From Chloranthus sessilifolius (Eukaryota; Streptophyta; Magnoliopsida; Chloranthales; Chloranthaceae), in NCBI GenBank assembly GCA_021018995.1, contig CM037596.1, positions 70,888,867-70,952,866 on the forward strand: a DNA stretch of 64,000 bases. Direction: 5' to 3'. Of this stretch, positions 1 through 64,000 are shown one piece after another. The translations under genes were made by a program, and so were the position numbers. The notes beneath the pieces were generated by a model that had not been told where the DNA came from, made no database searches, and saw only the letters and a program-made list of their open reading frames with translations. Numbering within the stretch: position 1 is the stretch's first letter; each line of letters starts with the position of its first letter.

Positions 1-1215
1 TTACACTAGAAGTTACATATCCAAATTGAAATACTTTGATAGCACTCATGGTATTAAAGACATGATGTAAGGCAAACTTTTGAACAGTATGAGCCTTACA
101 AAGACTCACCTTTTGAAACTGCCCTCGATACACACTAGTTGAGCTGTATAATTCGATGGATCCTTTGAAATCTCATCCAATAAACCTCATCAATTTCATT
201 TAGCCTAACCCTACCTCTAGAAGTCGAGAGAAAGGAAGAAAGGCGAGGAAGGAGAATTGAGTAACAATTTAATAGCAAAAGAAGGGTAAAAGTTGAAGGC
301 AATGATGAAACAAGCGGAGGAATGTGGCATGCAGGTCGCTAATTCGAAAAAGAAAAGTAAAATATTTGAGCAAAACAAAAGAAAGAAGGCATTTTCATTG
401 GAAGTTTGAAAAAGAAAGAGAAAAAGATGGCCACTTTGGCTCGGAAATTCAAAGAGAAGATGAAACTATCTTTGAAGAAAATGGGTTTGTATATAACCTC
501 CGACCTTGGTGACTTCTCAAATATGAACACCATTCCAACCCTTTTAGAAATTTCACCCATAAGCCACAATAAACCCAAGTAAAAGTCCTTCTTGATCAAT
601 GATGGATTGAGCTATCACATGGAGATAAGAATTTGTGTAATCTATGGTGAAAGGAAGCGTTGAATTTTACTAAAAGCAATGCCTATGCTCACCTTACAGA
701 TCCTATTTGAGGGCTGTAATTGCTCTTGGTGTGAAATAGTACAACCCTCTCATTTGCTTTTTGAGTGAAAATCACGGTGAGAATTGGGTTTAAAATCAAT
801 TGATTAGGGCAACATCAAAGTCGGATTCCTAAATCAAAGGCTTCTTTGTTAATTTTCCTTGTAAATGGCCTTTGACATAAATCATTGAATAGTAACAAGA
901 ATTACCGAGAATTTTAGTTTTAAATGATATCTTTCTTGAAAAACCTTCTTACAAAATAAGCGATGCAGTGTGAATAATCAATTGAGGAAAGTGGTGTATG
1001 TGAATGCAGTGATCTTAACTAACTTATTGAAGAAGTTTGTGGGTACCTTCGAAAACCCTCGGAGACTTCACTCCTCCACTAGGGATCACCTAGGGGTTTA
1101 AAAGGCTTGTTGCATATGCTAAATGCAAGTGCTCCCTACAAAAGTGGCTCTTTACTTTGTTTTTTATTATTTTATTTTCTTTGCTCGGGGACTAGCAAAG
1201 CTTAGGTTTAAGGTG
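1..1215 (+). mobile_element. 3' internal end of an Athila/Tat-like Ty3/Gypsy element
   Basis: No recognisable protein domain is present; the short reading frames here are low-complexity (Lys/Glu-rich) and not convincing. The last 40 bases before the next feature read GCTCGGGGACTAGCAAAG, then a GTTTAAGGTG tract. This resembles the end of the internal region of Athila/Tat-type elements, where a GGGGACTAGCAAA-like stretch and a purine-rich tract precede the 3' LTR. I therefore read this segment as the untranslated 3' internal end of a forward element whose coding part lies left of the window. The subfamily is inferred from this style of junction and from the LTR that follows. Confidence 0.5.
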
Positions 1216-1509
1216 TGTTGACAAGTGAAAATACCATTTTCACCCCTAGACTTAAGTCTTGATAGACCTTTGAGAGAACTAAATAAGTGTTTTAAGTGCC
1301 TATGTTGCCTAACAATAAAAGGCGAGCTTAACCATAAAAGCAGCTTAAAAGTGCCAAAAAGATGACAATCCATGTCAATTCAAAGGAAGGAAGTAAAGGA
1401 ACAACCTCATCAGCTGTTGAAAGGTCTAATCGAAGAGGTAAAGACACACATAAGAGAAGCGAGGAACAATTGACAAAGAAATGCACTCTGAGTTCTTTTG
1501 CAAAGAACC

Positions 1510-1720
1510 TACACTTTTAAAAAGAACACGGAACTTCTCGAAAAGGACTAAAACTTCAGGCTTAGCTTTCGAAGAGCATCTGGACTCTTCGAAGAGAAGA
1601 TTGAACTTTGTGAAAAGTAGAAAACACAATTCGAAGAGAAGATTGAACATTGCGAAAAGAGCTTCAGAAGTCACAACACTTTGCGAAAAGGCCCCTAAGC
1701 TCTACGAAAAGGTGATACGG
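1510..1720 (+). repeat. Iterated CGAAGAG/CGAAAAG motif cluster in LTR A
   Basis: The heptamer TTCGAAGAG or CGAAAAG recurs at irregular 15-45 base spacing inside the first third of the LTR. Several copies include the palindrome TTCGAA. It has no coding explanation. Its position parallels the motif clusters in the other LTRs of the window. Confidence 0.55.
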
Positions 1721-2047
1721 AGATTCACGGCTTTAACAAGGCAATTCATAATCTATTGCCGCGTCCCAATGCATTTTAAAACCTAGGGACATTCGAGAGG
1801 TTCTAAGCATGAAGCGAAGGAATATTCCACCCCGTGAGCACCTAGAGAGAATAACTTGGCGGGAACTTAGAAACTCTAACAAACTTTCAAAATGCATATG
1901 AAATTGATGCCTTTTCACACGATTGGTTGAACGGATCGAGGAATTACGATTGGCGAGCACGGTCTGGATCCCGTGCTCGACTACCATTGGTCATCTGGAT
2001 CGAGAACCTCGATTGGTTGATACACATCTGGCTGGACACAGGAAAGC

Positions 2048-2056
2048 TATAAATAG
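2048..2056 (+). promoter_or_regulatory. LTR TATA box
   Basis: TATAAATAG, in the context GCTATAAATAGACG, about 830 bases into the LTR. The related LTR at 35056 has the same TATAAATAG in a comparable place. This is the likely core promoter of the element. Confidence 0.6.
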
Positions 2057-2992
2057 ACGAAGCATTTGCCCAATTGAGGCATCCAGATTTTGAGTTTCAT
2101 TTCTAATCCCCCATTTCTTAGCCAGACAGCTTGTCTGCAATCCTTGTAATAGCCTACTTTGTACTTGCATTTGAGAGCTGTGAGATACTGCTGTAACTCA
2201 AAGGAGAGTTTGCATTCAAGACTGCAAATTCGAGAGCTGTTAAGCTGTGCTCTATAAATTGTAAGGATAAATTTTAAAATGTTGTCGTAAACTATGCATT
2301 CTCCATTGGACTCATGTCAAGGGTTCCCTCTGATCTCCTCAGTACATTAGACTCCTTTAGATTCATTGTTTTGCATGCAATTTCCCTTGATTCATTAATC
2401 CTGTGAGAATTAGTGTTTGTAACCTAGTCTCTTACAGCATTTGTAGTGATGTTTCTTATTCTGAATTGAGGATTTGGATTAAAAACTATTGGATGGTTTG
2501 TGGCCATTAAAGTGGACTGACCATAGCCATAAGTATAAGCCTAATCCTTGAAGATTGGATCACCTCTGTTGAGCTGTAGTTATTCTCATTAGATTTCAAA
2601 GACCAAATCAGATTTAGATATTACTTCTCCATCTTTGTTTTAATCATTCCCCCAACTCGGATCTGGATCATTTAGTTTAGATTTTTCTTTGTTTTTAGTT
2701 AGTTAAACATGACAAATTCAAACCTCTCATCTTATCAGTTTTCTAGATAGGATAAGAAGCCAGATCTGGTAGCTCAGATCTGGAGGTTTATCTTATATTT
2801 TAGACAAATTCTCTGTGGACGATCTTTCACTCACTTACTTTAAAAACTTGCTACAATTGGCCCTAATCTTGCAGGCTAATTCTCTTCTAACTGTGCTGAT
2901 ATTTCTTTATTTTTTTATATAGTCTAGAGCCATTGTAATTTAGCAGCTATAAATCTGTTTTCAAAACACACATAAATCAAGCACACTAAGAA

Positions 2993-3937
2993 GTGACAAC
3001 AGCGAACCCCGACACCTTCCGGCTATCCATATCAAGCGCCCGGGGATTCGACAACACCAGAAGAGAAATCATAGAAGAAGTAGATCTCGACCTGATCCTC
3101 GGGCCACAAACTTTCACTACCCCCTTTCAGGTGATGGACATCAAGTCTACTTTCAATCTGCTGTTGGGCCGGCCATGGATACATAAGCTCGGAGCAATAC
3201 CATCTACCCTGCACCAAAAGCTCCGATTCATCTCGGAAGGAAAAATTGTCACCATCTTGGGCGAGAGCAGAGAAGACAGGGAAAGAAGCACCCTACACAT
3301 TGAGAATCCGAAAGTGCTGAACATACCGCACACAGCAGAGGACGCCAACCTTCACCGATTCGAGTATGACTTCTCAATCGTCTCCCTCGGACCAACTGAA
3401 AAGACCCCGGATGAAACTGGAGGAGGAATGGACGCAGCTGTGTTCATGCTCCACAGATGGAGCCATCAAAAAGGGAAAGGGCTGGGCCCACGCCTCCAAG
3501 GAAGAAGAGACCCCGTCAAGGCCAAGGGGCAACAAACTAAATTCGGCTTAGGCTATAGGCCCAGAGAAGAGGAAGTCAGAGAGGTCAAGGAAAAGATGAG
3601 AGTCGCAGTAGTCGCCAAGGCCAGAGGAATCATCTTGGAAGAGGAACCTCACGCTCGCCCCCACATCCGTGAAACCTTTGTGAGCGCCGGGGTAGTAAAA
3701 ATTGATCTAAATGGGGAGACGAGGGTCACCCCACATAAGCCTACTTCAATCCACCCCACCAATCCCTACATCATCCCCCCAGACTTCGAAATGGACTTAG
3801 CCGCCCTTTCCTTATTTGAGGAAGAAGTTCCCCGATCCACCCATCACTCCAGCACCAACCACTTTGGGCCCATCCTAACCATAGAGGACAGGGTCCCAGA
3901 GGATCCCTCTGTAAATATGTTGAGGGAGGAACTGTAA
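2993..3937 (+). pseudogene. Tat-type gag-pol remnant, protease region
   Basis: A 314-residue open frame. Residues about 25-75 contain FTTPFQVMDI and FNLLLGRPWIHKLGAIPSTL, the typical C-terminal half of the retropepsin-like domain in Tat polyproteins. The residues after this contain GxGLGPRLQGR and KFGLGYRP, the spacer between protease and RT in plant Tat elements. The catalytic Asp-Ser/Thr-Gly triad would lie upstream and is lost where LTR A abuts, so the fragment cannot be an active protease. The frame is followed by stops and a 220-base gap before the RT frame resumes. Confidence 0.75.
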
Positions 3938-4155
3938 GAGCCTACTGATGCCGCTCCCAATCAAAGAGGTAAAGGCCAAGCCTCGCAGGTGAGTAACTGG
4001 GCATCCTTACCCCAACTCCTCGGAGCCGCCAAATACCGTGAAAACGGCACCGACTCCCCAAAAAAAAACAACCTATAAAAAGTGAGGTTAGCCTTTGGAC
4101 CACTCTACCTTGTATATATAGAGATCCACCTCGCCAGGGGCTGACCTCCGAAAAA

Positions 4156-7100
4156 ATGCAAAAGACCATAAAAATAGAAAAAATACCAATTCCAAAAATA
4201 TTATCCTTTAAAATTCCCAATAAAATTGAAGTTGATGTCGTGATACCCGTCCCACGTGAAGCCGACCCCTTTCCTGTAGAAATACAAGAAGAGGTAGGAG
4301 TCACGAGTCTGGACGAGGAAGGTCAAACCAATGAGCTCCCCAATGAGCTCCTCAAACAATTTGCCGATTTTGAGCATGGCCCTACCCCGATCGTCGAAGA
4401 GACGGAGGATGTCAATTTGGGCACCAAAGAGGCCCCCAGAATCACCAAAATCGGAACATCGTTGTCCCCTGCGGAGAGGAAGGGCATGATAGACTTCCTT
4501 CGGTCATACCAACACGTCTTCGCATGGTCGTATGAAGACATGCCTGGTTTGGATACCGATCTGGTTGAGCATGAGTTGCCACTCTATCCTGATGTTAAGC
4601 CGATCAAGTAGAAGCTGAGACGTCTCCGACCCGAATGGATGCTGAAAGTCAAAGACGAGGTCATCAAGCAGTATGACGCGGGGTTTCTCATGGTATCCAA
4701 GTACCCGCAGTGGCTAGCTAATATCATCCCCATACCGAAGAAGGATGAAAAGGTTCGAATGTGTATCAATTTCCGCAATCTCAATAAGGCAAGCCCTAAG
4801 GATGACTCCCGCTACCCCACATCGATATCCTGGTCGATAACACTGTAAAGCATGGAATGCTCTCATTTATGGATGGATTCTCAGGATACAATCAAATAAA
4901 GATGGCAGAGGTTGATCTTGAGAAGACAACGTTCATTACCCCTTGGGGAACCTTCTGCTACAAAGTAATGCCATTCGGGCTGAAGAATGCTGGGGCAACC
5001 TACCAAAGAGCAATGAAGGCCCTGTTCCATGACATGATGCACCAAGAGATCGAAGTATATGTCGACGACATGATTGCCAAATCACCAGAAAGGGAGGACC
5101 ACTTGATAAACCTTCAGAAGATGTTCGAGAGGTTGAGAAAGTACAGGTTACGATTGACGGTTGAACCCCCAGAAGTGCGCCGCGCTATGTCAGGAAAGTT
5201 GTTGGGCTTTATTGTCAGCAGGAGAGGGATCGAGGTCGATCCGACCAAGATCAAGGCCATCACTGAAATGCCGCCACCGTCTACAGAGAAGGAAGTCAGA
5301 GGCTTTTTAGGCAGAATCCAATACATCAGTCGATCCATCGCACAGTTAACTCCGATATGCGCACCATTCTTCAAACTACTGAGAAAGGACTCACTGATTG
5401 AATGGAATGATGACTGCCAGGCTACATTCGACAAGATTAAAGGTTACCTCCTGAAACCTCCGGTATTGGTACCCCCCATACCTGGTAGACCTCTGATAAT
5501 GTACCTATCAACAACAAAATTTTCCATGGGCTGTGTTAGGACAGCATGAAGAGACAGGAAGAAGAGAGCAGGCCATTTACTACCTGAGTAAAAAGTTCAC
5601 TGATTACGAGACGCGCTATTCTCATCTGGAGAAAGCATGCTTGGCGCTCGTTTAGGCTACTCAAAGACTTCGACACTACCTATTATCCCAAGCCATCCTA
5701 CTTCTAGCACGATGGCAACTACTCCTATCCGAATTTGACATTACTTATGTCACCCAGAAGTCAGTCAAGGGGCAGGCACTCGCTGATCACCTTGCTGAGA
5801 ACACTCTGCCAGACTATGAGCCTCTAAGGACCGAATTCCCCAATGAGGACATTTTGTTCATGACTGACGAGGATACAGAGGAAATAGAGGAGTCCTGGGT
5901 AATGCAGTTTGATGGAGCATCACATGTTGAGGGCCAAGGAGTTGGCGCCATTCTTATCTCGCCAAGAGGATCTCATGTACCCATCTCAATCAAATTGAAC
6001 TTCCCATGCACCAACAATATGGCCGAGTATGAGGCTTGTATAGCTGGTTTACAGGCGGCTCTTGATCTAAATATAACTCACCTTAGGGTCTTTGGAGATT
6101 CACAGTTAATTATATGCCAGACCAACGGAGATTGGAAGACCAAGGATGAGAAACTGATCCCATACCATGAACATCTTGAAGATCTAATAACTTGCTTTGA
6201 GGAGGTCACCTTCTCCTATGTACCACGAGCAAGGAATCGGTTTGTTGACGCCTTGGCTACCCTGGCCTCCATGGTTGAGATTCCATACGGAGTTGTGATG
6301 AAGCCGATCATGATAGAGCAGAGGAACGAGCCGGCTTTCTGTCACCTAATCGAGGGACCTACAGATGTAGATGATGAACCACCCTGGTTCTCGGACATCA
6401 AGAATTTCCTCGAGACCCGAACTATCCCAGAAGGAACATCGAAGGTAGACAGACGCGCCATCCAGCGATTGGCAACGAACTACGTTATCTACGGTGATCT
6501 CCTGTATAGACGTTCTCACGACAATATTCTGCTCCGATGCCTAACCCGGAAAGAAGCGATTGAGATCATGAAGGAGATCCATGAAGGAGTCTGCGAGGCA
6601 CACGTCAGTGGACACATGCTTGCAAAGAAAATCCTAAGGCAGGGATACTTTTAGACCACTTTGGAGACCGATTGCTGCAAGCACGTGCAGAAGTGCTACA
6701 AATGCCAAGAGCACTCCAGTCTAATACATGCTCCGGCCATTGATTTGGACAGCATGGCCACTCCTTGGTCGTTCGCCACCTGGGGTCTCGACGTCATCGG
6801 CAAAATCAATCCTAAGGCTTCCAACGGACATCACTTCATCCTCGTCGCGATAGAGTATTTTACAAAGTGGGTAGAGGTAGCCTCCTACACGAGCATTAAG
6901 GCCAGTCATGTCGAGAAGTTCATCAAGAACAACATCATTTGCAGATTCGACGTACCCAAAGATATCATCACTAATAATGGCACTAATTTCGCTAATAGGC
7001 ACATCCGGGCCTTGTGTGAGCAGTTCCAAATCAAGCATCATATATCATCCCCATACAGGCCATAGACGAATGGAGCTGTAGAGGCAGCCAACAAAACTCT

Positions 7101-7632
7101 GATCCGCATCCTGGAGAAGATGGTAGTTACTTACAGAGATTGGAGTGAGTAGTTACCCTTCGCACTTTGGGCCTATAGAACATCTATCTGTACCGCAATA
7201 GGGGCAACACCATTCTCCCTTGTGTATGGGACCGAGGCCGTGCTACCCGTTGAGGTCGAAGTACCGTCGCTCCGTATCCTTTTGAAATCCCATCTACCTG
7301 AAGCTGAGAGGGAAAGAGCCCGCTTTGAACAGTTGGATTTAATTGACAAGAAGAGACTCCTAGCCTTGTGCCACACCCAGATCTATCTGAGGAGAATTTC
7401 ACGTGCTTACAATAAGCGCGTCCGGGGCCGAGATCTGAAGGTAGGAGACACTGTACTGAAGAAAATTTTCCCATCTCTCCACGCCGATCCGAGAGGGAAG
7501 TTTAAGCCGAATTGGGAAGGACCCTACGTCGTCTGAGAGGTTTTTCCAGGATACACCGTTCGCCTCGCCACCATGGACGGAGACCACTTTCCTGAGCCCA
7601 TCAACACTGGATACCTCCGCAAGTTCTACTAA
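4156..7632 (+). pseudogene. Tat-type pol: RT, RNase H, archaeal RNase H, integrase
   Basis: Domains in order: RT (4560-5500) with DMPGLDTDLVEHELPL, the RT core SFMDGFSGYNQIKM and catalytic YVDDMIAKS; RNase H (5560-5820) with DYETRYSHLEKACLALV; an archaeal-type RNase H (5880-6280) with FDGAS, NNMAEYEA, GDSQLI and FVDALATLASM; integrase (6580-7630) with an H-H-C-C finger (CYKCQEHS), a DDE core and a C-terminal PWEGPY-like fold. Breaks: in-frame TAGs at 4609-4611, 5653 and 6652, others near 7063 and 7150, and a TGA near 7535; frameshifts near 4805 and 5541; the linker between RNase H and its tail (after HYLLSQA, about 5700) is about 20 residues shorter than usual. The second integrase Asp reads Asn (ITNNGTNF). 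The copy is inactive. Confidence 0.9.
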
Positions 7633-8270
7633 TAGGTCTTGAGACAAGGTGAGTTTTGATAAAAGTAGATGCGTGACCGCTTAAGGACCCCATAGAAGAG
7701 GCCATCATTTCAAAGACAAGTAGCCCAAAAGAAATATTACCTAAAAACCTTCACCCTTTTTCCTACACACGTCGGGCCAATAACCATTTCTTTCATATAC
7801 CCCTCCCAAAATTCCAGAAAAAGAGAAAAGTGAAAAGAGGGAAAATTCGAACCAAAAAAAAAAGAGAAGAAAAAAGAGAAAGAAGAAGAAGAAAGCAAAA
7901 CCCACCCAAAAAAGTGGGGGACCAAGAAAAAAGAAATGACTAGGGCATAAAAAGCCTTTGGAAAGAAAGAGGAGTCCCCGAATCTAGAATTCACTCAAAA
8001 CTTAGATCCAAATCCCCAGAAAAACCCAACCTGTTTGAACCCCGGCCACATTACAACCCGGAAGAAAGCCCTCTTTAAGGTCCACAAGCGGTCATAACAT
8101 CTACTGCATCAGAACAAGTTGAGTTAACAAACCACACAGAACTTCATTCAGCCGGCTATGACGGAATCGACGTCCATGTCGTGGCCTTCTAGTTCTAAAG
8201 AAAGAGGAAGAAAAAAAAAAAGGAAAAAAAAATAAAAAAAAATAAAAAAAATTAATTTGGGTTCAAAGCA
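7633..8270 (+). other. Noncoding 3' region with purine and A-rich tracts
   Basis: Follows the integrase stop. Two strongly biased stretches stand out: a purine-rich tract at about 7800-7965 (runs of A with GAGAA and GAAGAAGAAG) and an A-rich tract at about 8195-8250. They resemble internal polypurine tracts but no LTR follows directly. No gene seen. Confidence 0.5.
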
Positions 8271-8470
8271 AGATGGACGTGGTGAAAACCCGAAAGGGTG
8301 CCACGGGTAAAAACAGCGAACTCACGTGGACCAAGTGAAAACCTGAAACGGCACCTGGGGTAAGAAAGTGAACCCATGGACGTAGTGAAAACCCGAAAGG
8401 GCGCTACGGGTAAAAACAGGGATGACAAGCATGGCGAAAACCCGTCTTGGGCGCTATGAGCAAAAATGTC
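8271..8470 (+). repeat. Degenerate tandem repeat, about 50-bp unit, four copies
   Basis: Four imperfect copies of a unit built around GTGAAAACCCGAAAGGG followed by CGCTACGGGTAAAAAC. Similar GTGAAAACCCG...GGGTAAAAA repeats are common in the 3' untranslated part of Tat-group elements, in my recollection, which supports assigning this region to the same element as pol. Confidence 0.7.
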
Positions 8471-8777
8471 AAGGAAAGAGAGATTAGGAGAAGACCTGTT
8501 CTGGCCCGCCCACTTCAGTTTGAACCCCTTGAGCCCCTTTCCCCCCTTCGATGGGCCACTCATGTGAAAATTAGATCAGATCCTGATCAAGTATGTCATC
8601 TCCACCGTGGCATCTAACGCATGACCAAAGGGAAAGACAGAAGACTAGCCAATCCCTGGGAAGCTGACCTTCACACGTTTAAAGGAAAAACTTGTATCTC
8701 ATGAACAGGGTTCGACCGTGCTTAAAAAAGACCCACTGGTTTGGCCTTGTAAATTACCGACATCACAAAAGACCCAA

Positions 8778-9110
8778 AGGAAGAAAATTTCAAAAAAGAT
8801 AATAGATTTCCCCTTCCCATAAAAAACCCCACACTGTGGAGGAGAAAATTTCAAAAAAGATAATAGATTTTTCTTTCCCATAAAAAACCCCAGACTGTGG
8901 AGGAGAAAATTTCAAAAAAGATAATAGATTTCCCTTTCTCATAAAAGATCCCACACTGTGGAGGAGAAAATTTCAAAAAAGATAATAGATTTCCCTTTCC
9001 CATAAAAAGCCCCACACTGTGGAGGAGAAAATTTCAAAAAAGATAATAGATTTCCCTTTCCCATAAAAAGCCCCACTTTGTGGAGGAGAAAATCTCCATA
9101 AAAAGCCTTA
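8778..9110 (+). repeat. 61-bp tandem repeat, five full copies plus a partial
   Basis: Units start at 8840, 8901, 8962, 9023 and 9084, with an earlier slightly divergent copy from about 8778 and a truncated last one. Each unit contains AGGAGAAAATTTCAAAAAAG, then AATAGATTTCCC, CCCATAAAAA and CCCCACACTGTGG. Copies differ by only a few bases, so the array expanded after most of the decay of pol. No coding role; short reading frames across it are by-products of the repeat. Confidence 0.9.
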
Positions 9111-9402
9111 CATTGCGAAACGTACAAAGGAAAAAAGTTGAGAAACAAAAAATATATGTATGTATAGATTTCATTCCATTTCTTACAGTATTACGTGCGG
9201 AGTGTCACGTCCCAAAAAGATAACGACATGACACACTTTCTATTTTGCTGCTTTCTTTACAGATAAAAAACCCAAAAAAAAATATATATATCTGTATATA
9301 TATAACAAAAAAAAAGAAGAGAAAAATAACCCAAAAAGAGATCTCTGTTAGGGGGCATTTCTCCCCTCCGTGTATATGATCTATGATATGTGCAGGAACA
9401 GG

Positions 9403-10878
9403 TCAAGGGCGGGGAGCACGCTTCAAAACGCTAATCTCGGCAAGCAGAGAGTCCTCGCAGGCATTTCGATCAGACATCCACCTACTATGAAGACTCTTCT
9501 GTCATCTCCGTGAAGCTTCAGCTGCGCTGCGAGACTCAGTCAAAAGCCCAGTCAACCGAAGAACCTCATTCTCGGCTGTGGCAGCTCTCACTTCTGCAAT
9601 CTCCGCTCTGACCCTTTCTTTCCCCAAAGCCTCGGTCAAAGCCAGCCTCTCTACAAAAAGAGACTCGATCCTGGTCCGAAGCATTGCTTCCTTACATGGC
9701 CAAGGCCCCGTCTCTATCACATCTACTGAAACTGGGCTAGGAGTAGGTAATTCCTCGATAAATTAAACCTCGTAATGGAGAGACGACCCGAACTAAGCAC
9801 ATGTGCGATTGGCGGTATCGGAGGGTGGCTATGCGGTCGAGATCACTGAGAGAACCCCGAGAAAATATCAGAGAGCACAAAGGTGGCCTCACAGAGCATG
9901 GCACATGTTAAGACCATGAGAAGGGAAATAATATGTGCTACCGGTCAACCCCAATAGGGTGATACCCTCACAATCTTGAGAGCGGACAATCAGAAAGGTA
10001 CCGTCCAACCAGGGAAGCTGCCAAATCAGCTCCGTATCTGATAGCCACATACTCAGCTCCTTGGCGCTCCCATGAGGTAATCTCGAGCACTGGATCAGAA
10101 AGCCCCGAGCCACGTCCCCTCTTATCAAGCACAATCTCGGAACATGCCCCATGATAGCCAAATGCTCTCCTAGCCAAATCTGAATGAGGAGCGGGCTCCC
10201 GCTGAGAATCTCAACCCGACCCGAGGCCGAGGCATCCAGGCCCCGATACATATTAGCCAAGACTAGGTGCACCATTGAGCGGCCTCCCTCCAACTCAGTC
10301 AAGACATCGCACAACACAAGGGAAAAGGTCTCGCCCCCAGTAAAGAAGAGAACTTCCGACAACAAATAAAGGGCAAAGGCCTTTACGTTGAAGGGATCTC
10401 GAATGGGCAACTTTCGGAGACTTGGGTCGCCGAAAAGTTCTCTCAGGAATTTCACCGAACACCTGGTGGGCCCTCCGGCGAAACATTTCTCATACCCACC
10501 CTTTTTTAAATCGAGAACCGCGTGGACCGCCTTTGCGTACCCTGGTTTGGGCACCACTTTAGCAAGTCCTCGATGCATCTTCAAGCCAGTAATAGAGGCC
10601 AGCTCTTCCAGGGTTGGGGTCAACTCCCTAGACCCAAATCTAAAGACATGGGCCCTATGGTCCCACGACGCCAAAGCCGCCTGCAGCAGGTTGGGCAACA
10701 GAGGGATAGCAAGGAGAGAGGAAAGGCAGGACAACCCGAGGCAATTCAGAACAGCAAGCTCGCTCTCAGCCAAGCTATCATGCATTTTTTGTAAAAAACT
10801 AGGCCCCGGGTCCAAATAGGGAAGTATACCAGCCCCCGTATAAAAGCTTGGGCCCCTTTTCGAAGGCGGGTCCATCAA
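9403..10878 (-). pseudogene. Antisense DUF7745-like gene with coiled-coil tail
   Basis: A 329-residue frame (10878 to 9889) begins with Met and shows LASWDHRAHVFRFGSRELTP, then LTPTLEELASITGL. Farther on it has LVLANMYRGLD and SPLLIQIWLGEHLAIMGHVP, and near its end LPWLDGTFLI and ITLLGLTGSTYY. This pattern (a W-D-P-like start, F.FG..ELTPT.EE, a QIW..EHL core, and W.LPWL...LLGL.G..YY) matches the DUF7745 family found in plant retroelements. A downstream exon-like frame (9720 to 9403) is Glu/Ala/Arg-rich with heptads (LTEALGKERVRAEIAEVR), a coiled coil, with one in-frame TGA at 9502 that a CGA-to-TGA change would explain. It lies antisense to the Tat pol. Function unknown. Confidence 0.65.
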
Positions 10879-11069
10879 CGTACAAAGATGTTCTTTATAA
10901 AATCAGTCAATGTATGACGATGGACCCACTAGAAAAAAGAAAGGGAGGGAAAAGACGAAAGGAGGGGCAAAAATGCCAAACCAAGGTGGAGAAGGAGACA
11001 AGGGGGGACCAGGCTCGGATTATAAAGAGCTCGCTAAGCCCAAATTATAGCGGGCATATATATTATAGC

Positions 11070-11093
11070 GGGCGTATATAATTATATACGCCC
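11070..11093. repeat. Perfect 24-bp palindrome with TATA core
   Basis: Reads GGGCGTATATAATTATATAC followed by GCCC, identical to its reverse complement. Together with the next palindrome it forms a pair sharing GGGCGTATATA arms. Each arm contains a TATATA core, so it could act as a two-way TATA element or form a hairpin. Confidence 0.85.
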
Positions 11094-11115
11094 AGCCATT
11101 ATTGCTGAACATTTG

Positions 11116-11142
11116 CTGGGCGTATATAATATATACGCCCAG
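11116..11142. repeat. 27-bp near-perfect palindrome
   Basis: CTGGGCGTATAT arms around a single central base; same GGGCGTATAT arm as the palindrome 46 bases upstream. A looser related segment (GCGGGCATATATATTATAGC) sits at about 11050-11070, so the motif is present about three times. Confidence 0.85.
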
Positions 11143-11547
11143 TTTAAAGCTGGGGCTGGCAAGGCCCCCTTTCACAGTGGTCCATTTTTGTTCCCCAAGG
11201 AGGAACTTATTTTTTGGTTGGCCCACTGTTTCATCTCGAGAGGCCCACAAAGGGCATAGCATTTTACACCCGTGGAAGCCCCGGAGGACGACCACCAGGG
11301 TTATATACGGAGAATCACCTGCAAGATCGACTCCATCATTGGAGGGGTGCCGACCCGTGTCCGGGCCAACAAAAAACAAAAAAAGGGAAACCATCAAAGC
11401 AAGGGGATAACCAAATGAAACATTCATATAAAGCATAAAAATTATAAACCATCCAAAAAAAATTGTTGTTTAAAAGTTATCACATATCCCAATAAAGCCA
11501 ACTCTAAACTGTTTCATTATGTCAAATTTGCAAAAAATAAACTAGTC

Positions 11548-14248
11548 CTAGGCAGCCCCCTTCGACTTCTTCCAGCGCCGGCTTGCGCTTTGAAAGGTAC
11601 GAGTCTCCCCCACCCGAGTCCACGCCCGAGAAATACGGCTGAGAAGGGAACGCGACTCCTTTTCACGAGCACGCTGTAGGAACACACCAAAAGCCATCAG
11701 GTAGAGAAACAAGCGGAAAGAAAATAAAGAAAATAACTAGGTTGGGTCAGCATTCACTCACCACCTCGGTCTCCCTAAGCCCAACAAGGTTATGATAATA
11801 TTCGGCTTGACTCACTGCCGACTCATAATCCTGGCCAGTAAGAAAAAGGAGGTGTTAGTCACACAGGCCATCAGCATAATTCAAAGGGTAGGAGAACAAA
11901 GCAACAAGATAGAGATTACCCCAGGATTCAGCTCAGGAGGTGGGACCTGGATAGCTTCAGCAGAGATTCGTGCCTTCTCGGCCACGTCGGCACACACGCG
12001 TGACAAAAAGGCATCATCCAAGCATTTGAAAGTCCCCTGGACCACGGTAGGCGAACTGCCAGAAGCACCAGCACTAGAAGGGTCAGAGGGTCCAGCACCT
12101 AAAGCCACTCCTAAAGGAGGTGTTAGTCACACAGGCCATCAACATAATTCAAAGGGTAGGAGAACAAAGCAACAAGATAGAGATTACCCCAGGATTCAGC
12201 TCAGGAGGTGGGACCTGGATAGCTTCAGCAGAGATTCGTGCCTTCTCGGCCACGTCGGCACACACGCGCGACAAAAAGGCATCATCCAAGCATTTGAAAG
12301 TCCCCTGGACCACGGTAGGCGAACTGCCAGAAGCACCAGCACTAGAAGGGTCAGAGGGTCCAGCACCTAAAACCACGCCTAAACCACCAGCCTCGGAAGG
12401 ATCGGAGGGTCCAAAGACCAGCATCATAAGGAGCAATGCCTCATCCCCTCATCCAGTCGCTGCCTGCTCAAATCAGAGAGAAACATTTTATCATTAAAGG
12501 TGGTAGGTCAATCAAAGTACTCACAAGGAAGCTGCTAAATAAAAAGAGAAAAGGGGCATTACCTGAGATTGCAGCCCGCCAAAAGCTAAAAAGTTAGCAC
12601 CAGGCACGAAGCGGGGCAACAAGAAATGATAGGGCAGGGAATCGTACCATGACTGATACCCCCTGGGCAGGAGAAGGTCATCGATAGGAACCCCATGGTG
12701 AAGAAAGTGAGCAGTAAGCTCATCAATGGAGCCTTCTGGAGCCAACACATCGGCAGGAGGAGCTTGGGGCACGACAAAGAGAGGGCGATACTAATGAACC
12801 ACTCTCTCCCCTAAATAGTAGGCCCTAGTCCAGGACCCGTAAAGGAAGATGATACAACGGTCCAACAAAAAGCGAGAAGGACCCACTGAGGCCAAGTTCC
12901 AAAAGGGAGATCCTATGTAGGGGTCGAGGATGACCTGCAAAAGAAGAGAAAACAAAGGGAGGATGCACACATTTGGTCAGAACCCATAGCACACAAGAGT
13001 TGAGCTGTCAAAATTATAAAAAGGGAATTGTTTTACCTACTCTAGGATCAACAGGTCAAACTGAGAGCGCAGCCCTAACTCCAAATGCTTCATACATATG
13101 TCCCGACGGCAACCCACGTGCCAGTTACTAATGAGGGGGAACTTAGGAACTTCAGACTGAAGCAGAGGGCGACCCGGTTGGAAGTGAAGATACCCCCAGA
13201 TCTGAGAAAGCAAGCATATAAAGACAGGTATGCTATAAAAGAAAATTGGACAAGCTAAAACCAAAGGATAAAATACCTTAATTGCAGGCCAGAAACCCAC
13301 AATGGAGCTAGACTCCCCAAGAACGACTCGCTTTAGGCTGGACATGAGTACAACATAGCCAGTGCCGCCCCAATCGAATCGATGCACGGTCTCCCAGTTA
13401 ACCATCAGGCTGAGTAGGGACAACGAGACTCGCCCTCCGCTGGTGTTGGAGAGAAGAGTCTTGCCCAGGAGGAACAACAGAGCAATGCGGGCCAGCATAT
13501 GTGCGCGTGCGGGCTTGAGATAAATGGCCATGTCAGGCTGGCCCTGGTCCACTAACTCGTGAGGCTCAAACTGATCAACCAGCCAGGACAGCTTGACCTC
13601 AGAACCCCGAATATTCCCAGAGGTCGGGTAGGCCCCTATCAGTCGAATCACCTCCTCCTTACCCGGTGTTCGGGTAGGTACCACGGGCACCCCTCCAATA
13701 CGGACCCCAGTGATCATAACCAGTCCGTAGGTGTAAAGGCCATCTCTGCCACGGCCATGTGAAATGTCATGGTCTCGGGGTGGAAACGCTCTATCAGAGC
13801 CTTCAGATAGGCCGTATCGGCCCTCACGGTGGGACACGAAATGAAATCCCCGAAATCGGCATCTGTGAGCAGGTCCTTCACCACTGGGGGAAGGTAAAGC
13901 ATGAGACGCTGGAGGTCGAACCAACCGCCTCGGAACATAATGTGTGGCAGGGGCTGCAAACAGAAGGCGTCAATCAGATAGGGGCAAGGTGGTATAATGA
14001 GGACATCAAAGGAAAACAAAAGCGAAAAAAGGGGGGGGAGGCTCATCTGTTTACCTGACCGACGATCCCAAAGTTGGACATGTGGGTGTGCTGGCAGTAG
14101 AGGAGGCCGGTATGAGCAGCCTCGCCTTGCATTTCATACCAAGGCTGGGAGGAGCGCTAAGACACAATGAACTGTTCCCCATGGGGACCGTAGGCCATCT
14201 CCAGCCCCTCTTGCTGATCATGCCATTCTTCACCGGACATCCTGAAAA
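11548..14248 (-). pseudogene. Plant mobile domain (PMD, MAIN-like) gene, interrupted
   Basis: Exons read on the reverse strand: 14248-14055 starts MSGEEWHDQQEGLEMAYGPH; 13957-about 13280 holds TAYLKALIERFHPETMTFHM and ARAHMLARIALLFLLGKTLL, the hallmark blocks of the plant mobile domain; 13203-13036 has QIWGYLHFQPGRPL; about 12935-12560 has GSWTRAYYLGERV and YQSWYDSLPYHFLLPRF; then a duplicated Ser/Pro-rich exon and a final basic exon ending SASRRWKKSKGAA at 11548. Splice acceptors (TTTGCAG, TTGCAG) precede several exons. Breaks: TAG in exon 1 (after GEQFIVS), a 1-base frameshift near 13716-13722, TAG at 12791-12793. PMD proteins include host silencing factors (MAIN, MAIL1) and transposon-borne copies; which this was is open. 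Confidence 0.7.
11848..12383 (-). repeat. 268-bp tandem duplication containing a PMD-gene exon
   Basis: Copies begin at 11848 and 12116 and are nearly identical (a few substitutions over about 265 bases). Each encodes on the reverse strand the exon SSAGASGSSPTVVQGTFKCL followed by DDAFLSRVCADVAEKARIS and its flanking intron. Near identity means the duplication is recent compared with the surrounding decay. Confidence 0.9.
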
Positions 14249-14255
14249 TATGAGA

Positions 14256-15474
14256 CACATCGGCATGTAGAAGCCGAATTAGTTTTTCCCTTGTCCTCTT
14301 GAGGAAAATCCTTAACCATATGACCGATTGTACCACACCGAAAGCATGCTCCAATGTTCCTCCTACAATACTCGGTCTTGTGTGGTTTTCCACACCTTAG
14401 ACATGAAATGATCGGGGCAGAAGATGCAGCATGTGAGGATCCTTATACCACTGACGCTCCACTAGCCGTAGAACTCACTGGTCGTATGGATTGCACAGGT
14501 GAAGACACTGCTGGCCTCTGATAGGAGGTCGGTTCAAAAGAAACTGTTGGTCTAGAAAATATAGGTTGAATAGGATTCACCGGTGGCTTCGAAAACATGG
14601 CCCTCTTATTCTCATAAATACCAGACTGTCCTTGCATACCCCTGTCCTTAGTCTGTTGACTCCTTCTCAGAAATAGCTTTTGAATTTCCTCTTCAGCAAT
14701 GAGGGCCTTTGCCATCACTCCCCCATATGTCTCTATCTCCCACATAGCTACTCTCTCTTTTATATTGGGCCTCAAACCCAACTGAAATTTTTTAGCCTTC
14801 ATCATATCAGTGGCCACATAGTGAGGTACAAACCTCGAAAGTCGCATGAACTCATTTGCATACTCATGCACTGACATTGTCCCTTACTCCAGCTTGATGA
14901 ACTGGACTTTCATTTGATGCCTGACGATCTTGGGAAAGTACTAATCGTTGAATGCTTCGATAAACTCAACCCATGTCCAAGGAGTATTGAGAAACTCTTG
15001 GTCCTTGTGTCTAGCCACGGACTTCCACCATGGTCCAGCCTGTCCGTCCAGTGTGAAAGTTGCCCAACCAACCTTCTCGACATCGGTGCACTGAAATACG
15101 TCAAAGATCTTTTTCATCTCATCCAACCAACCTTCGGTCTCCATCGAATTGGTCTATCCAGAAAAATTTGGAAGTCTCATCCTCCTGAATTCGGCAAATC
15201 CGGAGGATTGTTGTTGCTATCCAGTAGAAATTAGCTCTGCTTGCTGGGCAATGGCAGTAGTCTGCTGAGCCATAGATGCAGTTTGTTGAGCTATGTTGGT
15301 GGCCAAAATTTCTAACACTTGCTCCATTCTTCCATCCTGACCTCTTCCAACTTCAATCGGAACTGCGTTGGAACTGGTTGCGAAAGCAACTCCCATAGAG
15401 GTACCGACACCTTCAGGGATGTCCTCTAACGGAACTGTCCTACCTCTGACTCTACCACTGAGTCTTGTGGCCAT
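14256..15474 (-). pseudogene. Tekay/Del-type gag, truncated
   Basis: On the reverse strand, starting at MATRLSGRVRGRTVPLEDIP: a Gln/Ala-rich N-terminus, the capsid core GQAGPWWKSVARHKDQE with WTWVEFIEAFND, EYANEFMRLSRFVPHYV and LRPNIKERVAMWEIETYGG, then two CCHC zinc knuckles (CLRCGKPHKTEYC intact; CFRCGTIGHMVKDF with the last Cys lost). The same blocks occur in the gag of the element at 50973. Five in-frame stops, all TAG or TAA at positions where Gln is expected. Nothing of protease or pol follows: the fragment ends just upstream of the plant-mobile-domain start at 14248, so it is cut there. Nucleocapsid and capsid roles are known for the family. Confidence 0.85.
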
Positions 15475-15640
15475 GCTGATCTGTCATTGTGAAAACAACA
15501 ACACCGATCAGTATTCAGATTGTAACCACAATCATGCACACCGTCATAATGGACTCGAGACCTAATAACATAACTCTGATGCGAACTGTACCGGGGTCAC
15601 GGTTGGGTTCTCATGGGTCCTTAGAGAATCTAAAGCCACA

Positions 15641-15654
15641 ACTTTGATACCAAC
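15641..15654 (-). other. Primer binding site (initiator tRNA-Met type)
   Basis: The reverse strand reads TTGGTATCAAAG right after the LTR end. The initiator-Met site common in plant LTR elements is TGGTATCAGAGC; one position differs over the first eleven. Confidence 0.75.
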
Positions 15655-15922
15655 TGTTATGACCCGACTTTGCCAATTTATTAGTTAAACGATAAGCTAG
15701 ACAAACATAGCACATATCAGAGTAAAGCGCAATAAATAATCAAAGCTAAGAAAAATATGAAAGCAATTAAAGTAAAGAACCACCGATGATGGCCGACCAT
15801 CATCGAAACATGGTTTACAATAGTAATAAATCAATAAGTACTAAACCAAAATATCCAACCAAAGGTAAGCCCACAAATCCAAGTCTAACACTCTCACCAA
15901 AAGTAATTAAATAAACTAGATC

Positions 15923-16024
15923 CTAAGCTGAAAAATACTCCTCAGGAAGGACCTCAGGTTCTTCCTCGGGTACGTAATAAGGATCAGGCTCGCAACCCTG
16001 TACTGCCACGTCAGTATTTGGACC
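15923..16024 (-). other. Acidic short ORF in LTR, after CAG acceptor-like site
   Basis: Reverse strand: TTAGCTCACTCTGATTATAT then GTCACAG, then a frame GPNTDVAVQGCEPDPYYVPE followed by EEPEVLPEEYFSA and TAG. It aligns with the frame in the LTR at 60728 (DSDCVPGDKLEPPPEDFF). No known domain; whether it is translated is unknown. Confidence 0.5.
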
Positions 16025-16854
16025 TGTGACATATAATCAGAGTGAGCTAACCAACAAAGCTCAGTAGAAGAAAGACATCAATAGTATTTTACCTTAACTA
16101 ACATGGTTTTCAAAACATATATATATATATATATCGGAACATAGAGCATCAAAATCAGATATGCAAATAAGAGCTGAAAATTAATTATAGAATTTCATAG
16201 GCAAAATCAGTTTTCAAGTTCTTAAAACAGATTCTAAAATAGATGCATGATTTCAGTATTTCAGTGTCTCTAACTTCTATATGCAAAGTTAAGTAATTCA
16301 TGACTTAATCCTTAACTTAAAATACCTCCCGAGTTACTATATCTCGAGAGCAGGAATCTAGCTGATGGGAGCCCCTACTTACCATCATCGTTCATGAACC
16401 CTTTTTCAAAATGCAACAAGCCCCTACATTCAGGAGGGTAACTTACGTCAGGAGGTTGTTTAGGAATTTTTGAGGGGTCGTTCAGATGAATCATAAAACC
16501 GATGCAGATACTAATATAGTTCAAACGCAAGTTTCTTATACATAGTTCAGATTTCAGATTTCGGAGTTTATATCAGATTTTCAGTTTACAGACATGAGTT
16601 TAATGGCATATGCAAGTTCAAAGATTCTAATTCAAAATATCCATGTAAATTAAAATAAAATGCGGTGGTAATGAGATTCTCCTACCTCGGTACGTTTCAC
16701 ATAAAACCGGAGTCCAAACAAAGCTTAACGGATGGTGCCAAGACCCACACTATATCCTAGCAACCAATACGAATCATATGTCACAAACCTAGTACCATAC
16801 AACCACAAAATTAGGAAAAAGATCGAAAGAGAAAATAAAAACATACTCTAATAC

Positions 16855-17095
16855 TCACACGAGCGATGATAATCCTCGCGCGCGCGAGCCCAATTTTATA
16901 TGGTTTTCTCGCGAGAGCGAGATCCTTCAGAAATACCTCGCGCGAGCGATAACTTAAACTCGCTCGAGCGAGCACAGAGACTAAAGTACAGTTCACTTTT
17001 TCGATTAAACGACTTCTCAGGCAAACTTTTGGAGATTGATCGTGCGAGCAAGCTATAAGACTCGATCGCGTGAGCTACAGAAACTGCGTGATCGG
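16855..17095 (-). repeat. CTCGCGCGAG-type palindrome cluster in LTR
   Basis: Repeated GCTCGCTCGAGCGAG-like and CTCGCGCGCGCGAG segments, each close to self-complementary, spaced 20-50 bases apart, in otherwise AT-rich DNA. Located about 0.79-1.03 kb from the LTR start on the reverse strand. Confidence 0.75.
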
Positions 17096-18711
17096 ACCAT
17101 AAGAAATTCACATAAAGATGTGGTTTTTACCTCATTTTCACCCGAATCGATTCCCACACATCCCCAAAACAAAACCCACATCTAGTCTATTGATTCTAAT
17201 CAATAATCTTAATCAAATTTGTACCTTTTCCCAAGGATTTTCTTATTTCAAAATGAGTTGGGCAATCAGAGTTTCAGAATGAAACTGATGGATTTCTTCG
17301 ACGATTCGCGCTGCGATCGATTCCACGAGTTCACAGAGACAACTCCTATTCATCCCCAATAATCTCAACCTCTCCCAAACTTCAAAAACGAAACCAAGAT
17401 CGATTCAAACTCTCCCTAGGTTTATGGATCTCAAACGAAAAAGAGGGTTTTCAAGATAAAAGGTTTTCTAAAAGATTTCACAAACGGTGCTATGATAATG
17501 ACAAAGTTTTGTGATGATCAAATGATTCCAAACGCGGCTAGGGTTTTCCGACGGATGGGGGCTCTCGTCTCCCTCTCTTTAAAGCAAACAAAACCTACTG
17601 TAAAATGGAAGGAACATCTTTCTTATAATAAGGTTGCTTAAAGTGTTAAGCACACACACTCCTATTGTGTGTTAAACTTCTAATTTTAATTATTTCAAGT
17701 CCGGTGTTGAGCGTCACACCGAAGTTAGTGCACGAATTTCACACAAGGGTCCAAACGTGCTCTAAATCAGAATCCGTCTGCACAATCACATCTAAATAAT
17801 ATTCCAAAACAAATGGTGACGCCGGTCACCGAATACATACATAGGGTTAGTCTAACTCAGGTTCAAAATACAGGTCTTTACAGACTAAGTGCGCGTGCTT
17901 GAGACAACATACTATGCGCATGTGCAAACTAGAGGCAAAATTTTGGAAAAAAAAATGAAGCTTATTAATGATTAACACTAGTTGGACTATTTGGGCCAAG
18001 TATGTTGGGTTGACTAATTGGGCCGACAATATTGGGGCTTAGTAGGTCCTTTCGACATATGAGTAACACTTGGCTTATGTGTACAAGCTTTGTACCGAAG
18101 CCAAAACACTATTGGATAAGAATTAGAACACCTAAGTGGTGTGTATGTGCTTCACACTGAGCAATTTATGTGGATAGGAACAAACACACACGAATGTGTG
18201 TGTATGCTTCACATGTAAGCAAAGTGAAGTGGATAAGTGTAACACACAATTTTATTATTTGTGCTTCACAAGGAAGCAAACACTTTAGGGATAAGTGGGG
18301 CTTTCACGCAAGCCACATTTGGCTTTGTTTCGTTTTGCAAAAGAGTGAGAGAGAGGGGTTTGTGAAAAGGAAGGAAGGATTCACTTGAATCTGTGTGCTC
18401 CGAGCCGCTAGATCGTCGTTAGATTTCTGCAAACTCGTATGTGAAAGATCACCATCCGATTTTGACAACGGGGTGGCGATTTTGGAGCTTGGATTGTGAA
18501 CAAATGGGGTTTTGAAACCCATTTTCTTCTGAAGAGAGGACGCTCCGATTCTCTCGTGATTCGATTAAGTAAAAGGTAAGAGATCAATACTCAAGTGTAT
18601 AATTTTGTGTAATAAAGTGTCATATAAGATGTGTAAGAAGTGTGAAAGAGATTGGAGAACAAATGCGAAGAGAATCAAGTTGAGAAAAAAACTCATATTT
18701 GAAGAACTCTG

Positions 18712-18950
18712 GTTCTCGCGCGCACGAGCTTCGATGCTCGCTCGCGCCAGAGGCCTTCAGAAGGCATATGTAGCATTTAAGGATCTGAGACTCGCTTGCG
18801 CAAGGAATTCAGTGAACAAAAGGCTCGCTCATGTGAGAGCCCACATGTCTGACTTCAGTAAGCTAAAATACAATCAGTCGCCCATGGTCCATATGAACTT
18901 CTGAGCTCGCGCATCCGAGGTCCAAAGCTCGCTCGTGCGAGAAACAGAGT
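18712..18950 (+). repeat. CTCGCGYGAG-type palindrome cluster in forward LTR
   Basis: Several GCTCGCTCGTGCGAG- and CTCGCGCGCACGAG-like segments, plus AGGCCTTCAGAAGG, which also occurs beside the equivalent cluster at 38905-38935. Position about 0.83-1.07 kb into the LTR. Confidence 0.75.
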
Positions 18951-20012
18951 CAAGCTAGTTTTGATTCTTTTTGTGTGAATCCTTTGGAAATGTGTATCAT
19001 TAAGTTTTCTTAACATTTTTAAGGGGTATTTGAATGTTGTGAATGTAGGATTAAAGTGTTGAGCTTACGTGTAAATTTTCAAGAGGATTATGTGTGGATT
19101 GTTCAAAGCGTGATTTGAGGTAGGGGAATATTCTACATCATTTATATTGATACAAATGCATAGAAATTGTGATGTGATAAGTAAAGATGTGATTTTTGTT
19201 TTGTTTTAGTTTTATATACAGATTTAAAGCATGCAATTTAAAATGTGAAAAATGATAAGCACATGTGCGTGTTAACATGATAAGTGTTGGCGAACACGAT
19301 AAGTGTGCATGATAAATATGTGTAAACGTGATAAGAAATTCATCATTTATTGTACTCTGGTACGGCCGGATATTCGTTCATTTCTTACCGGCCAATGGTA
19401 AAATGAGAAATGTGTGTAAACGTGATAAGTAATTCATGCAGACATGAACGTGAATGTGCTAAGCGTGAACGTGAATGTGATAAGCAAGTATATGAAATCC
19501 TAAATCTAATTATAAATTAAATCACTTTACACGGTGTGAAACTATGAGTTAGAATCTACACATTTATTTAAGGTTTAGTATAACGAATCCATTGTGCTCC
19601 GGTACGGTGGGATATTCGTTTATTTCTTACCGGCCAACAGTAAATTTCATGATAAGGTTTATTGAACGACGATGATTAAGATTCTCATCGGTATAATAGT
19701 AACGTGGCTCCTAATGCTATATTTGCTTGGGATAGTAATTTAAGTTATTACTTTAAGTATAATAAGATGTGAAGAAAGAATGTGAAACAAAATCTGAAGT
19801 TGCAAATAAGAATTTAGAAAATCAAATGACATTTATGAAAATGTGTTAATTTTCGTTTTAATTAAGTTCATGTTTCTTTTCAAAAGATGATTTATGTGAA
19901 ATGTGTTAAATCGTGAAAGTTGGTCATGGAATCTATATTTTTGTAATAATATAAATGCTTTTGATATGCCCCTATTGAGCTTAGATGTTAGCTCACCCCA
20001 ATATATGTCACA

Positions 20013-20084
20013 GGCACAGGTGTTGATCGGGATTTGGAGCAGGAGAAACGATTAGGATCTTTCGTTTGGGGAATTCTATCCTAG
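20013..20084 (+). other. Short LTR ORF after CACAG block (eroded)
   Basis: Follows TTAGCTCACCCCAATATATG and TCACAG; reads GTGVDRDLEQEKRLGSF and then a stop. Same location as the acidic frames of the other LTRs, but only the first half remains acidic, so this copy looks eroded. Confidence 0.35.
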
Positions 20085-20467
20085 GTGAGGACTTGGATTG
20101 GGCATATTTTGGGTTGTATGGTGGATTTTTGGGGTCTTTGAATTTTCGACTTGATATGTTCTATGACTAAATTCAATGTTAAAAGGATTAAATTGTAAGT
20201 ATGTTTGTATGCCACTGTTTAGGTGATAGTCGATCATCACCAGCATATCTAAAACCTTCTAACACATGTATGATATCTAAATTTTCAATTCCGCACATGT
20301 ATGATATCTGCTTTGATTTCCTCAAAAAATTATGGAGGTACCAAGTAATTTCTGTGTTCGGATTGTGGAGTGTGATCCGACAGTCTAATTTTCCTGTCAG
20401 ATTTGGTATAAAGAAAGAAAAAATATTGTAAAGAACTTTGTGGAAATGGGAAGATCGGGCTGTCACA

Positions 20468-20529
20468 GAATGCATCAACACTTCTATCAAATATTTCATC
20501 TCTGTAAACCTCAGGTGCTATGTATAAAC
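20468..20529 (-). pseudogene. Protein kinase exon fragment (ILK/ankyrin-kinase-like)
   Basis: Reverse strand, after an acceptor GTGCTAG: LYIAPEVYRDEIFDRSVDAF. APE is kinase subdomain VIII, and PEVYRDEIFDRSVD is typical of plant integrin-linked/ankyrin protein kinases, which act in Raf-like MAPKKK signalling. The exon is cut after SVDAF by the end of the LTR, with no continuation found beyond it. Only 62 bases remain, so the subfamily is a judgment from memory. Confidence 0.6.
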
Positions 20530-20828
20530 CTAGCACAAGGAAGAAACAATCATTATCTGGTTCCAAGTAAAGTGGTTGCACAAGTAACTCAAATAATGAC
20601 CAAATAAAATATCATTTAAGTCTATTCCCCAATGAAGTATAAAAAGAATAACTATTGCAAAAGATTGTTAATTTTCAAGGCGAAGAGTAGAGTTCATCAG
20701 ACGGTACTTTGTTGCTTCAAACTCAAAACTCTTAAAAATTAAACATGACTAGAGCCAGAACAAGAGTATAAGAAAATCAAATAAAGATTCAAGAAGGTGC
20801 CAAAATAAACTATGAAATGATTTCAAGT
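20530..20828. other. AT-rich noncoding stretch (intron or UTR of captured fragment)
   Basis: No reading frame or motif supports a gene. Directly upstream (reverse sense) of the kinase exon, so it may be its intron. Confidence 0.4.
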
Positions 20829-21535
20829 CTTTCTATGGGTCGTACCTGGGTTCACGTGTACGAGGGTTGGGATCCTCCCAAACTATCCTTTTTTGGTTGG
20901 AGCCTGGCTTCGGGGATTATTCTTACTATGTATCAGTTTATTAGGAAATGGAAAAGAATGTGACATAGGTGTATCATGTGTCTCCAAGAGGAGGAGACAA
21001 CTAACTATCTTTTCATTCACTGCTGCATTGTGAAGGATATTTGGAACTTGGTCCTGAAGACATTCAATGCCATTTGGGTTTTCCATTATTCTTGTGGGGA
21101 CCTGATGGTGACATGGGACTGTGGTGGTTTTCTTGGGCTTAAAAATGCTTTCTAGAAAACTACTTTTTGGGCTCTCATTTGGGTTTTGTGCTTCGAAAGG
21201 AATGATAGAATCTTCCATAAAATGAGGAGGCCAACGACTATGATCATGAGTGTCAGGGATTGGACTCTTAGATGTGTTGTCCTGGATAGGGATGAGATTC
21301 CTGATAATAGTGGGGAGCTTATCAAGGGGTGGGTGAATCTGCCATGAGTCTGTGACATGCCTGGCCTGGGTGGGGTACCCTAGTCTGCCTCTCTTGCCTA
21401 GCTGCTCCTTGCTTTTTCCTAGGTCTTTTGGTTTTTCCTTTTGGGTTGAGCATGTTGTGCTCTCTCATGATTTGGGATCTTGTTGTAGCAAAGTTATGTA
21501 CTCTTCTCCCTTTTAATATATTATTACTTAAAAAA
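20829..21535 (+). mobile_element. LINE (L1) 3' fragment with zinc-binding RT tail
   Basis: One forward frame with two stops reads WDPPKLSFFGWSLASGII, HRCIMCLQEEETTNYLFIHC and TFWALIWVLCFERNDRIF. This is the reverse-transcriptase zinc-binding region (zf-RVT) at the C-terminus of plant L1 ORF2: P.K.SFF.W, C..C...EET..HL..HC, and W...ERN.R.F. About 190 bases of 3' UTR follow and end in ACTTAAAAAAATAAAA, a poly-A-like tail. The element is strongly 5' truncated. No clear target duplication was found. Confidence 0.8.
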
Positions 21536-22073
21536 ATAAAATTGTAGGTCTACAACATAAAATAACTATTAAGTGACGAAACTACAATCACATTGATGAA
21601 AAATGAAAATGAAAAAAGGGCTAAATCCATCATGGGTTTAACTACTTTTATGGAATTTTTATTCGAGATATAAAAAAGAAAGCACAGTGTGATAAAAAAA
21701 ATGCACCTACGACATTAGAATTCTGTTTTCAAAACAACGAGAGAGATTTGAAATTTCTATCTCTGCCAAGGCCATTTTCCACACAATCCACCTCTCTCAA
21801 AATTCAGGACAAAAGAGGAAAGCAATTGGATGACCATTCATAAAATTTTGGGCCTCCTAAAACCTATGAAGAAGGACAGAGACAGTTAGACCGGAATCTT
21901 AGTCCCCTAATTGAACAAAGGGAATCAACCTCGACAATATATGGGGGAGAGTTGAGGTCACAAAATAGATAGATACACAAAGGCCAGCCCTATCCATGCT
22001 TCAGATGAACCAAATTTCCCAAATGAACCAGCGTATGCCAAAAGAGTTGCCTCATTAGACAACAGCAATGCCT
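21536..22073. other. AT-rich noncoding DNA
   Basis: No convincing exon or repeat; short frames only. Confidence 0.4.
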
Positions 22074-22172
22074 AATACATTGAACTTTTTTTTTTGATCG
22101 GCAAAAAAGTATGCCATTCCATAAAAACAGTAAGAAGCTGTAGAGATTACAGAACGCAAATACATTGAACTT
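22074..22172 (-). mobile_element. 71-bp retroposon tail with 14-bp target duplication
   Basis: AATACATTGAACTT occurs at 22074-22087 and again at 22159-22172. Between them lie 71 bases beginning with a run of T and GATCGGCAAAAAAG. Read on the reverse strand this is a short sequence ending GCCGATC then poly-A: the signature of a very short, 5'-truncated LINE (or SINE) insertion. Confidence 0.75.
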
Positions 22173-22556
22173 TGATGGCACACTAATGATTAAAAAATTA
22201 ATGGCATATCCCACTAGAAGAATTCATGTAAAATGACAGTTTTATGCTTCATATAACATAATTAGTCATTTTTTCATGGCTTAGTTCATTAGGTGTTTTT
22301 AGATTTGAACATTTACAGAATAACCAAAAAGTAAATCAAACATATATACATAAATTCTGTACATGATAAATAGACAAGGTAATTGAACACAATAGTGTTT
22401 AAAATTCAGCAAAAAAAAACTGGAGCTAGAAATACTAAGCTATAAAACAAGTCATTGAACGAACATGGATTGATGGCTGCAATTATATGTGTTTGTATTT
22501 GTGTCAAATCCCAAATCCAACCTATTTGGATGCAAGAATATATGTACGAGCAATAA
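22173..22556. other. AT-rich noncoding DNA
   Basis: Nothing recognisable. Confidence 0.4.
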
Positions 22557-22571
22557 TTACCATCCCCTTAT

Positions 22572-22694
22572 CCTGATGATGGCATGGGTTCATCCGGTTC
22601 ACCTAACTTCATCCGTTTTTTTGGTCCATCACCGGCCCCATTTCCAAAGTCCTCTTCATCTTCATCTACACTTAGTTTAATGGCCGGTGCCACA
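22572..22694 (-). pseudogene. Possible C-terminal exon, acidic/basic, unrecognised
   Basis: Reverse strand frame: APAIKLSVDEDEEDFGNGAG, then DGPKKRMKLGEPDEPMPSSG and a TAA stop. The acidic stretch followed by PKKRMKL (a possible nuclear localisation signal) looks like a real nuclear-protein C-terminus. I do not recognise the family, and no flanking exon was found. Confidence 0.35.
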
Positions 22695-22711
22695 AGCTTT
22701 GACTTCTATTT

Positions 22712-22978
22712 CAGACTGATGCAAGTTTGCCACTCGAACTAGATGTTATAGGTTTCCGCGTCTCATTCAATTTAGACTCAAATGGTCACTTATTGATGTT
22801 AGTGTTGGGCCGCAAAGCGCTAGAAGAATTGGCGGGAACACCAGATTCATACTTTTTTTATGCCAATCCTTTCTCTTGCTTCTCTGATATAGTGAGAGCT
22901 AGGAAAACAATCTATCAGAACATAATCTTATCAAAGTACCCTGAGCTGATGTCTGAAGCTTGCAGCTCAGTCAACTAA
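22712..22978 (+). pseudogene. Possible C-terminal exon, unrecognised
   Basis: Forward frame after an acceptor-like CTTCTATTTCAG: DASLPLELDVIGFRVSFNLD, later RKALEELAGTPDSYFFYANP and SKYPELMSEACSSVN then TAA. Composition and lack of stops over 85 codons suggest genuine coding DNA, but I cannot name it. It runs opposite to the kinase exon and to the unrecognised frame just before it. Confidence 0.4.
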
Positions 22979-23693
22979 TCCCTAAGCCTATGTGACAAAG
23001 GCATTTCAGTTTTACAAAATTCATTTGTATGTGCAAGCAATGAATCCCTTAGTAACAATCCATCACTCAAATTGGAAGTATATAAGGTCAAAACATGAAG
23101 TAACAACAAAATTTAAGAAAAAAATACAAAAAACTAAATAAATCAATCTTTGGAACATAGCAAACCAGTAAACTCCATGAAATTCACTCTTTCTCAGACA
23201 TTTCATCAAATATCTCACATGCATTTTCTATGTTACTGCCATAATATTGAAGAAATAAAATCACATATACTTATCACATCATGCGATTTCAATTACTAGG
23301 AACAATTTTTCTCCAAAAAAAAAGAATTACTAGGAGCAATTTAAATGAATAAAATGAAATTGAAAAAAAGATGCAGATTCTTACTTCTTCCTCCTTTATC
23401 TTTACAAATAGAAAAATTGACCACAAAGCAACTGTTCTCGGCTTGAATTCTGCATGTAGTATAGAAGATACAACGGCATGGCACAAGAGAAGCAAATAAC
23501 ATCTTAAGATTGATTATAAAAATTAAAAATAAAGCATATAAAGAGAGTTGGTGAAATGAAAAAAGGTTTCAACAAATATAATAAAATATGAAAAAAATCC
23601 ATTCAAAGTTCCAAAATATTTTAACGAAAATGGATGGGGATTAGAGCTGGAAAGAAAAAATGTTGGTGATTAATCATACGCTCCGTAGATTTC
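22979..23693. other. AT-rich noncoding DNA of island I
   Basis: No exon recognised. The last bases (ATTTC at 23689-23693) are the target duplication of the solo LTR. Confidence 0.45.
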
Positions 23694-26600
23694 TGTAAAA
23701 ACCCAAATTTTTAGACTTTATTTTAATGGTGTTAGATGATGTATCACACTATGCACTGTGCTAACGCTCCACATCGGAATCGGAACCCACCCTTTAAAAT
23801 AGAAAAATTCTAATTTTTCCTATATCAAAATTAGACTCATTGCGTAGTGCTCGTCGATATGATTCTAACGATATATAATTTGACGACTTCTGACAAGAAT
23901 ATAAAAAGTTATGCCCATTTTAAGTGATCAAGCAAGTCAAAAGGTACAACTGTAATTTCAGGAAAGAAACACCAATTGCTTCGGTGCTTATACAAAGCAC
24001 TCGAATGAAACCTTTTCTCAAGCTATCCAAGTTACGTACGAATTCTTATTCCGTGTAAAAAACTTCTATTTTATTAAATCTTCTACGAAAAGTGTTAATT
24101 AGAGTTGACCTAAAACTTTATACCATTATAAATAAGACTTTAAAAACTCTCTACTCTCTATAATAAAAAAAAATCATTCTCTCTGAAAACTTAGATGAAC
24201 CGACGCCCTGGGCATTGACCTTTTCAATCCGAATCGCCGTTGATCTTCCGTTCATGCTTCAAGAGGTGGGTACCCATCAATCCATCTTGTTCTTCTCAGA
24301 TTCCGTCGCATAGGATGCGTTCGATCGCGCATCGACGGGTTTAAAAATCTTATCTAAACCCAAATATCTCATAAATTAATAGACCTATATGTTTAATATT
24401 ATGCTTTCCCTTGAAAGTTGTATATTTGTAAGTTGGATTTATATGTTGTTTCTCTTTTCTTTTTAAAGAACCTTTTTATTTGGGCTATTAATATTTTACA
24501 TTCTATTAGGTCTGTATATTTAATATGTTTACTTCCTTTTAAATCTACATACTAATTAAACATGAATATCTTTAAGTATGATAGATCTGCATGTTTAGTA
24601 TTTTATTTTTCTATTAAAATTGCATGAACTGTAAGTCGGGTTTATATGTTATTATTATTTTTTTTTTTCAAGAACCCCTTTGTTTAGGCCATTAATATTT
24701 TACCTTCTATTATGTCTGCATATTTAATATGTTTACTTCCTCTTTTAAATCTGTAAAATTAATTAAACTCTAATAAATTTGATAGATTGACTTAATTTAC
24801 ATAATATCATATTGATATTGTTTATTTCTAAATCTATATAGTATCCTTCTACTATGATTACAATAATACATATTATTGTTTTAAGTCTATATTATTATTC
24901 ATTTTAAAATTAATTAAGCCCAAAAATTAAACTATATTTTTATTTTATTTAAAAGAATAATAGATTACACTATCTTAAAGTTTCGGGTCCGAACTTGTGG
25001 CTACGAACCCAAATTCGCAGCCACGAACCCGAGCTCGCGACCATCAATGTGTTGGTCCCGGTATTTTGGTCATAACGTTTTACTCCGACCTCAGATTAAT
25101 GCGATTCTTGCGGCATTGGAAAGAAGACAGTGAACTTTACAACTTTATGTGAAATAGCCATTTAACAAATCTTACGTTTTAGAGGTCAAAATAGAGCAAT
25201 AATTCGAGTTCAATTTTGAATGACTCAAGGCTATTCGAATTTAGTGTTATTTTCTAATTCTCATGACCAAAGTTCCTGTGTATATTATATCGTAAGGTCT
25301 TTCGATCGATGGTCATGATAAATTATAACTTAATAATTATAAATACCATTTAATTTAATTATCTAATAATTATATATATATATATATATCAATTTATCGC
25401 TTCAACGCGACCTCTTCGATAATACGAAGTGTTAGGAATTTGATACCTCGTGAATATCAAACCCCGACCCTCCCGTTATCGAGAATATACTTATAATTAT
25501 CCTATTCTATGCTGTATTGGAATGTGTAAATAAATGTATATATATATAAATATAAGATAATCTAATATAAATTTTTGTACGTTTGACTTTCTGTATTTCC
25601 ATCTGAATTACATTATATGAGTTATGAGTAAGTTAGGATATATGTACGAGAGTGTATAAGATCATGCCAACGCTTGGGCGTGGTGCCTCACTGAGATAGT
25701 ATCGAAGCGATGAATACATCGTATTCACATGCCATACAACTCATGGTGGAATGGGACCCATGACGAGTCGGGTGAGTGTGAATTTAGTGTAACTTCGTAT
25801 ACGGTGGCATATACGGTGATCCTATCACCCCGAGTTTTAATACGAGAGGATAAGATATGAGATATGATACGAGAATCGGGCTTTGGGCCTTAGCTGTGGT
25901 GAAGTTTCTTTTACGGTCACGTGGAACTTGGTATATTGGCATCCATGTACGGATGCAATCCTCTATGGTAGTATGGGCTATCACACAAAGTACATCCAGA
26001 TTACTACGGAACCTTTTTTTTGGGAAGCGTGAATTAGGAAAGTTACCTCACTATAGTTTATCCTAGGATTAAGTATAAGAGTATGATAAAATATGAGTAT
26101 GAGATAAGATAAGATAAATTATGATATGAGTACGATAATAAGACATCGCTGTGTAGGCCAGTAAAAGATAAAGAACTTAAGTCTCTGTATGTGCCGTTCC
26201 TTGCGTAGCCACCGTAAGGGCAACGTCTTTCATCCAAGACAGATCTCTGAGAGAGATTATGAGTATGAGTATGTTTATTAGTTAGTTTGGCCATTATGTC
26301 TCCCCATTGGTTGGATGGTGGAGTATGAGTATGACACGAGGGCGTTATGATATAGTGGGATGATAGTATATTGACCCTCCCATGGTAGCTCGAGCAGCGA
26401 CTCTGGCACAGGTCGTTTAGGATTTCACGAGTATGTTAGTTACACTCATGCGATGTACAAACATATGTGCGAGAATAATAATAAGACATGGTATGATATG
26501 TTATAAGATATGGTAAGGTACGTTAGGATATGAGTGTCTAGATCATGGTCTTGCATTTATGATATGAGTTTTACGATATACATGTGATTTTATCTTTCTT

Positions 26601-27206
26601 TTGCTATCTGCTTTGAGGTATTATGTTTATCACTCACTTAATGTACCCACAATGCATCTGAGTAGTATGGGGTGGATTGATGGTGTATCCCACTGATTTT
26701 ACGTGACTGAGTAAACTCATCCCACGTTAATCTCACAGCTGCAGGTGACATCGCTGGTGGAGTAGACGCCGGCTATCTAGATCTCGCCGGCGCTGATTTC
26801 ATTGATCCCGTGGGCGTTGAGTATTAGGAGCCTTTAGAGGGCGACGCAGCCGATTATCAGGAGGACTACGGTACTGATCTTGATTTGAGTGCCGATTACT
26901 GATCATTGTGGACTTGGTATTAAGTTCTATTGATACTAGTATTGCAGATTTTATAGTTTATTTTATCGGATTTGTCTCCGACTAAATTTACATTTTATTG
27001 GTGGATTATGGTTTTATCACACTTATTCAGTATTTATGATTGCATTTATATTCCACCCTATTTGTTAGATTTCACGGATTTTGTGAAACCTATTTTACGT
27101 GATAATTCTGATTAGGTGTATGTCCGCTTAGCATATTCGGGATATGTGCGGGTCATAACTCGAAATTTTAGGCCCTCGGGATAGGATAGAATTTTGGGTC
27201 GTGACA
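23694..27206 (+). mobile_element. Solo LTR, 3.5 kb, Tekay/gypsy type, with ATTTC target duplication
   Basis: Starts TGTAAAAACCCAAATTTT, ends GGGTCGTGACA, and is flanked by perfect 5-bp direct repeats ATTTC (23689-23693 and 27207-27211). There is no internal region, so it arose by recombination between two LTRs. It contains an (AT) run near 25373-25391 and an acidic reading frame after CTGCAG near its right end. Unusually long for an LTR, as are the other Tekay LTRs here. Confidence 0.9.
26744..26902 (+). other. Acidic short ORF in solo LTR
   Basis: Follows ATCTCACAGCTGCAG: GDIAGGVDAGYLDLAGADFI DPVGVEY, one TAG, then EPLEGDAADYQEDYGTDLDL SADY and TGA. Strongly acidic and in the position of the acidic frames of the other LTRs. 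The TAG can be explained by a Gln codon change. Confidence 0.4.
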
Positions 27207-27211
27207 ATTTC

Positions 27212-27899
27212 CCTCTCTATTCGATAATAAAATCATCCATTTCCTTGGCTCGCATTTCTTTGAGTTGATTGCAAATCTAGGAATAAAAATGGTTAAAGCC
27301 AAGCAATAATGGAGAAAAAAATAGAGGAAAACCTAACCCTAGAGAAAACGCATGGGCACGAACTGGGAATGAGAGTGAAGATATGAGAAAGATAAGATGA
27401 CTTCTTGAGAGTGTTTGAGAAAGACGACCTTAAGAGGATTTGGGAACTAGGGTTTTGCAGATAGAGAGAGAGGAACCATCTACTAGGAGTAGAGAGATAG
27501 AGGGGGTTTTATAGTAAGAGAAAGAGAGAGGGGGGTTTTGTAGATAGAGAGAGAGGAAGCATCCGAAGGGATTGTTTTTAAGCGTTGTTAATTACGTGCC
27601 ACCAAAGCTTCTGAATTGTCAAAATGTTAACCTCGTCCCCGCATTTAATAAATAAATGCCACGATTCATAATCCAAATCGCAGCTTTCGCTCAAAAGCGT
27701 AGCGCCGTAATTAATTATCTAACTTGCTATAGAGCGCGCAAACGTTTTATTTTCACTGCATTTTTAAGTAAATGCTGCAGATAAAGTAACACTGCAGATA
27801 AGGCACTTTAGTGAAAAATGTCATAAAAATCTATTTTTAGTGGCACTTTTATTAAAACGCCGCTAAATCAGCATCGTTAGAACTCACTTTTTTGTAGTG
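27212..27899 (-). mobile_element. Right-hand CACTA-type end no. 1 with promoter-like region
   Basis: The last bases TTTTTTGTAGTG read CACTACAAAAAA on the reverse strand, the terminal motif of plant CACTA (En/Spm) elements. Just inside are subterminal motifs such as AGCGGCGTTTTAATAAAAGT and AAGTGCCACTAAAAAT. Further in, reading on the reverse strand, come CT-rich repeats (CTCTCTCTCTAT) with ACTATAAAACCC, similar to a plant core promoter and 5' UTR. No matching left end (CACTAC on the forward strand) was found. Candidate 3-bp target AGT. Confidence 0.6.
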
Positions 27900-28838
27900 A
27901 GTAGATAAAAAGGATGATGAGATGACCTTTGATGCTATTCAGATTTGGGTGCCATCACTTGATTTGATCCCCAAATCTTGATTTTGATTTGCCAAATGGT
28001 AAAACTAGGGCTCCAAAAGTTTATCTCGATCAAGGGAAAATCTTCGACGCCGATCTATGCTTCAATGGCGTCGTCTCTAACCTCCATCACAAATCTCCGT
28101 CGTCTCTAACCATCAATAGAAAGGGTAATAGATGGAAATGAAAAAGGGAAAGACATGGAAATAAAATAGGGTAAAGTGCTCGAAATATATAAAAGGCTTC
28201 TCTGCTTCAATGCCGATCTCCTAGAAAAAATTGAGAGTTGGTGTTTCAATGGCAAAAATGAAGCGTAAGTACTTGTTTACTTGCTCGAAGGGTATTTTTA
28301 TTAGCACCCATCGAATCTTGTTGGGCACCAATATTCCACATAAGATGATGGATATTGATTGCTTTGAATAAAGACAACGATTATTGTTCTTCGCTCCAAT
28401 ATTCCCAATATTGAATCTTGAGACTATGAACATAACATCAGACGGTCCATTTGTATTATGTAGAGCGTAGATCACAAAAAGTGGCCCTAAAATTTTATGG
28501 CACCCATCACGCTCAAAAGCAATTTTAGGGCGACATTTTTTAGATCTGTGCCATATGAGATTCAAAATTGATCGTCTTATAGCATGCTCATGTCCACAAG
28601 ATCCCATATGTGGAATCTTAGGTCACAACACAATTTTCATCATATGATTCAATATAATATATATAATTTATCTTTTACATAGATATAAATAAAAATGACT
28701 GCTTTATGCAGTCGATTTATTTACCACTGTTGTTTTAATTTAATCGACGGATCCAGACCGTCAAGTTTTTACCGACTGATTATGTCCATCGTTGAAGCCG
28801 CCCCACTAGTGTAGTTTTTTTTGCATTTTCACGTAGTG
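27900..28838 (-). mobile_element. Right-hand CACTA-type end no. 2 and adjoining DNA
   Basis: Ends TTTTCACGTAGTG; on the reverse strand CACTACGTGAAAATGC. Subterminal ATCGACTGCATAAAGCAGTC forms short inverted repeats. A 128-codon reverse frame (28607-28221) contains no known domain and is AT-biased; I doubt it is a gene. The end abuts Tekay coding sequence without a break, so it marks an insertion edge. Confidence 0.55.
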
Positions 28839-28854
28839 ATTTTTGTTATGATGC

Positions 28855-31800
28855 CATAGTTTTGATAGACCCGGGCTCTACTCATTCGTTTGTGACTCCT
28901 TAGTTTGCAGCAAGGGTGAAGGTCGTTCCCGAACCCTTAGACTTTATTTTGGATGTGTCAGTTTCAACGGGGAATTCGGTTAAAACTGACACAGTGTGTT
29001 GATTGGTTATAGTTGTCCTTAGAGACTATGAAGATTATGAGTTGATAGTGGATTTAATCTTGTTAGATATGCAAGGATTCTATGTAATCTTTGGCATGGA
29101 TTAGTTATCCAGGCATGATGCGAATGTCGATTGTCAAAGAAAGATAGTTACTTTTTGACCGAACGGGAGTAAATCATTTAAATTTCTCGACATGTGATCA
29201 ACCTTCATACCATTTATCTTCGTAATACGTGCAAAACAGATGATGAGAAATGGTTACAGTGGATATTTAGCATTTTTACAGGAGCAAAGGGAGGAGAAGA
29301 ACGTGATAGTGGAAATTTCGGTGGCTTGTGAGTTTCAAAATGTGTTTTTGGACGAGTTGCCGGGATTGCCACCAGTTAGAGAAGTGGAGTTCGCGGTCGA
29401 CTTAGCACCAGACATAGAGCCGGTATCTAAAGCACCCTATCTAATGGTTCTAGCTGAGTTGAAAGAGTTGAAGGATCAGTTGTAAGAACTTTTAGATAAA
29501 GACTTTATAAGACCAAGTGTGTCTTCTTGGGGAGCACCGGTTTTATTTGTTGAGAAGGACGGGTCGATGAGATTGTGCATCGACTATTGCCAATTGAATA
29601 AATTGACTATCAAGAACCGATATCCCTTTCCTAGAATCGACAATCTTTTTGATCAATTACATGGGGAAAAGTTCTTTTCCAAAATAGACTTAAGATCTGG
29701 TTATCATTAGTTGAAGGTGAAAGCTGAGGATGTTCATAAAACGGCGTTCATAACCAGATATGGGTATTATGAGTTTCTTCTGATGCCTTTTGGCTTAACC
29801 AATGGACCAGCTGTGTTCATGGATCTTTAGAGCAGGGTGTTCAAACCACATTTAGATACATGTATGGTTGTATTTGTGGATGACATACTCATCTGCTCAA
29901 TCTCGAGAAGAGCTTGAGCAACATCTGAAGATTGCTCTGCAGACATTACGTGAGCACCAACTATATGTAAAACTCAACAAGTGTGAATTTTTCCTGGAAG
30001 AAGTGAGCTTTTTGGGGCATGTGATCTCAGAAGCAAGTGTTACAGTGAATCCAACAAAGATCGAGGCAATAGTGGAATGGGAACAACCAAGACTGTGACG
30101 GAGATTCGCAGTTTCCTCAATTAGACTGGGTATTATAGGAGGTTTGTGGAAGGCTTCTCAAATATATAAGAGCCACTACTAAAGAGAAAAGAGGTTAAGT
30201 TTGAGTGGACTGAAGAGTGCGAAAAGAGTTTTAAATAACAAAAAAAAAGAGATTGACGTTAACACCAGTGTTAGCCATTCCATCAGGGAGTGGAGGTTTT
30301 GCTGTGTATAGCGATACGTCACATAGTGGCTTAGGTTGTGTGCTCAATCAGAATAGGAAGGTTATCGCCTATGATTCAAGACAGCTTAAGGATCATGAAA
30401 AGAATTATTCGACACATGACCTTGAGTTAGCAACGGTGATTTTTGCACTAACGATATGGAGACATTACTTATATGGAGAAACTTTTGAAATTTTCACAAA
30501 CCACAAAAGTCTTAAATATCTGTTTACACAAAAAGACCAGATTATTAGATAGAGGAGGTGGATGGAATTTCTTAAAGACTACGATTTCTTCATACAATAT
30601 CATCCAGGCAAGGCGAATGCGGTTGCAGATGCTTTAAGTCGTAAGACTTCGGCCCAGTTGTCGAATCTTATTTTCGGACATCACAGATGGAAGTTGTTAG
30701 AGGACATATCATTGTATGATACGAGGATCGAGGTGAAAGGTTCAGGGGCTTTCTTAGCAAATGTTACGATTAGACCGGTGATCTTCGATCGTATATATGA
30801 ACTTCAGATGAAGGATGTCAATTTATTGAAGATTCGGCAAGGAGTAATAGATGGTACTGGTCCGGATTTTTCTATCAAGAGTGATGGGTCGCTATTGTAC
30901 AGAGGGCGGTTATGTATACTAACCGATGCCGACCTGCGACAAACTATTTTGGATGAGGCTCATAAGTCAAGGTATGCTATCCACCCAGGTGATACTAAAA
31001 TGTATCAAGATTTAAAGAAAAGATTTTGGTGGAGAGGTTTAAAGAAAGGCGTAGCTGAGTACATCTCTAGGTGTTTGATATGTCAAGAGGTAAAGGTGGA
31101 TCACAAGCATCCATTTGGGTTACTACAGCCATTGCCAATACCAGAGTGGAAATGGGAATCTATTTCTATGGACTTTATCTTAGGATTACCACGGACAATG
31201 AAGAAGCATAATGTTATTTTGGTAATCGTTGACAGATTAACTAAATCAGCTCATTTCTCACCTTATAATACAATGTATACTGCTAGTAGACTGCCAAATA
31301 TGTATATGAGAGAGATCGTTCAATTACACGGTATTCCAGTGAGTATTGTCTTCGATCGAGATCTGTTGTATACTTCTCAAATTTGGCAAAAATTTCAAGA
31401 AGAGATGGGTACTAGACTGGTTTTGAGTTCAGCGTTTCATCCGCAGACAGATGATTAGACAGAACAAGTAAATCAAATTATAGAAGACATGTTGCGAGCT
31501 TGTATACTTGATTTTCAGGGATCATGGGATCAACATTTACCATCGATTGAGTTCGCATAAAATAATAGTTTTCAGATGAGTATTGGTATGGCCCCCTACG
31601 AGGCATTATATGGTCAAAGATGTTGATCTCCGATTAATTAGGAAGAAACAGGGGAAAGTTTGTGTTAGGCTAGAGGTTATTGAGACTACCACCAAAGCCG
31701 TTCGCTTTATTCATGAGAGGACATATCATTGTATGATACGAGGATCGAGGTGAAAGGTTCAGGAGCTTTCTTAGCAAATGTTACGATCAAACCGGTGATC

Positions 31801-33215
31801 TTCGATCGTATAAATGAACTTCAGATGAAGGATGCCAATTTATTGAAGATTCGGCAAGGAGGAATAGATGGTACTGGTCCGGATTTTTCTATCAAGAGTG
31901 ATGGGTCGCTATTGTATAGAGGGCGGTTATGTATACTAACCAATGCCGACCTATGACAAACTATTTTGGATGAGGCTCATAAGTCAAGGTATGCTATCCA
32001 CCCAAGTGGTACTAAAATGTATCAGGATTTAAAGAAAAGATTTTGGTGAAGTTTAAAGAAAGGCGTAGCTGAGTACATCTCCAGGTGTTTGATATGTCAA
32101 CAGGTAAAGGTGGATCACAAGCATCCATCTGGGTTATTACAACCATTGCCAATACTAGAGTGGAAATGGGAATCTATTTCTATGGACTTTATCTTAGGAT
32201 TACCACGGACAATGAAGAAGCATAATGTTATTTTGGTAATCGTTGACAAATTAACTAAATCAGCTCATTTCTCACCTTATAATACAATGTATACTGCAAG
32301 TAGACTGCTAGATATGTATATGAGAGATCGTTCAATTACACGATATTCCAGTGAGCATTGTCTCCGATCGAGATCTGTTGTATACTTCTCAAATTTGGCA
32401 GAAATTTCAAGAAGGGATGGGTACTAGACTGGCGTTGAGTTTGGCATTTCTTCCGTAGACAGATTATCAGACAATGAGTAAATCAAATTATAGAAGACAT
32501 GCTGCGAGCTTGTAGGCTTGATTTTCTGGGATCATGGGATCAACATTTACCATCGATCGAGTTTGCATACAATAATAGTTTTTAGACGAGTATTGGTATG
32601 GCCCCCTACGAGGCATTATATGGTTGAAGATGTTGATCTCCAATTAATTAGGAAGAAACAGGGGAAAAGTTTGTGTTAGGTCCAGAGGTTATTGAGACTT
32701 CCACCAAAGTCGTTCGCTTTATTCATGAGAGGTTAAGGGTCGCCCAAATCCGACAAAAGAGCTATGCGGACCTTAAAAGAACTAGTGTGGAGGTTCAGGC
32801 TGGAGATAAAGTTTTCATCAAGATTTTGCCAACTAAGGGCGTAATGCGTTTCGGAAAGAGTGGCAAGCTGAGTCCACGTTATGTAGGACCTTTTGAGATT
32901 TTGGGATGCGTTGGAGAGGTGGCATATCAGATCGCCTTACCTCCATAGCTCTCAGGCATGCATAACATGTTTCATGTGCCAATGCTCCGAAGATATATCA
33001 AGGATCCGACTCACGTCATAGATTATCAACCGATTGAGATTCAGGAAGATTTGAAGGTTAGAGAAGAGCCTATCCAAATTCTTGATCGAAAGGAACAAGT
33101 ACTACGCACTAAGAGGGTACCATTAGTACTTGTAAGATGGAGGAATCATTCATTGGAAGAAGCTACGTGGGAACGTGAATCAGATGTACACGACACGTGT
33201 CCTCAACTGTTTTGA
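28855..33215 (+). pseudogene. Tekay pol: protease, RT, RNase H, integrase, chromodomain
   Basis: Protease has LIDPGSTHSF. RT (29390-30090) has [29 protein letters not shown] and VFVDDILI. RNase H (30240-30640) has [16 protein letters not shown] and [13 protein letters not shown]. Integrase (30960-32640) has a zinc finger, SMDFILGLPRT, VIVDRLTKSAHF and IVFDRDLLYTS. The tail (32670-33215) ends PLVLVRWRNHSLEEATWE, a chromodomain. Premature stops occur at about 29484, 29710, 29829, 30550 and 31456, and frameshifts near 29900 and 30095. A 1-kb segment is duplicated in tandem (listed separately). Not functional. Confidence 0.9.
30700..32728 (+). repeat. 1-kb tandem duplication within Tekay-2 pol
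   Basis: Copy A 30700-31716 (1017 bp) and copy B 31717-32728 (1012 bp) cover the end of RNase H and nearly all of integrase. Junctions fall at the short shared sequence GAGAGG/GAGG: the text TTCATGAGAGGACATATC joins the end of copy A to the start of copy B. The copies differ by scattered substitutions and small indels, so the duplication is not brand new. Unequal exchange or slippage at a short repeat explains it. Confidence 0.95.
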
Positions 33216-33724
33216 GTGAACCATGCATAAATTGGAAGTTTTGTATTAGGAATCCTGTATAAATTGGAATTTTGTATTATGAGCTCTAATTCAAGTGTAT
33301 GAAATTTTGTGTTTAATGAATGATTGATCTAATGCGCGAATTGGTTAGAGAAGCAATATTGTAGTGTCGAATGTGTATAGGTAAAGCCCAGGGAGTGACT
33401 TGAAGTTGGGCCATGGAAACCAAAATAGAAAACAAGGAAGAAAATGAGATACCTAGTTCTAGTGTGCCCGACCTTTAGAACTCGTGCGCGCGAGTATCCG
33501 GCAATAAAAGGGTTTAAAACCCTTTTCGCACCATTTCACCCGAAAATCAAAAGGGGGATTAGGGCTTTCTTCTTCCTTGCGTGGGCTAGCAAATTGGTGT
33601 CTAAATTGATCGAACCAATACCATTTCATTGGATTTTGGTTGTGAAGAAGGTAAGATTTACCATTTTAGGAGCTTTACTTTATTTTACTTTTCAAAAAAA
33701 ACATAGAGGAATATTAGTGTTCGA
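33216..33724 (+). other. Spacer between Tekay-2 pol and extra ORF
   Basis: AT-rich, no domain. It contains a short forward frame (33444-33734) without recognisable features. GAACTCGTGCGCGCGAGTAT at 33479-33498 is a CTCGTGCGCGCGAG palindrome like those of the LTR clusters. Confidence 0.5.
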
Positions 33725-34958
33725 AAGAAACTAGCGGTAAAACTGCCTCGTTCCGGTCGCCGGAAGGCTGCCTCTCCATCTACACCACTAACCCAGCCTA
33801 CCAAATGGTGGGATGCATATTTTTTTGAGGTAGAGTGGACAATCCACCTGGATATTTTCAAAGACGAACCGGCAACCCAGTGGATGCTTGAATACCTTAA
33901 AGTAAATGGGATGCAATCGGTTTTATCACCTTTTCATAGCCATTACTACCCACATTTGGTTAAACTCTTTTACCAAACATTTAAAACCGATGAAACCAAT
34001 ACCAAGTTGATGGCAACTATTGATGATGGGACATTTATCTTTGATCGCAAGGACATTTCCAGGGTGATGGGCTGCCCTTGAAAGTGAACGATGGGGGTTC
34101 AAAGTCCCCAATTCGTGAAATTGTGAATTTTAATGTTATTGTGACCGAAATGACTAAGGGAGAAACCGGCACGGAAAAGTTCCTCACACGTGCTCAATTA
34201 CCCGACCACCTATGGCCCTTAGACATTATATTTTGAAAAAATCTTTTTCCTGTGGGACATGAGCAGGAAAGGCAAGACCCTTTCTTACAAGCCCTTTTTG
34301 CAGCATACCAAGGGTGGTGGTTTAACGCCCTTATATTGGTAAGGGAAGGCATTAAACATGCCTTTGTGCATAACAAATCTAGGGTTGTTCCAGCACCCAT
34401 CAACCGCTTACCTTATCCTGTTTGATATCTCGACTGATTGAGCAGTGCGAGGGAAATGATGGATTTAAGATTAACCCAAATGAGCCTCTGACTTTGGATA
34501 ACATTCAGACATATCGACTTTCAGATATGAAACTCAGTTACATTAGATTAAATGCCAATGTGAAGAGAAAGAGAGAAAGTGAGATAGCAAGGCTTGGCTA
34601 GTAGCAACAACCCCAGCAATCGCATCTTGAGCCTGACCAAGCAACACAACCCCCAGTTCTACCACACGTCCCAGAGTAGCCACAAGTTCCTCAATATGGA
34701 GGTATGGATTTCACCGCCAAAATGTTTAGGCGCATGGATCTGCAGGAACTTACGCTTCAGAGAGTTGAGGGGAAGTGTGACCGGATTGTGCGCCAGCAGT
34801 ATTACCATGAGGCGATGTTGAGCAAGTCGATGAGGCAAATGTTTTCGTTGGACTACCTCTAGCGGATGGCTGCAACTCGAGCCTTTATACTAGAAGCTTC
34901 TAGTTCTGGAGTTGCTAGAGCTGATGGTGACGACCACATGGAGGGTGCCGTTGATTAG
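33725..34958 (+). pseudogene. Extra ORF downstream of pol in Tekay-2 (transposon-protein-like)
   Basis: Forward frame, broken by several stops and at least one frameshift. Order: basic Ser/Thr/Pro-rich start, KWWDAYFFEVEW, HYYPHLVKLFYQTFKTDETN, ATIDDGTFIFDRKDISRVMG, FLQALFAAYQGWWFNALIL, a Gln/Pro-rich linker, then RQMFSLDYLQRMAATRAF-like (TAG at the Gln). These blocks line up in the same order with the ORF at 56927-58338 of the other Tekay element. The pattern (FY.....G, a D.G..F.....I.. block, then a large helical domain) resembles the plant putative transposon protein domain (Pfam Transposase_32-like), but I am not certain. Function unknown. Confidence 0.7.
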
Positions 34959-35424
34959 CCGAGTATATTGGCTGCGGCGTTATTTATTTTTGAGAATGAA
35001 TGTGCTTTACTCATAGTAATTATGACTATTTTGAATTTTCAAACTGGTGTGGCATGTGTTAAGCAGTGAAAAATACCATTTTTCACCTCCTAACCTGGCC
35101 TTTGGTGGACCCTTGAGCAGACTAATAATGTGTTTTAAGTGTATTTTGCAGATAAGCAATGAATTGCAAGCCTAGTGCAAATATTCACTTAAAAAAGCCA
35201 AAGAAGAAATTTGCTGCTCCATAGGTGACCTCACAGCCCAACGACCAGCGAATCAAGCAGTCCACAAGAGCCTTAGAGATTCATGAGAAGGTCATGGACC
35301 CAACTGAAAATGCGTGGGACCAAGTCCAGCTGCAAGGAATAAAGATTGAACTACTAAGAGGATGTTGAGTGTTGAACAAATGAAGAACAACACATCCAAG
35401 ATGTGTGCCAGTTGTGGAAGCACA

Positions 35425-36075
35425 AGGCAGAACCTATCAAGAGGTTCAATCTAGCTGTCAAGAGGTTCTGATGCTCGAAAGCTAAGTGTCGAGAGGTGCC
35501 ATTAAGCTTCCGTGAGGATCCAGAAGTATAGCTCAACCTGTCGAGAGGTAATGAGTTGGAATTGTAAACATCTCATGAGGATCCAGTTACCTATCGAGAG
35601 GTTGGAGATGCAGTTGTGGATCCTGTCGAGAGGATACCTGGAGATGCAGGGGAAGTCGAGAGGTTCTATGTTACATGTCTAGAGGCTTAGTTGAACTTGT
35701 CGAGCAGTCCAAGACAACCTGTCGACAACTCACCCAAAGCTAAACAATGCTCATCCTCGCGAGGTTCAGGCAACCTGTCGAAAGCTCAAACAGGAACTTC
35801 ACAAAGATATCGATAGGATTTTCTATAACCTTTTGAGAGGATGAATGCGAAACTGAACAGAGGGTGAGAATACTCTCCAATCCTGTCGACTAGTCAAGCT
35901 GAACATATCAAGAGCTACTCAAATCCTATCGACGAGTTCCACTCATCCTACAGAGAAGACTCCAAACCTCTCGAGAAGTCTACAAAGCTGTCGACAGCCA
36001 CTGCAACCTGTCGCTGTGAACACAATGGAAATTCAGAACCTGTCGAGAGGATCCCTTAACCTCTCGACACTCGAA
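35425..36075 (+). repeat. CTGTCGAGAGG motif cluster in LTR B
   Basis: GTCGAGAGG, CCTGTCGAGAGG, CTCTCGACA and relatives recur more than fifteen times, in both orientations, spaced 15-45 bases apart. The core YCGAGR is palindromic. Located about 0.37-1.02 kb into the LTR, upstream of the TATA box. Confidence 0.8.
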
Positions 36076-36344
36076 CTGGCAATTTCTCGGCACGTTTCTT
36101 CAGCAACTGCCAATGCCAGAATTTTATGCATGAGTTCAAAAGCACGTCAGCAACCCCTGAGGGTATTTTTGGCATTTAACTATGCACGATTGGAAACCCT
36201 AACTGCCTCACGTGTATTTGCCAATTGTGGACCAATGAAAAAAGAGCTTCTAGAAGAGAAATCAGCCACATCAGCAGCCCAGAATGATAGAATTATTCTC
36301 TTGGCTCTGATTGACTGAAACAGATCTAAGACAGAGGGAGAAGG

Positions 36345-36353
36345 TATAAATAG
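36345..36353 (+). promoter_or_regulatory. LTR TATA box
   Basis: TATAAATAG in GGTATAAATAGAGGAGAG, the same core as in LTR A. Confidence 0.6.
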
Positions 36354-37388
36354 AGGAGAGCTTTTACAGAAGATCCATCCAGAATTATAGAGAACCAGAG
36401 CTTAGTGCGAGATCTATTTTTTCCTCCAAATTCTCCCTTTTTCTTCCTTCTTCTCCCATCCTCTCTTTAGCCAATTATGAGTAGCTAAACTCTTTTCAGT
36501 AGTTAGGGTAAGGTCTTAAGCTGTAAATTGAGAGATTCAAAGGCTTGTAAGAGATTGTATATTACACAGATTGCAGATTTGGGCACAATAGTATTATAAG
36601 CTTGCAATATAATTGTGGTTTTTAAAGGTGATTCTAATCTATATTTCACTTCTTCATATTTGATTTCTCTGGATTGGATATTCCTGTGGATGCCTGTCAG
36701 AAATAGGGGAGCTTGGTAGCCTGGCACCCGCAACATCTGTAATAGTTTTCTTGTTCCACTCAAGATCAATAGATTGGAGCAATCTTGGGGATGAACTGTA
36801 TCCAGTAGAAAGGCAGATCATAACCTTAGGACTGTATCCAGTAGAAGGGAAGATCCTAACCTCAGGATTGCTTTGATCCATTGGTGGAGATTGGATTCTA
36901 TACCTCACCTCTAACGGGGGAACCTGGGTAGCTTGGAGTCAGAATAGAGGATTATTGTAAATCAGTCCTCTACACTGCTTTTGATTCCTTTGATTTTTAG
37001 TAAGAGACCAAGACCCCTAGCTGCTGTTCTCACCCTTTTGAATTTTCATCTTTTCTATATCTCCCCTTATCTCTGTGTTTGATTAGATCTGGATCAATTG
37101 CATTTAACTTTTGTAGTTTATAGTAAAAGTGACAAAACCCTAAAACCTCTCGTCTTTCCTGTTTTAGTTTAGCTTAAATTAAGATAGAGTGCCAGATCTA
37201 CCATAGTCTAGAGATTTACTATAGTTGAACCACATCTCCCTATGGACAGACCCTTACCTCTTAAAACTTGCTACAACAGCCCTGGTTCTTGCAGAACTGG
37301 TTGCTCACCTTGATCCCTTACATTTGTAATTTGTACCTTTTAATTGACTGTTTTAGTTATATAATAATTGCAAGGTGGCCGCACAACA

Positions 37389-38064
37389 ACATGGACGCCA
37401 CGTGTTGACCATCTAGTCTCTTTTTGCAAGTACTAGTTTTTCATTGTGAAATTCTATGCGGGTTCAGAAGGTTTAACTTGGTATATTTTGCTTGTGAATA
37501 ACAGTGATGTGGAGTTTTAGACTTCGAAATTCCTTAGATAGATATGTAAATTGTGGCTTTTGCATGCAGGTAAAATTTAGTTGGGTCCAATTGACCAATT
37601 GTTGTTTGGATAAATGATCCAATTGCGTTCCAGTTATTTCTGGAAGTTTAATGTGTTTGCTTAGTATTTGTGGGGATATGGTGGATGAGAATGTATGTAG
37701 ATAGTATGTGAATTTTTGTGCAGGTGCGCTGTTCGCATTGACCAATTGTTGATTAGATGCGTGATCCAATTGGGTTCTATTTACTGTGATTGCTTAGTTT
37801 CTGTTTGAATGTAGTGGAGGAGAGAGTATGTTGTTGTATAAGTATTTTGTGCAGGTACACTGTTCGCATTAGCTATGGCTGACTTCACCACTCGTTGGAA
37901 GGACAATGTGTTTTCATACAGGGTGTGGCTCATTGTTTTTGTGTAGTCTTAATATCCGTTTCTAGATATTTCATTCAGACGTTTGTTATTACATTTTGGT
38001 ACATGTTTTGGTACTTAGCTTAGGTCAATTTTCGAGGACGAAAATTTTTATAAGTAGCGTACGA
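37389..38064 (+). other. 3' untranslated tail of Tekay-2
   Basis: No gene. Two segments of about 90 bases repeat loosely (AGTTGGGTCCAATTGACCAATTG.. at 37577 and TTCGCATTGACCAATTGTTG at 37732). Ends with TTTTCGAGGACGAAAATTTT before the 3' LTR. Confidence 0.6.
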
Positions 38065-38756
38065 TGTAATATCCCCAAATTTGGGAAAAATGTTGAAGTC
38101 AAATAAGTGTACGTATTGGTGCGGCGTACTGTGTCATCTTGATTCTAGGTACGTGTATAATGACAGGTGAGCATGTGGGGATTTAGTGGGTGCTAGGTGT
38201 GGTGTGTGTGGTTCACAAGGGAACCAAGAAAATTAACACACTTATGTATGTGTGTGTGTGTTCCACACCAAACACATTAAGTGGATAAGAAACATGCACA
38301 TGGGTGTAAGTACATGTGTTTCACATGGAGGCAACCCCTATGAGATAAGTGAAGGGTAACCTCACGTGTATAATCCTTCTTCATTTGTTCTTGCTTTGTT
38401 TGTTTAGAGAGAAAAAGAGAAGAAGGTTGTGAGTGTGAAGAGGAGATCTGATGAGTTCGAGTACTCCGACGCTCACCTTGATGTTTCCTCCATGATTTGG
38501 TCAAAGGAGTGAATACTATCGGTTGCGATGTTAAGGATGGTTGTAGAGTGAAGCATGACCGAAGGGGTTTAGAAGAAAAGATTTAACTTCGATTCGTGCG
38601 TGCGTATCGTGGATTTCACGAAATTTGAAGGTAAGAAATAGAAAGATAAAGGTATTTTATTTATAGGATTAAGTGTGTGTGGAATTGCATGAAAGAATGG
38701 AGATGAATTGCGAGAGAATTGGGTCTTGAAAAACTCGAAACCCAAAGAATTTCTGA

Positions 38757-39050
38757 AACTCACGCACCTGAGCTTTAAGGCTCGCTCACGTGAGCTGCCT
38801 TCAGAAAGGCTCCTGAGTGCCTCACATTCCCCAGAAATGAAGCTCTAAAGAGCTTCTATTTATCGCGTGCCCGAGCTAGGTGTTCGCATGCCCGAGCTTT
38901 GAAGCTTGCTCGCATGAGAGGCCTTCAGAAAGGCTGAGATTGGGCTCACGCCCCAGAGGAATAAGGCTCCAGTGAGTCTCTGTGCCACTCACGCACGAGG
39001 ACGTGCGCCATGTGACACACGGGCCCGACCCTGTATCTCGCACGCGTGAG
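38757..39050 (+). repeat. CTCRCGYGAG-type palindrome cluster in Tekay-2 LTR
   Basis: CTCGCTCACGTGAGCT, GCTTGCTCGCATGAGAG and CTCGCACGCGTGAGAT and related segments, with GCCTTCAGAAAGGCT (itself palindromic) twice between them. About 0.69-0.99 kb into the LTR. Confidence 0.75.
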
Positions 39051-39937
39051 ATACAAAGTCAGACAATTTGTACTTGTTTTCTTACAAAACCTTCAGAGAC
39101 TTTGTTCAAGGGATATTTTTTTAACACTTTTAAAGACGTTTGGATGGTTTTGGATGTAGGTTAAAGTGTTAAGCATCCGTGTGAGTCCTCACGAGGTTTA
39201 TGTATGGTTTATGCTAAGCGTGACTTGAGGTAGGGGAAACTTACGACCATTTAATTTAATGTGCTATGTATAAGTTGAGTAATGCGATGTGATAAGCCAT
39301 TACAAATTATGTGAAATAAAGTATGTGATATTCGAATCTTTCAAACAAGTTTTGAAACATGAAATGTGATGTGACATAAGAAATGTGATGTCATAAATGT
39401 GTTCGTGTGAACTCCGAAAATTGTGTATAAATATAAGTTTTTCAAAAATAGTATAATGTAATCACTTTACACGGTGTGAAAATTATAAGTTAGACTTTAC
39501 ACTATGATTTAAGGTTCATGTGTTAAGAATCCTTTGTGCTCTAGTACGGCGGGATATCCGTTCATTTCCTATCGGCCAATGGTAAAGCTTCGTTCGGCAC
39601 AAGTATCCCTCAAAACGCAGGGGCTTGGGCATATATGTAAATAGTTCATTGAACAATGATGGTAAGGGATTCCCATTGATATTATGTGTGCCTTCTAATA
39701 CTATATATGCTTAGAATAGTATTTAAGTTATGTCCAAGATGGTTTTAAAACAAGGCAAGTGATTTAAGTACGTGTGATTAAATTTATGCATTTTTGAATT
39801 CAAATGTTTAAAATGATGAAATGTGTATATGAAATATCAATTATGAATTTCATGCCATGAGATATGAGATTTAAATGCTACTAATGTTTTCCCCTATTGA
39901 ATTTAGATGTTAGCTCAACCTTCGACTATACGTCACA

Positions 39938-40039
39938 GGTGAGGACTTAGAGAAGGAATTGAATCCTAAGAGCGATCCAGAATATGAGCTAGGGGAGGAG
40001 GAGATCGAACTCCAATCGGAGGAGTTCTTTCCCAAATAG
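39938..40039 (+). other. Acidic short ORF in Tekay-2 LTR
   Basis: After TTAGCTCAACCTTCGACTAT and ACGTCACAG: EDLEKELNPKSDPEYELGEE then EIELQSEEFFPK and TAG. 32 sense codons, more than a third Glu. Ends like the frames at 15923 (EEYFSA) and 60728 (EDFF). Confidence 0.5.
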
Positions 40040-40422
40040 CTTCGAGCGTGTGTGTGAGTGGTTAAGAGTTGTATTTTGAGTTTGGCTTGGTACATCCAAC
40101 CATTTTGAGCCTACATTAGTTGTGTGATATATATTTTTGGATATTGCTTTGTGAACCATTGGTTGGTGATAGATGACTAGCACTAATGGTTTGTTTCGGT
40201 TCTTTTGTTCATGCATTCGGCATGAAATTTAGAACCGTTATTTGTTCAAGTTTATCTTAGAAATGTATTGTCTTTTGAAGCATATGATGACTCTATTTGC
40301 TTATTGAGATATCTTTGTGGGTTTTGCTTTTGTAGATGTGCCAAGTGTTTTGTAAGCAAGGGATCGCCCTAACGGGTGATCCGACGGCACGGGTTTCAGT
40401 TATTGAAATTTGGGCTGTCACA

Positions 40423-40982
40423 TGCTCATTGACATCACCATTATGCCAAGTCTAAACTGAAGCTAACTACATAAAACACAGGATTGGGCTTGTAGCAGCA
40501 CCAAAGTAACTTGAGCCCCAACTCTATCCACGGTGCAGGTTTTCATAATTCTCGAACATCCACTTGAGGGCCACCTTGGTTATTCAATATCCCACTTTAA
40601 TGAAAGTATTAGTTAATCATTTGTTTAAAACTAGTCAAATGAAGCATTTATACATCTTTGCTTGAACATCCAAACAAGGGGTTTGCTAATCCAAATATTT
40701 CGAATGCCTAGAATTGAAATCTTCAAATCTAAATATTATTTTTCATTTTAACTGTCAAATATATTTGCAAAAACCAAATGCAAAAGGACAAAAAAGTTTT
40801 CAACTCCCAAAAGCTAAAGAAAAACAGCAGGAAGAAATTTATAAATGGAAAATTTTGCATTTCAATTTGTGTTGAAAATTCACATGAGACATTAAACAGT
40901 TGGAAGCCAGCAGTTTCTAAATACCAGAATTTCACACATTTAGCTGCATCTCAAGTATCCCGATCATTGCGTTCATATAGAT
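40423..40982. other. Noncoding DNA of island II
   Basis: Lies 3' of the FGGY kinase remnant on the reverse strand, so it may be its 3' UTR and flank. No other feature seen. Confidence 0.4.
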
Positions 40983-41105
40983 TTAGTGCAATGCATTTGC
41001 CATGATCGCACGATGAGAAAGGTGCTACTGATAGAGTTTCCGAAGCACATGATATTTAGCATCATGGTACTTCTTCACCCTGGGGTTTTCAGATGGATGG
41101 ATAAC

Positions 41106-41795
41106 CTGCCCATTTGTGTATCAATCTCTAATTTTTAATTTTAATTTTTGTTAAAAAGTAAGTTTGGTAGTACCCATTTACCTGATTGGTTGGTATGGTG
41201 TTCCTAGTTGACTTCCAATCTAGTTTTGGCACCTGTTCACATTACTTTGGATAATTCTTTAACATTCACTAATGATACCAAGATCGGACGATTTTGACCT
41301 CATGGCGAAAGTGTACGAAAATTATCCAATGTAATCTGAACACTTTCCACAACTAGATTTGGAGTCAACTTGGAACATCACTCCGACTAATCGGGTAAAA
41401 GGGTACTCCCAAAGTGAACTTTTTTTAAAGGTCTCTCCTCCAAACGAAACTAACGCCATGAGGCCCATGACCCGAAATTTCACACAAGAAATGAAATTTC
41501 CCATAGTTAACCATATTTCAAGAGTGCATGGGTGACGATTTCAATTAACAATATTTATTTATTATTATTATTATATTTAATAGGTAAGCTGGGATTGAAC
41601 CAGTAACCTAAAGGTTGTGTTACAACCCACCTCCCAGTCGAGCTACAGGCCAAACCCCAAAGCAATCTATGATTTCGGAAACCATTAGGGAAAACTTTTT
41701 AAATAGAAAAGAAGCGTGAAATTGAATAAATGGCAAAGCGATTGTTGTTTGATCACTCAAAATCTTATTTAATGTCGATATCCGAGATCCTATAC
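41106..41795 (-). other. Intron of FGGY kinase remnant
   Basis: Bounded by GTATAG donor and GGGCAG acceptor on the reverse strand. Holds a tRNA-derived SINE head (41591-41645) and AT-rich tail. Confidence 0.6.
41585..41660 (-). mobile_element. tRNA-derived SINE head (or tRNA relic)
   Basis: Reverse strand has TAGCTCGACTGG (RNA polymerase III A box, 41634-41645) and GGTTCAATCCC (B box, 41591-41601), about 33 bases apart, followed by an A/T-rich tail of ATAATAATAATAAATAAATA. It does not fold as a complete tRNA by eye, so a SINE is favoured. Confidence 0.55.
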
Positions 41796-42203
41796 CTGAC
41801 TAGTTGAATTCAGAGCTCTCTTAGCATCATGAAGGCCAACATATTTCTTTGCAGCAACAGCTTTGAGAATGGCAGCACCCAAGAGTACAGACTCGCCTTC
41901 TTTGGGAAGAATTATCGAGCACCCTGTATGTTTTGAGTCAAGCATCATGTTTGGAGAGAGAGAGAGAGAGAGTTACCAACAATATCTGCATGCTGTTGAA
42001 TATATAATGGATTCTTGGAGAGTCCAGCACATGCAAGGAGAGTGTCAATCTGAAGATGAAGAAAGAGAATGTAAGAGTTGTGCTATAACTTCGATAAATG
42101 GATTTTTCAGTTGATAATTGGTGCTCAGGACAAAAGAACCATATGCTCAGAGTACCTTTTGTACAGAAAATCTGATGCAAGGCGCAATTGGTAAAGCCTA
42201 TAT

Positions 42204-42204
<1 letters not shown>

Positions 42205-42243
<39 letters not shown>
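42205..42243. repeat. (TA)n microsatellite
   Basis: Nearly pure TA dinucleotide run of about 38 bases. Confidence 0.9.
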
Positions 42244-42246
<3 letters not shown>

Positions 42247-42337
42247 AAAGGAAAAAAAACAAAAGCAAGATCATTACAATAGTAAACCTTGAATACTAAA
42301 AAATTTCTATTTCCTTGATCAACTTTTATATACTGAC

Positions 42338-42465
42338 CAGTAAAGTGGTCCTCTATACGAATTTGACTGTCTGGTTTGATTGTATTATCAGTGATCTTTT
42401 CCAACAACTCTTCCACATGCTTAGTAGCTGCATTTACTGATTCTAATAACATGTCCAGCTTAAAC
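42338..42465 (-). pseudogene. SIN3-like corepressor, single exon
   Basis: Reverse strand between an acceptor ATGTCAG and a donor [26 protein letters not shown] and [20 protein letters not shown]. In plant SIN3-like proteins (paired amphipathic helix scaffold of histone deacetylase complexes) the sequence [11 protein letters not shown]...RVEELL..I..NTI...[14 protein letters not shown] lies just before the conserved LNLRCIERLYGDHG. That next exon is missing; downstream lies the FGGY fragment instead. A lone internal exon between pieces of other genes indicates capture. Confidence 0.75.
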
Positions 42466-43142
42466 CTGACATGATATCATAGCATTATGTCAAAATTACC
42501 AACTGGATATAAAAAAGTGTGCATAATCATATATGAGGAATTCAACAGACCTATTTGGAGTTAACCTAGAAGTCTTAAAAACAAAAAGGAAAGCAGAAAA
42601 TGGTCACAAAGGAAGACTGTGTCTTCTTCAGAGAATGGCATAGCATATATAAATAAGTGAATAAATAAAATTCTTTTTTCTTCCTCATTAAAATTTTCCT
42701 TCATGGTAGCATATACTTTAAATCATTTCATGAATACACAGGACAGAAATATACTTTAAGACATTTTGGTACCTATCATCTTCACATCTAAACAGACTTT
42801 CTTCTTATTGGTTTTTGCACATGTGTTTGATGTAGGAATAGCATTCCAAACCGGAAGCAATCCATTGCCCTGTTACTTCAATAGTAATCGACATAACAAC
42901 ATCTCTGTGGCCCCTATACTCAAGATAACATGTCAATGGATAAGGCTTTAGATCTTTCTGACTTGGTAGCTTGGGCTTCAGAGATTCATGGTCAATGTTA
43001 ATATGAGAAATTGATAAACGAACAAGTTTAATTAATTTTGTCTTAAATTTTTTTTCAAAAGAATATGACTGGTCTTATGAAAAAATAAAAAACAACAATT
43101 GATATGGTGCTAATATAGCTTCTATTGCATGGGCTTCCTTAC
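42466..43142. other. Noncoding DNA between BOP1 and SIN3 fragments
   Basis: AT-rich; no exon recognised. The junction between the two captured fragments must lie here. Confidence 0.45.
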
Positions 43143-43919
43143 ACGCCTCTTTCTTGTTCTAGGGCATAAGTAAAGGTCTAAACAACGATCAAGTCCTTCC
43201 TTCAGAGCATTCTCATATGCCGATACATTTCTAAGAGATTGTTACCTGTTTAAAGCACAAACCGTTTTGATAGGATTAATAGATTAAAATAGTCAAAGTA
43301 TTAGATAAAACAAGTACAGGTAGTGGCTATTGAACAAATATAATTTGAGTGAAGACCATAGTACCTTCTTGGAATAAACTTAGGGCGATCTTCCTCGTAC
43401 ATCAGCTAGTAGGAATTGATCTCTTCTTGCGTAGGGACATACTCGATAGAAGGATTGTATGATTCCTCACGACCTGCGAACGGAAATTATAATGTAAGAA
43501 TTGATGGGTTCGAAATGGAGTGGGGGAAATTGTATTTTTAAACACCAAAAGAAGTAGGGATTCAGAAAATGACAAATGTGTACTTAATTAGATGTATAAT
43601 ACAAGCCATGGAACCAATAGACACAATGATAATTTAAAATTTAACTTCACAAAATTTAAAAAGGCAGTTATAATCCAGAATTGAGAACACCTATACACTT
43701 ATGGACTTCCCTATTTTTATGTTGTATTCAGAAAGATTATTGTAGCAAAAGGTAAATACCTGCCAATTTTGGTTTTGGTGCCGAAATATAACTTAATCCA
43801 TGCCCTGCCTTCTCTTTTGATCTAGAATCATCTCCCCATAATAGATAAAAGCGTGACTCTTCCTTAGGTTTCTCAAACTTTATTAAACCCTTCTGTATCA
43901 CTCTGACATATTCAACAAC
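43143..43919 (-). pseudogene. BOP1-like ribosome biogenesis protein, three middle exons
   Basis: Exons 43919-43760 (GLIKFEKPKEESRFYLLWGD and GLSYISAPKPKLAG), 43473-43365 (REESYNPSIEYVPTQEEINS, then LMYEEDRPKFIPRR) and 43245-43143 (VSAYENALKEGLDRCLDLYL then CPRTRKRR), with GT/AG borders. This is the N-terminal BOP1NT domain of BOP1/Erb1, a WD-repeat protein needed for 60S subunit and rRNA processing in the nucleolus. Stops: TAG at 43406-43408 in place of an expected Gln, and TAA at 43242-43244. No WD-repeat exons follow. A further upstream exon is at 61336-61449, beyond the inserted Tekay element. Confidence 0.85.
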
Positions 43920-44160
43920 CTAAACCCAGGAAAAACAATCACCAAAGGCGATCAGATCCAAAGAGTGGAGGAAGCACCTCTATTATGAGTAAGAAAACAT
44001 TTTCATCAATTTATTACTACACAACAACCAAGTTATAGGAATCTAGCTTAAATAGCTTACATAATTGAGAGAGATACAACAGTTGAAAAAATTAAATTGT
44101 TGTCATTTTCCATGATACCAATTGTATATCAGTAAATCATTGTTTTACTTTATCTGTAAT

Positions 44161-44371
44161 AATGCAGTATAATAAATAGGGGCCATTGCTTGTTGCAAAG
44201 GTAAAAGGCTTGGGCTGTCAATTGTGAAGACACAGGTTCGAGTCCAAAGAGCAACCAATTTGTGTCAACGAAGCCAAAGGCTAGGTTTGTATCTCGTCCA
44301 CCACTCCCAACACCCGAACATACGGGATGAGCACTGGATAATGGCCTTTTTTTAATGCAATATAATAAATA
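44161..44371 (+). mobile_element. SINE with 18-bp target duplication
   Basis: AATGCAGTATAATAAATA (44161-44178) and AATGCAATATAATAAATA (44354-44371) flank a 175-bp body. The body has a B box GGTTCGAGTCC at 44235-44245, an A-box-like stretch near its start and a TTTTTTT 3' end. Size, polymerase III box, T-rich tail and long duplication fit a plant SINE of the T-ending (Au-like) kind. Confidence 0.85.
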
Positions 44372-44754
44372 AGGAAAAAGTACAACAACAAACGAAAAAC
44401 AAACCCCAACATATTGAGAGGCTAGCATGCCAAAAACAAAAACAGCCACCGGCCTAAAGGCCACTAAGACATAAAAATAGAATAACATAAAAAGAAAAGG
44501 AGAAATTTCACCAGGTCATTGAAGAAGCAAGAACTGAGAGATGGATCTCAGTGTAACATGTGATATAGAAGGCAAAATTATTTAACTCAGTCTCCTCCAA
44601 ACAATAAGGTAGAAAGTTTGCTACTGGAAAATAAAAAGAGTCATAACGATATAATAAAAGCATTCTTATCCAAGTGTCCTACAGGCTACAACACAAAAGA
44701 TTATTTAAAAGTAAATTATTAAGTCATGATAATTTGATAAGGTAGCCAAATCCA

Positions 44755-44950
44755 TATTTTTAAAGCAGCATGTCCAGCAACTCAGACTAATCCTTTCATC
44801 TCAATATGTCGCCATGTCGGTCATAAATAAAATATATCTAGTAGGATTCAAATTAAATGTGACTTTTAAAGCATCATGTCCAACAACTCAGACTAATCCT
44901 TTTATCTCAATATGGCAGTCATAAGTAAATATATGTAGAATAAATTTAAA
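44755..44950 (+). repeat. Two-copy tandem repeat, about 115 bp
   Basis: TTTTAAAGCAGCATGTCCAG then CAACTCAGACTAATCCTTTC, repeated with few changes from about 44868 (TTTTAAAGCATCATGTCCAA). Confidence 0.8.
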
Positions 44951-46569
44951 TCAAAAGAGAAGCACGAAAAGTTCTTGGAAAAAATAAAAGCCAACCACTT
45001 TTTTATGTGAAACATCTCCGATTGTATTTCGAGGTGTAACCTGCAAGTATATAAATGAAAATAAAATGGAGGGGGCAAAGTCGCACCCAAGTTTTAAAAA
45101 GTATTAAATGCCTTTTAACCAAAAAATCCTATGAAAAATTAACCTTCATGGATTTCAAGAGTGAAGAAATAAATGGTTCATGAGCTCCTTGAAAGTCCTC
45201 ATTTAACAGAACCCTAAGGCAAATAAACATTTGCTACATTTCTTAAATGGAGTTAGGTAGTCACTGCCAAAGTAAAATAATATAAAGAGGAGACCGACTC
45301 CTATGACCGCTTTGTAGAGATTTTGCCCTGAAAAGCACCCATTTAGACAATGTGGTATACATCTTACCATTTAAGTGTCAAATGTGTATGGTCATCACTT
45401 GTAGCATACTCAGCCCCAAAAATACACATATCATATCACAGGAACCATATCCAATCAGAGTACTTTAATATGGATTACTAAAAAAATTGTAACCATCCAT
45501 ATTAGAGAGCATAGATCGGATAGTTTATATTTCCCAATGACCGTGTTTTTGGTCCCATGGTAGCTCCAATGAGCAAGGATTTTGATGACTTGGATTGTTC
45601 AAAAGATATGCCAAGTAATCTAAAATAATAGCTTCCCATTGTAATATCTTGAAAATTTGAGCGTTAAACAGTGACCTCGGGATCCGTGCCCGACTGGTCA
45701 TTGGTTTGACCAAGTGATGGTCAAACAGTGAACTCATGAATTGATGAATTGATGTGATGCAAGTGTGACCTAAGTGTAGTGAATGGTATTAGTTTAGAGC
45801 CACATACACCTATCTCTGATGTATGCACTTAACACCGAAATCGGAGAGAGGATATAAGGGTTTAATAACCCTAGAATCCTTTTGTTTTGGTTGGTGAAGG
45901 AATTAAGAAGAGAGAGAGAGGGAGAAAACAAGAGGAGTTATTGAGGTAGGAGTGAATGCAAATCAAAGGGGTGATTGAGCATTTAATGCCGGATTTCAAC
46001 GCATGAGGAGTCGTTGAAGCAAAAGCTGGAGCCCTAGCCATTCCAACCTAGATATTGGTCAATTTGTACCTTTAGACCTGTTCAGTGTCATTCATGATAA
46101 ATTAACGATAAAGTAAAACAAGAAAACTACTAGTAAATTTGAATGCAAACTACCATCTTTTAAACTATTTTTCCAGCAAGTGCATAGATACATCATGCTT
46201 AGAATATCATGAAATATATGTGAGATTTTGACTTATATATTCATTGTGTTGTTCCCTATTGAGCTAGGATGTAGCTCACCCTTTAGACTATACGTCGCAG
46301 GTCCATTATTAGCAACGTGTCCCGGGGTAACTTTTTTGACACCCGTGCAGCGCCTCACTGCCGCGCACAGCGAGGCTAGCCTAACTCAGATACCAGTTTA
46401 TCACGAAGCATAACCTAACACTGGTTATCATGCTCGTGCAACATCTCGTTGCCGCGCACAGCGAGACCAACTTATCCAACCATCGCTCTGATACCGCTGG
46501 ATCAATTTGGTCATATCCACGCGATTTCACACCACGCTATCCATCACTATGCCATGCACTGAGCATTAG

Positions 46570-47470
46570 TGATTACAGCTCACTCTAGTACCTCAACACC
46601 ACGTGTCTTCACCCAAGAGTTCGTTTAGAAAATTTTGAATTTGAAGCACTTTAGTGCTTCAGTCTATGCAATAGGGGTGTATTTTTGGTCACATTTTCCT
46701 CCCCCACTCGATGCGTTGACGCCCTCGTCAACATCCGAACTCCTACGTCAATTCCTCAACACACAATCTGGTCTTCACCGAAGCACAACTCGAATCTGAA
46801 TCGCAGTTAGTGCACTTCACTGCATACATTTACAATTCTGTGCTAGTACGTCAACCATTTTCGGTGTCTTCACCCCACGTAGTGTTCTAGCCAACTTGGT
46901 CCTGTCAATATTTCACCCAGGTATCTTTATATACCAGTTCCTCATACGACCAGAAGCAACTTGATCGTTAGCATCCAAGTTTGAGCAACTCATTGCACCT
47001 CGTAGCTCTTTAGGTTTTCAACAGTTCATCTTCACCCAGGAGTCTACCTTTCATCTGCACTGCCGTCTAGCACCTCGACACCTCTGTGTCTTCGCCCAAG
47101 AGTTCAACCTATGTTTGATTTGTTGAACTCCAGTACCTCAACGTATATTTCCAACCACGAGACTACCACCCAAGTTGCCTCAACTTGAGCAAAATTGCAG
47201 CTCTAGTACCTCGACACCACGTGTCTTCACCCAAGAGCCTGTCGGTGAGCGATCATGCCCAACCCATCGAAGCTTATCTCTTTTGATCGTAGCAACCGAC
47301 GGAACCTAGCTTTGTCGATAACCACACAAGCCCTCAAAGATCCCGCAGCACTCTAGTACCTCAACACCTCTGTGTTTTCACCCAAGAGCCTGCCATGAGC
47401 ACCTTGCTCAATCAATGAAGCTTTATGCTTCTCACACTATAGTACCTCGACCTCTGTCTTCACCCAATAG
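46570..47470 (+). repeat. Interspersed TAGTACCTCRACACCACGTG repeats
   Basis: A 35-base phrase (CTAGTACCTC.ACACC.CTGTG.TCTTCACCCAAGAG) recurs at least five times (about 46583, 47082, 47208, 47353, 47440) with variable spacers. Repeat-derived reading frames in this region are not genes. Confidence 0.75.
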
Positions 47471-47926
47471 TGTGACTCGAGTCACCTCCTGCAACTCGAC
47501 TTACAGTCCTTCGCGTAGACCAAGGATTTCAACGATCGCCTGGGACTCACTTTCTTTGAAGATTCCCATTTGGCTCTCCTATTTACTTCCTCTGAAGCTA
47601 TACTGGATCACCTAGGACTCGCTTCCTCTGAAGGTACCCATCTAGCTCATCCATTGGCTTCCTCTAAAGCCACGCTAGATCTTCATCCAGCCATCCATCA
47701 CTCGCGAACGTTGTGCCTTATTGTCACACAACAAAGCAACGAGCTTCTGACCCCTACTCTGGTTCAGCCTAGCTCAATACAGTTCTCGCGATAGCTCGCT
47801 GAACTGTATCATCGATCCTAGGCCATCGCAACATATTGATCCTTATTGCTGCCTACCAGCGGTCTAGACCCTCATGTCATCTTTCAGCGACCGATTCTTA
47901 AAATCTCAACTTCTTCAAGTGAGGAT

Positions 47927-48545
47927 GGAGCATCCTACCTGCTCTTTTCCATCCATGGCAACAATGCTCTCAGCACCAACGTGATCCAAAGTCTCATGTT
48001 GGAGATCACTAGCGTTCATCCACCTCGGACCGACTCGCTACTTCAACATGTGGCCCTCGTAGCCAACAAGTTGTTAAATGTGAATGGAGCATCCTACCTG
48101 CTCTTTGCCATCCATGGCAATGATGCTCTCACCACCAACGTGATCCAACGTCTCATGTTGGAGATCACTAGCGTTCATCCGCCTCGGACCAACCCGCTAC
48201 TTCAACATGTGGCACTCGTAGCCAACAAGTTGTTAAATGAGAATGGAGCATCCTACTTGCCCCTTGTCATTTATAGCAATGGTGCTCTCAGCACCAACGT
48301 GACCCAACATCTCATGTTGGAAGTCACTAGCGTTCATCCATCCTAGACCGACCCGCTACTGCAACGTATAGCCCTCATAGGCAAAATCATCGTGAAGAGA
48401 GAACGAAGCATCCCCCGTGCTCCATGTCGACATGGCAATGGTGCTCTCAGCACCTGTGTGACTCAACGTCTCATGTTGAAAGTCACCAGCATCCATCCAC
48501 CTCGGACCGGCCCGCTAATTCAACGCGTGGCTCACATGGCCAACT
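47927..48545 (+). repeat. 159-bp tandem repeat, four copies
   Basis: Units start at 47927, 48086, 48245 and about 48411. Each starts GGAGCATCCTACCTGCTCTT and includes CAACGTGATCCAACGTCTCA. The first two are nearly identical, the last is eroded. The apparent 166-codon frame is a by-product: its peptide repeats with the DNA. Confidence 0.9.
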
Positions 48546-48725
48546 AGCGTCGAGTTCCTTTTTCGCGAAAAATAACCCAGCAGTACCGTCCCTTTGTGCG
48601 CGACTCAATCGCGTCTCAATCGCAGATGTGCAACTCTACTGCATACAAGTAACTCTGGTTGTCACAAAATTAGAGCGCACCTCATCGCTCTAGCTTGCCA
48701 AAGTAGTCCCAATCTGAACGATCTA

Positions 48726-48737
48726 GCTTTGATACCA
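48726..48737 (-). other. Primer binding site of nested element
   Basis: Reverse strand TGGTATCAAAGC, 11 of 12 bases of the initiator tRNA-Met site TGGTATCAGAGC. Other partial matches sit at about 46488 (GGTATCAGAGC), 46393 and 48816 (TGGTATCTGAG). Confidence 0.7.
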
Positions 48738-48739
48738 AA

Positions 48740-50412
48740 TGTCACGGGGTAACTTTTTCGACGCCCGTGCGGCGCCTCGCTATCGCGCACAGCGAGGCCA
48801 GCCTAACTCAGATACCAGTTTATCTCGAAGCATAACCTAACACTGGTTATCATGCTCTTGCAACATCTCGCTGCCACGCACAACGAGACCAACTTATCCA
48901 ACCATCACTCTAATACCACCTGCCTAGAGGACGAAAACTCTCGCATCGTGGTTGCCTTCACTTGAGGCAAACCCACTCAATGAATTGTGTCTAATCACAA
49001 CAAGCATGCCAGCACCTCAGTGCTACTTGGCCTGCCTAGCTTCACCCTGTGCAAAGCACTAGTCCCTCGCTTCAGACAGTGGCATGCATCTCATCATGCC
49101 ATTCAAGCCAACCATTGTGTGTGGCCCACGCGACCAGCACACTTGGAGTAGTATGCAGCTCTTCATGCTCTCCAAACCAAGCATCATATGTGGCCTGCAC
49201 GACCAACACACTTTCGCTCCAGGCCCTCAGCTAGTGTACGCCACTGCGTCCCACGTAGCCCTTGAGTGCCCACGTGAGGTCACCGACCTATGTGCTCCGC
49301 GACGCCGGCATGGGGCCACATGGTAACCTCACCCCAGGTGGCACATGACATCGCCGCAGTGCCGCGTTGCTGCAGTGATGTTCTAGGCCCACCCCTAACC
49401 TAGAAAGCCCATGCGCTCGTCCCGCAACGCAAGGCCCCATGTGTGGGAGAATAGCTCCACAGCTCCCTTCTCCCTATATAAGGGTAAAATAGTCATTCGG
49501 CCAAAATGGCAGGAGAACCTCAAACCTATTGGTTTGACATACCGCAACGCCCTCCCGCATCGCTAGCCCACTTGGCTCAGTCGCGTCCGTGTCGCGACTG
49601 CGTCTTACCCACATGCGACCGTGTCGCGCCCTTGCAATGCGACCACTTTGCCAGGCCCTCTTGGCCCCATGTCGCGTGCCCTCCTGGCACCACATGTCGT
49701 GCCCCAAGCACCATGCGGCAACTATGTCACATCCGTGTCGCGTCCGCGTCGCGACTACGTCATGAGGCCCTCATGGCCTTATGTCCAACATAGCACTGTG
49801 TCATGACTATATCGCAAGGCCCTCATGGCCTCATGCCGCGTGCCCTCATGGCACCACATGGCGTACCCTCATGGCACCGCATCATGTCTGAGTCGTGACT
49901 GTGTCTCGTGTCCACTCGACACCATATCGGGTCTGTCATTACACCTAGATGTCGCGCGCCCTTGGCACTGCATCACGTGCCCTCTTGGCATCGCATCGCT
50001 TGCCGTACAAGCCAGATGTTGCGTGTCCTCTTGACACCACATCTCATGCCAACATGGCACCACCTCACATGCCTTATAGCACTCGGACATAGCGTGCCCT
50101 CTTGACACCACATTGCGTGCCCCTACGCGGAGCACCGCACTACGTGCCTTATGGCACCAAGACATCGCGTGCCCTCTTGGCACCACATCGCATGCACCTA
50201 CACAGAGCACCGCATTCCATGCCCCCACGTGCGTCTATTCACCATCGCATCGTATGTAAGGGACACCTGCACGCATCGCAGGGCCACGTGCCTCTGCGCC
50301 CACGCGCTACACGGCTAGCTTACAAGGTCTGCTTGCCTTATTGCTAGCTAAGTGCCCAGTTCCAAGGTCGTCATACCTTCATGCTGGCGCACAGATTAAT
50401 GAGGCCGTCACA
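48740..50412 (-). repeat. 5' LTR of nested element with GTGCCCTCWTGGCACC repeats
   Basis: Runs TGTGACGGCC...CCCCGTGACA on the reverse strand. Between about 49640 and 50260 it holds many imperfect copies of a GC-rich phrase (CGCGTGCCCTCTTGGCACCA then CATCG), about 35 bases each, which contain the palindrome GTGCC..GGCAC. GC content is much higher than in surrounding DNA. Confidence 0.6.
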
Positions 50413-50503
50413 AGTGGCTGAGGCTTCGGGAGACGTTGATCTGGGAGATTCGGATTATGTGCCTAGGGACGAGTTGGAGCCTCCTCCCGAGGACTTCTTC
50501 TAG
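50413..50503 (+). other. Acidic short ORF in Tekay-3 5' LTR, broken by nested element
   Basis: VAEASGDVDLGDSDYVPRDE then LEPPPEDFF and TAG at 50501-50503. The CGTCGCAG acceptor-like site is on the other side of the nested insertion (46293-46300). Better preserved in the 3' LTR. Confidence 0.5.
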
Positions 50504-50872
50504 GAGACTCTGCTGTGTACTTTGGTAGAGAGTCAATTTTGAGAGCAGATTGTACGGCTTAATATGTCAAGCCTTTATTTTTGTCAAACAATGTAATTAG
50601 ATGGATGTAATTCTTTTGGGTGAACCATATGGGGTGATCTATTTATCACCGATGGTTCGGATCGATTCTCTGTTCATGGAGTGGCATGAAAGTAGAATCG
50701 TCTTTTGCATATGCCAGATGGGCATATTGATTTTCCGCCTTATGCAGTTATTTACTTTATCTGGTTATTATTGCTTGCTATACCAATGTTCCATGCATAG
50801 TTTTGGGGCACGGTCTGGAGGATCGTGCTGATGGCATGGGTTTCGGGGTGCTGAAATCTGGGCTGTCATAGT

Positions 50873-50884
50873 TGGTATCAAAGA
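50873..50884 (+). other. Primer binding site of Tekay-3
   Basis: TGGTATCAAAGA two bases after the LTR end; close to the initiator tRNA-Met site. Confidence 0.8.
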
Positions 50885-50972
50885 TTTTCTTTTAGAAATT
50901 CTGACAATCATTCTTTTGTCAGAGCATAGGGACTTCTACTAATGAAAACTTTATTTTCACGTGTAGACCGTT

Positions 50973-52294
50973 ATGTATTCTAGAGAAAGGGGCCGACCCA
51001 GGGGCGGCCATAGTAGAAACTTGCGTAGCCGAGATGATTTTATCTCGAATACAAATAGAGTGCCTGTAGGAGATAGAGGGGCTTCAGGCAGTGGTGGCCA
51101 AGGGACCCAAGATCTGGCAGAGACTTAGGATCGAGATTAGAGAGAACAGGAAAGAGTCAGAGAAAGAAATGAGAATAGAGAGGAGCGTCAGAGGATGATG
51201 CACACCATGGAGACCATGGCGGCTGCTATGGCCCAACAGGCAGCATCCTTGGTAGCTCATACTGCCCACGAGCAGCATCAGCCACCGACACCTCCAGTGG
51301 CTCCGACACCGCCAGTGTCTTCTGCTTTTACTGAGTTTAGGAGGATGAGACCTCCTAGCTTTTCAGGGCAGGCAGAGCCCATGACAGCTGAGAACTGGCT
51401 GAGTGAAATGGAGAAGGTGTTTAGTGTGCTCACGTGTATAGAGGACGAGAGCATCCGTTAGGCAGCCTATATGTTGGATGGAGAGGCTGGGCCTTGGTGG
51501 AAGTCTGTTTCACGAGCTAGGGCTCAGGAGACTCCAGATTTGCCCTGGACTTGGGATGAGTTTGTGGAGGAATTCAATAAACAGTACTTCCCGGAAGTGG
51601 TGAGGAACCAAATGGAGATTCAATATCTACAGCTTGTTCAAGGGAAGATGACTGTTAGAGAGTATGGGGTGGAGTTCATGCGACTCGCTCGCTTCGCGCC
51701 TGACTACATCATCTCTGTGATGAGAGCAAAGAGGTTTCAGTAAGGGTTGAGATTAGATGTGAGGGGAAGAGTAGCACTATTCCAGCCGAGGACCTATGGA
51801 GAGGTCATGAGCAAGGCCTTGGTGGTAGAGGAAGAAAATAATAACAAGTACTGCCAGAAGAAGCAGCAGGGAAGGTGGAATGTGGACCAAACTAGAACGG
51901 GGAACTATGAGCCGGTGAACAAAAAGTCGAGATTCGTAGCATGCAATTAGAAACCACCATTCCAAGGAGGCTATGGGAGACCAGCACAGCAGAGCAATCA
52001 ACAAAAATTTCCATTACTTGCGTAGGGGAGGCCGATGAGATATGAGAGCCGCGCTATTACTACCGGAGCTACAGTTACACAGGGGTTCTCGGGAGCAGCT
52101 TCTTCCACACCACAAGAGACTTGTGCCAAGTGTGGGAAGTCTCATAGAACGGCCGACTATAGGCAGGGAACTCGGGGTTGTTTTAGATGTGGCAAGGTGG
52201 GCCACTTGATCAAAGAGTGCCCTGAGATGAACAAAGGGAAGACGACTTCAGCTCCTATTCCACGACCGATAAAAGCAAGGAAGTCGATCGTCTA
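50973..52294 (+). pseudogene. Tekay-3 gag
   Basis: Starts MYSRERGRPRGGHSRN. Then an Ala/Gln helix (MAAAMAQQAASLVAHTAHEQ), a Pro-rich linker, the capsid core GEAGPWWKSVSRARAQE with WTWDEFVEEFNKQYFP and EYGVEFMRLARFAPDY, and two zinc knuckles (CAKCGKSHRTADY with last Cys to Tyr; CFRCGKVGHLIKEC intact). In-frame stops near 51119, 51135, 51460, 51743, 51948 and 52023; where the family residue is clear it is Gln, changed to TAG or TAA. The start at 50973 is the first Met after the primer site. Confidence 0.85.
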
Positions 52295-52512
52295 AGGGAG
52301 AGCCTACGCAGTCACAACTCAAGAGGCTTAGAATACAAATGATGTGATCCAAGGTGAGATTTCCTTTAAATAAATAATTTCAATTCTTGAAAATTTTAGA
52401 TAGAGAAGGTGCATCCATATAGAAAATATAAGAAAACTTGCATGTAATAAATTCTAGTATGATGATAGACATTATATATATGTGTATGTATGATTAGGTA
52501 CATTATAAATTT
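52295..52512 (+). other. AT-rich insertion between gag and protease
   Basis: The frame VTTQEA..NTNDVIQGEISF runs to about 52372 and is resumed by SDVTYEARLLIDPGSTHSF at about 52526. The roughly 150 bases between are AT-rich with no coding value. GTGAGATT and an AG suggest an intron, but removing them would shift the frame, so a small insertion is more likely. Confidence 0.5.
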
Positions 52513-52522
52513 ATAAGAAGGG

Positions 52523-55500
52523 AAGCGACGTGACATACGAAGCTCGATTGTTGATAGACCCGGGGTCTACCCACTCATTTGTTACCCCTCGCTTCACAAG
52601 GAGGATGAAAGTCAACCCAGAGGAGTTAGACTTTATTTTAACCGTGATGGTTCCTACTGGGAAATCGGTTGATATCGAAAAGGGTTGCAATTCCGTGATC
52701 GTGAGAGTCATGGATGGAGACGTCTTTGAACTACCGGCGAACCTAATTCTGTTGGACCTGTAAGGATTCGACGTGAACCTTGGCATGAATTGGCTATCGA
52801 CTCACTATGCGATGGTAGATTGCAAGAACAAGGTCATCATCTTCAAACCCAATACGAGGAGATCATTTAGATTTTGAGGGAAGAGGTCGACACATATGCC
52901 ACTTATCTCGGCAGTCAGGGCCTAGAGTTTGATCAGAAAAGGGTGTAGTGGATACTTGGCATTCTTGAAGGAGCATAAAGAAGAGAAGAATGTTATCTCC
53001 GAGATAGCCATGGTGCGAGAATTTGAAGATGTATTTCCAGAGGAATTACCAAGATTACCTCCAGAGAGAGAAGTGGAGTTCGCCATCAACTTAGCACCAG
53101 GAATGGAGCCTGTTTGTAAAGCACCATACAGGATGGCTCCAGCTGAGTTAAAGGAATTGAAGGAGCAGTTACAAGAGCTAATGGACAAGCGGTTTGTTAG
53201 ACCGAGCGTGTCTCCATGGGGAGCACCGGTCTTGTTTGTAAAGAAGAAAGATGGGTCAATGCGTCTGTGTATTGACTATCGACAATTGAACAAACTCACT
53301 ATTAAGAAACGATATCCTTTACCTAGGATAGATGAGTTGGTTGATCAACTGCAAGGAGCGAGATACTTTTTCAAGATCGATCTGAGATCTGGATACCATC
53401 AATTGAGAGTCAAGGCAGAGTATATTCAGAAGACTGCTTTCAGGACTCGGTACAGACACTATGAATTCCTAGTGATGCCGTTTGGGTTGACAAATGCCCC
53501 AGCGTCATTCATGGATCTGATGAATAGGGTGTTTAAACCACACCTAGACTCTTGTGTCGTAGTGTTTGTTGACGATATCCTGATCTATTCAAAATCAGAG
53601 GAAGAGCATGAGAAGCATTTGAGAATAGCCCTATAGACTCTACGTGAACACTAGTTATACGCCAAGCTCAGCAAGTGCGAGTTTTGGTTAGAAGAAGTTA
53701 GCTTTTTGGGACATGTCGTCTCAAAGCATGGTGTCACTGTAGATCCAACAAAAATCGAAGCAGTGGTCAATTGGGAGCAACCAAAGACCATGACCGACGT
53801 CCATAGTTTCCTTGGATTAGCGGGTTACTATCGACGTTTCGTTGAGGGATTTTCAAAGATATCGGGACCACTCACGAGACTCACATGGAAAGACACATGG
53901 TTCGAATGGAGTGAGGCATGCGAGAAGAGTTTTCAAAAACTCAAGAAGAGACTCACTTCAGCTCCAGTATTAGTGATTCCTTCAGGCAGTGGAAGGTTTG
54001 CAGTGTATAGTGATGCTTCGTATACTGGTTTGGGTTGTGTGCTTAATCAACACAAAAAGGTGATAGCGTATGGATCGAGATAGTTGAAAGAGCATGAGAA
54101 GAATTATCCGACACATGACCTAGAATTAGCAGCGGTCATATTTGCGCTAAAGATTTGGCAACATTACTTGTACGGTGAGACCTTTGAGATCTTCACCATT
54201 CATAAGAGCCTCAGATATCTGTTTACACAGAAGGAACTAAATATGAGGCAACGCAGATGGATGGAGTTCCTCAAGGACTATGACTGTTCTATACAGTACC
54301 ATCAGGCAAGGATAATGTAGTAGCCGATGCCTTGAGTCGGAAGGGTTCAGCTCTGTTGGTTAATTTGATTTTGGGTATGCACCGATGAAAGTTATTTGAA
54401 GATCTGGCAATATATGATGCAAACATCGAGTTGCAAGCTACAGGAGCCTTCTTATCTAATATATCAGTGAGACCGGTGATATTTGAGCATATCCACGAGC
54501 TACAGATGAAAGACTCGGCGCTAACCAAGATTCGTCAAGATGTAACTGAAGGCATTAGATCTGAGTTCTCGGTCAAGGAGGATTGCTCCTTATTGTTCAA
54601 GGGCCGTCTTTGCATTCCGGACAATGGCGACTTATGGCGAACAATTCTTGATGAATCTCACAAATCCAACTATGCGATTCACCAGGGTAGCACAAAGATG
54701 TACCAAGACTTGAAAAAGAATTACTGGTGGAGAGGTTTGAAGCAAGATGTAGCGAGTATGTGTCGCAGTGTTTGATGTGCCAACAAGTAAAAATCGATCA
54801 TAGACACCCCGCGAGATTATTGCAGCCTCTACCTATACCAGAATGGAAGTGAGAATCCATCTCTATGGATTTCATTGTTGGGCTACTGCGTACTGCAAAG
54901 AAGTACAATGCCATTTGGGTAGTGGTCAATCGATTGACCAAGTCAGCGCACTTCTTGCCTTATAACACGATGTATACGGCAGAAAGACTCGCAGAGCTAT
55001 ATATGAAAGAGATCGTCCATTTGAATGGAATTCCGAGTAGCATTGTTTCCGACCGTGACCCATTATATACATCAAAGTTTTGAAAGAAATTTCAAGAAAG
55101 AATGGGAATGCGACTAGATTTCAGTACAACATTCCATCCATAAATCGACGGGCAGACGGAGAGGGTCAATCAGATCATTTAGGACATGCTTTGGGCATGT
55201 ATGTTAGAATTACAAGGATCATGGGATCAGCACCTACCGTTGATTGAGTTCGCATATAACAACAGTTTTTAGACGAGGATTGGGATGACACCATATGAAG
55301 CTCTTTATGGACGGCGATGTAGATCGCTCATCAATTGGGAAGAAATCGGGGAGAAATTTGTTTTGGAACTCGAAATACTTGAAGATAATGCCACCTATGT
55401 TCGTATGATAAGGGCAAAACTCAAAGCGGCTCAGAGCAGACAGAAAAGCTACGCCAATATCAAGCGGACGAGTATAGACTTTAAGGTGCGTGAACATGTG

Positions 55501-55911
55501 TTCGTGAAAGTGTCACCTATGAAGGGGGAGATGAGATTTGGAAAGAGAGGGAAGTTAAGTCCCCGCTATCTTGGACCATTTGAGGTTCTAGGTCGAGTAG
55601 GGGAAGTTGCTTACCGCATTGGATTGCCACCATTATTTGATCAAGTACACAATGTGTTTCACGTATATATGCTCAGGAAGTATCTTAATGTCCCTGATCA
55701 TGTGTTGAGCGACAAATCATTTGAGATGCATGAGGATATGAGCATGATCGAAGAGCCGGCAGAGATTCTGGATCGAAAGGAACAAGTGCTGCGAACCAAA
55801 GTGATTCCATTAGTGCTTATTCAATGGAAGTATCATCCGGCCGAAGAAGCTACGTGGGAACAAGAGGCCGACATGAAAGAACAGTATCCGGACTTGTTTG
55901 CGACAGCTTGA
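52523..55911 (+). pseudogene. Tekay-3 pol: protease, RT, RNase H, integrase, chromodomain
   Basis: Protease LIDPGSTHSF (52549-52580). RT has [44 protein letters not shown] and [12 protein letters not shown]. RNase H has [16 protein letters not shown] and [20 protein letters not shown]. Integrase has a finger (HKSNYAIHQGSTKMYQDL ... CLMCQQVK), SMDFIVGL, SDRDPLYTSKF and GQTERVNQ. The chromodomain lies in VIPLVLIQWKYHPAEEATWE. Two frameshifts (near 54302 and 54752) and about a dozen stops (52762, 52924, 53635, 53654, 54082, 54387, 54852, 55082, 55142, 55183, 55271), each explained by one transition in a Gln, Trp or Arg codon. All catalytic residues of RT and integrase are still readable. Confidence 0.95.
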
Positions 55912-56926
55912 GGGCAAAAAAATAATAATAATAAAAAAAATAAAAAAATTTGTATCACCGCAAGCATGTTTGCGGATTTAAACTGTATGTTGTAATCCAA
56001 TGTCGATCTGCTGATCAATTTGTTCAATAGAAATAATTTTTAATCCGCATAGTGTTCCTAATACCATGTCGAATGCATACTTAGAATTCATCATAGCCAT
56101 GACATGACCGTAAAGACCGGTCTCACAAACCAGTGACCAACTAGTCATGTTTTACCAAGAAACCAAAAGAGACAAAAAAATAACAAAAATTTGAAAATCT
56201 GATCAAAACCGATTAGTCGATTTGGGAGTTCGATTAATAGATTTTGGTCGATTAGTCGACTGGCATACTCCAGTGAGTGGATATTGAAGGGAGATACAGG
56301 AAATGGATAAAATGAAATTTCGATTAATCGATTCGGGTTTCGATTAATCGATCTTGGAATTCGATTAATCGTTATTGGAAATTCGATTAATCGAGTGATT
56401 GAGAATTTTAGGAAAATTTGAAGAACTTTACAATTTTGATTAATCGAAGTGAAATTTGATTAATTGATTTTGGGATTTCAATTAATCGATTTTGGGATTT
56501 CGATTAATCGACTTAGAGATTCGATTAATCGATTGGCTCACGCCAGTGAGCTCGAAAAGTTAAAATTTTAAGTGACCACGATTTCGATTAATCGAAATTG
56601 ATTCGATTAATCGATTTTGAGTTTCGATTAATCGATTTTGGAAATCGATTAATCGATTTCGCGCGACTGAATCGGGGCCTATATATATAAAACGGGGGGG
56701 ATTTCTCCCCATTTGAAAATTTGGGGTTTTTGTTCTTGCGCACCTATCCTTCTTCCTCTTCAAGCGACTATGCACCTAGGGTTTCTTGGAGTTTCGAATC
56801 AATTTCGGATCGAAATCGTTTGCATTTGGATAGAATACCTAAGGTAAAACCCTAGATTTCGACTTTCTTTCCATTTCGAGCTATAACACCCTAGTTTTTA
56901 TAATATTTTTACCAAAATGCCACCTA
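55912..56926 (+). other. Spacer between Tekay-3 pol and extra ORF, with palindrome cluster
   Basis: Untranslated. Contains the TCGATTAATCGA cluster (separate entry) and then CT-rich leader-like sequence (CTATCCTTCTTCCTCTTCAA) just upstream of the extra ORF, with TATATATATAAAACGG at about 56680-56695 as a possible TATA box. This arrangement suggests the extra ORF has its own promoter. Confidence 0.45.
56210..56665 (+). repeat. TCGATTAATCGA palindrome cluster upstream of the extra ORF
   Basis: About a dozen exact or near copies of the 12-bp palindrome TCGATTAATCGA, separated by 10-30 bases that often read TTTTGGGATT or TTTTGG. Interrupted by GGCTCACGCCAGTGAGCTCG and GGCATACTCCAGTGAGTGG. The same motif forms a cluster in the 3' LTR. 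Confidence 0.95.
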
Positions 56927-58338
56927 AAACCTGGTTGTCTTCGAAGAAGGCGACATCTAAGCTCCTGATCTGGTGTAAGAACGCCGCACCGCCACTGCCT
57001 ACCCCATCACCTGTGAGGACCCCATCCCCGTCGACATCGAATACCACATCCGGTTCGACGAGCGCATCTTCATGCTAGTCTTCACCAATTCCACCACCAC
57101 CCGAAAACGTCCCCCAACCAAATGAATGGTGGGTGGCTAAGAAGTTTGAAGATGAATATATCTTTGATGTGGAATTGTTTACCAACCCCAACATTGAGGG
57201 TGAGACCCAATGGGCTCGAAATTACTTGGTGAAGGTGGGCCTCGGCAATCTCTTAAAGCCACTCCACGGGTCTTACTACCCTAGGCTGGTCCGCCTGTTT
57301 TACCAAGGTTTGGTGGAGGGTCCTACCGACGACATTGTTACGACCACGATTGATGGTCGTGACTATACCTTCACCCGTCCCCATGTCCACGAAGCCCTAG
57401 AATGTTATTTGGACTTCGTGCCCGAGACCACCCTCTTCCCACCCTTTGCGGAAGAGGTGAGATTTGAAGAAATTATGACCCGGATGACTAATGGGAAGAA
57501 AGGGTCGGGATCGTCTATTAAGAGGGTCGATCTCCCCCATTATATGTGGATGCTTGATTCTATAATCAAGTGCAACCTCTACCCAATGCGTCACGATACC
57601 GAGCGGGTGGAGTTAGTTCAACAGGCCTTGTACGCGACCTTCTGTGGCCGTTGGTTTGACGCTACCAAGATCATCCTGGAGGGGATGGTCTATATAAAAG
57701 GAAAATTGATGAAGGATAATTTGAGGCCTAAAGAGAAGATGCCATATGCTCGCCTCATTTCGAGCATGCTGGAGTGCTACTCAGACGCACCAGGATATGC
57801 CATCTCGCCTCATGAGGAGCGAGCTACGGACCACCTGAAGCATTACTCGATCGCTTCATGGGGTTGTAGTTATCGGTTGCTAAAGCGGACCCTACCAGCG
57901 CAGGGCCCAGCACCAGCAGCAGCAGCACCAGTAGCACCACCACCACCCCCACCACCACATCAGGACCCACCTGTGGGTGGAGCACACCCCATCGATCCAC
58001 CAGCTGAGGGGGAGCCCTCCACTACATCGCCTACGCTGCCATCGCAGTCAGTGGCAGCCACACCCACTTCTTCATACCACCGGCGAGCGGCTCGCCCGAA
58101 GCTTACTATAGAGGATGTGTTGGCTCGGATGGAGGCCAACAACGAGAGGATGAACCGGCGGATGAATTTCTTGATGTACCACACCCTACGGTACATCTAT
58201 CTGTTGGATTACCAGCAGCGCCTTGCGCAGGAAGAGGCGTGGACTACGGGCCGGAAAGCTTTTCATACGGGTGCCACTTTTCACGCGAGTACCTCTGCTG
58301 CCGATGCATGCTCACGCCCAGCAAAGCGTGCGCGATGA
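56927..58338 (+). pseudogene. Extra ORF downstream of pol in Tekay-3 (transposon-protein-like)
   Basis: From ATG at 56927 one frame runs 470 codons with a single TAG (about 57074, after SASSC). A Ser/Thr/Pro-rich N-terminus is followed by EWWVAKKFEDEYIFDVELF, GSYYPRLVRLFYQGLVEGPT, TTIDGRDYTFTRPHVHEALE, LPHYMWMLDSIIKCNLYPMR, VELVQQALYATFCGRWFDAT, MPYARLISSMLECYSDAP, an Ala/Pro-rich linker, and a helical C-terminus with RMNRRMNFLMYHTLRYIYLL and DYQQRLAQ. Residues before 57133 are in frame, so the Met at 57133 is not the original start. The order and several blocks match the ORF at 33725. Helical organisation resembles the plant putative transposon protein domain; no catalytic motif is visible. 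Confidence 0.8.
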
Positions 58339-58652
58339 GCCACCACCACCAGAGCAACCAGACAGAAAGCCCAGACAGATCAGCCAAGAGAGGGGGCAGC
58401 GTGAGCTTGAGCGGAGGATATTCCCTTTTGATTGTAATTAAAAAAAAATGTATATGCTCAACTCTGTAAATTTTGGAAATGGATAATGAAATCATTTTTG
58501 TGAAATTGGTTGCATTACGTTCTGTTTCTTGCATTGTCTAATGTATAAGTCATTTTTTTTGTGTGGGTCCGCGACCCCAAGGTGTGGGGTACCCAACCAA
58601 CGACGCACCTTTGGGTTATTTTCGAGGATGAAAATTCCCAAGGTGGGGAGAA
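58339..58652 (+). other. 3' untranslated end and polypurine tract of Tekay-3
   Basis: Contains TTTTCGAGGATGAAAATTCC, shared with Tekay-2, then the purine tract AAGGTGGGGAGAA at 58640-58652 immediately before the LTR, the priming site for plus-strand DNA synthesis. Confidence 0.8.
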
Positions 58653-59219
58653 TGTAATATCCCGAAACTTTGAGCGTTAAACAGTGACCTCGAGATCCGT
58701 GCCTAAATGGTTGTGGGTTTGACCAAGTGATGGTCAAATAGTAAACTCATGAAGTGATGAACCGATGTGATGCAAATGTGACCTAAGTGTAGTGAATGGT
58801 ATTAGTTTAGAGCCACATACACCTATCTCTGATGTATGCGCTTAACACCGAAACTGGAGAGAGGATATAAGGGTTTAATAACCCTAGAATCCTTTTGTTT
58901 TGGTTGGTGAATGAATTAAGAAGAGAAAGAGGGAGAAAACAAGAGGAGTTATTGAGGTAGGAGTGAATGCAAATCAAAGGGGTGATTGAGAATTTAATGC
59001 CGGATTTCAACGCATGAGGAGCCGTTGAAGCAAAAGCTGGAGCCCTAGCCATTCCAACATAGATATTGATCAATTTGAGATTGATTGAAGGTGAGTTTCT
59101 AATTGAAGTTAATGCATAGATTGTAGATGATTAAAATCAGTCAAATGTAGCTAAAGGATAGATTAAGGACTTAGAAAAAGGAAGGAAAAAGAAAAGGAAT
59201 GGGTTTTAAAAGAACAGCC

Positions 59220-59705
59220 CGAAAGGGGGCTGAATCTGACCAAATCGATTAATCGAAATCGAGATTCGATTAATCGATTTTGGTCTAGAAGTTGAAAAGT
59301 CAGGGATGCCTGATTTTGATTAATCGATGTTGAAGGTCGACTAATCGATTTAGAAATCGACTAATCGACTGGGTACCTCCAGTGGCTGGAGAAACAAGAC
59401 CTGGGAAAATCGACTAATCAAGTTGGGAAATCGATTAATTGATTTTAGATTTCGATTTATCGATTTGGGATAGACTAATTGATTTCAAACTTTTGACCAC
59501 TCGGTTTGAGAATCGATTTTAAACTTTTGACCACTCGGTTTGAGAATCGATGTTACTATTTTAGGGATTTCAATTAATCAATTTTGGATCGATTAATCGA
59601 TTTTGGATCTCGATTAATCGATTTTGGGAATTGATAATCGATTTGGGTTTCGATTAATCGATTTTGGGAATCGATTAATCGATTTTGGGAATCAATTAAT
59701 CAATT
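59220..59705 (+). repeat. TCGATTAATCGA palindrome cluster in Tekay-3 3' LTR
   Basis: About eight exact cores plus variants (TCGACTAATCGA, TCAATTAATCAA), separated by TTTTGGGAA-like spacers, about 0.57-1.05 kb into the LTR. GGGTACCTCCAGTGGCTGG interrupts it, as a related phrase does in the internal cluster at 56210. Confidence 0.95.
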
Positions 59706-60727
59706 TTAACAGTTTCAATTGACTTTCTAGTTTGACCTTTAGATTCATGAAGGGTCTAGGACCTTCTTTATTACATCTTTAATAATGTATTGCATGTGTT
59801 GTGATGTACCATAGGTGGTACGTGTGAAAGCAAGCACAAGGAGCCGCGTGGGACCTTGAGGCTTGGACCTTCGGAGACCTGAGGTAGGGAACACCTTGAA
59901 CATGTACTTTAATTGCAAGAGCATGTATGTAGTGATATAGAACTTAAACTGAAATGTTTTAACTGAGTAAAGGTTTGTAAAAATGGGTGTGTGTGTGTGA
60001 CAATAAGAAAGTGATAAGGCATCAGTGTGATGCGAGTGACAGAGATCAAGTAAACTAATGAAAATGAGGCATCCCCAGGGGATGAGAAAGTTTTAAAGGC
60101 ATCAGTATGATGCGAGTAATTCAGGCATCCCAGGGATGTAAGTAAGATTGAATAACTACTGTTAAGGCCTAACTGATATAAGATAGCACTTTACACGGTG
60201 AACAACTATATGTAAAGCACATGTTATTTTTGTTATTTGAGGTTTGATTAGAATACCCCACCGACGTGGCGGAATACCCACGACTGACTCGGCAGGATAT
60301 CCGTGACCAGTACGACGGCCAATCCGTACACCAGTACGGAGGTCTATCCAGGCACAGTAAGCACATCCCAGGGATTTTGAGATGAGATTTAACCCCGCCG
60401 CCTATTGAGAAAGGGGCTTGGGTAGTATTCCCAGGGAATACATATAACAACTGTCTATTTAGGCGACGATGGTGGGTATTCCATCGGGGCTCGATGCTAT
60501 ATTGCTCGGGGATTACTTAAGTTGAAGATTTAAGTTTTGCTTTAGGCCTGTTCAGTGTCATTCATGATAAATTAACAATAAAGTAAAACAAGAGAACTAC
60601 TAGTAAATTTGAATGCAAACTACCATCTTTTAAATTATTTTTCCAGCAAGTGCATAGATACATCATGCTTAGAATATCATGGAATATATGTGAGATTTTG
60701 ACTTATATGTTCATTGTGTTGTTCCCA

Positions 60728-60832
60728 GGTCTATTATTAGTAGCGGCTGAGGCTTCGGGAGACGTTGATCCGAGAGATTCGGATTGCGTGCCTGGGGACA
60801 AGTTGGAGCCTCCTCCCGAGGACTTCTTCTAG
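60728..60832 (+). other. Acidic short ORF in Tekay-3 3' LTR
   Basis: After TTCCCAG: GLLLVAAEASGDVDPRDSDC then VPGDKLEPPPEDFF and TAG at 60830-60832. Between the two LTR copies the frame is open to the same stop and retains its acidic C-terminus despite several substitutions. Confidence 0.5.
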
Positions 60833-61204
60833 GAGACTCTGTTGTGTATTTTGATAGAGAGTCAGTTTTGAGAGAAAATTGTATGGCTTGGAATGTCAAG
60901 CCTTTATTTTTGTCAAACAATGTAATTAGATGGATATAATTCTTTTGGGCGAACCATCTGGGGTGATCTGTTTATCACCGATGGTTTGGATCGGTTCTCT
61001 GTTCATGGAGTGGCATGAAAGTAGAACTGTATTTTGCATATGCCAGATGGGCATATTAATTTTCTACCTTATGCAGTTATTTGCTTTATCTGGTTATTAT
61101 TGCTTGCTATACCAATGTTCTGTGCATAGTTTTGGGGCACGGTCTGGAGGATCGTGCTGATGGCACGGGTTTCAGGGTGTCGACATCCGGGCTGTCACAC
61201 CCAT

Positions 61205-61335
61205 GGTCTCTTTCTATAAATGCTTCTTATTCCAATTATTCCTATAAAATGATATCTAGTGAAGGTAAAAAGAGACTGTAAAGGTTAAAATATGCAATTA
61301 TATATTATTTTAGAAATTAGGAATATAGCACAGAC
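61205..61335 (-). other. Remainder of BOP1 intron
   Basis: AT-rich, joins across the Tekay insertion to 45634. Confidence 0.5.
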
Positions 61336-61449
61336 CTCATCTTCTAAGGAATCGCTCTCTTTTGCTGTATGTGTTTCAGCAACGTCATCTTCAACAACTG
61401 GCCCATGAGCATCAAGTGGTTCCCCATCTTCACTATTCTTAACAAAACC
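61336..61449 (-). pseudogene. BOP1-like fragment, N-terminal acidic exon
   Basis: Reverse strand with acceptor TGTTGTAG and donor GTCTGT: GFVKNSEDGEPLDAHGPVVE then TAKESDSLEDE. BOP1 proteins have such a Glu/Asp/Ser-rich stretch (ending ..ESDSSEDE) before the conserved BOP1NT domain. The exon is 114 bp. It lies upstream of the exons at 43143-43919 and is separated from them by the Tekay element. Low-complexity sequence makes this call weaker than the domain exons. Confidence 0.6.
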
Positions 61450-61684
61450 CTACAACAGAAATTATGTAACTTTTTAAATATACCCCAATAAATATCCAAT
61501 AAAAATTAAGATGCATATTAACCTACAGAAATTTGTCACCAAATTCCAAATTTTTAAAAAAGTAGTTAATGCCTTTGAGCCAAAGAATATTGTGAAAACT
61601 AATTTTCATAGATCTCAAGAGTGAAGAAATAATGGTTCATCCTTGAGCTCACAGAAACAAAACTGTAAGTCAAACAAATATTTA

Positions 61685-61810
61685 ACGAATCAACGAATCA
61701 AGCAAATATTAGAAAATCAACGAATCAAACAAAAAATTGGAAAATCAACGCATCAACGAATCAAACAAAAAATTGAAAAAATTGGAAAATCAACGAATCA
61801 ACCAATCCAT
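61685..61810 (+). repeat. ATCAACGAATCAAACAAAAA minisatellite
   Basis: Five or more imperfect units of AAATCAACGAATCAA with variable AACAAAAAATTGG spacers, in the noncoding leader between LRR and BOP1 fragments. Confidence 0.8.
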
Positions 61811-61954
61811 CTCAAATCCTACTCAAAATCAACCAAAATGTAACAAAAAACTATATAACATACTTAAATCTGCATTCACCAGCTTCTAATCCATCTCAAA
61901 TCCTCCACTCTACAAGATTAAAACCATATAACATACCTAGATCAGCGTTCACCG

Positions 61955-62205
61955 GTTCCCAATCCATCAGAAAAATGATCGGTTGATCGAAGCTACCCAG
62001 AGTTCCGTGTAACGTATTGTTCGAAAGATTCAACTGTTGCAAGATTGAAAACTAAACAAGTTTCAGGAACCTCTCAAGTAAAAGAATTCGGTCGAAGATC
62101 TATTTTTCGAGCTCACCAGAGAAGTTTCCGATCCATTGAGGAATCGAACCTCCCAAATCTTGATTTCTAGCCAAAACAAGCTCCTGGAGACCACGTAACA
62201 AGCAA
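61955..62205 (-). pseudogene. LRR protein fragment (LRR receptor-like)
   Basis: Reverse strand frames: LQELVLARNQDLGGSIPQWI then GNFSGELE, and further on LQQLNLSNNTLHGTLGSF. These fit the plant extracellular LRR consensus L..L.L..N.L.G.IP..IGN. The two pieces are separated by a stop and a shift. There is no signal peptide, kinase or membrane segment. It is the first captured segment inside the CACTA-type end. A duplicated 70-base stretch (ATATAACATACTTAAATCTG / ATATAACATACCTAGATCAG) follows it. Confidence 0.65.
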
Positions 62206-62513
62206 GAAAATGCGAGAGAGGCTAGGGTTTGTCGATCGAGAGAGAGGGAGAGAGAGGCGAGGGTTTCGAAGAGAAAAAGAAGGGTTGAGAGAAAGGCGTC
62301 TTGTGTTTAGTGATAAAGAGTGAAAAGAGAGGCTCAGGGGGGGGGGTGGGATGATTTGCACGTGATGATAACACGTGATAGGAGGATGATTTACTAAACC
62401 ACTGATTTAACTTAAGAAAAAACTATTTTAGGCAATGGTATATTGCACCACTATTTTAAGCAGTGATTTATTTTAAGTTGCTACAGTAGTTTTTTCTCCA
62501 TTTTGACGTAGTG
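62206..62513 (-). mobile_element. Right-hand CACTA-type end no. 3 with leader
   Basis: Ends TTTTGACGTAGTG; reverse strand CACTACGTCAAAATGG. Subterminal motifs AAATCACTGCTTAAAATAGT and ACCATTGCCTAAAATAG repeat just inside. Then, on the reverse strand, comes a CT-rich leader (CTCTCTCTCCCTCTCTCTCG) leading into the LRR fragment. Candidate 3-bp target TAA. The left end was not found. Confidence 0.6.
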
Positions 62514-63403
62514 TAATCATATGAACGGGACAAAATACAAGAAGTTTCCTTTGGGAAATTTTTTTCTCATTTTATATATATATATTTTTTATATTTAAAA
62601 ATTTTTAAAAGCTACCTTAATATCAGCCAGTTTGGTCGATACCTAAGACCCGGCTGATAGGTCCTTATATATATATATATATATATACCTTTAAAGACCC
62701 CCCCATAGCTGATCTAAACCCACCTGCCCATACCTGATCTAAACCCCACCGATCTCATAAACACTTAAAAAGCTTCTCAAGTACTCTTTTTTTTTCAAAC
62801 ATGAACCCAACAAGTCATTTTATCCCTAAATTTTTCACATCTAAATCTTGCAATTCCATTAAAAGCTGATACATTAATTGCACTTGTAGCAAAAGCACGC
62901 TTTCCTCTATGAATTGAAAACAACCCGAATTCATAAATACCCATTTCTCAAATTGGCATTTTTTAACAAACAGCCTTTTTTCTTCAATTGAAAACTACTT
63001 TTCGACAGACTAATTTAAATGGGTTTAAGATGAGCAAACATAATATTTGCACTTGTCAAGTCAGAGAGGAATTTAATTCTCTACGTATCTCATATTCCCA
63101 TAGTAGTATTAGTTTTTTAGAATTACAGAAAATACAAAATACAAAATACAAAGTATAAATTTATTTCTCTCTTTCTCTTTCTCTTTCTCTTTCTCTTTCT
63201 TTGTGTATAAGGATGAATGTGAATGTCTTTGTGGTTGTGTGGAAAGAGACAGACTTTTCTCACCTACTAAATCATATAATTATCAAGTTAGTAACGGCAG
63301 GCCTTTAGCCACCAAATCATTTCAGAAACTTTCACAGAATTTTGGGCTGCCATTTGCCGCTGCCAGATTTGTTGGCTTATAAAAAGAGATATCGACTCAT
63401 GAT
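62514..63403. other. AT-rich intergenic DNA with microsatellites
   Basis: No gene. Contains (TA) runs at about 62575-62586 and 62667-62689 and a (TCTTTC) run at 63165-63200. The phrase ATATCAGCCAGTTTGGTCGA then GGCTGATAGG near 62620-62660 is a loose inverted repeat. Confidence 0.6.
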
Positions 63404-63421
63404 CCAACTTTGATACCCCAA
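63404..63421 (-). other. Primer binding site of Copia element
   Basis: Reverse strand TTGGGGTATCAAAGTTGG directly after the LTR; close to the initiator tRNA-Met site. Confidence 0.6.
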
Positions 63422-63887
63422 TGATGGCTCAAAATCAACAGAGTCGATAGGAGGTAAGCATCTAACTAGCTTCACCAAAATATACACAGCAGAAATACAA
63501 TAAAGCATATTGAATCGAAGATGCATGATCAATGAGATCCATGCAGAGCTCCTAAAAGAAACACAATAGATGAGTCTCAAAATTATATATTTTCTTTATA
63601 TATTATCTCGACACACTTACAACAGACTTTGGTTCACAACTTTGATTTGATGGTGTGTCACTTTGACATAGACAAAAGACCCTTTTATAGACTACTAAGA
63701 CCTAAACTTAGTTCATCACAATTAATGCACCTTTTATACTTTTCAATAAACTTATTAACATCATACATAATTCAAAATGAATCTAACTTAATTGACACAC
63801 TTAACTAGAAATGACTCTTAATAATTTACCCATAATACTTCGGTTAACTCAAAACATTTAATTAATTTTAATTTACAACTTCCAACA
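63422..63887 (-). repeat. Copia-type 5' LTR, reverse strand
   Basis: Reverse strand starts TGTTGGAAGTTGTAAATT and ends TTTTGAGCCATCA, 466 bp. A TATA box CTATAAAAGGG lies at about 63682-63692. The TGTTGGAAGTTG start and short length are typical of plant Copia LTRs. Internal sequence (63403 and below) is short and lacks gag, so the element is truncated. Right flank AGATT. Confidence 0.75.
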
Positions 63888-64000
63888 AGATTTTGTCATT
63901 GACGCTTCATGCCTGTATTGCACTTTAAATCTCAAGCTCTAAAAGTATATAAAGAGAGACCATTTATGATAATAAAATGTATAAACTGATAAATAAATGA
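63888..64000. other. Flank of Copia LTR
   Basis: AT-rich; nothing recognised. Confidence 0.4.

Follow-up and report, generated by a model that had tools for sequence, protein, structure and literature searches.

A patchwork of gene fragments behind a CACTA-type terminus in Chloranthus sessilifolius

How did pieces of several unrelated genes come to lie one behind the other next to a transposon end in the genome of Chloranthus sessilifolius? The stretch of DNA analysed here (the window: 64,000 nt of CM037596.1, on C13) contains such a series, and the original prediction read it as a single element that had captured four genes one after another. We compared pieces of this series, and joins between them, with other parts of the assembly.

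Results

Layout of the unit

The unit lies on the minus strand in the order LRR–BOP1–SIN3–FGGY (Table 1) and, with the Tekay-3 insertion left out, measures 5,971 bp. Behind the CACTA terminus at 62513 come, in turn, the LRR scrap, the exons of BOP1, a single SIN3-like exon and three exons of FGGY. The order, the orientation and the predicted length of about 6 kb for the incomplete exons of four genes thus stood, as did the retention of introns. Correct splice borders had also been claimed, and this holds in part. Acceptor (AG) and donor (GT) are both present in six of the nine exons (the acidic exon, BOP1 e1 and e2, SIN3, FGGY A and B), in BOP1 e3 too provided that it starts at 43245, and the last exon, FGGY C, has its acceptor. 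BOP1 e4 has lost its acceptor, since the window reads CAT where the C3, C1 and C4 copies read CAG. The reading frames are broken as expected, and with these stops and the lost acceptor the locus should yield neither a functional BOP1 nor a functional FGGY product. The retrotransposon that the original prediction had named Tekay-3 is flanked by CCCAT on both sides and holds a 4.2-kb insertion in its left LTR; its insertion split the unit.

Table 1. Features of the window and of the related loci
Feature	Position	Strand	Remarks
LTR-like end of a second Tekay-like element	38065..40422	+	left boundary of the unit
Three 3'-terminal FGGY kinase exons with introns	40983..42049	-	41977-42049, 41796-41923, 40983-41105 with TAG
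SIN3-like piece joined to BOP1	42292..42828	-	join common to C1 and C4 copies; shared sequence ends at 42292
SIN3-like exon	42338..42465	-	Sin3_corepress 0.003, below cut-off; splice borders present
BOP1 DNA piece	42829..44285	-	93.7% and 94.0% to C3
BOP1 exon e4	42852..43002	-	acceptor AG lost
BOP1 exon e3	43143..43245	-	TAA at start
BOP1 exon e2	43365..43473	-	in-frame TAG; AG/GT borders
BOP1 exon e1	43760..43919	-	AG/GT borders
BOP1 piece, putative continuation	44286..45639	-	assigned by position, between two parent-matching stretches
Tekay-3 LTR retrotransposon inside BOP1 piece	45640..61199	+	TSD CCCAT
Acidic exon	61336..61449	-	counted with BOP1 because of where it lies in the C3 parent locus; splice borders present
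CACTA–BOP1 overlap zone	61670..61683	-	14 bp matching both partners
CACTA 5' module	61670..62513	-	terminus CACTACGTCAAAATGG at 62513, CT-rich leader, LRR scrap, 28-bp tandem repeats; shared with 20 loci read
LRR-like coding scrap with stops	61968..62190	-	within CACTA 5' module; LRR_1 8.5e-5
Other chimera loci	C1:189.844-189.849 Mb; C4:40.1057-40.1096 Mb

The CACTA 5' module and its relatives

The predicted CACTA-type end with a CT-rich leader was borne out. The motif CACTACGTCAAAA at 62501–62513 on the minus strand is the sole exact occurrence of this 13-mer in the window; with up to three mismatches allowed there are 23 matches, where 17.65 would be expected by chance on average. Terminus and subterminal module (∼ 844 bp, with TAA on the outer flank at 62514–62516) recur in relatives that make up a high-copy family, and at least 67 matches to the module were obtained, the window included, with the best 40 of 1,345 candidates scored. 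Among the 20 relatives read, homology reaches 61690 or beyond in nine and 61967 or beyond, which takes in most of the LRR scrap, in 14. The LRR piece had been counted among the unit's own captured genes; it belongs instead to a module common to other loci, and we ruled it out as a private capture. Its LRR_1 match is a weaker identification, the query peptide having X at the stops.

In three groups of relatives the module ends close to the point where the cargo starts. One relative (L027) is complete, with a length of 4.56 kb and TTG on both sides (TSD), and carries an AUX/IAA fragment (AUX_IAA); no transposase family was found in it at E ≤ 0.01. Another (L029) carries a UCH fragment, and a search of its remainder for protein families gave no match. 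Relatives of the window element therefore do carry gene fragments, as anticipated. The UCH fragment is antisense to its element, and a single cargo orientation is not upheld as a rule of the family unless this fragment lies within a nested insertion.

BOP1 and its parent gene

As expected, the BOP1 piece is DNA of a host gene, and its parent was found at another place in the same assembly. The window piece was recognized by Pfam (BOP1NT, E = 2.8e-46) and its PDB relative is BOP1 (3.2e-36); the source is a gene near C3:148.598–148.607 Mb, with 94.8% identity over 1,261 sites, introns counted. Since the match takes in introns, BOP1 was captured at the DNA level. At window 44095/44096 the parent bases C3:148601391–148606177 are absent, and window 45087–45181 resembles the parent at C3:148599513 as a repeat only. 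The acidic exon gave no Pfam match; its DNA matches C3:148598701–148599066, upstream of the BOP1NT exons.

A BOP1–SIN3 chimera at three or more loci

The match to the C3 parent ends at 42829, where the parent, judged by eye, runs into open WD40-like coding sequence. The join with the SIN3-like piece at this point is present at no fewer than three loci, on C13, C1 and C4. The C4 copy aligns unbroken across it (window 44096–42292, 89.3%). The C1 copy also crosses it in one piece (44096–42687, 91.7%) and, after a 1.16-kb insertion past the join, continues over window 42670–42292 at 94.7%. The SIN3-like exon itself is a weaker identification (18 bits against a Sin3_corepress cut-off of 25) and had no credible PDB match. 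Beyond 42292 the C1 and C4 copies diverge from the window, with no continuation into FGGY. The 7.9 kb (C1) and 5.1 kb (C4) examined around them showed no CACTA end; such ends may lie beyond these few kilobases. Both copies carry extra gene-like scrap past BOP1–SIN3, which we take to be CHD/PICKLE and for which Pfam gave no match.

The FGGY exons were identified by FGGY_C (E = 1.1e-9), and their PDB relative is a kinase whose deposited name is glycerol/xylulose kinase (9.5e-22). Protein similarity to relatives outside the window is 61–80%, with no close one found. The exons lie past 42292 and may be an older piece of separate origin, or else have been joined on later.

The CACTA–BOP1 junction and the missing 3' end

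Where module and cargo meet, CACTA homology runs to 61670 and the parent BOP1 match begins at 61683. The front piece of BOP1 occurs at five further loci (C1:38.902, C12:6.281, C1:134.241, C3:28.604 and C1:4.653 Mb; 92–93% alike) and starts at 61674 in all five; none of them is among the listed matches of the module search or the junction search. These loci are known here from the matched stretch alone, and CACTA ends may lie further out. In the junction search, none of 40 other rows (best 40 of 320 candidates) passes query 445 of 541, that is, from the module into BOP1. A possible exception is the partial copy at C11:87650633, which matches query 1–212 and may therefore cross the junction. With the best 40 candidates scored in either search, copies whose module is truncated or divergent may have escaped detection.

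No second CACTA end for the unit was found in the window, and the 3' module of L027 matches neither the window nor the adjacent 10 kb on the left. Nor was a paired target duplication found, TAA being seen at the 62514 side alone; the left end with a 3-bp TAA duplication that had been predicted did not appear in the DNA searched. At 28838 the window has a CACTA-like end on the opposite strand.

Discussion

Shuffling of gene pieces in this way is known from plants, and the locus is a broken example. A single element that made four captures in a row is not borne out, because the LRR scrap sits in a shared module, no 3' module was found in the window or the 10 kb beside it, and C1 and C4 share BOP1–SIN3 without FGGY. 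On balance we favour, with some caution, a decayed composite in which a Pack-CACTA front is joined to an already mobile BOP1–SIN3 chimera and an FGGY remnant, whether older or added afterwards, lies alongside. Since copies of BOP1–SIN3 exist elsewhere, part of the patchwork was perhaps joined before it met the CACTA end. BOP1 and SIN3 DNA would have been joined first, in another mobile copy, and the CACTA front would then have gained the finished chimera by switching at a short stretch of homology while a break or gap was being repaired; nearby insertion and deletion might be an alternative route. The relatives would work in the Pack-CACTA manner, with transposase made elsewhere and changing cargo behind a constant 5' module, the putative supplier of promoter, leader and splice donor.

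Cargo that starts where the family module ends, however, also fits plain CACTA capture. A single Pack-CACTA could have picked up BOP1, SIN3 and FGGY one after another behind the 5' module, and its 3' end would have been lost or would lie outside the window. The fragments in the complete L027 and in L029 are consistent with this, as is the junction that C11:87650633 may hold. We nevertheless think it the less probable course of events, though one to be taken seriously: the 3' module is missing from the searched DNA, C1 and C4 have the chimera without FGGY and without a CACTA end in the stretches examined, and the five BOP1 copies are absent among the module matches listed. That old native pseudogenes and a transposon end became adjacent by chance is highly improbable. 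FGGY might be a native relic, its resemblance to its relatives being much lower than that of BOP1 to its parent. The parent of BOP1, however, lies on a different chromosome, and for BOP1–SIN3 the recurrence of the join on C1 and C4 refutes chance nearness.

Helitrons can carry pieces of several genes, introns included and all pointing the same way, and the window fragments share these traits. A Helitron-like or other vehicle might have borne BOP1–SIN3, with the further gene-like scrap on C1 and C4, and in the window have inserted into the CACTA element. The C1 and C4 copies part at a common point, a weak hairpin followed by CTGAT, and 11 of 70 other rows stop close by, at query 451–456. Yet four of these 11 stop at 451, ahead of CTGA, and many rows of this search are an inverted-repeat, MITE-like piece (query 70–224). 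As the match at C2:128598008 resumes at query 453–538 after a gap, the hairpin may not be an element end. Position 61674 was set aside as a Helitron 5' end, there being no TC. We consider such a vehicle quite doubtful.

For the favoured composite, Tgm-Express1 at the wp allele of soybean is a close precedent. It is a delimited CACTA element in which 5.7 kb contain exons and introns from five unrelated genes, and chimeric transcripts were recovered from it (PMC1947982). The window unit likewise combines a CACTA end with exons and introns of unrelated genes; it differs in that no 3' end was found, its frames are broken and BOP1–SIN3 also occurs at loci without a CACTA end so far. Pack-CACTA and Pack-TYPE elements (PMC8903248, PMC13317346) have constant termini, variable host DNA within and many copies, all of which the window family resembles. 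Unlike the elements described there, the window cargo seems to have been joined before meeting the CACTA end, and the 5' module itself contains LRR gene scrap. In the Chenopodium CACTA elements, captured fragments also lie in the 5' region, upstream of the element's own coding sequence, with one gene per element in the cases considered here (PMC8978399), whereas several genes stand in series in the window.

What emerges for this 2.17-Gb plant genome is a CACTA family with a stable front module of leader and LRR scrap and changing gene cargo behind it. Because one chimera has a known parent gene and exists in several copies, it allows the sequence in which its pieces were joined to be reconstructed. 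More speculatively, and we regard it as unlikely, there could be a two-stage relay, in which one mobile class joins and multiplies gene pieces and a CACTA front takes up the chimera at the 14-bp zone of similarity. It is just as tentative that this front, already equipped with leader and LRR exon scrap, would let gene pieces change transposon class and gain a promoter-like front. The resumed match at C2:128598008, past the supposed end, makes this reading slightly less likely. If true, the relay would go some way towards accounting for single elements that contain pieces of several genes.

Gene pieces and splice borders

The original prediction was of one CACTA-like element that had serially captured LRR, BOP1, SIN3 and FGGY pieces on one strand, introns included. 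Without Tekay-3, an LTR retrotransposon inserted in the BOP1 piece, the unit measures 5,971 bp. Pfam searches returned BOP1NT (E = 2.8e-46) and FGGY_C (E = 1.1e-9), and PDB comparisons agreed with both identities. The SIN3-like exon scored E = 0.003, under the curated cut-off, and gave just two PDB rows, both at chance level; its assignment also leans on plant SIN3 sequence. Correct splice borders, as predicted, with AG as acceptor and GT as donor, are present in six of the nine exons (the acidic exon assigned to BOP1 by its place, BOP1 e1 and e2, SIN3, FGGY A and FGGY B) and in BOP1 e3 if that exon starts at 43245. The last exon, FGGY C, has its acceptor, but BOP1 e4 departs from the prediction, with CAT in the window and CAG in the copies on contigs C3, C1 and C4. 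Stops were confirmed in both the BOP1 and FGGY pieces: TAG within e2, TAA in e3 (TAC in the same three copies) and TAG within FGGY C.

Tekay-3 is flanked on either side by CCCAT. Comparison of its LTR blocks shows 69 differences over 1,068 sites (K2P 0.068), giving an age of ~2.6 My at a rate of 1.3e-8.

Positions of the unit and of other features in the window
Feature	Position	Strand	Remarks
Unit	62513 (CACTACGTCAAAATGG) to 40983 (FGGY stop codon)	minus	split by Tekay-3 at 45640-61199
Insertion inside left LTR of Tekay-3	46257-50412		4.2 kb
159-bp tandem repeats in that insertion	47920-48531
178-bp direct repeat in that insertion	46318-46495 and 48740-48917		91.6% alike
419-codon open frame	57079-58335	plus	between pol region and right LTR of Tekay-3
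Direct repeat within BOP1 piece	45087-45181 and 61546-61640		81%
Second CACTA-like end, CACTACGTGAAAATGC	28826-28838	minus	beside Tekay-like coding starting at 28862; resembles 3' terminus type of the complete relative L027; would fit a plus-strand element
CACTA-like end, TTTTTTGTAGTG	27886-27899	plus	~0.9 kb left of the 28826-28838 end

A BOP1 parent and a copied BOP1-SIN3 chimera

In the assembly (2.17 Gb, 32 contigs), a protein search placed BOP1NT exons in the window (C13) and at C1:189.846, C3:148.606 and C4:40.107 Mb; other copies, found on C1, C3 and C14, are more distant. The C3 locus, the parent, continues into open WD40-like coding as judged by eye. With introns included, it and the window differ at 66 of 1,261 sites (94.8% DNA identity), and the introns in the window copy show that DNA, not spliced RNA, was copied. 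Upstream, the C3 locus matches window 44285-44095 and 61683-61200. Window 45639-44286, by its position opposite C3:148599067-148601199, would also belong to the BOP1 piece. Absent from the window is C3:148601391-148606177, an interval that in the parent includes two further exons as well as an insertion in an intron. RNase H-like translated pieces, presumably LINE-like, were seen in this insertion (stretches L048/L047), and parts of the interval, though missing from the window, occur in the copies on C1 and C4. The 81% direct repeat within the BOP1 piece (45087-45181 and 61546-61640) has likely counterparts elsewhere, since the BOP1-front matches on C3, C12 and C1 are each accompanied by a similar second row nearby.

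The parent match ends at 42829. The C4 copy aligns to window 44096-42292 in one piece, and the C1 copy to 44096-42687 and then, after a 1.16-kb insertion, on to 42292. The join across 42829 is thus common to the window, C1 and C4, so that BOP1 and SIN3 were joined once and copied afterwards; the chimera is real. Beyond 42292, where the window parts from them, the C1 and C4 copies remain similar to each other over ~455 bp absent from the window, a stretch holding a MITE-like inverted repeat and a gene-like scrap that we take to be a CHD/PICKLE remodeller (no Pfam match). They diverge at a weak hairpin, then CTGAT. With this end as genome query, at least 11 of the 70 other rows listed end between query 451 and 456, and for four of these the last position is 451. 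C2:128598008 picks up again at query 453-538 after a gap, which counts against an element end at the hairpin.

A CACTA family with changing cargo

The unit's terminal 556 bp gave at least 67 matched rows, window included, in a genome search (best 40 of 1,345 candidates scored). Twenty loci picked from such rows were read at 10 kb each. All matched the window's CACTA end; homology reached 61967 or beyond, and thus most of the LRR scrap, in 14, and 61690 or beyond in nine. Pairwise comparison of the first 2.6 kb of ten loci grouped L021/L030, L025/L026/L027/L037 and L028/L029/L031, with L023 alone. Members of a group are alike across the whole 2.6 kb (with an indel in some), whereas different groups share the first ~0.6-0.95 kb only; a rather constant 5' module is thus followed by differing cargo.

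One of these relatives, L027 on C5, is a complete element of 4.56 kb (L027:101-4661), with ends CACTACGTC and CACGTATTG and TTG on both sides. Its 3' module is present also in L028, L029 and L033. In L033 (5874-6536, element sense) this module is reversed relative to the 5' end, which lies at position 101; the stretch therefore either joins two elements or contains an inversion. L027 carries an AUX/IAA fragment in sense (1.2e-17) and a further possible scrap, presumably MS1/PHD-like, without a Pfam match. L029 has weak sense matches to TPR and glutamate synthase, both below their cut-offs, and UCH antisense to the element (2e-24); a single cargo orientation is therefore no rule in the family, unless UCH arrived in a nested insertion.

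Joining of the pieces

The proposed search for other copies of the joined unit succeeded in part: the BOP1-SIN3 join recurs on C1 and C4, but with a query across the CACTA-BOP1 join none of 40 other rows extended beyond query 445 of 541 (best 40 of 320 candidates scored). With a BOP1-front query, five loci match at 92-93%, all from query 17 (61674), the parent from query 8 (61683) and the partial copy C11:87650633 from query 1, so that this copy may cross the join. So far, this join and the one at the FGGY side appear private to the window. CACTA relatives have AAATATTTGTTTGA then TTCGTTGA or a variant, and the window AAATATTTGTTTGA then CTTACAG; in alignment extent, not letters, the parent's match spans the same 14 bases. 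The join may have arisen by a switch at short similarity, which fits this 14-base zone.

Of the parent genes to be sought, that of BOP1 was found; for FGGY, the rows outside the window span one or two exons and are 61-80% alike in protein, against 94.8% in DNA for BOP1. The FGGY piece may be a native relic. The gene-carrying CACTA family itself is real; transport of the whole chimera between CACTA ends is so far a hypothesis. Tgm-Express1 is described as a CACTA element with five gene fragments, introns included (PMC1947982), and a gene-carrying CACTA is thus already a known kind.
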